Part shown: positions 1 through 35,356 of the stretch, piece after piece
How the letters are laid out: every line of letters starts with the position of its first letter
Position numbering within the stretch: the first letter of the stretch is position 1
From: a virus
Direction: 5' to 3' (one strand)
Virus record (IMG/VR): IMGVR_UViG_3300030103_002335
Span: 1 to 35,356 of that record
DNA length: 35,356 nt
The notes under the pieces: generated by a model
Databases searched by the model: none
What the model was told of the DNA's origin: nothing
What the model saw: only the letters and a program-made list of their open reading frames with translations
Translations under genes and position numbers: made by a program

Positions 1-543
1 TAATCTAGATTCTAGCTGCCCTTCGTCTTCGTCGGGTTCGAATGCCATAGATGCTCTAAAGTTAGCGAAAGAGTTTATATCTAAACCTTCTAGATAAAAT
101 ATGATAGGATTACCGTTTGAACCATCGCCTTCATGTCCTACGGATTGCGCCTCTTTCATTGCTAAAGGTCTGTTATCAAATAGTCCACTTGAATCTGTTG
201 CTAACTCAACGTCTACCCATTGATTAACGCTTGACAAGTCTATAACTGTCTCTGTCGCATCTCCATCAAAATAAAATGAAGAAAGCATACCGTAGTAACC
301 CTGTGTAAGCAATGTGGCTTGTGATATAACTGAGTTCAAAGGAGTGTTAACAAACTCTCCCGTTCTATCTGCTACAAGTACGTCTCCTTCGTTTGCAGTT
401 GGTAAACTAGCACCTCTATCCCCTACACTATCTGAATCGCTTCTAGAGTCTTCATTTCTAGTTACGCTTTTTGTACTCTCTAAGTCATCAAAAGGGTGCT
501 GACTATCGTCAGTAACCTTAGATACATTTCTAATAATCGGCAT
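1..543 (-). CDS. Putative virion (fibre/appendage) protein, left copy, C-terminus cut by window edge
   Basis: This is the second copy of the gene at 34549-35331. It starts at ATG 543 and stays open for 181 codons to the window edge, so its last ~79 residues are missing. It differs from the right copy at 27 of the 568 aligned bases, but only about four codons change (for example Ala to Ser and Val to Ile). Both copies have therefore been under purifying selection. It begins a few bases after the protease stop, so it sits in the same minus-strand late unit. The function is unknown. The acidic, Ser/Asp-rich N-terminus and beta-rich remainder suit a virion surface or fibre-associated protein, which is inference. 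Confidence 0.75.
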   Translation of the reverse strand, partial: MPIIRNVSKVTDDSQHPFDDLESTKSVTRNEDSRSDSDSVGDRGASLPTANEGDVLVADRTGEFVNTPLNSVISQATLLTQGYYGMLSSFYFDGDATETVIDLSSVNQWVDVELATDSSGLFDNRPLAMKEAQSVGHEGDGSNGNPIIFYLEGLDINSFANFRASMAFEPDEDEGQLESRL

Positions 544-568
544 ATCTTACTTTTTGTCTATTGATTCT
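1..568. repeat. Left copy of terminal direct repeat (568 bp, ~95% identical to 34789-35356)
   Basis: Position n here aligns without gaps to n+34788. I count 27 mismatches, none of them after position 490. The repeat covers the partial virion gene and the last codons of the protease. Because it joins the two window ends in a sensible gene order, it looks like the closure of a circular map of about 34,788 bp rather than an ordinary paralogue. Confidence 0.85.
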
Positions 569-1443
569 AATTTCTTAATAGCCCAATTGACACCGCTAGA
601 GCCTCCCCAACCTAGCCATGCAACACGACCCTTATCCTTCCAAGGTGTAGACTTATTTTCCGCACTTACTGTAGCGTTCTTTTCGTGACGTTTGAATGAA
701 GCCATTCTAGCAATAGTTGAACGAGAAATATTTTCTCCTTTCGCTAGTTGATTCGCTCTAGTCCAACCTACCCTAGTCATTCCTTTAACCTCATCTCCGT
801 ACTTGTCACGCCATTCTAGAACCTTCTTAGCATTGTTCTTTGCGCTTTCGGGGTAATCGTTGTAAGTCTTTAATTCGAGTATTTGTTTAAGTTCTTCAAT
901 TATCGCTTGTCTTTCTTTTTCTTCTGACATCTTAGCCTCTAACTTGTCTGCGAACATTCCCTCTATTGAAAAACCTTTAACCTCTCCATTAACGGCTTTA
1001 GCATATATTTCTGGAGTGACCTTCATAGAAACCATCCAAGTACCTTCGGGCAAATCCATTCCCATATCTTTAGACTTATCGTTGCTACCTTCGATAATCC
1101 AAGACTCTACAACGGTCATCCCCTTAAGTTCTTCTTTATGCTCTAGTGTAGCCTCTGATTGATTTCCCTTTATTAAAAAACCTTCACTTGCTTTACGCAC
1201 AGTTTCGGCAGAAAAGAATATCTCATAGTCATTACCCTCTTTATCTCTACGCAAGATTTTCTTGTTAGGGATTAGTGCAGGGCCGACGAGAACACCCCTT
1301 TTCTTATCCACTCCCTTAAGCAACGTTTGTTGTTTACTGAGTGTTACAAAAGTATCAATTATGGCGGGAGATTCTACAACCGAAATCGCTTGAATTCCGC
1401 TCATCTCGTCTTTTTCGTCTATGATTAATTCTACAACCTTCAT
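547..1443 (-). CDS. XkdF-like prohead serine protease (Peptidase_S78_2 type)
   Basis: Capsid maturation protease that would process scaffold and capsid precursors inside the prohead. The 298-aa protein opens with the family-like stretch GIQAISVVESPAI (16-28). The protease-like core (~50-165) has a candidate catalytic His102 in LEHKEE and Ser159 in GFSIEG, the H/S arrangement of HK97-type proteases. The last ~90 residues (RANQLAKGENIS, ARMASFKRH, then a WLGWGGSSG motif) form an extra conserved C-terminal domain of unknown role. It is the first gene of the second minus-strand unit, 36 bp downstream of the 24-bp element. Unusually, the capsid gene lies about 4.5 kb further on and the portal beyond that. 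Confidence 0.85.
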   Translation of the reverse strand: MKVVELIIDEKDEMSGIQAISVVESPAIIDTFVTLSKQQTLLKGVDKKRGVLVGPALIPNKKILRRDKEGNDYEIFFSAETVRKASEGFLIKGNQSEATLEHKEELKGMTVVESWIIEGSNDKSKDMGMDLPEGTWMVSMKVTPEIYAKAVNGEVKGFSIEGMFADKLEAKMSEEKERQAIIEELKQILELKTYNDYPESAKNNAKKVLEWRDKYGDEVKGMTRVGWTRANQLAKGENISRSTIARMASFKRHEKNATVSAENKSTPWKDKGRVAWLGWGGSSGVNWAIKKLESIDKK

Positions 1444-1479
1444 AAAATAATAACTTCAATAAGATTGATTTGTTTTGTT

Positions 1480-1503
1480 TGTAGGGAGTGTTTACACGAC
1501 CGA
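1480..1503 (-). promoter_or_regulatory. 24-bp late control element, copy A (faces protease/capsid unit)
   Basis: Read on the minus strand, this is TCGGTCGTGTAAACACTCCC followed by TACA. It is a perfect inverted copy of 21827-21850. Both copies have the same orientation towards a late unit and lie a short distance (36 bp here) before the first start codon. No TAnnTTTG box lies between element and gene, so it may itself be a promoter, for example for the phage sigma factor at 13232-13774, or an activator site. Confidence 0.6.
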
Positions 1504-1702
1504 TAGTTTTTCTTTGATTATATATTAGGATATTACGAAGTAATATACTAGTATATAAGTTTCTTTATATAACTATATATATTTAGAGTGGTTAATTGGT
1601 TGGTTAATTGGTTGGTGGGTACTACGCTACTTTTCAATACTGTACTACGTTGTAGTTGGTCGATTGGTTGGTTAAAACGTTGGTGGATAGAAAGCGTTAC
1701 GC
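1504..1702. repeat. Divergent control region A with iterons
   Basis: Noncoding AT-rich DNA between the late minus unit and the small plus operon. It contains a 17-bp palindrome ATATTAC-GAA-GTAATAT (1530-1546). The block AGAGTGGTTAATTGGTTGGT (1585-1604) is an exact inverted copy of 21724-21743, and a second TTAATTGGTTGG unit follows at once. A 24-bp block at 1666-1689 matches 21663-21686 inverted with one mismatch. Two TTGGTGGNTA 10-mers lie at 1612-1621 and 1680-1689. It could be an operator array or replication iterons. Confidence 0.6.
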
Positions 1703-1720
1703 CTAAGTGTAAATACTTAG
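1703..1720 (+). promoter_or_regulatory. Palindromic operator CTAAGT-N6-ACTTAG (P1)
   Basis: A perfect 6+6 bp palindrome with a 6-bp spacer, ending 34 bp before the -33 box of the promoter at 1755-1785. The same palindrome at nearly the same distance precedes the promoters at 23381, 15956, 17817 and 21519. It is centred roughly 78 bp upstream of the expected start of transcription, a position more typical of an activator than a repressor. Confidence 0.65.
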
Positions 1721-1754
1721 ATTTAAAATTAATTTAAAATTTTTTTAAAAAAAG

Positions 1755-1785
1755 TTTGGAGAACTAAATAAATGTCTTACCTTTG
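1755..1785 (+). promoter_or_regulatory. Bacteroidota-type promoter P1 for the 59-aa gene
   Basis: TTTG (1755-1758), 19 bp, TACCTTTG (1778-1785) fits the Bacteroidota housekeeping consensus TTTG / TAnnTTTG. It is followed by TATCAACAAAACGAAATAAT, a leader nearly identical to that of the second 59-aa gene at 23452. Confidence 0.8.
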
Positions 1786-1825
1786 TATCAACAAAACGAA
1801 ATAATAATACAAAAAACACAACACA

Positions 1826-2005
1826 ATGACAACTTTAACAATCAACGAACAAGTAAAAGAACTAAAAGAAGTAGCAACAGAAATGTTCAAGAACGGTAAG
1901 TCTACAGAGTATGTTATAGATGCTCTTAAAACTAGAGTCTTTAATAGTGGATTTAGTAAAGAGATTAACGTTGATGCTATACAATACCTAGCAAAACAAA
2001 AGTAA
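1826..2005 (+). CDS. Duplicated 59-aa small helical protein, copy 1
   Basis: A 59-aa product starting MTTLTINEQVKELKEVATEM and predicted to be alpha-helical throughout. It is first in a three-gene plus-strand operon that interrupts the late minus-strand genes. It is 90% identical (53 of 59 residues) to the product of 23452-23631, and leader, promoter and downstream GAAA-loop hairpin are duplicated too. I do not recognise a family. Because both copies sit under promoters with the palindromic operator, one possibility is that the protein is a regulator of that network; this is inference only. There is no Shine-Dalgarno; the start follows ACACAACACA. Confidence 0.8.
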   Translation: MTTLTINEQVKELKEVATEMFKNGKSTEYVIDALKTRVFNSGFSKEINVDAIQYLAKQK

Positions 2006-2012
2006 AACTAAC

Positions 2013-2030
2013 GGGGGCGAAAGCCTCCTT
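2013..2030 (+). terminator. GAAA-tetraloop hairpin after 59-aa gene copy 1
   Basis: GGGGGC-GAAA-GCCTCC then TT. The same hairpin at 23639-23654 is GGGGAC-GAAA-GTCCCC, so the stem is kept despite base changes. The U-tract is short, so it may act as a leaky terminator, attenuator or mRNA stabiliser rather than a full stop. Confidence 0.55.
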
Positions 2031-2045
2031 TAAAAACACAACACA

Positions 2046-2186
2046 ATGAAAAAAATTGAAAGAATTTACAAAAACAAAACCTATATATTAACATTAAGAG
2101 AAGGGTGCTTAGTTAGTGCTATTGACAGTAATGGTTATAAAGTTACTAATTCAATCATTTACCACGCTTTAACTTTTTTAGTTTAA
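2046..2186 (+). CDS. Small hypothetical protein (46 aa)
   Basis: A short open frame starting at ATG 2046 after an ACACAACACA leader like that of the upstream gene, ending TAA at 2186. The product begins MKKIERIYKNKTYILTLREG and has no recognisable domain. It lies between the 59-aa gene and the coiled-coil gene, about 40 bp after the first and 20 bp before the second, which supports co-transcription. The function is unknown. The basic N-terminal half and hydrophobic C-terminus would allow a small membrane-associated or nucleic-acid-binding protein. Confidence 0.6.
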   Translation: MKKIERIYKNKTYILTLREGCLVSAIDSNGYKVTNSIIYHALTFLV

Positions 2187-2206
2187 TAAATAAATAATAC
2201 AAGACA

Positions 2207-2389
2207 ATGAAAAACAAAACAGAAGAACAAAAACAAGCACTTATATTAGTAAATAAAGCATTAAAAGATAAGAGAAAATTACTTAGGGCAGAGATTCTTA
2301 AGTTAAACGATGAGATAACCAAGAATAACGCAATGATAAATAGACTAGATGTTGATTCTTTTATTGTGCAAAGAGAAGAACGTATTTAA
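2207..2389 (+). CDS. Small coiled-coil hypothetical protein (60 aa)
   Basis: The last gene of the plus-strand mini-operon. The Lys/Glu-rich helix (about residues 5-50; LVNKALKDKRKLLRAEILKL shows a heptad-like Leu/Ile pattern) suggests a coiled coil. A strong terminator follows at 2487-2514. No family is recognised. Its position with the 59-aa gene under the palindrome-associated promoter suggests early or regulated expression, separate from the surrounding structural genes. Confidence 0.65.
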   Translation: MKNKTEEQKQALILVNKALKDKRKLLRAEILKLNDEITKNNAMINRLDVDSFIVQREERI

Positions 2390-2486
2390 GATATACAAAT
2401 GTAAGGGTAGCGTACTTACACCAAAGCAATAGTGAGTCCCAAAGATAAGGCAGTGTGGAGGAAGCCAAGCAGTTAAATCTGTGTTA
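2390..2486. other. Intergenic spacer with possible structured RNA
   Basis: About 100 bp between the coiled-coil gene and its terminator, with no open frame. It includes GTAAG-N9-CTTAC (2401-2419), an inverted repeat able to form a hairpin. It could be the 3' UTR of the mini-operon or a small RNA processed from it. Confidence 0.3.
2396..2425 (-). promoter_or_regulatory. Possible minus-strand promoter antisense to the mini-operon
   Basis: On the minus strand, TTTG (2425-2422), 18 bp, TACATTTG (2403-2396), then TATATC. It fits the promoter consensus but lacks the upstream palindrome. It would transcribe antisense to 2207-2389, possibly on towards the protease. It may be chance in AT-rich DNA. 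Confidence 0.3.
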
Positions 2487-2514
2487 GGAGGGTTTAATAG
2501 ACCCTCCTTTTTTT
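2487..2514 (+). terminator. Rho-independent terminator of the plus-strand mini-operon
   Basis: GGAGGGT-N7-ACCCTCC (2487-2507), a perfect 7-bp stem, followed by seven T (2508-2514). It lies just before the stop codon of the convergent tape-measure gene. Confidence 0.9.
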
Positions 2515-2516
2515 AT

Positions 2517-5339
2517 TTACAAGGTTGCGTTCATTTCTCTATTCCTATCTAACGCTTGTTGGCTAGTAACCTCACTACTTACTACAAACGCCCTCATTGG
2601 CTCGTTTTGTAGTTGTGCAATCTGATTTATTCCACTATTACCTACTACGTTAAAGTTAGGTGCTTGAGAACCTCCACCACTAGAAACTGTAGGTGCACCT
2701 GATGCACCACCTTCGCCACCGTCAAACTTAGCACTAGCAATCTTTACAAGTGAAGCCGCACCTGTTGTAGCAACTATACCCGCCTTAACAAAGTTCATAC
2801 CTGTTAACGCGTCTTGAGGCACTGCAAGTTGTTGCATAATACCCGAGGCGGTAGAAGCAATAGTCTGACCTATTTGCAACGCTTTGTTAACCTTAAATTG
2901 TCTCTTTGCACTTGCTTCATCTTCTGCCTCAAATGCAGAAACCAAGTCGGCTAATGCTCCGAAACCATCTGAAGCCATTGCTACCTTTTGTTGTTGTAAC
3001 TTTTTAGCGTTATCTATCTCTTTTGCAGTCTTTTTGTCATCTATGGCTATAAGGTCTTTTGCTAGTTGGTCGGCTAGTTGTTTTTCTAGTTCCGCGTTAC
3101 CTTCCGCTATAGCAAACTTATCATTATAAGACAACTGTAGTTCTTCCTTCTCTTTTTCTGCATTGTCCTTAATTAGAGAGATTCTTAACTTGTTTTGTTC
3201 GTCTTCTTTTTGTATTCTTTTCTCGTTTAGTTTAACGCCTTCATTGTAAGCCGTCTCTGCTTCTTTTATAAGTATTTTTAAACGCTTGTTAGAGGTTTCT
3301 TCTGTAAACTCAACACTAAATTCATTCGCTTTCTTTTCAAGTGCTAGACGTGCATCTATTTGGTCTTGAGTTAGTTTCTTTTCTTTGCTCTTTTCTACTC
3401 CTAATTCTTGTAATGCTTTTAGTTCTGCTTGTAATGCTTTTAAGGTTTTGTTTCTACTTGCTAACTCTCCTTTTGTACTTGCACTACTTACCGCTTCTTG
3501 TGCTAGTTTTACTTCTTCCTTTTTAAGTTCTATTAGACCTTTTAACTCCTTCGCTTCCTTAGACTGTAAGTCTGTAGACTCTTTAGTCTTTTTATTGCTT
3601 TTGTCAGTGTTCAATCCGAACTCCTCAAGTAGTCCGTTCTTTTCGTCTAGTAAGGAATTTGTTATACCTTGTTGTTCGTTGTTTTCTGCATCTGCGCTTT
3701 GTAGGTCTTTTAACTTTCTAGTCAGTAAGTCTATACTGTTTCTAACGTCCTTTTGACTACTAAGAGTTTTCTTACCTTGTGCGAATCTCTCTGCGTTTAT
3801 CTTTTGCTCCTTCTCTAACTCTCTTATAAGTTCTTGAGTCTGCTCTATCTGAGTACCGTTACTTTTAGCGAATCTTCTACCTTGTTTTATAAACTTTTCT
3901 CTTACGTCTAGTTGTGCTTGACTCGCCTCTTTTGTTTTCTCTATTAACTCTAGTCTAGCATCTGCAGACTCTTCTGCTTGTTCTAGAATCTCTTCTTCTT
4001 TCCTTTGTACTATTATCTTATTAATCAAAGACTCGCTAACCTTATCAATGGCTTTTGATAGTTCTTCATTACTTGCGGTTTCTGCGTCTATGTTACCTAG
4101 AAAGTCGGGGTACTTTTCTTGTAGGTCTCCGATAATTTCATTTCTACGTTCTTGTGTAGTATTTGTATTCCTTAACTCAGATTCTAATAAGAATAATTCT
4201 GCCCTCTCTTCCTCTAAAGATTCACTTATAAGTTTAGTAGGTGTAAGGAAGTTTAAGAGTGCAGTAGTGGCTTGAACTATACCTCTAAGCAATCCGTTAA
4301 ACATACCTTCCCCATCTTCAATAGATAGTAAGAAACCTTCCCATGCAGAACCTAACTTTGTAGTATCTCCCGCCAAGTTGTCTAGTCTTGTTTCTGCTAG
4401 TTTCTTAGCACTACCCTCTGCGCCATTTAAGGACTCTGTGAGCGCGTCAATTCTTGGCCCATTATTAGCAAGTGTAAGCAATGATTTTGCACCTACGACA
4501 CCAACTAACTCAACCGCAGTATTAAGTTGGTTAGAACTATTCTTTACCTTGTCTAGTGCTTCGTTTAATGGTATACCCGCTTTTGTTAATTGTATGAATG
4601 ACTTACTTAGACCCGTACCCGCAATAGACCCTTTTAGTCCGTTATCTGCCAAGACACCTAACAGCGCGGTAGTTTCTTCAATACTAACACCTAACGCTCT
4701 AGCGGTCGGTGCGGCTAATTTTAATGATTCTTGTAGACCCGCAAAGTCTAAGGCAGACGTGGCCGAACTCTTAGCCATTACGTCAACAACCCTAGAAGTC
4801 TCTGAGGCATCTAGACCAAATGCTCTAAGTGTAGAACCCGCTAACATTGCCGCCTCTCCTAGACCTACGTCTAATGAACTTGCAAGGTTTAGAGTCGCCT
4901 CTGTAGACTTGGTTATCTCCTCTGTTGTAAAACCTAACTTCGCTAACTCGGTTTGTAGTTGTACAACTTCTTGTGCAGTAAACTGAGTAGATGCACCCAA
5001 TGCTTTCGCTTGGTCGGATAGTTTACCCATGTCGCTAGCAGATGCGCCAAGTATTGCTTGTAGTCCACTTAACTCTTTACTAAAACCACTAAATGTACTA
5101 ACTAAAGACGTGAATACACCCGTAATGGCCTTAAACCCACCAACAACGGCACCAACTGCAAATCCTGTTAATAGGTTTTGCATATTAAACAATCCTTTAA
5201 CCGCGCCACCTACGGAAGACTTCAAGTTATTGGATTCTTTAGAAGTTTGTTTCAACTTCTTGTTCATTCCTTCTGCATCCTTACCCGTCTGCTTAAAGTT
5301 ATTGTCTACTTTTATCTTTATAGTCTTGTTCTCTGCCAT
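2517..5339 (-). CDS. Tail tape measure protein (TP901 type)
   Basis: Sets tail length and sits inside the tail tube until DNA ejection. The 940-aa product has a TP901-type core at about 80-300 (LQAILGASASDMGKLSDQAK and the pattern FTAQEVVQLQTELAKLGFTT). A hydrophobic stretch lies at ~50-75, long Lys/Glu-rich coiled coils at ~360-780, and a Gly/Ser-rich tail near 880-905. At about 1.5 angstrom per residue it implies a tail of roughly 140 nm, which suits a siphovirus; no sheath gene is seen. It is the last gene of its unit, and its ATG overlaps the stop of the 48-aa gene (TAATG). It comes after, not before, the large tail-tip-like proteins. Confidence 0.95.
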   Translation of the reverse strand: MAENKTIKIKVDNNFKQTGKDAEGMNKKLKQTSKESNNLKSSVGGAVKGLFNMQNLLTGFAVGAVVGGFKAITGVFTSLVSTFSGFSKELSGLQAILGASASDMGKLSDQAKALGASTQFTAQEVVQLQTELAKLGFTTEEITKSTEATLNLASSLDVGLGEAAMLAGSTLRAFGLDASETSRVVDVMAKSSATSALDFAGLQESLKLAAPTARALGVSIEETTALLGVLADNGLKGSIAGTGLSKSFIQLTKAGIPLNEALDKVKNSSNQLNTAVELVGVVGAKSLLTLANNGPRIDALTESLNGAEGSAKKLAETRLDNLAGDTTKLGSAWEGFLLSIEDGEGMFNGLLRGIVQATTALLNFLTPTKLISESLEEERAELFLLESELRNTNTTQERRNEIIGDLQEKYPDFLGNIDAETASNEELSKAIDKVSESLINKIIVQRKEEEILEQAEESADARLELIEKTKEASQAQLDVREKFIKQGRRFAKSNGTQIEQTQELIRELEKEQKINAERFAQGKKTLSSQKDVRNSIDLLTRKLKDLQSADAENNEQQGITNSLLDEKNGLLEEFGLNTDKSNKKTKESTDLQSKEAKELKGLIELKKEEVKLAQEAVSSASTKGELASRNKTLKALQAELKALQELGVEKSKEKKLTQDQIDARLALEKKANEFSVEFTEETSNKRLKILIKEAETAYNEGVKLNEKRIQKEDEQNKLRISLIKDNAEKEKEELQLSYNDKFAIAEGNAELEKQLADQLAKDLIAIDDKKTAKEIDNAKKLQQQKVAMASDGFGALADLVSAFEAEDEASAKRQFKVNKALQIGQTIASTASGIMQQLAVPQDALTGMNFVKAGIVATTGAASLVKIASAKFDGGEGGASGAPTVSSGGGSQAPNFNVVGNSGINQIAQLQNEPMRAFVVSSEVTSQQALDRNREMNATL

Positions 5340-5485
5340 TACTTATTTTTTAACTGTCTCTTTATTTGCTCTCTAACGCCTTTAAAGTTCTTCGGTAAGG
5401 TATTTATACCTTTTGCTATCTGAACCTCCTTAGAAGCGTTAAAAAAGGGGTCTATGCTCAATATTTCTATTATGTTCTTAATCAT
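5339..5485 (-). CDS. Small basic hypothetical protein upstream of tape measure (48 aa)
   Basis: The open frame runs from ATG 5485 to TAA 5339; the product begins MIKNIIEILSIDPFFNASKE and ends in a basic helix. It is coupled to the tape measure by a TAATG overlap and starts 3 bp after the stop of the 831-aa tail gene, so it fills an otherwise empty slot in a tightly packed operon. This position is where tail chaperones or small tail components often lie, but I recognise no family. Confidence 0.7.
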   Translation of the reverse strand: MIKNIIEILSIDPFFNASKEVQIAKGINTLPKNFKGVREQIKRQLKNK

Positions 5486-5488
5486 TGT

Positions 5489-7984
5489 TTAAGGTTGTTG
5501 TATAATTGCTTGTTGGCTACTTGCTTGTGAACCATCTGCAAAAGTGTACGTTATTGTCAGTAAGTAAGGCACTATTGAACCACTACCATCACCTTCTTCT
5601 TGTAGTACATCATCTCCACTTCCGTCTTCTAGTGCTAAGTTAAATAATCCGTCCTCTGTAAGTATTAAACCTGTGGCCGTATCATTAGCGGGTATGCAAA
5701 CTGTTATACTTTGTTCTTCTGTAATGGTTGACGGCGTAATACTACTCACTCCACTACCCGTAATGGTTGCACTAACTGCGTTCCTAGGGAATAGAACCCT
5801 AACGTCTAAACATTGTGCGTTTAAATCGGGCAACAATGGCTCTAATGTACCACCACCACCACCAACATCTTCAGAAATAACCGCCCTAAAGTCGTGTAAA
5901 AGGTCTAGATTTACCTCACCTGTGGTAATATTACTACTCATAGAGTTAATCAAATACCTCTTATTTCGTATTATTAACCTGTCATTTAGTTGTAATGTTG
6001 ATAAAATGCTAGTAGGAAGTACTGTTTTAACCTTTACATTACGGTTTTTTAGGTTATATAAGTTACTTAAGTAGGGAAAATAGTAGTTAGAGAACAGGTT
6101 ATCTTGCGAAGGCTGTCCCAATAACGTACTATAATCTGCGGAAAAGTTAAGACTTCTAGGCGTTCCGTTATGCTTTACGTCTTGACCGAAGGGTACATAA
6201 CTAGTTAACTCGTTTGTAGTACCTAAATCTCCGTCATTTAGTCTAAAATCTGCATCTAAACTCTCGTACATGTACAAAATAGTAGGTTCGGGTATGTATG
6301 AAGATAGGTTAGCATCTATATTAAACCCTACTTGTAGGTTTGTGTCTGTAAACTTATTGAACATTAAGTTCTCAAAGGGTAGTTCTATCTTAAACTCTCC
6401 ACCGTCATATTCAAATGAACTCGTAGTATTACCAAAAGAACGCTTAAACAACTTTGTAAACCTATCATTTGTTATTGACTTGCTTTCTTTGTAGTTAAAC
6501 GCAATATTCTTGTATAGTGGCACTTTATTTATCTCTATATCAGATATGTCAACGTGCTCAGTTATATCTACAATAGCACCCTTTGCATACCAATCGTCTA
6601 GAGGTTCTATTTGGTATACGTCAACCTCTTTAGTACCTGTCACTACACCTAAGTCATTTACAACGTCTACAGTCTCCTTACCTAGTCCGTAACAAGTTAG
6701 ATTGAACATATTAAGAACGCCTTTAAACATGTCAGATGCCTTCATCTTAGGTATGTACTGAGTAACGTCTAGTTCTTGTGCTAAAGTTATGGTCTGACTC
6801 GCTCTAAACTTGTTTGTAAAACTTGTAGCGGTAGGTTGGCCACCACTAAAGTCTGCTACGTTAACAAATTGAGTGTAAACCGCCTCCATGTCTAGAGATA
6901 TATCTGCGGTTGCCCTAACTCTGAACGTAAAAACAGAGTTTAACGATTCGTTATTAAAACTATATGCAGTACCAGTAGTTACAGAGTTACTAGTATCTCC
7001 AATACCCTCAATGGTTCTAGTTACTACACCGTTCTCTAGAACGTCAATGTAATATGTTTCGTTAAGGTCAGACACATTAGTCACTTTTACAGTAACGTCA
7101 TGACCTCCAAAGTACTGAATACCATTACCCGAAGGCAAGTTAGGGAATAAACTATTTATAGGTGTGTGAAATAACTTAACCTTATTCTCTAGTTCTAGGT
7201 ATGTACCCGCCTGTAAATTAGTGTTATAATTACCACTATCTGCAGACCTATTCGCTACGTCAAAGTTAACGTTCTTTGTAATGAACTGAAAGTCTTGAGC
7301 GTTCTTACAGTACAGATATGCTTTCTTAAATCTATCGTCATCTAGGAAAGTGCCGTTAAACTGTAGGTCGTATCTTGACTCTATAGCATCGAATATAGTA
7401 CTAACACTAACTGCGGGAAATAACTCGTCTGTCAAAATGGCATTAGTTCCTGTCAGAGATATATCTGTACTAGAACCGTCTGCATAAGATAGAACTCTAT
7501 TGGTAATCAATGGGAACTTAACCGCACCAAATGTATCGTCTTGAACCTCCGCTAGTACGTTGTTAGGCGTGTAAGAGAAAGAACTGTTAGACAATTCTTC
7601 TAGGTCACTAAGTAACTCATCTCCCATCTTGTCTTTAATGGCTAGAGTCTCTCCGTAAAATGTAACACCGTAACTCTCTGCTTTACCATTCTTAATACTT
7701 GCTTTCTCTATACTTATCTTGCCTTTTCTAAATGGCACTAGGTCAATCTCTATAGATGCACTTCGTCTAATGTTATGGTCTAAAGAACCGTCTATATCTG
7801 ACTCATAGAAATGCTCAAAGATTCTGTTGTTATTATTTGAAGCGGGTATATTAAAGGTGTGAGTGTAATCAGTCATTACCTTAGATATATCGTTGATATT
7901 CTGTTGACTAGAATTAACAGTTATGTTCTCATCTTGGAACAACTCTAATCGCATTCCCTCTACATATACTTGAACGCTTCTCAT
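5489..7984 (-). CDS. Large tail protein, probably tail-tip/baseplate (831 aa)
   Basis: The N-terminus (MRSVQVYVEGMRLELFQDEN, then an ISKVMTDYTHTFNIPASNNN motif) resembles a tail protein common in Bacteroidota siphophages. The central part is beta-rich. After a run of five glycines near 705, the C-terminal ~125 residues look like a separate Ig-like or carbohydrate-binding module (VRVLFPRNAVSATITGSGVS, ending LTITYTFADGSQASSQQ). A distal-tail or tail-tip role is likely from its neighbours, and the C-terminal module may contact the host surface. It overlaps its upstream neighbour by one base (TAATG). Confidence 0.7.
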   Translation of the reverse strand: MRSVQVYVEGMRLELFQDENITVNSSQQNINDISKVMTDYTHTFNIPASNNNNRIFEHFYESDIDGSLDHNIRRSASIEIDLVPFRKGKISIEKASIKNGKAESYGVTFYGETLAIKDKMGDELLSDLEELSNSSFSYTPNNVLAEVQDDTFGAVKFPLITNRVLSYADGSSTDISLTGTNAILTDELFPAVSVSTIFDAIESRYDLQFNGTFLDDDRFKKAYLYCKNAQDFQFITKNVNFDVANRSADSGNYNTNLQAGTYLELENKVKLFHTPINSLFPNLPSGNGIQYFGGHDVTVKVTNVSDLNETYYIDVLENGVVTRTIEGIGDTSNSVTTGTAYSFNNESLNSVFTFRVRATADISLDMEAVYTQFVNVADFSGGQPTATSFTNKFRASQTITLAQELDVTQYIPKMKASDMFKGVLNMFNLTCYGLGKETVDVVNDLGVVTGTKEVDVYQIEPLDDWYAKGAIVDITEHVDISDIEINKVPLYKNIAFNYKESKSITNDRFTKLFKRSFGNTTSSFEYDGGEFKIELPFENLMFNKFTDTNLQVGFNIDANLSSYIPEPTILYMYESLDADFRLNDGDLGTTNELTSYVPFGQDVKHNGTPRSLNFSADYSTLLGQPSQDNLFSNYYFPYLSNLYNLKNRNVKVKTVLPTSILSTLQLNDRLIIRNKRYLINSMSSNITTGEVNLDLLHDFRAVISEDVGGGGGTLEPLLPDLNAQCLDVRVLFPRNAVSATITGSGVSSITPSTITEEQSITVCIPANDTATGLILTEDGLFNLALEDGSGDDVLQEEGDGSGSIVPYLLTITYTFADGSQASSQQAIIQQP

Positions 7985-9051
7985 TAGACTACTGAGTTAA
8001 TAAATTCGTTGTTAAATTGGAAGTCTAGACTATAAGACATTGTTTTGTCATTTAGTCCTGTCTGAATATCTAGTGACGTAGTCATGCACTTAACAGGTCT
8101 GTCGTTAAGAAGTATTCTCTCAGATACTAGTAACTCTTTTAGTTGGTTACCAAAATCTTCGTTAACCCACCCCGAATTTACTGTAATAGATTCTTGTCCG
8201 TTAACGTTGAATTGTTTCTTCTGACCTTCTCTAATATCGTAGTTAACAACATTAGACTGCATTAGATTGTAATCGTTTGACGTCATGCTAAAAGATTCCT
8301 TAGAAGTCTTAAACATAAACATTCTAGACCATGCACCATGTCTGTTGATAAAGTCTATATATGTAGGCGTGTACTTACACTCTTCTATAGGCTTAAATGT
8401 CGCAGTCCAAACAACTGAACCTCCGTTACTTAGCAACTCAACCTTGTTACCGCTCTGCCTATATTGACTGTATAATCTGTCAAAGTTTTTAACACCCGCT
8501 ACAGACACTGTAGGCGAGAATGTAGCACCCGAATCTAGATTAGTATACCTAAGAACGTCTCCTACCTCCGCATCTATAGTTATAGAACCCGCCAATTTAG
8601 ACTGTTGCGTATGCTCTAAAGATGGTACCTTGAAGTAAGTATAAACACCTTCTGAAAGTAGTACTTGTCCTAGGTCGGGGTTAGTACCTTCTTCGTACGT
8701 TCCGAATCCGTCAAATGCAGTATATACAGTAGAGTCTAGTTCTGACTCACCACTAGATGTTGTTGCGAATCTCTTTATACGTACATTTGCGTAGAAGTTT
8801 GTAGATGTTGGTGTGTCGTATGCACCCACGTTACCACTGAACTGATTAAAGTTAAAATACTCACGAATGTAAGGGGAAACATTGTATATGTTCTGAGTAA
8901 TATTACTTGCGGGAACATTCTTAGAAAGTATATACTGTGGCTCAGAAGGTTCTGTACTTCCGTTCCATATTGTTAGTTCTACTCTGCTAGACGTTTGCCC
9001 TGTCTCATCTATCTCAACAATGTAAGGCGACCTACTAAATATTCTACTCAT
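7984..9051 (-). CDS. Tail structural protein (355 aa), distal-tail candidate
   Basis: Beta-rich protein beginning MSRIFSRSPYIVEIDETGQT with no signal peptide or membrane segment. It ends in a motif with alternating polar and hydrophobic residues (YSLDFQFNNEFINSVV), as in tail-tube or distal-tail folds. It overlaps the tail completion gene by 4 bases (ATGA) and the 831-aa gene by one base, so it is translated with the tail module. The exact role is unknown; distal tail or minor tail protein is inferred from position. Confidence 0.6.
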   Translation of the reverse strand: MSRIFSRSPYIVEIDETGQTSSRVELTIWNGSTEPSEPQYILSKNVPASNITQNIYNVSPYIREYFNFNQFSGNVGAYDTPTSTNFYANVRIKRFATTSSGESELDSTVYTAFDGFGTYEEGTNPDLGQVLLSEGVYTYFKVPSLEHTQQSKLAGSITIDAEVGDVLRYTNLDSGATFSPTVSVAGVKNFDRLYSQYRQSGNKVELLSNGGSVVWTATFKPIEECKYTPTYIDFINRHGAWSRMFMFKTSKESFSMTSNDYNLMQSNVVNYDIREGQKKQFNVNGQESITVNSGWVNEDFGNQLKELLVSERILLNDRPVKCMTTSLDIQTGLNDKTMSYSLDFQFNNEFINSVV

Positions 9052-9566
9052 TTCTTATCTAAATTTGAATCTTCTATCTGACTAAATAACTTATCTACGT
9101 CTAATTTGTACCTCTCGATTAATTTATCGGGAAACCTTCTGAAATGTTTCTCAAAAGGCTTGGTAAAGAATAGTGTTGGCTTTATACCATGGTTATAGAT
9201 ATGTCTTGCTAGAGCGAACTGTAGGCTCTTTCTAGATACAAACCTACCCTTACTGTCTCTAGTTTGTCTAGGCATCTTCTTTATTGCCCATTGGCTAAAT
9301 GCAGAAGCGGGAGGTGCTTTGTCTTTGTACTTGTAACCACTTAATGACTTACCCGATTTCTTACCCTTTACCCCTCGGTCTTGAAAGAATCCGTATGGCT
9401 TCATTCCAAAGGTAATCTCTATACTGTTAGGAGACTCCTTTACACGCGATTTAAGAGACTTAGATAGGTCTCCGCTAGTCTTCTGTTTACGCAGATTTCT
9501 TTTCGCCTCAGAGATAACATTCTTCTTGAACTCATCTAGATATTTTTGTACCTCTGTCATTAGCAA
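9048..9566 (-). CDS. HK97 gp10-like tail completion protein (172 aa)
   Basis: A small, strongly basic protein. An N-terminal helix (MLMTEVQKYLDEFKKNVISE) is followed by GDLSKSLKSRV and a beta segment, then FALARHIYNHGIKPTLFFTK. This layout, with R..I...G..p..ff near the C-terminus, is that of the HK97 gp10 head-tail joining / tail completion family. It lies between the tail-terminator candidate (7-base overlap) and the tail protein at 7984. Function assignment is by motif pattern and gene order. Confidence 0.7.
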   Translation of the reverse strand: MLMTEVQKYLDEFKKNVISEAKRNLRKQKTSGDLSKSLKSRVKESPNSIEITFGMKPYGFFQDRGVKGKKSGKSLSGYKYKDKAPPASAFSQWAIKKMPRQTRDSKGRFVSRKSLQFALARHIYNHGIKPTLFFTKPFEKHFRRFPDKLIERYKLDVDKLFSQIEDSNLDKK

Positions 9567-10009
9567 ATGGACATACCGTTAGGTACATTGATTGTAAGGT
9601 TCATAGTCCAACCCGCCACAACATTCTCGAATCTATCTGTAAAAGGTTCACATGTAGGAGTGCCGTCTACTTGGAATAGGTCTGTGTGTAAGTCTCCACG
9701 TCTTAACATCTCATACGCTCTAGTTAATACCTGTAGCATTGTATTGAGTACATAGTCTTCATTGTTGTTACCGTTAAACGCATCACCTTCTTCCTTAGAG
9801 AAGTCTACTATGTCCATTGCTATAATACTGATAGAATAAGAAATAACATTCTCGTTCAATGTAGCATCGTTAACTATGATATGACATAAAGGGAATATAG
9901 ATTGCTTTGACAAGTCAACCTTAAATATGTCACCCTTTGTCGTTGTGTTGATAATTGGGTCAGTATCCATGTGACCCTTTAACTTATCTATTAAATCGAA
10001 GTACATCAT
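9560..10009 (-). CDS. Tail terminator-like protein (149 aa)
   Basis: A ~150-aa acidic protein beginning MMYFDLIDKLKGHMDTDPII, with a beta-rich middle (SYSISIIAMDIVDFSKEEGD) and a C-terminal strand pair ending in TMNLTINVPN. Length, N-terminal helix and position beside the gp10-like gene fit tail-terminator / head-tail joining proteins (gpU-like), which stop tail-tube growth. Its start overlaps the end of the frameshifted chaperone extension (ATGA). No catalytic motif is visible. Confidence 0.6.
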   Translation of the reverse strand: MMYFDLIDKLKGHMDTDPIINTTTKGDIFKVDLSKQSIFPLCHIIVNDATLNENVISYSISIIAMDIVDFSKEEGDAFNGNNNEDYVLNTMLQVLTRAYEMLRRGDLHTDLFQVDGTPTCEPFTDRFENVVAGWTMNLTINVPNGMSIC

Positions 10010-10245
10010 TTTCTAATCTTTTTTAATTCTTGTTGTTCTATTTCGTTCTTTTGCTTTTCAAATGTGAGATAGGTGAGACATTGAAGAACGTTAAGTCTCG
10101 TGACTGTATCGAACTTTGTAAGGTCGCCATCTGCGATTGCATATATGCTAGTGTACCATCCCCAAGTTCGGGAGAACTGTCCTCTACTAGAGAAGTCTTT
10201 ACTTTCATTTTCTTCATCTGTTGTCTTGAATAACTGAGGATACAT
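10006..10245 (-). CDS. Tail assembly chaperone, -1 frame extension (gpGT-like part)
   Basis: This frame has an ATG at 10245 but is open up to the T9 run at 10271-10279. It is therefore most likely translated by a -1 ribosomal frameshift from the gene at 10038-10760, giving a fusion of about 251 aa. The segment SRTWGWYTSIYAIADGDLTK followed by a Leu/Tyr-rich helix is well formed and looks like a conserved domain. The overlapping end of the 0 frame is Ser/Lys-rich and looks less so. In tailed phages the shifted product typically recruits the tape measure and tube subunits. Confidence 0.7.
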   Translation of the reverse strand: MYPQLFKTTDEENESKDFSSRGQFSRTWGWYTSIYAIADGDLTKFDTVTRLNVLQCLTYLTFEKQKNEIEQQELKKIRK

Positions 10246-10760
10246 TTTAGTAACTCGCTCTCTAAACTGTAAAAAAAAACCGTCGCACCTAGTGCAACAT
10301 TGAGAGGCATGTTTAGCATTGCTCTCTGCTTTTCTTCTGAGGGTTCGTATTCTTCTATATCGTGCATATTAAGAACCTTATTCGTGATAGGTCTATAGAA
10401 TGCACTCATGGCTATGTGATAGGTATCAAAGTTCTGTATATTGGTTTCTAGGTCTATGTACTCACCGAAACTCATTTCTTCTAGTTTAGGTATGTGTCCA
10501 TATTCTACACCGTCTAGAGTAAACCTTTCTACCAACTCGGTCTTGTTAGAGAAGATAGTGGTAAAATGCTCTATAAGGTCATTTAAGGACGTTAGACGAA
10601 TCTTTAAAACTTCTAGCATAGTTATACCACAAAAGATACTAATCATCTTTTGAGCAATAAATTCTTCATCGTCATTCTTAGACTGTATATTTAGAAACTC
10701 TTGGTATTGGCCTAGAGTAATCTCACTTAGGTCTTTAGGTACTGTTAAATTGATTTCCAT
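10038..10760 (-). CDS. Tail assembly chaperone, 0-frame product (gpG-like)
   Basis: A 240-aa protein; the first ~163 residues (MEINLTVPKDLSEITLGQYQ through ALGATVFF) carry the conserved part. Here lies a slippery site, GTT TTT TTT TAC on the minus strand, with nine T in a row. After it the -1 frame opens into the extension ending at 10006, the G/GT arrangement of tail chaperones. The 0-frame tail beyond ~175 may be short-lived or non-functional. It follows the 58-aa gene and precedes the tail genes, the standard chaperone position. A homopolymer sequencing error is an alternative cause of the frame change. Confidence 0.7.
   Translation of the reverse strand: MEINLTVPKDLSEITLGQYQEFLNIQSKNDDEEFIAQKMISIFCGITMLEVLKIRLTSLNDLIEHFTTIFSNKTELVERFTLDGVEYGHIPKLEEMSFGEYIDLETNIQNFDTYHIAMSAFYRPITNKVLNMHDIEEYEPSEEKQRAMLNMPLNVALGATVFFYSLESELLKCILSYSRQQMKKMKVKTSLVEDSSPELGDGTLAYMQSQMATLQSSIQSRDLTFFNVSPISHLKSKRTK
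10269..10280 (-). promoter_or_regulatory. T9 slippery site for -1 ribosomal frameshift
   Basis: Minus-strand GTTTTTTTTTAC. With 0-frame codons GTT TTT TTT TAC, both P- and A-site tRNAs could re-pair after a -1 slip, giving next codon TTA and then CAG TTT. It lies where two long, overlapping frames of the tail chaperone meet. Confidence 0.65.
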
Positions 10761-10770
10761 ATATATAAAA

Positions 10771-10947
10771 CTAATATCTATAGAATCTGTTATAGTAACG
10801 AGCCATGTTGTATGCTTCGCTTAACATTTTGAAAGACTGTCTAGGACTTCTTGGGTTCATGATTAACTTAACACGAACTCCTTTTGCTTCGAATATATAT
10901 TGCTCTACATATCGAGCCATCTCCTCTATTGTAATCTCCTCTATCAT
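10771..10947 (-). CDS. Small hypothetical protein after terminase (58 aa)
   Basis: Open from ATG 10947 to TAG 10771. The ATG overlaps the terminase stop (ATGA), a strong sign of translational coupling. The product, MIEEITIEEMARYVEQYIFE onward, has an acidic helical N-terminus and a very basic, Tyr/Arg-rich C-terminus. It has no known family that I recognise. The position between terminase and tail chaperone and the charge pattern would allow a DNA-packaging accessory role, which is speculation. Confidence 0.7.
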   Translation of the reverse strand: MIEEITIEEMARYVEQYIFEAKGVRVKLIMNPRSPRQSFKMLSEAYNMARYYNRFYRY

Positions 10948-12149
10948 AGTATAGAATACTTACCTCTATTAGGATTGCTTAACTGATAACTTACCGCATA
11001 TCTAATCGCATCGATTAGGTGGTTAAATTTATCACATGGAGTCTGTGACTTCTTCTCTAGCCAACTGTAGTTATTTAACTCCTTAACTAGGTCTACGCTA
11101 TCTTCGTCAATAACTAGGTCATAGTCTTGAAGTAATGAGATACCATATACAATACTATCCGCACCTTTGATTGCGGGCACTACATTATTACCTAGAGCGT
11201 TTAACTCTGCTATCAGTCTAGGTTCTGCACCATCTCCTACGATTAGACTATCCTTAGCGAACCTTCTATTCATATCTGCTATGTGAGAAGTTGTTAACCC
11301 TTGCTTGTGGATATGTTGTTTAATATAGATTGTCTTAGTGTCTCTATCTATAGATGTCTGCACTAAAGTTGTAGGGTCATTCGAGAACCCATAATCTTGT
11401 CCGAATACTGATGGCGTAACCTCTCTGAACTTACCTAGTTTCCAATTAGTGAATATAACGCCCTCCGCCTTCTCTAACCATCCTCCGAGTATCTGATGTT
11501 TATATCGTTCGGGTCTACGCTCTCTAGTGGTCTCTATTTGCTTTAGAAAACTATCTGACAGGTTCTCTATGTTGTCTTCATAAGTTGTGTGTATGTATGT
11601 AACATCTTCCTTAACTGTATTGCTACCACCTTCAACACCTCTACCCTCAAAGAACCTTTGGTATATAAAATGCTCTTTAGTAGTAGGGTTCAATATTAGA
11701 ATGACTCTGTTGTCTTTATGCTTTGCTCTAATAGATAAGTCTATCTTATCGAATATATCTTCGTGTACTAACTCTTCTGCTTCATCTAGCACCCAAGTAG
11801 TAACACCTTGTAAACTCTTTAGGTTTGCAGTTTGGTCTCCCGATGAGGTCTTAATACCCTTGAATATAATCTTACTACCTGTGTGTAGATTTGTAATCTC
11901 ATCCTTTGTGATATGAAAGTCCTCTACTCTATCAAGTTCTTCTAACTTCTCTATGAACTCGGGAATGATAGATATATGCGCAGAGGCCATTGTATAACGT
12001 GTAAATAATATAACGTGACCACGCTCATAAGTTAACGCTACTAGCAGAGAGTTAACAGAATAAGACTTACCCGAACCACGACCACCCGTCACAACAAAGT
12101 AACGAGTATCGCCTCCTAGTAGTTCATACTTCTTATTTAGTTCTATCAC
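10944..12149 (-). CDS. terL: Terminase large subunit
   Basis: ATP-driven DNA packaging motor and headful or site-specific nuclease. The 401-aa protein has Walker A GGRGSGKS (22-29) and Walker B WVLDEAEEL (119-127). The RNase H-like nuclease domain has Asp252 in GQDYGFSND, Asp306 in VGDGAEP and Asp380 in HLIDAIRYA. Length and motifs fit the PBSX/Terminase_3-like group. Overlap with the small-subunit gene (4 bases) and the 58-aa gene shows tight coupling. It lies in the second half of the early minus-strand unit, after the terminator at 12486-12511. Confidence 0.95.
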   Translation of the reverse strand: MIELNKKYELLGGDTRYFVVTGGRGSGKSYSVNSLLVALTYERGHVILFTRYTMASAHISIIPEFIEKLEELDRVEDFHITKDEITNLHTGSKIIFKGIKTSSGDQTANLKSLQGVTTWVLDEAEELVHEDIFDKIDLSIRAKHKDNRVILILNPTTKEHFIYQRFFEGRGVEGGSNTVKEDVTYIHTTYEDNIENLSDSFLKQIETTRERRPERYKHQILGGWLEKAEGVIFTNWKLGKFREVTPSVFGQDYGFSNDPTTLVQTSIDRDTKTIYIKQHIHKQGLTTSHIADMNRRFAKDSLIVGDGAEPRLIAELNALGNNVVPAIKGADSIVYGISLLQDYDLVIDEDSVDLVKELNNYSWLEKKSQTPCDKFNHLIDAIRYAVSYQLSNPNRGKYSIL

Positions 12150-12424
12150 TTCTTAAACTTAAACAGTTCTTTAAAGTCTATATTAACACCCTCGGTAGAT
12201 TTGATATCTATCTGAGTTTCGGGTTTACCTAGATAATACTCTAAGAATAATTTACCCGCTTGAATGTCTTGTTTCTCGACCGCTTTAGTCTTAACCATTT
12301 TAAGGACTTCTACGACATCTTCTACACTGTTCGCTTGTTCTAGTGCATCTCTGTACTTATTCTTTCTCTTATCGGCCCCTTTCGCCTTTGTGGAGTTTCC
12401 TCCGTTGTTCTTTCTCTTATCCAT
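12146..12424 (-). CDS. Putative terminase small subunit
   Basis: A 92-aa basic protein if started at MDKRKNNGGN (12424); the frame extends to an alternative ATG at 12439 giving five more residues. I prefer 12424 because the basic N-terminus begins there. A Lys/Arg-rich N-terminus (to ~25) is followed by helices (EDVVEVLKMVKTKAVEKQDI) and the segment FLEYYLGKP. Position directly before terL and small size suggest the DNA-recognising subunit, though no classic helix-turn-helix is obvious. Confidence 0.6.
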   Translation of the reverse strand: MDKRKNNGGNSTKAKGADKRKNKYRDALEQANSVEDVVEVLKMVKTKAVEKQDIQAGKLFLEYYLGKPETQIDIKSTEGVNIDFKELFKFKK

Positions 12425-12485
12425 TTCAATATAAATCAACTATTGATTATATACATAACTCCGAACCCTTGAAAATGTTAGGCAC

Positions 12486-12511
12486 AAAAAAAGCCACTCT
12501 CTCGAATGGCT
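12486..12511 (-). terminator. Rho-independent terminator between early and packaging genes
   Basis: On the minus strand: AGCCATTC-GAGA-GAGTGGCT, an 8-bp stem (one G-T pair) with a GAGA loop, then seven T. It follows the 136-aa gene and precedes the terminase genes. The packaging/tail genes must therefore be reached by read-through, antitermination or a promoter I could not identify in 12425-12485. Confidence 0.85.
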
Positions 12512-12533
12512 CTCTCTCTTCTTACTCCTTATC

Positions 12534-12944
12534 TTAATCTTCGTACTCTTTATATAACCTCTTAAGGTTACCAACCATCTCTCTCACACAACTAGAACAA
12601 TCTGTTGTGGTTCTAGGTACTTTCAACCTAAAGACTCTGTTGTAAATCTTTAACATATCTCTTTGGTCTTGTATCTTAACCTGCTTAGTTCCCTTTGCAA
12701 AGAACTCGGTTAGGAAGTTATATTCATCCTCTTCTAAGCACAACGGCTTATAGTACGGAAACATCTTGTTCAATTTGGCTTTACGCTCCTCGCACCCGCA
12801 ATCTTCTCCTAGAAGAAACTTGGCTACCTTTGCTACACCTGTAGCCTCTAGAACTTTCTCTACTGTATCTCCGAGTCCCTCAGACTCTTTGGCTTTCATC
12901 ATCTCTTTGTACTCTTTGGTACGCTTGTCTATTTTCTTACTCAT
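12534..12944 (-). CDS. Conserved Cys-containing hypothetical phage protein (136 aa)
   Basis: Begins MSKKIDKRTKEYKEMMKAKE; the middle GVAKVAKFLLGEDCGCEERK and the C-terminal TTTDCSSCVREMVGNLKRLY each carry a paired-Cys motif (CxC and CxxC). The four Cys could form a zinc site. It resembles proteins often found just before terminase in Bacteroidota phages, but the function is unknown. It is the last gene before the terminator at 12486-12511. Confidence 0.7.
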   Translation of the reverse strand: MSKKIDKRTKEYKEMMKAKESEGLGDTVEKVLEATGVAKVAKFLLGEDCGCEERKAKLNKMFPYYKPLCLEEDEYNFLTEFFAKGTKQVKIQDQRDMLKIYNRVFRLKVPRTTTDCSSCVREMVGNLKRLYKEYED

Positions 12945-12955
12945 CTTCTTATTTT

Positions 12956-13078
12956 TTATCCTTGACCCCTACTCGGCTTCTTATAGGCGTTTTGATTCTT
13001 ACTCGCGTTCTTACTATGAACACCTTTTCTTTTCTTCTTTACGGTTTCTAATTTACCGCTTACTATTTGTTTTGCCAT
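12956..13078 (-). CDS. Very basic 40-aa protein
   Basis: Short frame from ATG 13078 to TAA 12956. The product starts MAKQIVSGKLETVKKKRKGV and ends YKKPSRGQG, with about one third Lys/Arg. Small basic proteins of this pattern recur beside terminase genes in Bacteroidota phages as far as I recall. A nucleic-acid-binding or ribosome-associated role is possible but unproven. It overlaps the end of the 60-aa gene by 26 bases and ends 11 bases before the 136-aa gene. Confidence 0.65.
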   Translation of the reverse strand: MAKQIVSGKLETVKKKRKGVHSKNASKNQNAYKKPSRGQG

Positions 13079-13235
13079 TATAAATATCTTTTTCTGTTTG
13101 ACTTAATGTGTGATAAGCATAAAGCGGAGAGGATAAGTCTTCGACCTCTGTTCTGTATGCCTCGGTTTTATTTCCGAGTTTTCTTATGTTCGTTAGGTAC
13201 TCATAAGAAATATTCTCGTCCGCTTCTACTATCAT
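13053..13235 (-). CDS. Small hypothetical protein after sigma factor (60 aa)
   Basis: Begins MIVEADENISYEYLTNIRKL and overlaps the sigma-factor stop by 4 bases (ATGA), so it is probably translated together with it. The acidic N-terminus and basic C-terminus show no recognisable domain. A partner or antagonist of the sigma factor would be a reasonable idea from coupling alone, but nothing in the sequence proves it. Confidence 0.6.
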   Translation of the reverse strand: MIVEADENISYEYLTNIRKLGNKTEAYRTEVEDLSSPLYAYHTLSQTEKDIYNGKTNSKR

Positions 13236-13774
13236 ATTAATTCGTATTCTTCGTTTAGGTAGTCCTGGTAATCCTCAGACACTTCTTCCCTTATTGCATC
13301 CTTACACTTCTTTAACGTTGTAAATATGCTAGAGGTTGATATACCTGTCTCTTTACTTAAGGTTCTCATAGATTTACCTGTATCTCTGTAGAGTTTAAAT
13401 AATAACTCATCGTACCAATGTAAATCTTTAACAACTGTATCTACCTTATCAAAGATTTTATTTAGTGCATCTGCTCTCTGTATCTCTTCAAGGTCATTAC
13501 TTATGCCCTCGCCTAGATAGTTAAGAACTTCTGTACTTACTTTGTTCTTGTTGTTCTTTTGTTTCTTGAAGTCTAGAAACATATTTCTTAACACGAAATA
13601 CATATATGCTTTTCTAACTTCGCCATCTTTGACTAACTGTTCTTCTCTACAGTATTTAATAATCTTGATGTATGATTCTTGTACTATGTCCTCTGCGAAG
13701 AAGTCCTCTCCAAACCCCTTCACAGTTGACACATACTCGTCGTGATGTTGTGCTACTTTAGTAATCCAACTCAT
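13232..13774 (-). CDS. Phage sigma-70-family (ECF-like) sigma factor
   Basis: A 180-aa protein that would redirect host RNA polymerase. Region 2-like segment at ~27-77: AEDIVQESYIKIIKYCREEQ, then AYMYFVLRNMFLDFKKQ with the R-N pattern that contacts the -10 DNA. Region 4-like helix-turn-helix at ~125-165: LFKLYRDTGKSMRTLSKETG, then ISTSSIFTTLKKCKDAI. Size and two-domain layout match ECF or phage late sigma factors. It precedes the structural genes in the unit, so it is well placed to switch on the late units that share the 24-bp element. A non-sigma helix-turn-helix protein is less likely. Confidence 0.75.
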   Translation of the reverse strand: MSWITKVAQHHDEYVSTVKGFGEDFFAEDIVQESYIKIIKYCREEQLVKDGEVRKAYMYFVLRNMFLDFKKQKNNKNKVSTEVLNYLGEGISNDLEEIQRADALNKIFDKVDTVVKDLHWYDELLFKLYRDTGKSMRTLSKETGISTSSIFTTLKKCKDAIREEVSEDYQDYLNEEYELI

Positions 13775-13783
13775 TGACCTAGA

Positions 13784-14056
13784 TTAAAATGGTAAGTCGT
13801 TAGACTCGACCTCGTTACTTGGTAGGTCTTTCAATCCTTGCTTTGGTTGTTCAACCTCTGCGTTAGGATTTACCCACGGCTCTGAAAATGATAGGCTCAT
13901 GTACTCAGTACCTTTGGCAGAAGTCTTTTGCCATACTGCAATTTCCATATCTACACCGTTAACTCTGCACTTGCCCTTAAAGTCGGGGTGGTTCTCTGCT
14001 TTTTTGTTGTTCATGAATAGCGCACCGCTATTGTCTTTTGTTTCGAATTGACTCAT
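13784..14056 (-). CDS. DUF736-like / single-stranded DNA-binding-like protein (90 aa)
   Basis: The core GALFMNNKKAENHPDFKGKC, then NGVDMEIAVWQKTSAKGTEY and SLSFSEPW, resembles the DUF736 beta-barrel pattern. The C-terminus ends in acidic residues and SNDLPF, like the protein-docking tip of bacterial SSB. With the replication and recombination genes in the same unit, an ssDNA-binding role is plausible. The assignment rests on pattern memory. Confidence 0.55.
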   Translation of the reverse strand: MSQFETKDNSGALFMNNKKAENHPDFKGKCRVNGVDMEIAVWQKTSAKGTEYMSLSFSEPWVNPNAEVEQPKQGLKDLPSNEVESNDLPF

Positions 14057-14084
14057 TCTGTTTGATTTATTTGTTATTAATTGA

Positions 14085-14300
14085 TTACTTGTTTAAAAGA
14101 AGTTTTACCTCTTTACCTAAATCTGCATCGTTAGGGTTTTCTGTTTGTGCCTGTCTAATCTCTCTGAGAGTATCTAGGTCTTTCATTATGTCTAAGAGTA
14201 TCGCACCCGCTTTGTGAACATCTCCTTGTGTGTTCTCTGTTAATCCTAGTGTTTGTGCTATTCTTTGACAATGCTTTAAAATTCTATTTTGTTGTGACAT
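14085..14300 (-). CDS. Small helical hypothetical protein (71 aa)
   Basis: All-helical protein beginning MSQQNRILKHCQRIAQTLGL with amphipathic helices to the end. It has no signal, membrane segment or known motif. An A/C-rich leader without Shine-Dalgarno precedes it (AACAAAAACAAATAACAAATG), typical of this genome. Part of the early unit between the SSB-like gene and the small gene cluster around the secreted protein. Confidence 0.6.
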   Translation of the reverse strand: MSQQNRILKHCQRIAQTLGLTENTQGDVHKAGAILLDIMKDLDTLREIRQAQTENPNDADLGKEVKLLLNK

Positions 14301-14351
14301 TTGTTATTTGTTTTTGTTCGTTTGCTATTCGTTCTTGTTTGTGCTATTCTT

Positions 14352-14537
14352 TTACAATGCTTTAATAAAAAATGTATTTAAGTTCCAATTCTGTTTAATA
14401 AATTCAATGAACAGGTCTTTTGCTTTTTCATTACAACATTTTTGAGATAGAACATATTTCTGACTTTTCTCATTCCAAAGACGAACATAAAATATACCTT
14501 TTTCTTCTTGACTTACTGATATTTCTAAGTGACTCAT
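14352..14537 (-). CDS. Small hypothetical protein (61 aa)
   Basis: Begins MSHLEISVSQEEKGIFYVRL; a beta-type N-terminal half and a helical C-terminal half with KAKDLFIEFIKQNW. It contains a Cys pair (CC near 34). It starts inside the stop region of the 43-aa gene (ATGA overlap), so it is co-translated with the cluster that includes the secreted protein. The function is unknown. Confidence 0.6.
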   Translation of the reverse strand: MSHLEISVSQEEKGIFYVRLWNEKSQKYVLSQKCCNEKAKDLFIEFIKQNWNLNTFFIKAL

Positions 14538-14665
14538 GATGTTAATTGTTTTTGTTCTTTTACTATTCTTTCTTGTTTCTGCTTTACCGCTATTACTAAC
14601 TTCTTAAATTCGTTACGCTTATTGTAATAGTCTTTGGTTCTTGTTTGTAGTTTGTTGTTGAACAT
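14534..14665 (-). CDS. Small basic hypothetical protein (43 aa)
   Basis: ATG 14665 overlaps the stop of the secreted-protein gene by one base (TAATG), and its TGA overlaps the next start (ATGA), so both ends are coupled. The product (MFNNKLQTRTKDYYNKRNEF onward) is a Lys/Gln-rich helix. It fills an otherwise empty 130 bp. There is no recognisable domain. Confidence 0.65.
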   Translation of the reverse strand: MFNNKLQTRTKDYYNKRNEFKKLVIAVKQKQERIVKEQKQLTS

Positions 14666-15576
14666 TAGTATATTGTTTTAGTAGTTCCGTCTGTATATCT
14701 GACAATCTTTAGACCTTTAGTGTCGGGCGTTATCTTCTGTCCCATAGTGTTATAGTAACCCTCTATTGTTTTGCTATTATGTAAAGGGTCTACAGATAAG
14801 TTACAGTCTATTTCGTACGGCCCAAACACTTCGTTCTCTCCATCTATGTCTAATTGAAATATATAGTAGAATCCACCACCTTTAGTATTCTCTATCTCAT
14901 ATCTGCTTATAGTGTTAGACCAACCTACGGCATATACCTCCTCGCCCATATTCTCCCACTCTAATCCATCTTCAGAGTATCTTACTAGATATATAAAAGA
15001 ATTGTTCTCTGAGTGAGTCCACCACTTTATAGTGTTGCAATCTGATTCTTGACCACCGAACTCTACAGGTAGAGCGTTGTCACTCCATAGCGACCAATAA
15101 GATACATCGTAGTACATTAGGTTTATGAATGAACACGAGTTAGGTCTATGCTTACCGTATGTATTTACCGAATGGTCAGTAATCAAAGCGAACCTAAATT
15201 GAATCATGCCCTCAACCGCTTCTAAGAATAGACTGTAGTTCTTGTAGTTCTTGTTACCCGTCATTGACTTGAGAGTAATCCATCCACCTCCAAGATTGTA
15301 TTGAAACTTCATATAGTCTTGGTTTCTCTCTATGAATCCGTTAACCTTGAAGTCTATTTCTAGGTCTCCCGCTACTTCATATAAAGGTGAAACCATTAGA
15401 GTGGTGTCATCGTTAGCGTATGGATGACCTCCCGCTAGTGTAGTTGTGATAGCACCGTATGGTTCTAGACCCGCTGTATTTGTAAAAGTCCAAGACTCGA
15501 AGTCATTGGTAATATCTAACTGAGCATATAATGTAGTGCTTAGTAAGATTGCTAGGGTTGTGATAATTTTGTTCAT
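14665..15576 (-). CDS. Secreted protein resembling Bacteroidota type IX-secretion cargo
   Basis: A 303-aa protein with a clear signal peptide (MNKIITTLAILLSTTLYA, cleavage before Gln19). Residues ~20-160 are beta-rich, like a jelly-roll adhesion domain. ALPVEF (168-173), HSENN (188-192), VRYSEDG (198-204) and YYIFQLDIDG (237-246) copy, in order, the module common in secreted flavobacterial proteins (LPVEL..F, TASENN, ERSxDG, YYRLKQVDxDG). The C-terminus (YYNTMGQKITPDTKGLKIVR then a Thr/Lys end) resembles a type A C-terminal sorting signal. So the phage seems to export a host-like surface or extracellular protein during early infection. It is co-transcribed with 15588-15896 from promoter P3. 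Its role is unknown; receptor masking or superinfection exclusion is conjecture. Confidence 0.7.
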   Translation of the reverse strand: MNKIITTLAILLSTTLYAQLDITNDFESWTFTNTAGLEPYGAITTTLAGGHPYANDDTTLMVSPLYEVAGDLEIDFKVNGFIERNQDYMKFQYNLGGGWITLKSMTGNKNYKNYSLFLEAVEGMIQFRFALITDHSVNTYGKHRPNSCSFINLMYYDVSYWSLWSDNALPVEFGGQESDCNTIKWWTHSENNSFIYLVRYSEDGLEWENMGEEVYAVGWSNTISRYEIENTKGGGFYYIFQLDIDGENEVFGPYEIDCNLSVDPLHNSKTIEGYYNTMGQKITPDTKGLKIVRYTDGTTKTIY

Positions 15577-15587
15577 TGTTTTGTGTT

Positions 15588-15896
15588 TTAAAGTTCTATC
15601 GTTTCTATTGAAAAGTAGTTTGAAATTGTACCATTTTTAGTTGTGTTTGTCATATTCATAACATCTATATCTCTGATATCTTTTACTTGGTCTACATCTA
15701 TTATCTTTTTAAGCCCGAACTCGTTTATATTTTGTTGTCTTAGTTGATAAAACTTATCTTCACAAGAGACTAAACAAACTAACTCGCCACATACGTTAAC
15801 TTTGTCTTGTAATACTTTTAACACCATTGTCTTAGGAGGAGTTAAGTTTTCTCTTTGTTTTTTAGTTCTGTTAATTCTGAATTTTAAATTTTTCAT
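15588..15896 (-). CDS. Hypothetical protein, first gene of the P3 unit (102 aa)
   Basis: I start this gene at ATG 15896 (MKNLKFRINRTKKQRENLTP) because promoter P3 and its AC-rich leader lie directly upstream. A start at 15938 would put the coding region across the promoter. The protein has a basic N-terminus, a Cys-containing beta segment (VNVCGELVCLVSCEDKFYQL) and an acidic C-terminus. I recognise no family. It is separated by only 11 bp from the secreted-protein gene. Confidence 0.65.
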   Translation of the reverse strand: MKNLKFRINRTKKQRENLTPPKTMVLKVLQDKVNVCGELVCLVSCEDKFYQLRQQNINEFGLKKIIDVDQVKDIRDIDVMNMTNTTKNGTISNYFSIETIEL

Positions 15897-15925
15897 TGTG
15901 TGTTGTTTTTCGTTGTTTGTTGATA

Positions 15926-15956
15926 CAAATATAAGCACTTATTTTGTTTCTGCAAT
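15926..15956 (-). promoter_or_regulatory. Promoter P3 (internal, drives 15896 and secreted protein)
   Basis: On the minus strand: ATTG (15956-15953), 19 bp, TATATTTG (15933-15926), then TATCAACAAACAACGAAAAA. The -33 box is one base off TTTG. The -7 box and leader match P1 and P5. Confidence 0.75.
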
Positions 15957-15974
15957 AGAAAAGTGAAAAAACTT

Positions 15975-16313
15975 TTATTTTATTTTATCTTCTAAGTGAT
16001 TATACTTAGATAACAATGCCTCGCCTCTAGACTCTAACTCTTTCTGTAGGTTAGCCATCGCCCTCCAAGCCACCTTTGTAGAGTGTAAGATACCGTCATC
16101 ATCCATTGTACCACATTCTAGCAAGTGTCTAGATAGTGCATCTAACTCGTCTCCACTCTTAGACCTATCCCAATGTACGGGAGTGTTAGGATTGTGTTGT
16201 TGATTTGCTATCCTTGAGGCCTTTGCTACCTCCCGAATCGCATCGGGAAAGTAGTTAAGGAACCCTGTAAATACGGGTATGTCTTTTCGTTCTTTGTGTG
16301 TTAATTTATCCAT
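15975..16313 (-). CDS. DUF5664-like protein, possible dATP/dGTP diphosphohydrolase-type domain
   Basis: A 112-aa protein with the family-like sequence PVFTGFLNYFPDAIREVAKA, then HNPNTPVHWDRSKSGDELDA, RHLLECGTMDDDGILHSTKV and AWRAMANLQ. These His/Asp/Glu-rich helices resemble the DUF5664 family of phage proteins, described as an N-terminal domain of dATP/dGTP diphosphohydrolases. It could adjust the nucleotide pool during replication. No PurZ-like partner is seen, so a modified-base pathway is not indicated. It overlaps the nuclease gene by 8 bases, and its 3' end contains operator P3. Confidence 0.7.
   Translation of the reverse strand: MDKLTHKERKDIPVFTGFLNYFPDAIREVAKASRIANQQHNPNTPVHWDRSKSGDELDALSRHLLECGTMDDDGILHSTKVAWRAMANLQKELESRGEALLSKYNHLEDKIK
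15992..16009 (-). promoter_or_regulatory. Palindromic operator CTAAGT-N6-ACTTAG (P3), inside a coding region
   Basis: A perfect CTAAGT/ACTTAG palindrome 35 bp upstream of the P3 -33 box. It lies within the last codons of 15975-16313, showing that the site is kept even where it must also encode protein. Confidence 0.65.
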
Positions 16314-16959
16314 TGATCAAGTTATTATAATATTCTCTGCACACTTCTATGCGTTCTTTAATCTGTCCTATCACTTCTAGGTCTAACTCTACCTTGAATG
16401 ATTTAACCCTACGCTTCTCAGTATCCGCATTAAACTTATGTTTTAGAATAATGGCTTTTATATCTGAGTATCTAGGTTTGTGTAATTTTCGAACCTCTGC
16501 CTTAATAATGAACTTAGGTGTATTTACTAGACAGTAAGAAAGATAAGATTCGGTCTTACCCGTTAACCACATGTACGCTTGGAGTTGATAGTAGTAATCC
16601 TTGTTCTTTAGTTCCTTGTCAAACATTGGAAACGTGTCTACATTCCAACTAGACTTAACGTCTATAAGGACGCTATCGGTCAACACGTCGGGTGTACCTG
16701 TAACATAATCATTAGAGAAGTGTTCTTCGTTCTTGTATAAGAAGCCCATATCGTTAACCTTCTCTACTAACGCTATAGCGTCATCTTCTACTATGTTACC
16801 CTTATCTGTATACTTAGACGAGAACTCAGTTCTAACACCTAGTAATTCTTCTTTGGCTAATTGTTCTAGATAACTCTTTGCAGTCTTGCTTAAGACGTCC
16901 CCTTTACTTCTAGAGGACGTCATTACCTTACCTACTTGTGATGCTCTGATTTTTAACAT
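16306..16959 (-). CDS. PD-(D/E)XK nuclease, YqaJ-like phage exonuclease
   Basis: A 217-aa protein with nuclease motifs: Glu58 in GNIVEDDA, GTPD (88-91), the catalytic IDVKSSW with Asp100 and Lys102, and a following Q..AY motif (QLQAYMW, 125-131). This is the layout of YqaJ/lambda-exonuclease-like recombinases, which degrade one strand at DNA ends to expose ssDNA. Its partner would be the ERF annealase just upstream (7-base overlap), a standard phage two-component recombination system. Confidence 0.85.
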   Translation of the reverse strand: MLKIRASQVGKVMTSSRSKGDVLSKTAKSYLEQLAKEELLGVRTEFSSKYTDKGNIVEDDAIALVEKVNDMGFLYKNEEHFSNDYVTGTPDVLTDSVLIDVKSSWNVDTFPMFDKELKNKDYYYQLQAYMWLTGKTESYLSYCLVNTPKFIIKAEVRKLHKPRYSDIKAIILKHKFNADTEKRRVKSFKVELDLEVIGQIKERIEVCREYYNNLING

Positions 16960-17507
16960 AACTCTGCTACTTTTAGTGCTTTGATTTGGAAGTCTGTAAG
17001 TAAGTAGTTAGAACGTAACTTCTCTACTGTGTACTTACCGTCGTTAATTAAATCTACCGCCTTCTCGAAACGCTCGTTAGATATAGGCGGTCTTGTTGGT
17101 TCTTCTACAGGTTTAACATACTTCTTTGGCTGAACGTGTGCACCGTCATTATCTACGTCAGTAACTAAACCTAACGCACAAGATATTGCATAACGTCTGT
17201 AGTAAGTAACACCACTACCAAAACCTTGATACTCATTCATGCCCTTAAGAGTTACTTTAGGTATTCTAGTCTTAGACTCTATAGTTTCTCCACTCTCTGA
17301 GTGAAATACAATGGTCTGAATGTAATCTCCTAAATCGTCTGAGTTAAGTAGTTGTGTTACACCCAAACCATTCTTATCTAGAATAGGATTGATGACGTTA
17401 TAAATAGTCGGTAGGTCTGCGTAAGAGTAACCGTACCCTTTTGTACCCTTGTGAATAGTAGGTACTTCGTGTTGAAAGTTGGCTAATGCCTTGAATAAAT
17501 GTTTCAT
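16953..17507 (-). CDS. erf: ERF-family single-strand annealing protein
   Basis: A 184-aa protein starting MKHLFKALANFQHEVPTIHK, with the family motif GYGYSYADLPTIYNVINPIL and the segment GSGVTYYRRYAISCALGLVT followed by DVDNDG. These are hallmarks of ERF recombinases, which anneal complementary single strands. The C-terminal ~50 residues look like a small helical domain. It pairs with the PD-(D/E)XK exonuclease downstream and the NinG-like protein upstream. Confidence 0.9.
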   Translation of the reverse strand: MKHLFKALANFQHEVPTIHKGTKGYGYSYADLPTIYNVINPILDKNGLGVTQLLNSDDLGDYIQTIVFHSESGETIESKTRIPKVTLKGMNEYQGFGSGVTYYRRYAISCALGLVTDVDNDGAHVQPKKYVKPVEEPTRPPISNERFEKAVDLINDGKYTVEKLRSNYLLTDFQIKALKVAELC

Positions 17508-17534
17508 TTTGTTATTGGTTTTTATTTGTTTGTG

Positions 17535-17753
17535 TTATTTCTTAGGCAAGTGTTGTTTTTCGTCTATATGGTAAGTTATAAAACTTGTCGCCTCTCTTTT
17601 ACTGCCAAGTTTAATGTAAGATAGGTTTAACCAATTACCGCTCTTATCAGAACTTATGACAGTGTAGTAGTCTTCGTATCTACAATCGTAAAAAGTTTTC
17701 CCTATAAGGCTAGATGCTTCGCTTTCAATGTGTGTCTTAATTGTGTTAGTCAT
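17535..17753 (-). CDS. Small hypothetical protein, first gene of the P4 unit (72 aa)
   Basis: Begins MTNTIKTHIESEASSLIGKT and is probably a small beta-rich domain (YYTVISSDKSGNWLNLSYIK). It directly follows promoter P4 and its ACACACAATG-type leader, so it heads a sub-unit with the recombination genes. There is no recognisable family. Confidence 0.65.
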   Translation of the reverse strand: MTNTIKTHIESEASSLIGKTFYDCRYEDYYTVISSDKSGNWLNLSYIKLGSKREATSFITYHIDEKQHLPKK

Positions 17754-17786
17754 TGTGTGTGTTTTTTGTTGTTTTTAATTATGATG

Positions 17787-17817
17787 TAAAGGTAATGCTT
17801 TATTTTAGTTCTGCAAG
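17787..17817 (-). promoter_or_regulatory. Promoter P4 (recombination genes)
   Basis: On the minus strand: CTTG (17817-17814), 19 bp, TACCTTTA (17794-17787), then a leader ending ACACACAATG. Both boxes are one base off consensus, so an activator may be needed. The promoter overlaps the 3' end of the NinG gene. Confidence 0.65.
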
Positions 17818-18341
17818 TTTTTTTTAATTTTTTTTTTCTTTTCTTTGAATATCTTAGTAATACTACGTAGTTCTTCCTTAGTATATGTACGCTTATCGTG
17901 TGCCTTTTGGTGTAATTCAAACAATTCTACACCACCTATACGCTTCTCAATACCTACTTGATATTCAATGAGATTACCATGTCTGTGTTTGTTACAGTTT
18001 ACGCATTGACCATGTATGTTGGACTCGTCAAATCTTACACTAGGGTATCTAGAACTTTCGAAATAGTGACCCGCGTCAAACTTACCCCTTAGAGGTTTGT
18101 CACACGAGATACAATCCTTACCCCTGTCTCTCTCTCTGATATAATCGTTAACATGCTTTTGAGTCTTCTTAGTCAATTCAGATACAGTCTCTAGTTCTTC
18201 CTTTAGTCTTTTCTTCTGAATGTTCCACGCTTTATTATTGGCTTCTAGAACCCACGCACTAACACACGCTTTTTTTAAGCAATGCTTTTGCTTTGCGTTC
18301 AATGGTTTGAATGGCTCTTTACAGTGTTTACACTTCTTCAT
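17805..18341 (-). CDS. ninG: NinG-like recombination protein
   Basis: A 178-aa protein with three Cys/His clusters: CKHCKEPFKPLNAKQKHC (4-21), CISCDKPLRGKFDAGHYF and FDESNIHGQCVNCNKHRHGN. The last two are the HNH-like core of lambda NinG (Rap), a structure-specific endonuclease that helps resolve recombination intermediates. Long charged helices separate the N-terminal zinc finger from the core, and the C-terminus is Lys-rich. It overlaps the coiled-coil gene by 4 bases. Promoter P4 and its operator are embedded in its 3' end. Confidence 0.9.
   Translation of the reverse strand: MKKCKHCKEPFKPLNAKQKHCLKKACVSAWVLEANNKAWNIQKKRLKEELETVSELTKKTQKHVNDYIRERDRGKDCISCDKPLRGKFDAGHYFESSRYPSVRFDESNIHGQCVNCNKHRHGNLIEYQVGIEKRIGGVELFELHQKAHDKRTYTKEELRSITKIFKEKKKKIKKNLQN
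17853..17870 (-). promoter_or_regulatory. Palindromic operator (P4), CTTAGT-N6-ACGTAG
   Basis: An imperfect copy of the palindrome, exactly 35 bp upstream of the P4 -33 box and inside the NinG coding region. One half matches the ACGTAG form, the other the CTAAGT form with one change. Confidence 0.5.
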
Positions 18342-18631
18342 ATTTCTCTATTGAGGTCTATTATTTCTTCTTGTAGGTCAGATACTTTGTTCTGTAGTTC
18401 TATATTGAGTTGAGTCATTCTAAATGACGTCTTGCACTCTATACGCCAATTCTCCTCTAGGTCTTTCATAACGCTTTTTGCTATCTCTAAATCTGCTAGA
18501 GTTGTACTCATTGAGTCGATAAGGTCGAACCGATGAGAACTCTTTTCTTTTATCTCGTCTAGAGATAATTTAATCTTTGTCATTGTTGTGTTGAGTGCTA
18601 TCATTCCCTCAAATAATCTTAGTGATTCCAT
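18338..18631 (-). CDS. Coiled-coil hypothetical protein (97 aa)
   Basis: Begins MESLRLFEGMIALNTTMTKI. From ~20 to the end it is a heptad-rich helix (LNIELQNKVSDLQEEIIDLN), so it is probably a dimeric coiled coil. No DNA-binding basic region or membrane segment is visible. It lies between helicase and NinG genes and overlaps the latter (ATGA). The function is unknown. Confidence 0.65.
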   Translation of the reverse strand: MESLRLFEGMIALNTTMTKIKLSLDEIKEKSSHRFDLIDSMSTTLADLEIAKSVMKDLEENWRIECKTSFRMTQLNIELQNKVSDLQEEIIDLNREI

Positions 18632-18658
18632 TTGTTTTTGTTTTTGCGAAGTTAATAA

Positions 18659-19588
18659 TTAAAATCCGAAGTCTTCTAGTCTTTCTGAACTTTTTCTAAT
18701 GTTGTTTAAAACATTTGCTTTATAAGTGGTGTACCTAAGTGTCTTCAATGGGTCTTTATGCCCTTGTGTGAATCCGTTACCGTTGTTGAACTCAAAGTAC
18801 ATAGGCTCATTTAAGTTGGTGCACTCCCCACCTGTAGTTCTATCCTTTATTTTTTCTACAGTAATCATTGTTGTAAACTTCATTGTGGGGTGAGACACAA
18901 GTCTGTGAATGGTAAACATATCGTCACAACGATTCAAAAATGATTTTCCACCTTCGATATTTGCCTTGAGCGGAGATTTCAAATGACCCGCCCATTCGTG
19001 ACCTTCGGGGTATATGTTGCCCGCCCTACCCGCTTCACTATTTGGGTGACTAGATACATATACAGTTTTCTGCGTTCTATTACAGAACTCCCTCGCTTGG
19101 TTCAAAAACTTGTAGTTACCCGCATGAGTCATGTCTCTGTCTAACCCTGTAAAGGGGTCAATAAGACACGCATCGGCATCTGTACCCTCAAATACGTTAA
19201 ATAAATCTTCGGGCTTGTATAACTTAGAGTTGTCTACAAAATCAAAGTACTGCTCTAGGTATACATAAGACGACCTAATGACGTCTAAGGATATTTCATT
19301 GTAGGAAGTACCTACATACATTTGTATCAAGTCTCTCATTACATTGCCACTTGAATTCTCGCCTGTCCAAACACAAAACTTTAAATCATGTTTAATTGCT
19401 AGTGTCAAAGCGTACCAAGTAAACCAATAAGTTTTACCCACGTTGTCGTGCCCCATGAATATATTCAGTTGACCCCTTTTAAATCTGAGGTACTTGTCTA
19501 GGTCTGAACCTATATCTAAACCTTGTTTAATTCTACCCTCTCTAAAGTCTTCTAGGTATTGTAAATCTGTGCCTTTCTGTTGTATCAT
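18659..19588 (-). CDS. RecA/DnaB-fold ATPase, probable replicative helicase
   Basis: A 309-aa P-loop ATPase: Walker A GHDNVGKT (46-53), Walker B DACLIDPF with Asp144, and a sensor-like VYVSSHPNSEAGR (177-189). This is the RecA-fold core of DnaB/gp4-type hexameric helicases, here without the N-terminal primase or DnaB domain. Overlap with the winged-helix gene (4 bases) supports a helicase-loader pair at the phage fork. Other AAA_25/RadA-like ATPases are the alternative. Confidence 0.8.
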   Translation of the reverse strand: MIQQKGTDLQYLEDFREGRIKQGLDIGSDLDKYLRFKRGQLNIFMGHDNVGKTYWFTWYALTLAIKHDLKFCVWTGENSSGNVMRDLIQMYVGTSYNEISLDVIRSSYVYLEQYFDFVDNSKLYKPEDLFNVFEGTDADACLIDPFTGLDRDMTHAGNYKFLNQAREFCNRTQKTVYVSSHPNSEAGRAGNIYPEGHEWAGHLKSPLKANIEGGKSFLNRCDDMFTIHRLVSHPTMKFTTMITVEKIKDRTTGGECTNLNEPMYFEFNNGNGFTQGHKDPLKTLRYTTYKANVLNNIRKSSERLEDFGF

Positions 19589-20208
19589 TTTTTAAGTTGT
19601 TTTTTATATTTTTCGTAATGTGTTAATAAGTGGTCATCTGCCTGTGTCGGTTGGTTAGTGTTGTTAAAGTTATTCCTAGACCAAGTCGCTAGTCTTCTAG
19701 ATACATCGAACACCTTTTCTTTCTCAAACCTCATCTTTGAACCTCTAGGTGATTTCTCCGTCCAATAGTCTGAGAAGTTTTTAAGTACAGTCTTACCATA
19801 CTTATCTAGATGAGGGACTAAAGACTTTTTGAATTCGTATATTCTGTCCTCAATAGATTTAACATTCTTAACAGCCTTGGCCTCTTTTTGTTCTGTCTCA
19901 TCTATTTGGTACTTATCAAAGTTTAATACAGTTATAACCGTTCCCCTAGTGTTGCTCTCCACCTTAATCTCTTTACTATTCTCTAGGTTCTTTAATGCAG
20001 TTCTAATGTTAGAAACGCTTAAACCTAATGCCTCAGACAAGAACGCTCTACCTGTAACAGTTTGACCTCTTTTGATAGTTACACCCTTACAGTTTGTGTC
20101 CTTTGTATTAGCGGTTAGCAACAAGTGAATAAACACTCTAGAACTTATTGGGTTCTTGTACCACTCCCATGCCAACATTTGTCTATGTAGTCTTATGAAT
20201 CCTTTCAT
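19585..20208 (-). CDS. Winged-helix replication initiator / helicase loader-like protein
   Basis: A 207-aa protein with the typical phage start KGFIRLHRQMLAWEWYKNPI, then FIHLLLTANTKD, RGQTVTGRAFLSEALGLSVS and NIRTALKNLENSKEIKV followed by TVITVLNFDKYQ. This is the winged helix-turn-helix of phage replication proteins of the DnaD/initiator group. The C-terminal ~80 residues have a second helical domain (RIYEFKKSLVPHLDKYGKTV). Between a DnaA-like gene and a helicase gene, it probably binds the origin and loads the helicase. Confidence 0.75.
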   Translation of the reverse strand: MKGFIRLHRQMLAWEWYKNPISSRVFIHLLLTANTKDTNCKGVTIKRGQTVTGRAFLSEALGLSVSNIRTALKNLENSKEIKVESNTRGTVITVLNFDKYQIDETEQKEAKAVKNVKSIEDRIYEFKKSLVPHLDKYGKTVLKNFSDYWTEKSPRGSKMRFEKEKVFDVSRRLATWSRNNFNNTNQPTQADDHLLTHYEKYKKQLKK

Positions 20209-20597
20209 TACTTGTAGTTTACATCTGAATAAACGCCTTGTTCCATTCTTGACTGTATTACCCTAAAGTCGTGCTGAGTAGTTGCATTGTTAACATCGTA
20301 AACTATGCTAAACTTTGGAGTGGAATACTTAACCTCAAAAATATCTCTTAGGTTCTTAGTGTCTCTAATTAGTATCTTGTCATTTAAATACTCTAGTTCT
20401 TCGTATTTGTTTAGGGCGTGTACTACCGTACTGTGGTCTAAATTAAACATTGCACCTATCTCTATCAACTTAATCTCGTGACGCCTAAGTAAATTCATTA
20501 GATACATTCTAGCGTGTATAACGTGTCTTCTTCTGTCTTTTTGGTCTAGACCTTCTAGTCTAATAACCTCTTTTACTTCTCTTATTAGTGTTTCCAT
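20208..20597 (-). CDS. DnaA domain IV-like DNA-binding protein
   Basis: A 129-aa protein; residues 26-66 (IHARMYLMNLLRRHEIKLIE followed by IGAMFNLDHSTVVHALNKY) match the helix-turn-helix of DnaA domain IV, including the DHSTVVHA signature that reads DnaA boxes. There is no AAA+ domain, so it is a stand-alone DNA-binding module. It could bind iterons in the control regions or compete with host DnaA. It is coupled by one-base overlap (TAATG) to the initiator-like gene. Confidence 0.8.
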   Translation of the reverse strand: METLIREVKEVIRLEGLDQKDRRRHVIHARMYLMNLLRRHEIKLIEIGAMFNLDHSTVVHALNKYEELEYLNDKILIRDTKNLRDIFEVKYSTPKFSIVYDVNNATTQHDFRVIQSRMEQGVYSDVNYK

Positions 20598-20604
20598 TTT
20601 GTTA

Positions 20605-20931
20605 TTACCATTCTTCTCGTTCGTACTCTATTCTCTCGTTTTGGTCTAGCCATTCTAGAAGACCGTACTCAGTCGCATCCTGTTCAACCTCGTCTTCTAT
20701 CATTGAGAACAACGCTCTCTTTTCGTCTTTTGTTAACTTGATATTAACGCTTACATCGTCATCGTATTGAACCGCCTCGTCTATATCTAGGTCAATCTTG
20801 ACAGTGTTAAACATTTGGTTGTAAGTTCTAAACGACCAAGTAACTTCTATGTTTTTGGTCACATCATTTTCTAAAACCTCATAGTTCGCGTATGAGTTTG
20901 TGATGGTTAGGTTTTTAGGATTAAATTTCAT
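20605..20931 (-). CDS. Acidic hypothetical protein (108 aa)
   Basis: Starts MKFNPKNLTITNSYANYEVL; beta-rich first half, then a strongly acidic helical C-terminus (DEKRALFSMIEDEVEQDATE). The net negative charge suggests a possible DNA mimic or protein-binding factor, which cannot be proven here. It is one of four small early genes upstream of the replication genes. Confidence 0.6.
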   Translation of the reverse strand: MKFNPKNLTITNSYANYEVLENDVTKNIEVTWSFRTYNQMFNTVKIDLDIDEAVQYDDDVSVNIKLTKDEKRALFSMIEDEVEQDATEYGLLEWLDQNERIEYEREEW

Positions 20932-20933
20932 TG

Positions 20934-21170
20934 TTATAGGTTTTTAAATTTTAGGTTATTAAATCTTTGTACTAGGCGTAACTTTGCGCTAATCGTAATG
21001 TCGATGTCGTGGTACATTTTACGCTTACCCTTGTCACTCATAAACGAGTGAGAGTGTCTAAGAGATTCTTTTAACATCTCCGCTTTTTTATCTGCTGACT
21101 GAATCACCTCGTTGATAGTTGATAAAACCTCTAGTGTTTTCTGTACTGTGTTTGTGTTGTGTAATTGCAT
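20934..21170 (-). CDS. Small helical hypothetical protein (78 aa)
   Basis: Begins MQLHNTNTVQKTLEVLSTIN. Two amphipathic helices flank HSHSFMSDKGKRKMYHDIDI; the end is basic. No known family. It is the second gene of the early unit behind promoter P5, with 11 bp to the previous stop and 2 bp to the next gene. Confidence 0.6.
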   Translation of the reverse strand: MQLHNTNTVQKTLEVLSTINEVIQSADKKAEMLKESLRHSHSFMSDKGKRKMYHDIDITISAKLRLVQRFNNLKFKNL

Positions 21171-21181
21171 TTGTTATTTAT

Positions 21182-21460
21182 TTATTTTATGTTTTTGAAA
21201 TGTAACCAATCTACTTCTGCTTCGGTTCCGTACTGCAAGTGCACCTCGTCTAAGTCGTATTTATTTACTACTTTTTCTATTTGATTGTGTAACATATCTA
21301 AATCTATATAGTTGTCCTTGTCTAAAAATCTAGCGGTGTTAATATCGTATAAATCTAGTACGCCATCCTTACGGGTCTTCATTAGTAGTAAGTCATAGTC
21401 TAAGCCATCTTGTAATAAAATCTTGGTTAGTTCTGTTTTAATTCCTTTAAAGTATTTCAT
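21182..21460 (-). CDS. First gene of the main early unit (92 aa, unknown)
   Basis: I start it at ATG 21460 (MKYFKGIKTELTKILLQDGL) because promoter P5 and its ACACACAATG leader end exactly there. The longer frame to 21553 would cover the promoter. The protein mixes beta strands with an acidic middle (YDINTARFLDKDNYIDLDML). No family is recognised. As the leading early gene, a host-takeover role is possible but not shown. Confidence 0.65.
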   Translation of the reverse strand: MKYFKGIKTELTKILLQDGLDYDLLLMKTRKDGVLDLYDINTARFLDKDNYIDLDMLHNQIEKVVNKYDLDEVHLQYGTEAEVDWLHFKNIK

Positions 21461-21488
21461 TGTGTGTGTTTTTCGTTGTTTGTTGATA

Positions 21489-21519
21489 CAAAGGTAAACA
21501 AACTTTTGACTTATGCAAC
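21489..21519 (-). promoter_or_regulatory. Promoter P5, main early promoter
   Basis: On the minus strand: GTTG (21519-21516), 19 bp, TACCTTTG (21496-21489), then TATCAACAAACAACGAAAAA, a leader almost identical to P3. It drives the replication/recombination unit. Confidence 0.75.
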
Positions 21520-21555
21520 ACCTAACCCAAAAAAAATTTAAATTTATTTTCATTA

Positions 21556-21573
21556 CTACGTAGTTCTACGTAC
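21556..21573 (-). promoter_or_regulatory. Palindromic operator (P5), CTACGT-N6-ACGTAC
   Basis: A variant of the 18-bp palindrome (last base off), 36 bp upstream of the P5 -33 box. The inner TACGTA-GTTC-TACGTA is a perfect inverted repeat. It directly abuts the iteron array of control region B. Confidence 0.55.
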
Positions 21574-21826
21574 TATCCGCCAACCAATTAACCAACTGAA
21601 ACCTAGTGCCACACTACAAAGTAGAGAGATAGCCACCAAGCAATCCGCCAACCGAATCATTTTATCCACCAACGTTTTAGCCAACCGCAGACCAATACCA
21701 CACTAGGAATCCGAGAGATAGCCACCAACCAATTAACCACTCTATATATATAATACTATTACTCTATATATTCACTACGTTCATATATATTCGTAATACT
21801 ATTATATTTGTCCGCAACTTAATTTG
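21574..21826. repeat. Divergent control region B with five iterons; candidate replication origin
   Basis: Noncoding DNA between the early and lysis units. Five TANCCRCCAA-type 10-mers lie at 21574, 21630, 21642, 21663 and 21719; the one at 21642 begins AA. A bipartite 31-bp unit, CCACACTA-N7-GAGAGATAGCCACCAA, is repeated at 21609-21639 and 21698-21728. CCAACCAATTAACC motifs occur at 21580 and 21725. An AT-only stretch (21741-21810) resembles a DNA-unwinding element. The same motifs, inverted, are in control region A. Iterons, AT-rich DNA and nearby initiator genes make an origin possible; an operator array is the alternative. Confidence 0.55.
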
Positions 21827-21850
21827 TCGGTCGTGTAAACACTCCCTACA
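21827..21850 (+). promoter_or_regulatory. 24-bp late control element, copy B (faces lysis unit)
   Basis: Exact copy of the element at 1480-1503, oriented towards the lysis genes, 41-62 bp before the possible first start codons. A TATATTTG box at 21803-21810 lies just upstream but lacks a -33 match, so the element might instead overlap the start region of that promoter. Confidence 0.6.
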
Positions 21851-21857
21851 TTAAAAA

Positions 21858-21875
21858 CTAAGTGTTTTTACTTAG
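21858..21875 (+). promoter_or_regulatory. Palindrome CTAAGT-N6-ACTTAG in the lysis leader
   Basis: The same 18-bp palindrome as P1-P3, but here between the 24-bp late element and the first lysis gene. In this place bound protein would more likely block than activate transcription, which would keep lysis off while early promoters are on. Confidence 0.55.
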
Positions 21876-21912
21876 ATGCTAAACAAAACAAGTGTTTATA
21901 AGTTTTATTTGT

Positions 21913-22074
21913 ATGCATAGTAAGATTTTAGCACAGATTTATTTTTTATTCGGTTATTTAACTAGCATTGCAATGTTTTTAAGCCCCGAACTATATTTAA
22001 AGTTTTTAGGAGTTTTTATCGCTTCGCATTTAACGTACGTCATCGTATCACAAATAGAACAAAAAGATGTATAG
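21913..22074 (+). CDS. Small membrane protein of the lysis unit (53 aa)
   Basis: ATG 21913 gives 53 residues; a GTG at 21892 in frame would add seven. Two hydrophobic segments (about residues 5-20 and 26-43; ILAQIYFLFGYLTSIAMFLS, then YLKFLGVFIASHLTYVIV) suggest a two-span inner-membrane protein with a charged C-terminus. Its stop overlaps the start of the next gene (ATGTATAG). It could be a second holin or antiholin; no family is recognised. Confidence 0.6.
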   Translation: MHSKILAQIYFLFGYLTSIAMFLSPELYLKFLGVFIASHLTYVIVSQIEQKDV

Positions 22075-22528
22075 TCAGTTAATTTTGTTGTTAGGGAATA
22101 TTAAAGTAAATGCAATGAAGTTAGGGAGTATATTGCTATCATTCTTTTTACCCATTCAAGGTATTCTAATCGGTATTGGTTTCGCAATATCACTAGATAC
22201 TTTTACAGGTATATGGAAAGCAATCAAAAAAGAAGAAAGTATAACATCTAGGAAATTAAGTAGATTAATTTCTAAGACTCTATTGTATGAGTCTGCTATT
22301 ATGCTTTTCTACGTTATGGATTATTTCCTAATAAACGAGTTAGTTACTCAGTTGTTTAGCGTTCCTTTCCTAGTTACTAAATGTGTAGCGTTAGTATTAT
22401 TCTCAATAGAAGCCATAAGCATAAACGAGAACATAAAAGAGATTACAGGTGAAGACATTTGGTCTAGAGCCAAAGCGTTACTATCTAGAATTAAGCAAAT
22501 AAAAAGCGAAGTAGACGAGATTAAGTAA
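22067..22528 (+). CDS. Phage holin (Phage_holin_4 family type)
   Basis: A 153-aa protein (or ~137 if started at the internal ATG 22115). The family features are visible: hydrophobic helix PIQGILIGIGFAISLDTFTG followed by IWKAIKKEE and SRKLSRLISK, two more hydrophobic helices, then FSIEAISINENIKEITGEDI. It would form holes in the inner membrane at lysis time. A 1-base overlap (TAATG) couples it to the amidase. The long charged C-terminal helix (~125-153) is usual for the family. Confidence 0.85.
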   Translation: MYSQLILLLGNIKVNAMKLGSILLSFFLPIQGILIGIGFAISLDTFTGIWKAIKKEESITSRKLSRLISKTLLYESAIMLFYVMDYFLINELVTQLFSVPFLVTKCVALVLFSIEAISINENIKEITGEDIWSRAKALLSRIKQIKSEVDEIK

Positions 22529-22938
22529 TGCGTAATATTTCAAAATTAATCATTCACTGTACTGCAACGCCCGAAGGTAGACACCACGACGTAGCAGACA
22601 TTCGTAGGTGGCATTTAAACAGGGGTTTTAACGACATAGGATATCACTACCTCATCCATTTAGATGGAGCTATTGAGGAAGGTAGACCAATAACAAAACA
22701 AGGTGCTCATTGTAGCGGTGAGAATAGAGGTTCTATCGGTATTTGTTACGTCGGAGGTATGTCTAAGGATATGAAGAAAGCCAAAGACACACGAACCAAA
22801 CAACAGAAGGATTCTTTAGTTAAGTTAATGACAGAATTAATTTACAAATACAACAAGGACATGACTATACATGGTCACTATGAGTTTGCCAATAAAGCGT
22901 GTCCCTCCTTCGATGTCTCAGAATATGCGAATTTATAG
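22528..22938 (+). CDS. N-acetylmuramoyl-L-alanine amidase endolysin (T7 lysozyme-like)
   Basis: A 136-aa zinc amidase (Amidase_2) that cuts the bond between muramic acid and the stem peptide. Zinc ligands: His10 in LIIHCTATP, His117 in HGHYEF and Cys125 in NKACPSF; Tyr40 in DIGYHYLI and Lys123 correspond to the catalytic residues of T7 lysozyme. There is no signal peptide, so it depends on the holin. The end of the gene overlaps the start of the spanin-like gene by 14 bases. Confidence 0.95.
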   Translation: MRNISKLIIHCTATPEGRHHDVADIRRWHLNRGFNDIGYHYLIHLDGAIEEGRPITKQGAHCSGENRGSIGICYVGGMSKDMKKAKDTRTKQQKDSLVKLMTELIYKYNKDMTIHGHYEFANKACPSFDVSEYANL

Positions 22939-23335
22939 TTTTATTTTACTTCTAACGCTCTTTAGTTGTTCTAGCAACTATCACTACCGAAAAGCAATCA
23001 AAAAGGGCTTAGAGCCGATTATATCAAGTGATACTATCAGAGTGTCTACGATTGACTCAATACCTGTGATTAAAAACGATACCATAATCTACGAGAGATT
23101 TTTCTCCTCAAAAGATACTATCATTAAATATCAGAACGTTTATGTGCCTAAGACTCGCCTAGAGATTAGAACCGAATACAAGACGATTCGAGACACTATA
23201 CGATTGACTAGAGTAGTAGAGAAAGCGAAAGCAAAGGCGTCTAGACCTAGGGGGGTTTTAGGTATAAATTGGACACTCGTTTTAATAGTTCTAGGTGTAG
23301 TTCTAAGTATTTTAATGTATCTAAAGTCTAAGTAA
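22925..23335 (+). CDS. u-spanin-like lipoprotein with C-terminal membrane anchor
   Basis: I start at ATG 22925 rather than 22871, because this gives a clean lipoprotein signal: MRIYSFILLLTLFSC with lipidated Cys15. The 136-aa protein then has a charged periplasmic segment with beta-like heptads (DTIRVSTIDSIPVIKNDTII, RTEYKTIRDTIRLTRVVEKA). It ends in a membrane helix (GINWTLVLIVLGVVLSILMY, ~110-132). An N-terminal outer-membrane lipid anchor plus a C-terminal inner-membrane anchor is the layout of unimolecular spanins such as T1 gp11, which fuse the two membranes in the last lysis step. Position after holin and endolysin fits. Confidence 0.75.
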   Translation: MRIYSFILLLTLFSCSSNYHYRKAIKKGLEPIISSDTIRVSTIDSIPVIKNDTIIYERFFSSKDTIIKYQNVYVPKTRLEIRTEYKTIRDTIRLTRVVEKAKAKASRPRGVLGINWTLVLIVLGVVLSILMYLKSK

Positions 23336-23345
23336 TTCTACTTAG
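23328..23345 (+). promoter_or_regulatory. Palindromic operator CTAAGT-N6-ACTTAG (P2)
   Basis: A 7-bp perfect arm (CTAAGTA-ATTC-TACTTAG) overlapping the stop codon of the spanin-like gene, 35 bp before the P2 -33 box. Confidence 0.65.
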
Positions 23346-23380
23346 TTTATAAAAATAAATCAACTTTTTTTTACTTTTCC

Positions 23381-23411
23381 CTTGTGGGTAACTAGAAAAG
23401 AACTATATTTG
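23381..23411 (+). promoter_or_regulatory. Promoter P2 for the second 59-aa gene
   Basis: CTTG (23381-23384), 19 bp, TATATTTG (23404-23411), then the same TATCAACAAAACGAAATAAT leader as P1. It gives independent transcription inside the plus-strand lysis region. Confidence 0.75.
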
Positions 23412-23451
23412 TATCAACAAAACGAAATAATAATACAAAAAACACAACACG

Positions 23452-23631
23452 ATGACAACTTTAACAATTAACGAACAAGTAAAAGAACTAAAAGAAGTAG
23501 CAACAGAAATGTTTAACAATGGTAAGTCTACAGAATATGTTACAGAGGCACTTAAGACTAGAATTTTTAACAGTAGGTTTAGTAATGAAATTAACGTTGA
23601 TGCTATCCAATACCTAGCAAAGCAAAAGTAA
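23452..23631 (+). CDS. Duplicated 59-aa small helical protein, copy 2
   Basis: Paralogue of 1826-2005, differing at six residues (K22N, I31T, D32E, V38I, G42R, K45N). The whole cassette, palindrome, promoter, leader, gene and GAAA hairpin, is duplicated on the plus strand about 21.6 kb away. The strong conservation of the first 20 residues (MTTLTINEQVKELKEVATEM) implies the N-terminal helix matters. It precedes the metallophosphoesterase gene, which may be co-transcribed. The function is unknown. Confidence 0.8.
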   Translation: MTTLTINEQVKELKEVATEMFNNGKSTEYVTEALKTRIFNSRFSNEINVDAIQYLAKQK

Positions 23632-23638
23632 AACCAAC

Positions 23639-23657
23639 GGGGACGAAAGTCCCCTTT
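23639..23657 (+). terminator. GAAA-tetraloop hairpin after 59-aa gene copy 2
   Basis: GGGGAC-GAAA-GTCCCC then TTT. It is the counterpart of 2013-2030 with paired base changes, so the stem itself is under selection. The short U-tract suggests partial termination before the phosphoesterase gene. Confidence 0.55.
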
Positions 23658-23675
23658 AAAACAACAAATAAATAA

Positions 23676-24902
23676 ATGAGTAAACACGTTAGAATGAGCG
23701 ACGACATCGCTAAAGAATTGGGTAAGACCATAAATAAATCTAAACGGTATATGTGTACCGATGAAGAAGCCGAAAAGGCATACGTCTTGAAAAGTTCAGT
23801 TTCTAAAACAACTAAGTCTAGAGAAAAACAAGTAACAGAAAAAGAGTTTGTTTTATCTGCATGGAATGACGAGGGTTACATGATGGACATAGACCAATAT
23901 TGTAGCCACTATCAACTACCTAGAGCCGATGTAAAAGAGTATAAGCTAGTGTCTCACACAGGTACACCTTACTATAACATTAGATTCAAAGAAGTGGCAG
24001 AGTCTGAGGTTATGAATTTCGACCTAGAAGAAATAATTAAGAAGCATATTAAACCTGTAGATGTAGACAGTGTTTACGTTCCTATTATCAAAGAAGAAAA
24101 TGATTTTGATACATTGACATATACGGATGTTCATATCGGTATGGACACGAACCCCGACAATAAGGCAATGTACTCAGAGAAGTGGGACAAAATACACGCT
24201 CTCGCTAGTTGCGACAGAATGATTAAGGAGACTATTAACAATCAAAAGTCTAGCACGTTAATCATTGACGAACTAGGGGACTTCTTAGATGGTTATAATC
24301 AACAAACAACTAGAGGCGGTCACGCACTACCTCAGAATATGAGTAACGAAGAAGCATTTGACACCGCGCTAGAGTTTAAGATGAGACTGATAGACGGTTT
24401 AGCACCTTACTACACTAGCATAATGATTAATAATATTTGTAACGACAACCATGCGGGTTCTTTTGGATATTTCGTTAACAAGGCGTTTAAGGACATTTGC
24501 TCTGTTAAGTACCCCGAAGTGGAAGTTAACAACTACAATAAGTTCATAAATCATTACTACATGGATAATACTTGCTTTGTGATTACTCATGGTAAAGATG
24601 ACACTTCTCTAAAGTTTGGGTTTAAACCTCATCTAGACACAAAGGGCATTGAAAAGATAGACCAATATTTGAAGCAGAACGATGTGTATAAACACGCTAG
24701 TAAGATAGTGTTTAAGAAAGGAGATTCACACCAAGCGTTATTCGATATGTGTTCTACTGATGACTTCTTTTACTTTAACTATCCCGCTTTGTCTCCTAGT
24801 TCAATGTGGGTACAGAACAACTTTAAGAAAGGTCGAAGAGGATTTGTTTTAGAGTCATTTAAAGATTCAGATATTCACGAATTAAAACCTATTTTTATAT
24901 AG
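23676..24902 (+). CDS. Calcineurin-like metallophosphoesterase (408 aa)
   Basis: A two-metal phosphoesterase: motifs DVH (151-153 in YTDVHIGM), GD (201-202 in DELGDFLDG), NDNH (256-259), His305 in THGKDD and GDSH (349-352). They occur in the order of the Mre11/SbcD and phosphatase superfamily. An N-terminal ~110-residue region (with a possible helix-turn-helix at ~56-90) precedes the catalytic domain. The substrate is unknown; nucleic acid is plausible given the Mre11-like DVHIG and GDFLD motifs. It is not part of the classic lysis function, though it lies downstream of it. A terminator follows at 24974-25002. Confidence 0.8.
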   Translation: MSKHVRMSDDIAKELGKTINKSKRYMCTDEEAEKAYVLKSSVSKTTKSREKQVTEKEFVLSAWNDEGYMMDIDQYCSHYQLPRADVKEYKLVSHTGTPYYNIRFKEVAESEVMNFDLEEIIKKHIKPVDVDSVYVPIIKEENDFDTLTYTDVHIGMDTNPDNKAMYSEKWDKIHALASCDRMIKETINNQKSSTLIIDELGDFLDGYNQQTTRGGHALPQNMSNEEAFDTALEFKMRLIDGLAPYYTSIMINNICNDNHAGSFGYFVNKAFKDICSVKYPEVEVNNYNKFINHYYMDNTCFVITHGKDDTSLKFGFKPHLDTKGIEKIDQYLKQNDVYKHASKIVFKKGDSHQALFDMCSTDDFFYFNYPALSPSSMWVQNNFKKGRRGFVLESFKDSDIHELKPIFI

Positions 24903-24973
24903 TTTTCAACACGCTGTCAAAGTAGGGTTTAACCTTCGTATATTTGACTAGTGTTTTTCATGTGTTAAGTTTT

Positions 24974-25002
24974 AACCCCTTCTTAATCGGAGGGGTTTTT
25001 TT
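24974..25002 (+). terminator. Rho-independent terminator of the plus-strand unit
   Basis: AACCCCT-N10-AGGGGTT (24974-24997), a perfect 7-bp stem, then T run to 25002. It sits at the convergence with the minus-strand unit and overlaps the stop codon of the 74-aa gene. Confidence 0.9.
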
Positions 25003-25225
25003 ATATGTCTATTTCTTCAGTCCATTCAGAACCCGAAACAATCTCTAACATTTGTTCTTTTGTGTAAACTGTTACATCGTCTGTTACAAAACTAGGTTTA
25101 ACATAAAACTTTATAATCGCTTTAAGGCCATCTAGAGACCTTCTAACGGTTTCTTTTGTATGGTGTGGTACTTCGCTAAAGTCAAGCGTTTCTAATCTGT
25201 CTGAGTCTATTATTATATATTTCAT
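25001..25225 (-). CDS. Small hypothetical protein at the end of the capsid unit (74 aa)
   Basis: Begins MKYIIIDSDRLETLDFSEVP; a short beta-alpha fold with acidic C-terminus (EIVSGSEWTEEID). No known family. Last gene of the late minus-strand unit; its stop codon lies in the plus-strand terminator hairpin. It follows the LamG gene by 12 bp and may be an assembly helper for it. Confidence 0.65.
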   Translation of the reverse strand: MKYIIIDSDRLETLDFSEVPHHTKETVRRSLDGLKAIIKFYVKPSFVTDDVTVYTKEQMLEIVSGSEWTEEIDI

Positions 25226-25237
25226 TTTTTATTTATT

Positions 25238-25993
25238 TTAAGGCACGTCTGTTGAGAATGTGTTAAAACTTACCATAGTCCCATCATTACCACCCGAACC
25301 ATGGTCTGTGATGGTCGGAGATGAGTCACCGTCTCCACATCTCCACCATGAAAAAGGAGATAATGAAGTTAAGTCATTAGGTGCTCCAGAATTATATATA
25401 GCACTTGCGTTTGCAGATTGGTCGGTATCCCAAACCGCCAATTCGTCAACCGTTCCTTCAAATCTAAAACCTGTATTGCCCGACGTTGCGCCAATAGTTG
25501 CTTCTGCCGATGATGTGCTTCTAATTCCTGTGCTTAATGCCGTTGCGGTAAAAGGTGATGCGCCGTCTACAAATAATTTTAAACCACCTGTATTTGTTGT
25601 ACCGTCATAAGTTGCTAATAAATGATGCCAATTCCCATCATTTGGTGTAAGTCCGCTACTTTGAACAATATTGAAACTCCCGTTTGCATTATACAACCAA
25701 AATTGCCACTTATTAGTGCCCGTACCCCTCCAATTTAAAGCCCAATTTCTCGCAGTTCCGCTTGTAGAATCTTCATTTAAAATCATTTGAATATTTGCAC
25801 CGCCTCCGCCCGTGTTTGTTGTTGGTATTTTTACCCAAGCAGAAACGCTTATTGCGGTTGTAATACCTAAACTTGTATTACCTATATTTACATAGTCCGC
25901 AATTCCATCTAGTTCTATGGAGTAATTATTTGCAAATGTAGGTGGTACAAAAGCAGTAGAGTTTCTTAATACGCCATGAGTCGCTAAAAACAT
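25238..25993 (-). CDS. LamG/concanavalin-type lectin domain protein, receptor-binding candidate
   Basis: A 251-aa protein. After a short N-terminus comes NNYSIELDGIADYVNIGNTS, then ISVSAWVKIP, DGNWHHLLATYDGTTNTGGL, KLFVDG and FEGTVDELAVWDTDQSANAS: the ordered motifs of LamG/laminin-G-like jelly rolls that bind sugars. The C-terminal ~45 residues (FSWWRCGDG..) follow the common LamG repeat end. It probably sits on fibres or the capsid and contacts host glycans. It has only about one CTAG in 750 bp, against roughly eight per kb in neighbouring tail genes, which suggests recent acquisition. Confidence 0.75.
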   Translation of the reverse strand: MFLATHGVLRNSTAFVPPTFANNYSIELDGIADYVNIGNTSLGITTAISVSAWVKIPTTNTGGGGANIQMILNEDSTSGTARNWALNWRGTGTNKWQFWLYNANGSFNIVQSSGLTPNDGNWHHLLATYDGTTNTGGLKLFVDGASPFTATALSTGIRSTSSAEATIGATSGNTGFRFEGTVDELAVWDTDQSANASAIYNSGAPNDLTSLSPFSWWRCGDGDSSPTITDHGSGGNDGTMVSFNTFSTDVP

Positions 25994-25994
25994 A

Positions 25995-26453
25995 TTATAA
26001 TTGTTCTAGGTTACCTCCTAGATACCAAGAATCGGTATCGCATTTAATTAACGTAGCGAGTGCATACTGACCAACGGTCTTGACCTTTGAACCTTCAGAG
26101 TATACGTTAACACCTACGGACGGCGTAATGATACATTGACCCGCACCACTTTGTACTACTAGAATCTGAGTTCCTATAGGAAAGGCAACAGATGAATTAG
26201 TTGGAATATTTACGTTTACGTCTGCACCATTACCAACCTCTAGAAGACTGTCTCTATCTGTCAACACTAGAGTGTAAGAGTTACCACTTAAGGTATTTTT
26301 ACGAACCTTAGTAATAGACTTTCTTATCTCGTCACCTGTGATACCTTTAGAGACGTGACCACCACTACCGTCGTCTTCTGCTATTGCAAAGATATCGCTA
26401 TCTTCTAGTATATCATTTTTCGCCGTTAATTGACTTATCTTCTTGTCGCTCAT
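25995..26453 (-). CDS. Fibre-like structural protein with N-terminal ISQL motif (152 aa)
   Basis: Begins MSDKKISQLTAKNDILEDSD, the short motif commonly seen at the N-terminus of phage fibre and spike proteins where they attach to the virion. The rest is beta-rich and Gly/Ser/Thr-rich (TLSGNSYTLVLTDRDSLLEV). It stops 1 bp before the LamG gene, so the two may form adaptor and receptor-binding parts of one appendage. Confidence 0.65.
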   Translation of the reverse strand: MSDKKISQLTAKNDILEDSDIFAIAEDDGSGGHVSKGITGDEIRKSITKVRKNTLSGNSYTLVLTDRDSLLEVGNGADVNVNIPTNSSVAFPIGTQILVVQSGAGQCIITPSVGVNVYSEGSKVKTVGQYALATLIKCDTDSWYLGGNLEQL

Positions 26454-26514
26454 TCTGTTTCTTTAAATATGCTTTTAAACTCTTAATATTCTTTTCTTTT
26501 GGCTTGTAACTCAT
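26413..26514 (-). CDS. Possible small basic protein (33 aa) overlapping the ISQL gene
   Basis: ATG 26514 overlaps the connector stop (ATGA). The frame runs to TGA at 26413, giving MSYKPKEKNIKSLKAYLKKQ and 13 more residues, a Lys-rich helix. It overlaps the start of the next gene by 41 bases. Translational coupling is the main support; it may instead be a leader. Confidence 0.4.
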   Translation of the reverse strand: MSYKPKEKNIKSLKAYLKKQNERQEDKSINGEK

Positions 26515-27008
26515 AGTACCCATCCGCTAAAAGGTGTATCTTGAACAGGGTAAATGTCTTCGTTAGAATTACTATTCCACTCTGCAAATGTTGAACCATT
26601 GAATGACATATACTTTTGAAATCTCTCAGTATAATGCTCTGCTACTTTTCTGTACTTCTCCATTAAGAAATCTACTTCATTCTTAGATACAGAATCAGAG
26701 TTCTCAGAGTTATGCTTAAAAATACCACCATTGGCTATTTGGTAAGCATTAAATGGTATAATTTCAACTAAGGCGTAATGTATTAACATTGGCTTAATAT
26801 ACTTCGTTAGAAGCGTTAAATAAGGTTCTGATAATGTACCCGCTATAATGTCCGCTTTTATTCTGTTTAGCAAGTCTGTACCTAGTATTCTCTCTAGGTG
26901 TATATCTTGCGCCAACTTGACGAACTGTTGCATCTTGTCGGAATCAATATTTCCGTTAAGATTTGAGTATTTGACAATATCTTGTCTTGTAATTAGTAAC
27001 GCTTCCAT
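26511..27008 (-). CDS. Head-tail connector (DUF6712-like adaptor)
   Basis: A 165-aa mainly helical protein: MEALLITRQDIVKYSNLNGN, then DKMQQFVKLAQDIHLERILG, SEPYLTLLTKYIKPMLIHYA and YRKVAEHYTERFQKYM. This is the helix pattern of the head-tail adaptor that closes the portal in Bacteroidota siphophages. It starts next to the portal stop with no gap. The assignment rests on helix pattern and position. Confidence 0.75.
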   Translation of the reverse strand: MEALLITRQDIVKYSNLNGNIDSDKMQQFVKLAQDIHLERILGTDLLNRIKADIIAGTLSEPYLTLLTKYIKPMLIHYALVEIIPFNAYQIANGGIFKHNSENSDSVSKNEVDFLMEKYRKVAEHYTERFQKYMSFNGSTFAEWNSNSNEDIYPVQDTPFSGWVL

Positions 27009-28805
27009 TTATTTCTTCTTACTTGGTTTAACGTAGTTAGGATGATGACCTTTATCTGCTCGGTCATACTCTACTTTATCTGCTCTTTTTCTACCTCTCG
27101 GAGTCGGTTTATATGACTTAGGTATTTCTTTAACTTCTTCATTTGAAGATAGTGCCTTGTCATCTTTATACGTTCCATCTGCGTTCTTCTTTCTTTTGTA
27201 TAATACTTCACTCCAATAATGGCTACAGTTAACACCGCCTTTAAATTTAAACAGGTCGAATTTCTGTCCTTTATGCATTGGTAGTTCAGCCATCTTAAAA
27301 TCCATTGTTCTAGATGCCTTGTCGATGTCTTCTAATCTGTAGACTACACCGTTATTAGTTCTAGACATCATCATTCTACAAAACTTTCTAGAAGATTCTT
27401 TTGCATATTTCTCGTCGTATCTGTAACGCACTTTGTATAGTGACTTGTCTAGTTGTGATGAATCACTAGGTCTAGACTTAACAATGTCCGAAAGTTTCTG
27501 TAATAGACTCTTTTTCTTTTTAGCCTCTATACTATCCACCCATGTCTTTAGGTCTTCATTATCTTCTGAATACTCTCTAGACTCCAACTCTTCAAACTCC
27601 TCATCTATAACCTCACCTTCTAACACGCTTAAGATTTGCTCGTCTTCATCGTCTTGTTTGCTTAGTTTAGTTTGCTCGTCTTCTTCAGTTTCTTTTTCTT
27701 GTCCTCTGTCTTCTTTGTCTGTAAACTCTAAAGGTTTAAGTGTTCTGAAGTATAGGTCTAGTGATATGTCATTGTATGCTAGAATGTCCTCAAACGCATC
27801 TATTAGCATTTCTTGCATTGGTAAAATGTAGAGGTTATTGTATAACACAAAAGAACTCTCTAACTCGTCTGCATTGCTTGAGAAACCACTTGCTTTGTTT
27901 GCTATTCCAAACATTAAAGGACTCGTTATGTTGTGACCTATAAGAATCTTCTTCTCACACTCTAGACTCAATGTATTGTATAGGTCGGGCATATCTGAAG
28001 CCGATAGGTTTTCCACTGTTGTTGCACTCTCTGCATTATTGTTAAAAGATACAATAACTTTCTGCCCATCTGTACCCGTCAAGTTCTTTAGCATCTTATG
28101 CTTTATTTCTTGTTGAATATCTGGAGAAGGCACTCCGTTATTTAGGTTAATAATACTACGGCTTGCAAAATTTGAGTTAACCTCGTTAATTAAGTAATTA
28201 CTGATATCCTCCTCTAGTCTACAATAAGGAGTCGATGCATAGTAATCGGGGAGCGCGAAGTACTTCATATTGACTGAGTACGGCTTAATGTAGTATATCT
28301 CGATAGGTGCATTTTTAGAATGACCGAAAGCGGGTATTCTCTTAGGCACAAACTTCTTTGTGTCTGTCCAATCGTTAGAGAAATAATACGCTTCGATGTC
28401 GCCCTTAGAATTGCACTTTTCGGGTCTTAAAAGTTGTACAGGCACGTGGTGTATCTCTGCTATCTTTTTGCGGTCTTTTGTGTAGATTACTTGAACCGCA
28501 CAGTTTCCTAACATCTTAAGGTCTGTTGCTAGATTCTTAACAGTCTTCTTAGAAAGTAAACCCTTCATACTAGCGTAGTCATTTGGTCTTCTAGAAGCAT
28601 CTGTAGAACTTAAACCTCTACCGTAAATAAGTTTAGCGGTATTGTTAATTATTGAGGCGTTAGTAGTAGAACCTTTATAACGGTCGATTAGAAAAGAAAA
28701 GAAAGAATCGTCTTCTCCAAAAGTAACCCACTCCTGTCGACCATCTTCGATGATTTCGGGTGCTTCGTAACTACTTAAATTTAAAACGTGAACATCGTTA
28801 CTCAT
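27009..28805 (-). CDS. Portal protein (598 aa)
   Basis: Forms the dodecameric DNA channel at one capsid vertex. The start (MSNDVHVLNLSSYEAPEIIE, then GEDDSFFSFLIDRYKGSTTN) and the middle, with LGNCAVQVIYTKDRKKIAEI, LIGHNITSPLMFGIANKASG and EMLIDAFEDILAYND, match the Bacteroidota phage portal layout. After an acidic linker (EETEEDEQTKLSKQDDEDEQ) a C-terminal domain (~430-598) carries a Cys/His-containing motif (FKGGVNCSHYWSEVLYKRKK). This extension is known from related portals. It lies downstream, not upstream, of the capsid gene, which is an unusual order. Confidence 0.85.
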   Translation of the reverse strand: MSNDVHVLNLSSYEAPEIIEDGRQEWVTFGEDDSFFSFLIDRYKGSTTNASIINNTAKLIYGRGLSSTDASRRPNDYASMKGLLSKKTVKNLATDLKMLGNCAVQVIYTKDRKKIAEIHHVPVQLLRPEKCNSKGDIEAYYFSNDWTDTKKFVPKRIPAFGHSKNAPIEIYYIKPYSVNMKYFALPDYYASTPYCRLEEDISNYLINEVNSNFASRSIINLNNGVPSPDIQQEIKHKMLKNLTGTDGQKVIVSFNNNAESATTVENLSASDMPDLYNTLSLECEKKILIGHNITSPLMFGIANKASGFSSNADELESSFVLYNNLYILPMQEMLIDAFEDILAYNDISLDLYFRTLKPLEFTDKEDRGQEKETEEDEQTKLSKQDDEDEQILSVLEGEVIDEEFEELESREYSEDNEDLKTWVDSIEAKKKKSLLQKLSDIVKSRPSDSSQLDKSLYKVRYRYDEKYAKESSRKFCRMMMSRTNNGVVYRLEDIDKASRTMDFKMAELPMHKGQKFDLFKFKGGVNCSHYWSEVLYKRKKNADGTYKDDKALSSNEEVKEIPKSYKPTPRGRKRADKVEYDRADKGHHPNYVKPSKKK

Positions 28806-29130
28806 ATACTATATATTCATTATTTGAAGCATTAGAAGTATAGGTATCGTTGTTAACGCTATAAGTCTGAACTGCTTGGTTTGTACAAAATACTTTGTCT
28901 AGAAAAACAACGTCTGAGCCACTTTTAAGAGTTAAGATATAGTATCTATTCTCTACAAGTGCAAAAGTCCCTGTAATCGTATCTACATAGTCTCCTTGAA
29001 CGTTCTCGTCTATTGTTACACTAACCTCAACGCCTGTAGATTCATCTTTAATAAGCATTGAATCGTAAGACTTAGATTTAGCAATAAAACTAAATGCCTG
29101 AGGGTCTAGTGTACTTTGAAGTATTATCAT
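28798..29130 (-). CDS. Small structural protein upstream of portal (110 aa)
   Basis: Begins MIILQSTLDPQAFSFIAKSK, then beta strands (FALVENRYYILTLKSGSDVV) and an acidic, Asn/Tyr-rich C-terminus. It overlaps the portal start by 8 bases and follows the tail-tube terminator. It resembles small baseplate/tube-associated domains, but no function can be assigned. Confidence 0.6.
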   Translation of the reverse strand: MIILQSTLDPQAFSFIAKSKSYDSMLIKDESTGVEVSVTIDENVQGDYVDTITGTFALVENRYYILTLKSGSDVVFLDKVFCTNQAVQTYSVNNDTYTSNASNNEYIVYE

Positions 29131-29165
29131 ATCTATATAACTTAGAAACCCTAGTTTTGTTCAAC

Positions 29166-29189
29166 AAAAAAGGGTGACCGAAGCCACCC
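29166..29189 (-). terminator. Terminator after tail tube gene
   Basis: On the minus strand GGGTGGC-TTCG-GTCACCC, a 7-bp stem (one G-T pair) with a UUCG loop, then six T. It would reduce expression of the portal and connector genes relative to capsid and tube. Confidence 0.85.
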
Positions 29190-29217
29190 CTTTAAAAACC
29201 AAACACAAATGTTTTAT

Positions 29218-29793
29218 TTACGCAACGATTACTGCATCGTCTCCACTTCCGTCTGCTACTGTATTAAATACAGTTTTCAATTCTGCTTCAGTTGAACACT
29301 GAATGAACGGAGAAGGGATAGTTTCGCTAGATACGAAGTTCAAAGAGTAACCATTGAAGTCTGTCATTTCTTGACCTGTAGAGATAGTTCCACTTTCAAC
29401 GTCTGCACCTTGCTCTAGACCCATCAAGAAAAACTGATTTGTCATAGTTCTTACGATGATTCTTGGTCGACCGTATGCTAATAACTTGATTGTCTTGTGC
29501 GTAGCAACGTCTTGTTTCTTTAACTGAATGTTCAACGCGCCATTAAAGACCGTCGTACCATTTTGTCTAGAAGATTCAATAGTTGTCTCGAACCCATTAG
29601 CACCCTTAAGTTCGTACTTGTACATATTTAATTGTGTAGCGGGAGCCCAAGTTTTAACCTCGTCGGTATTCGTTAGGTCAAATTCTACGTTTTCGTAGTC
29701 TAGGTCGTCGAAATTGACGATATAAATGCTTTTAAGCCCCGACACACTGTCCTTACATGATAGGCCTCTGCCCACTGTGATATTGCATGACAT
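29218..29793 (-). CDS. Major tail tube protein candidate (191 aa)
   Basis: Begins MSCNITVGRGLSCKDSVSGL and has the beta-rich pattern of tube subunits (KSIYIVNFDDLDYENVEFDL, ALNIQLKKQDVATHKTIKLL). Terminators on both sides, and codon choice resembling that of the capsid gene, mark it as a high-copy structural protein. It lies in the capsid unit rather than beside the chaperone and tape measure. A head decoration protein is the alternative. Confidence 0.7.
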   Translation of the reverse strand: MSCNITVGRGLSCKDSVSGLKSIYIVNFDDLDYENVEFDLTNTDEVKTWAPATQLNMYKYELKGANGFETTIESSRQNGTTVFNGALNIQLKKQDVATHKTIKLLAYGRPRIIVRTMTNQFFLMGLEQGADVESGTISTGQEMTDFNGYSLNFVSSETIPSPFIQCSTEAELKTVFNTVADGSGDDAVIVA

Positions 29794-29821
29794 AATTTCT
29801 TATTTTTTTTATGTTTATAAT

Positions 29822-29850
29822 AAAAAAGGGTAGGCAAGTTGCACCCACCC
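29822..29850 (-). terminator. Terminator between capsid and tail tube genes
   Basis: On the minus strand GGGTGGG-N9-CCTACCC, a 7-bp stem (one G-T pair), then six T. Placed right after the major capsid gene; likely partial, giving graded expression. Confidence 0.8.
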
Positions 29851-29875
29851 CTTTCTTTAATCAATTAATTAACTC

Positions 29876-30802
29876 TTAGTTAGCAGAGTTAGAAATTCCG
29901 TAAGTTACGATTTCTTCTACGTTATAGTACTGAACCGCACCTGTCATTCGCATGATGATACGAACGTTCTCAGAACCATCGATGTCAGCCATATCAATAA
30001 CTTTAACAACGTTAGCGTCATTCTGAAGACCACATCCGAAGAAAATGTTATCAACTGTAGTACAGATAGCAACGCTTCCTGTAAGACCGTTAGCAACAAA
30101 TAACTTGATACCGTCAAATACCATTTCTCCGTGGTTTTGGTTGTTGAACTTGTCAACATAACCTAAAGCGTTCATTGCACGAACGTAAGCCTTATAAACC
30201 GCTTGAGAAACGTAGATATGAAGGTCATCTCTTCCGTAAAGTGCAGAAGGAATTGCATCAACAATTTTACCTAATTCTGCCACTACGTTAGAAGCATCGA
30301 TAGTAGTACCCGCGATTTCGTTTGCAGTTGGAAGGTCAGCATCAGCAGCCAACAAAGTAGTCAAACCGTCAAACTCTCCCGAGTTAGATTTATCTCCACT
30401 CCAAATGTTCTGCTCATTCTTAAGAGCAACTTTTTCAGAAACGTGACCGATTAAGAAATCAGCGAAAGACTTTGGTAACTCATCAAATGCAGAGTAACCC
30501 ATAGAAATTGCATCCCAATCACTTCGGAACGAGTCCTTACACAATTGTAAATTTACTTGTAACGCCTTTGGCTCAATCGCTCTCTCAGTTAATGAGATAG
30601 TTGAAGTCGCAGTAAAGTCACAAGACCCGTCTGCAAGTACAGAACCTACGTCTAATCTTTTTACAGTTTCACGGAACTTTACGTTCGGCATTACTGTGAT
30701 ACCACCTTTTTCGATAGTATTTGCGCTCAAAAGAGCAACGGCAACGTATTTACCCGCGTTTTCACCCGCGTACGTTGTAGTTATTGAAGTTGTTGTAGCC
30801 AT
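29876..30802 (-). CDS. Major capsid protein (308 aa)
   Basis: The main shell protein, probably HK97-fold. Starts MATTTSITTTYAGENAGKYV and contains GGITVMPNVKFRETVKRLDV, PKALQVNLQLCKDSFRSDWD and DDLHIYVSQAVYKAYVRAMN, segments seen in Bacteroidota phage capsids. Length, position after a scaffold-like gene and a strong terminator behind it support this. Codon use differs from neighbours (more CGT, CTT and TTA; no CTAG seen), as expected for a highly expressed gene. Confidence 0.85.
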   Translation of the reverse strand: MATTTSITTTYAGENAGKYVAVALLSANTIEKGGITVMPNVKFRETVKRLDVGSVLADGSCDFTATSTISLTERAIEPKALQVNLQLCKDSFRSDWDAISMGYSAFDELPKSFADFLIGHVSEKVALKNEQNIWSGDKSNSGEFDGLTTLLAADADLPTANEIAGTTIDASNVVAELGKIVDAIPSALYGRDDLHIYVSQAVYKAYVRAMNALGYVDKFNNQNHGEMVFDGIKLFVANGLTGSVAICTTVDNIFFGCGLQNDANVVKVIDMADIDGSENVRIIMRMTGAVQYYNVEEIVTYGISNSAN

Positions 30803-30826
30803 TTTTTAATTTTTTTATGGTTATTA

Positions 30827-31492
30827 TTACTTATTTAATTTAGCAAAAATGCTATTTAATCTATTATTTTTTGCTTTAGAAGCGTATTTGAACATATCTT
30901 TTTTATCAGATGCTTCGGGGTTGTGAGTCAATGGCTCTGCACCCGCTTCTTCTGAAGATAATTCTACTGCTTCTTCTGCTTTTTCTTCTTCTTTTACCTC
31001 TTCTTTGACTTCTTCTACCGCTTCTTCTTCTTTTACTTCTTCGGTTCTAGATAGTTCTTCTAGTTGAGATTTCAATTCTTTGTTTTCGTTTACTAATGCT
31101 TCGATTTCAGAGAAGAAAGTTTCTTTAACTACTGATTCAACAGTCTTCTTAACAGGCTTCGCTTCCTCTGCAACAGTTTCTTCTGCTTCCGCTTCTACTT
31201 CTGCTTCTACTTCGGGTGCTTCTTCCTCTTCTTTCTCTTCTTCTTTTCCGTCTTTCATCTCGTAGATTACTCCTTCTTCTTCTACGCAAACTACTCTACC
31301 GCTTTCTAGAGTGTATTCTCCTTTAGGTAAAGGTATTTTTTGCTCATCTTCAGTAATGATAAAAACGGCTTCACCCGCTTCAAATACTTCTGCTTCGATT
31401 GTTGTAACTCCATCCTCTAATTTCATAGATTCAAGTTCAACCTCTAGTCCTAAAAGAACTCTAACTTTGTTTAAAACTTTTGTTTGATTCAT
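30827..31492 (-). CDS. Scaffold-like acidic coiled-coil protein (221 aa)
   Basis: Very Glu-rich (EEKEEEEAPEVEAEVEAEAE) with a coiled coil around 125-150 (FFSEIEALVNENKELKSQLE) and a short basic C-terminus (KYASKAKNNRLNSIFAKLNK). The C-terminal basic segment next to an acidic coiled coil is the usual layout of capsid scaffolds, which bind the shell protein. It precedes the capsid gene by 24 bp. The Glu-rich repeats make exact homology hard to judge. Confidence 0.65.
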   Translation of the reverse strand: MNQTKVLNKVRVLLGLEVELESMKLEDGVTTIEAEVFEAGEAVFIITEDEQKIPLPKGEYTLESGRVVCVEEEGVIYEMKDGKEEEKEEEEAPEVEAEVEAEAEETVAEEAKPVKKTVESVVKETFFSEIEALVNENKELKSQLEELSRTEEVKEEEAVEEVKEEVKEEEKAEEAVELSSEEAGAEPLTHNPEASDKKDMFKYASKAKNNRLNSIFAKLNK

Positions 31493-31521
31493 TTTTTTAT
31501 TATTTTATAACTTAATAACTA

Positions 31522-31537
31522 CACACTTTACAAAGTG
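31522..31537. promoter_or_regulatory. Palindrome in spacer before scaffold gene
   Basis: ACACTTT-AC-AAAGTGT in a 59-bp spacer upstream of the scaffold/capsid genes. Either an operator or a weak hairpin; no TAnnTTTG box is seen nearby. Confidence 0.4.
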
Positions 31538-31551
31538 TTTTATTTTTGAAC

Positions 31552-31758
31552 TTAAAATAGGTTATCTGTTGAAATGTTTTGATTGATTCTAGCCGTTATA
31601 GTAGAAGATTCTACTTTGCTAGACTGATTCACTAAACTACCTACTCCTTGTTGCATATTTTTACCCTTACAACATCGTGTAGAGTATTTACCATTCTTAC
31701 AAAGACAACCTCTCTTACCACCGATAGGAGAGGTTTTGTTATAACTTTCTTTCGCCAT
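31552..31758 (-). CDS. Small Cys-rich protein (68 aa)
   Basis: Begins MAKESYNKTSPIGGKRGCLC and continues KNGKYSTRCCKGKNMQQGVG. Four Cys within ~13 residues in a basic setting suggest a zinc knuckle or disulfide-linked virion part. Small proteins with this motif recur in Bacteroidota phages in my recollection. It overlaps the fibre gene stop by one base. Function unknown. Confidence 0.7.
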   Translation of the reverse strand: MAKESYNKTSPIGGKRGCLCKNGKYSTRCCKGKNMQQGVGSLVNQSSKVESSTITARINQNISTDNLF

Positions 31759-34544
31759 TACGTTAATCCGTTTATATTTACTGTTTGTATATCGTTTGAG
31801 ACCATGCTAATTAAGTTCAACTTAGTATAGTTTTGGTCATTTTGATAAACTTGGTTTCTAATCATATTAGAATAACTATCCATGGTGCCATCACCCATTA
31901 GCCAAATTTGTGTAGCAAATGCCGAGTTTGACAAATAACTTGTTGCTATAAATGTGGCCTCCGCTTGACTAGACGCAACTCTGTAAGTTTTACCAACCTT
32001 GTAATCATTCATCCATTTCACGGGGTCAGTAATCATTAACTCAATTTCAGCGTCGGTAGGCATAGGCTGATTTATTCTTAAAGTTGTGGCGATAAAACTC
32101 GCTACTTTACCATGAAAAGACCTATTAGAACCTCTACCGCCGATAGTCATATTACCACTAAATGCTCTATCCATTCTGTTGCCTGTAGTTACCCAATTAG
32201 AAGTAGTAGATAAGTTTGAACCTAAATTGGCAAAGCCATCGATAGTACTCATTAGTCTAATGTCAAACGCCTGTGCTAAATTACTAGCCGTAGCGTTACT
32301 CGCAGAAAGTCTAGTTCCATTAAAAGCGATATAAACTCCCCACCAAACGGCCACTTGATTATAAGCAATGTCATAAAGTTCACATTCATTATTAGCAGAA
32401 CCTCTACCCCAACCGAAGTATAATCTACCACTTGCAGAAACCCTTAAATAAATATTATCATCATTATTACCCGAACCATCTCCTAGATTCCAAATATGTT
32501 GATTGGAACTATGCCTATCTACTTTAAACACTATAGTAGACGCCCAAGGTCTAGAATAAACATGACCCGAAGTGTTACCCGATACTGAAGGAGCCGATGA
32601 CGTTGCAGATAGTCCATCCATACCGATAGGGGTGTAATTTGTATTAGTTCCTACTTGTTTAGCATGTTCGTTAGAACCGCTAAAATCTAGTGCCTTAGTC
32701 CAAGGTGTATCATTAGTCTGAGGCGGTGCCACGTCTGTAACAGTCAACTTAAAAGAACCCGTTGTAGAGCCGTATGAATTACCTCTAGTTACAGTAACTG
32801 TGTATTCAGTATCTGAAGCAACGTCTGACAGCGTACCTTGAAACATAGAGTTACCATCAAATACTAAACCACTACCTGTAGGGGATATTGAAGCCGATGT
32901 CGACCAAGATGCACCTGCGGGAGTCACTTGCAAGTTCAAAACTGTACCTTCTTGGTAAGTTAAGTCTGCTTGTGTAAACAATGGCGGTGCAAGGTCTGCG
33001 TTTGTTCTAGAACTAATCTCAGTATAAGAAACCGAATTACCTTCAAAAGTCTCTAGACCGTTAGGCGCAGAACTATGTTGGTAAGCATTTACATCGTGAT
33101 TCGCTTCGGGCATGTACCAAGTTGTATTCGTAGGGTCATCTGCATAAGTATGCGTATGACTAGAACCGCTTTCAACTCCGTTAGTGATTTTGTCGTAGTA
33201 TTCTGCTTCTTCTGCAGTTGCAAATAAAGGATAGTTAAATACTCCATCGGGACTCTCTATGTATCTAAAGTACATTGTAGGTGCTTCTTCTTCTAACAAG
33301 TGAACTTTAGGTGTACTATATAGTCTAGCACTAGGATTAGAAAACTTAATCCCTAATTTAAATTCTACACCTTCGGGAACTACATAAGAAGTCCTAGAGT
33401 GAGGTACGAATAAAGAAGTACTTGGGTCGTAAGAATCAATAGAAATATATCCATTCTCATCTATACCCACTCTCATTTTTATAGGGTTACCATCTAGCCA
33501 ATTCTGTCTGTTTGGAAAACTAGACCAACCGCTTCGCATTGAGAAGGAAGTGTTAGCACCGTAGTTAGTCCATGAACCGTTAGGAGTTGGATGAAAAAAG
33601 TGAGCAAACTGATAACCGTAGTGACTAGAGTTAACACCGTTACAGAATGAAGTAGGGTTAGCGTAAGTCGCGTTACCCGAATATTTACCATTATCAAAAG
33701 AGTCTTGAGTATGTACCAAGCCAAAACCTATCTGACCTTCTCCCCTTATGTCAAAAGTAAAGTATTCACCCGCTTGGTCTATTGTCTCAGAAGATAAATA
33801 ACCCGCATTGTTATTGTGTGTAGTTGTGTTAGCACCTAAGTCATTACCTGCGGGGTCAATTACCGCAGAACCAACCAAAGAGCCTCCGTCTTGCAAGCCG
33901 TCAATATCTGCGATTAATGTAGAGTAAGGGTCAGAAATAACTACAGATTCAAATGCACCTACGGTAAACAATTCATTTAGATAGTTTATAACGTCATTTA
34001 AACCACCGCTAACGGCATTACCGTCTTGACCTGTTACCAATGTATGGTCTAACTTCGTAAAGTGCGTTAGAGAGCCTAATTCAGATACAATAGAGATAAG
34101 ACCGTCGCCGTTGTCAATTGCTTTGATAGTGTTAGCACCGAACTCTAAACCATTACTGAGCATGATTGAAGTAGACGTAGCATCTAACTTGAAGCCCATA
34201 GATAGACCTGTCAAGTCTGTACCACTACCATCTCCACCACTTGTACCCGAAGATAAGTTGGCTTGACCGTTGATATAGTCTATTACTTCTTGAGTAGTGT
34301 ACCCCAATGTACCTATAAGGTCTTGACCTTCTTTGTTCTGTATTCTATTGGGGTTCATTCTTCTAAAGATGGTTCTGAATGTAACTCCATCCGCTTCAAA
34401 TCGGTCTGTACGTTTAACTACTATTCTGTCCTCGTCTGATTTAAGAGAAGCCTCTATTGTACCCATTGGTTTTGGGTCAACTGTTGAATTAATGAAGAAG
34501 ATAGAACTGCTTTCTATATCTCCGTATATTTTAATTTGAGCCAT
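31758..34544 (-). CDS. Large multidomain fibre/receptor-binding protein (928 aa)
   Basis: N-terminal ~170 residues (MAQIKIYGDIESSSIFFINS, then TLGYTTQEVIDYINGQANLS) look like a virion-anchoring part. A jelly-roll-like domain follows at ~235-410 (TFDIRGEGQIGFGLVHTQDS). An Ig/cadherin-like domain lies at ~535-620 (GTVLNLQVTPAGASWSTSAS). A LamG-like domain lies at ~630-840 (DFSGSNEHAKQV, STIVFKVDRHSSNQHIWNLG, FHGKVASFIATTLRINQPMP). It probably recognises host surface sugars. It is the largest gene of the capsid unit, placed between two other surface-protein genes. Confidence 0.75.
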   Translation of the reverse strand: MAQIKIYGDIESSSIFFINSTVDPKPMGTIEASLKSDEDRIVVKRTDRFEADGVTFRTIFRRMNPNRIQNKEGQDLIGTLGYTTQEVIDYINGQANLSSGTSGGDGSGTDLTGLSMGFKLDATSTSIMLSNGLEFGANTIKAIDNGDGLISIVSELGSLTHFTKLDHTLVTGQDGNAVSGGLNDVINYLNELFTVGAFESVVISDPYSTLIADIDGLQDGGSLVGSAVIDPAGNDLGANTTTHNNNAGYLSSETIDQAGEYFTFDIRGEGQIGFGLVHTQDSFDNGKYSGNATYANPTSFCNGVNSSHYGYQFAHFFHPTPNGSWTNYGANTSFSMRSGWSSFPNRQNWLDGNPIKMRVGIDENGYISIDSYDPSTSLFVPHSRTSYVVPEGVEFKLGIKFSNPSARLYSTPKVHLLEEEAPTMYFRYIESPDGVFNYPLFATAEEAEYYDKITNGVESGSSHTHTYADDPTNTTWYMPEANHDVNAYQHSSAPNGLETFEGNSVSYTEISSRTNADLAPPLFTQADLTYQEGTVLNLQVTPAGASWSTSASISPTGSGLVFDGNSMFQGTLSDVASDTEYTVTVTRGNSYGSTTGSFKLTVTDVAPPQTNDTPWTKALDFSGSNEHAKQVGTNTNYTPIGMDGLSATSSAPSVSGNTSGHVYSRPWASTIVFKVDRHSSNQHIWNLGDGSGNNDDNIYLRVSASGRLYFGWGRGSANNECELYDIAYNQVAVWWGVYIAFNGTRLSASNATASNLAQAFDIRLMSTIDGFANLGSNLSTTSNWVTTGNRMDRAFSGNMTIGGRGSNRSFHGKVASFIATTLRINQPMPTDAEIELMITDPVKWMNDYKVGKTYRVASSQAEATFIATSYLSNSAFATQIWLMGDGTMDSYSNMIRNQVYQNDQNYTKLNLISMVSNDIQTVNINGLT

Positions 34545-34548
34545 TATT

Positions 34549-35331
34549 TTATTTGTTTATGTACCAAGTTAACGCTCTTAGTTTAAGCGTGCCCGCTACG
34601 TTTGATTTTATTTGAAACCTACATTTACCCGCGTCACCTGTTGCGTTAGTATCAATTGTATCACCTACAAAGAACGAAAGCATTGGTTCTGATAGATAGT
34701 CTTTATCTGCGCCGTTCTGCATTGACAGAGACACCTCTTCAATAGCAAAGTCATTACTTGGTGTAGTGCCACTATGACGATTAAATAACAATCTAGATTC
34801 TAGTTGCCCTTCGTCTTCGTCGGGTTCGAATGCCATAGATGCTCTAAAGTTAGCAAAAGAGTTTATATCTAAACCTTCTAGATAAAAAACAATAGGATTG
34901 CCGTTTGAACCATCACCTTCATGTCCTACAGATTGCGCCTCTTTCATTGCTAAAGGTCTGTTATCAAATAGTCCACTTGCATCTGTTGCTAACTCAACAT
35001 CTACCCATTGGTTAACGCTTGATAAGTCTATAACTGTCTCTGTTGCATCTCCGTCAAAATAAAACGAAGAAAGCATACCGTAGTAACCTTGTGTGAGTAA
35101 TGTCGCTTGTGATATAACTGAGTTCAAAGGAGTGTTAACAAACTCTCCCGTTCTGTCTGCTAGAAGTACATCTCCTTCGTTTGCAGTTGGTAAACTAGCA
35201 CCTCTATCTCCTACACTATCTGATTCGCTTCTAGAGTCTTCGTTTCTAGTTACGCTTTTTGTACTCTCTAAGTCATCGAAAGGGTGCTGACTATCGTCAG
35301 TAACCTTAGATACATTTCTAATAATCGGCAT
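34549..35331 (-). CDS. Putative virion (fibre/appendage) protein, complete copy (260 aa)
   Basis: The full-length form of the gene cut off at the left end. The N-terminal ~75 residues are polar and Asp/Ser-rich (HPFDDLESTKSVTRNEDSRS, then ADRTGEFVNTPLNSVISQ, typical of fibre attachment segments). The rest is a beta-rich jelly-roll-like domain (FYFDGDATETVIDLSSVNQW and a final strand KLRALTWYINK). It lies between protease and large fibre gene. Function is inferred from these features only. Confidence 0.7.
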   Translation of the reverse strand: MPIIRNVSKVTDDSQHPFDDLESTKSVTRNEDSRSESDSVGDRGASLPTANEGDVLLADRTGEFVNTPLNSVISQATLLTQGYYGMLSSFYFDGDATETVIDLSSVNQWVDVELATDASGLFDNRPLAMKEAQSVGHEGDGSNGNPIVFYLEGLDINSFANFRASMAFEPDEDEGQLESRLLFNRHSGTTPSNDFAIEEVSLSMQNGADKDYLSEPMLSFFVGDTIDTNATGDAGKCRFQIKSNVAGTLKLRALTWYINK

Positions 35332-35356
35332 ATCTTACTTTTTGTCTATTGATTCT
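34789..35356. repeat. Right copy of terminal direct repeat
   Basis: Aligns without gaps to 1-568; the last 78 bases are identical, the rest carries 27 mismatches. See the left copy for interpretation. Confidence 0.85.
35335..35356 (-). CDS. C-terminal fragment of XkdF-like protease (right edge)
   Basis: The last seven residues (ESIDKK plus a partial codon) and stop of the protease, identical to 547-568. It shows that the gene order at the right end continues exactly as at the left. Confidence 0.8.

Follow-up and report, generated by a model that had tools for sequence, protein, structure and literature searches.

A palindrome at a fixed distance upstream of Bacteroidota-type core promoters in several phage lineages

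Results

Five promoters of the window share a palindrome and its spacing

The window, the whole 35,356-nucleotide stretch of viral DNA that was analysed, has five promoters, two on the plus strand and three on the minus strand, with the palindrome CTAmGT-N6-ACkTAG upstream, and the composite module that they form is real and conserved. It is best read as an activator-dependent phage promoter, an already known type of system to which this site is newly added. We put at roughly 45% the probability that the palindrome serves as an upstream binding site for a dimeric activator encoded by the host. Little is known about how Bacteroidota phages turn on their genes, and we found no account of a promoter module of this kind in the literature searched, the coverage of which was partial. 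The features are listed below, with orthologues in G002, a phage whose terminase is 82% identical.

1703..1720, plus strand: promoter 1 palindrome CTAAGTGTAAATACTTAG, exact match, gap of 57 bp to TACCTTTG
1756..1785, plus strand: core promoter 1 (TTG, 19 bp, TACCTTTG), predicted to drive the 59-aa gene 1826-2005
23303-23320, plus strand: degenerate second copy at promoter 2, 25 bp upstream of 23328
23328-23345, plus strand: promoter 2 palindrome CTAAGTAATTCTACTTAG, exact, gap 58; G002 orthologue at 3978
23382..23411, plus strand: core promoter 2 (TTG, 19 bp, TATATTTG), predicted to drive the second 59-aa gene 23452-23631
15992..16009, minus strand: promoter 3 palindrome CTAAGTATAATCACTTAG, exact, inside ORF 15975-16313, gap 58
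15926..15955, minus strand: core promoter 3 (TTG, 19 bp, TATATTTG), predicted to drive ORF 15588-15896
17853..17870, minus strand: promoter 4 palindrome CTACGTAGTATTACTAAG, one mismatch, inside NinG-like ORF 17805-18341, gap 58; G002 orthologue at 32428
17787..17816, minus strand: core promoter 4 (TTG, 19 bp, TACCTTTA), predicted to drive ORF 17535-17753, which is followed by ERF and exonuclease genes
21556..21573, minus strand: promoter 5 palindrome GTACGTAGAACTACGTAG, one mismatch, gap 59
21489..21518, minus strand: core promoter 5 (TTG, 19 bp, TACCTTTG), predicted to drive ORF 21182-21460 and the replication operon
21858..21875, no strand assigned: extra palindrome CTAAGTGTTTTTACTTAG, exact, without a promoter at 57-59 bp
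20208..20597, minus strand: DnaA-domain-IV-like protein, 129 aa (Pfam Bac_DnaA_C, 3.2e-10)

The initial annotation had placed five promoters with palindromes on both strands, and all were found there, as were the -33 boxes that it had given (TTTG, CTTG, ATTG, CTTG and GTTG) and the two palindromes that it had assigned to coding regions (15992-16009 and 17853-17870). The palindrome at 23328 overlaps the stop codon of ORF 22871-23335. Measured from the palindrome end, the gap to the TAnnTTTG/A box was 57, 58, 58, 58 and 59 bp and the gap to TTG was 35-37 bp, and the spacing from TTG to TAnnTTTG was 19 bp in all five promoters. The -7 box TAnnTTTG was exact in 4/5, the fifth being TACCTTTA. The full -33 TTTG was present in one of the five and also in some promoters of the second phage group described below. 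Off-consensus -33 boxes had been taken as a sign of activator dependence; they are weak evidence for it, since TTG is always intact.

In a second-order Markov simulation, 299 of 300 windows contained no module and one window contained a single module, compared with five in the real window. Other TAnnTTT[GA] matches 10-200 bp downstream of the window palindromes, in both orientations, numbered only two, and their gaps were scattered. Palindromes with up to two mismatches occurred 16 times in the window against 8.9 by chance, a moderate excess when taken alone; the signal resides in near-exact palindromes combined with spacing.

The module is conserved at one spacing across phage lineages

When the gap was left free over 45-75 bp in the viral scan, the promoter-like matches fell at 57/58. 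A relaxed scan gave 35 stretches, almost all of which had a single spacing, while the reversed-palindrome control gave 8, with scattered spacing. The scan of related phages with the composite motif, which the initial annotation had proposed, found the palindrome at conserved spacing in relatives, though not in all of them. G002 has six module promoters, and in the orthologous promoter pairs of the window and G002 the gap of 58 was kept and the flanks had diverged. That the spacing is unchanged in relatives whose flanks have diverged supports the earlier claim that the composite module is kept by selection; a Bacteroidota-type core promoter with upstream-activator-site geometry, as had been claimed, is also supported. 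A site held at one spacing over several lineages may serve to predict early promoters in uncultured phages.

In a second phage group, an early-operon promoter carries tandem dyads 24 bp apart. Other lineages usually have one module promoter per genome, against five here, and the term "phage-wide" was therefore too strong. Two to four further lineages probably carry the module at the same spacing: G519/G523/G524 and G522, and tentatively G525 and G528, with one site each. Several module lineages have few or almost no genes in common. All eight carriers in the two main groups share only ERF, a spanin-like protein and the DnaA-domain protein, and no phage gene was found whose occurrence tracks the dyad. 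No recognisable transcription factor other than the DnaA-domain protein was common to the two main groups, and no regulator gene common to all module lineages was found. Second-group siblings keep this core promoter but lack the dyad, which is therefore dispensable in this group. In distant relatives (terminase 72-73% identical), no palindrome of this consensus was seen at the module spacing, and the module was not found in the isolated reference phages P12024L, 11b and three Muminvirus genomes. At a few loci of the relatives with 72-73% terminase identity, a different inverted repeat, GATAAATCnATTTTATC, was seen at 77.5 bp.

Alternative readings of the palindrome

The consensus was drawn from 27 distinct palindromes, in which positions 4 and 15 vary independently, with no covariation of the arms. 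Since the half-sites vary independently, the palindrome is a protein site and not a hairpin. A hairpin or terminator was ruled out by the lack of arm covariation and by incomplete stems in 2/6 copies, and the wider reading, that the inverted repeat acts as a replication element or forms a nucleic-acid hairpin for termination or processing, is highly improbable: some copies form a weak stem of -3.5 to -4.8 kcal/mol, but it is the distance to promoters that is fixed, not that to gene ends. The bound protein might also be a repressor or silencer that closes the promoters at some stage. The exact palindrome at 21858, which is kept in G002, could block a promoter from its place about 37 bp before a start codon, and the tandem dyads of the second group would suit an operator. 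However, the dyad lies at a fixed distance, ~45-70 bp upstream of the core boxes, in the five window promoters and dozens elsewhere, a position unusual for a repressor, and the window proteins that were tested gave no match to a repressor family; we consider this reading very unlikely.

As candidate activators, the initial annotation had named the duplicated 59-aa protein and a host regulator. Neither the second phage group nor G002, with its six modules, has the former, which was ruled out also by G016 and G017, where the protein is present and the palindrome is missing; the latter is the candidate that we rate highest, and it is unproven. Another phage product, encoded at 20208-20597, has a fold match to DnaA domain IV and a DnaA-type HTH (Pfam 40.3 bits, cut-off 31.5; PDB 1j1v profile, 2.4e-12), which makes it a candidate regulator or replication initiator. 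As the activator it would autoregulate its operon and, in the window's genus, would also read the remaining promoters. This protein was present in 8/8 well-sampled module phages of the two main groups and at further second-group loci, and no other HTH regulator could be recognised in both groups. In the second group its gene follows the dyad on the same strand, 1.4-2.7 kb downstream; the module-less relatives G019, G020, G023, G025 and 11b lack the protein. Yet a ~95% identical protein occurs without the dyad in the siblings L259, L260, L261, L266 and L271, the isolates Muminvirus and P12024L have the domain and lack the dyad, and the carriers G525 and G528 gave no DnaA-domain match. Aligned with E. 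coli DnaA, the phage protein keeps the key DNA-contact residues R22, H55 and T57, so that its target is predicted to resemble a DnaA box; repeats close to this box, TATCCRCCAAC, are present in the window, and the dyad itself is not a DnaA box. Activation by this protein is thus unlikely. DnaA boxes (TTWTNCACA) were not enriched in the window (1 versus 4.2 expected). A literature search for phage DnaA-domain regulators, and for TACGTA sites in Bacteroidota, found no paper. Small activators are commonly encoded by phages, and the stretches analysed abound in small ORFs that match no family; another small phage protein, of no known family and perhaps not the same one in every lineage, might be responsible. 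The short list of families shared by the eight carriers, and the same site and spacing in lineages with almost no common genes, make this distinctly unlikely.

A host-encoded activator as the preferred reading

In the reading that we prefer, activation by a host protein, the module consists of the dyad TAmGTA-N4-TACkTA (usually with outer C/G), 35-37 bp of A/T-tract DNA, and TTG-N18/19-TAnnTTTG, which would be read by host RNA polymerase. A homodimer would bind the dyad, the centre of which lies ~80 bp upstream of where transcription presumably starts, and would recruit or stabilise RNA polymerase from upstream in a class-I-type activation. A host-encoded protein of the LuxR/NarL response-regulator type would be the most likely activator, for two reasons. 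Phage lineages that have hardly any genes in common possess the site in the same geometry yet share no gene for a regulator, and some Bacteroidota chromosomes have this palindrome at promoters as well. The conserved dyad offers a direct bait for the activator.

A scan of the composite motif over 84,980 species genomes gave 11 stretches, which were mostly chance-like, Tannerella excepted. In MAGs of termite Tannerella, the same palindrome stands at the phage spacing, 57/58 bp, at two promoters, one belonging to the gene for a GerE-type response regulator and the other to a histidine kinase gene. In some genomes, tandem palindrome copies 33-35 bp apart stand at promoters. Flavobacteriaceae were not enriched, with 34 matches to CTAmGT-N6-ACkTAG versus ~46 reversed-control matches in 80 genomes; a general Flavobacteriaceae regulon was thereby ruled out. 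The strict form was present in 1/396 Flavobacteriales genomes. The supposed host regulator would thus exist in some species at best, and the support for its action on the phage site is indirect, being drawn from Tannerella, G117 and G244. If a host response regulator does read the site, phage expression would be linked to a host sensory pathway, and an apparently undescribed chromosomal regulon would be exposed. It is rather doubtful that unrelated Bacteroidota phage lineages converged on the site of a host two-component LuxR-type response regulator, at that regulator's own promoter geometry; if they did, early phage transcription would be tied to a signal sensed by the host histidine kinase.

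Comparison with known systems

The phage promoters share TAnnTTTG, TTG at 18-19 bp and an A-rich leader with Bacteroidota housekeeping promoters (-33 TTTG / -7 TAnnTTTG), but add an upstream dyad at a fixed distance, which to our knowledge is not part of the known consensus. The late promoters of P2/P4, which serve late genes, are activated by the phage zinc-finger activators Ogr/Delta at a dyad, TGT-N12-ACA, at about -55. In both cases a short dyad stands at a fixed distance upstream of several promoters with a degenerate -35-type box, and contact with polymerase from upstream, as made by Ogr/Delta, is proposed for the phage module; the dyad here, however, is CTAmGT-N6-ACkTAG, ~80 bp upstream. 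No Ogr zinc-finger Pfam match was obtained among 40 window proteins and 37 G009 proteins.

LuxR/NarL-type response-regulator sites are 7-2-7 inverted heptamers. TAmGTAg-NN-cTACkTA is likewise a 7-2-7 inverted repeat starting with TA(C) and fits the 27-palindrome consensus, and the Tannerella promoters add to the likeness, although the phage dyad is unlike the E. coli NarL heptamer in sequence. Pfam scans of the window and of G009 found no GerE-domain regulator. CRP/FNR-type sites (TGTGA-N6-TCACA or TTGAT-N4-ATCAA) do not fit the consensus.

Two sites had been missed by the initial annotation, the degenerate copy at 23303-23320 and the exact palindrome at 21858-21875. Between the latter and the start codon of the first lysis-cluster gene (ATG at 21913) lie 37 bp, and in G002, where the palindrome is kept at 2502-2519 (CTACGTAAAAACACGTAG), the homologous ATG is likewise 37 bp away.

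Promoter module in the window and its relatives

The 35.4-kb record belongs to a tailed phage whose closest named relative is Nonlabens phage P12024L (terminase, 55% identity). As the initial annotation had described, five of its promoters carry an 18-bp inverted repeat (dyad), CTAmGT-N6-ACkTAG. The dyads end upstream of a TAnnTTTG/A (-7) box, at gaps of 57, 58, 58, 58 and 59 bp, and a TTG (-33 box) lies 19 bp ahead of the TAnnTTTG/A box. When the sequence was simulated under a second-order Markov model (n = 300), 299 simulations had no copy of this arrangement and one had a single copy. The palindrome alone, allowing up to two mismatches, has 16 matches in the window versus 8.9 expected; the spacing, and not the palindrome by itself, carries the signal, and palindromes on their own are not very informative. 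The interval between dyad and TTG is 35–37 bp and contains A- and T-tracts. Two of the window dyads lie within ORFs, as had been stated, and one further dyad overlaps a stop codon.

When 2.9 million viral contigs were scanned with the gap left free at 45–75 bp, promoter-like matches came at 57 and 58 bp; what matched at the remaining gaps was for the most part unrelated sequence. Phage G002 (locus L126), whose terminase is ~82% identical to that of the window phage, has six modules with a gap of 57/58 bp. The spacing is kept even where spacers have diverged: three orthologous module pairs retain a 58-bp gap with spacer identities of only 18/36, 24/36 and 27/36. No module was found in relatives with terminases 72–73% identical (G019, G020, G023, G025), nor in P12024L, 11b and three Muminvirus isolates. 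The module is confirmed and extends past the window.

Across close relatives, the same dyad and core promoter precede different first genes, a pattern resembling recombination of promoter cassettes within the leader. In the window, the leader and the 59-aa gene are duplicated (1782–2041 and 23408–23667; 90% DNA identity) behind different dyads and spacers, which suggests recombination at the promoter leader. In more distant phages (L150, L157, L173, L178) an inverted repeat of another sequence, GATAAATCnATTTTATC, has its centre 77.5 bp ahead of the -7 box and may be an analogous site.

Spread to other phages

A scan with the composite motif recovered a second group (G006–G010, later G034 and G521) with some genes in common with the window phage. 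Each has one module, at an early-type operon promoter with the leader TAAGGTCAATAAGG; the inspected copies contain two dyads in tandem, spaced by 24 bp. In near-identical siblings (L259, L260, L261, L266, L271) core promoter and leader are retained, but other DNA takes the place of the dyads. Just downstream of the early-operon promoter of G008, positions 33601–34100 are dense in short repeats, with as many as 10 copies of a 9-mer within 400 bp.

A relaxed motif, TAmGTA-N4-TACkTA, matched 35 stretches, nearly all at 58–59 bp (measured from the 16-mer); the reversed-palindrome control matched 8, whose gaps were scattered. Carriers added were G519/G523/G524, G522, and G525 and G528 with a single site each; matches at L344, L338 and L352 resemble chance. 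Several further lineages have few or no genes in common with the window phage, and no regulator common to it and these lineages was found. Of interest are this spread over unrelated phages and the chromosomal look-alikes of the module, the kind of mechanism being already known.

Nature of the site and candidate activators

The site was analyzed in 40 distinct modules, representing 27 distinct palindromes and including at least one probable chance match. The outer arms are nearly invariant, while positions 4 and 15 show A/C and G/T variation independently of each other. A hairpin would require these positions to pair, and two of the six copies tested do not form the full stem. Since both observations argue against a hairpin, the dyad is better read as two half-sites recognized by a protein, for which a symmetric dimer is the simplest form. 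If the -7 box is at its usual place, the dyad centre would lie ~80 bp upstream of the start, where activators touching polymerase from the upstream side typically bind but repressors seldom do. An activator-dependent promoter module, with a putative activator, is the best available reading.

The features that bear on the activator are:
1826–2005 and 23452–23631, genes of the duplicated 59-aa protein
20208–20597 (-), DnaA-domain-IV-like protein, 129 aa
L295–L308 and L333–L336, chromosomal promoters with tandem TACGTA-N4-TACGTA in G117 and G244 (Flavobacteriales) and G047–G049 (Tannerella MAGs)

The 59-aa protein, formerly a candidate, is excluded: it is missing from G002 and the second group and occurs in records without the dyad. 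The DnaA-domain-IV-like protein (Pfam match; PDB 1j1v, 2.4e-12; model pLDDT 85; fold match) is present in every well-sampled carrier of both main groups and is the sole recognizable HTH regulator common to them. However, the dyad is missing in siblings whose copy is ~95% identical and in isolates having the domain, and the protein was undetected in G525 and G528; some small carriers without a match are fragments. In G523 we read its gene directly ahead of a DnaB-like helicase gene, which fits a role in replication. In our alignment its DNA contacts agree with those of DnaA, and near-DnaA-box repeats (TATCCRCCAAC) are present in the window. We consider it an unlikely activator. Because the site, but no regulator, is common to phages that otherwise have hardly any genes in common, a putative host-encoded reader is rated highest, with a probability of roughly 0.45. 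In Tannerella MAGs from termite samples, genes for a GerE-type response regulator and for a TPR histidine kinase have CTACGTAATTTTACGTAG upstream, at a gap of exactly 57/58 bp. Against a host reader, enrichment of the phage-type site was not found in Flavobacteriaceae generally (34 versus ~46 control matches), and its strict form occurred in 1 of 396 Flavobacteriales genomes. Tannerella and some Flavobacteriales carry TACGTA-N4-TACGTA in tandem pairs 33–35 bp apart, the proximal copy touching the -33 TTG (14 copies in G117, 15 in G244; 66 versus 20 control matches in 196 genomes). These promoters look like an undescribed host regulon.

Additional elements

The TATCCRCCAAC repeats cluster at 21574–21729, beside the replication operon, and again at 1611–1689, upstream of promoter 1; the cluster is a candidate replication origin. 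One dyad has a different context:
21858–21875, exact dyad with no promoter at the usual distance; 37 bp separate its end from the start codon of the gene that opens the lysis cluster

G002 keeps this dyad and the 37-bp distance, with A-to-C and T-to-G changes that match between the arms. Here the dyad may affect the lysis operon by a different route, e.g., by blocking the operon's promoter. The window ends in a 567-bp direct repeat (2–568 and 34790–35356) of only 95.4% identity, perhaps reflecting a circular genome and an assembly spanning two variants. A small sigma-factor-like protein (13232–13774, -; PHROG 1740, 9.1e-8), conserved in relatives lacking the module, is a possible late-gene sigma factor.
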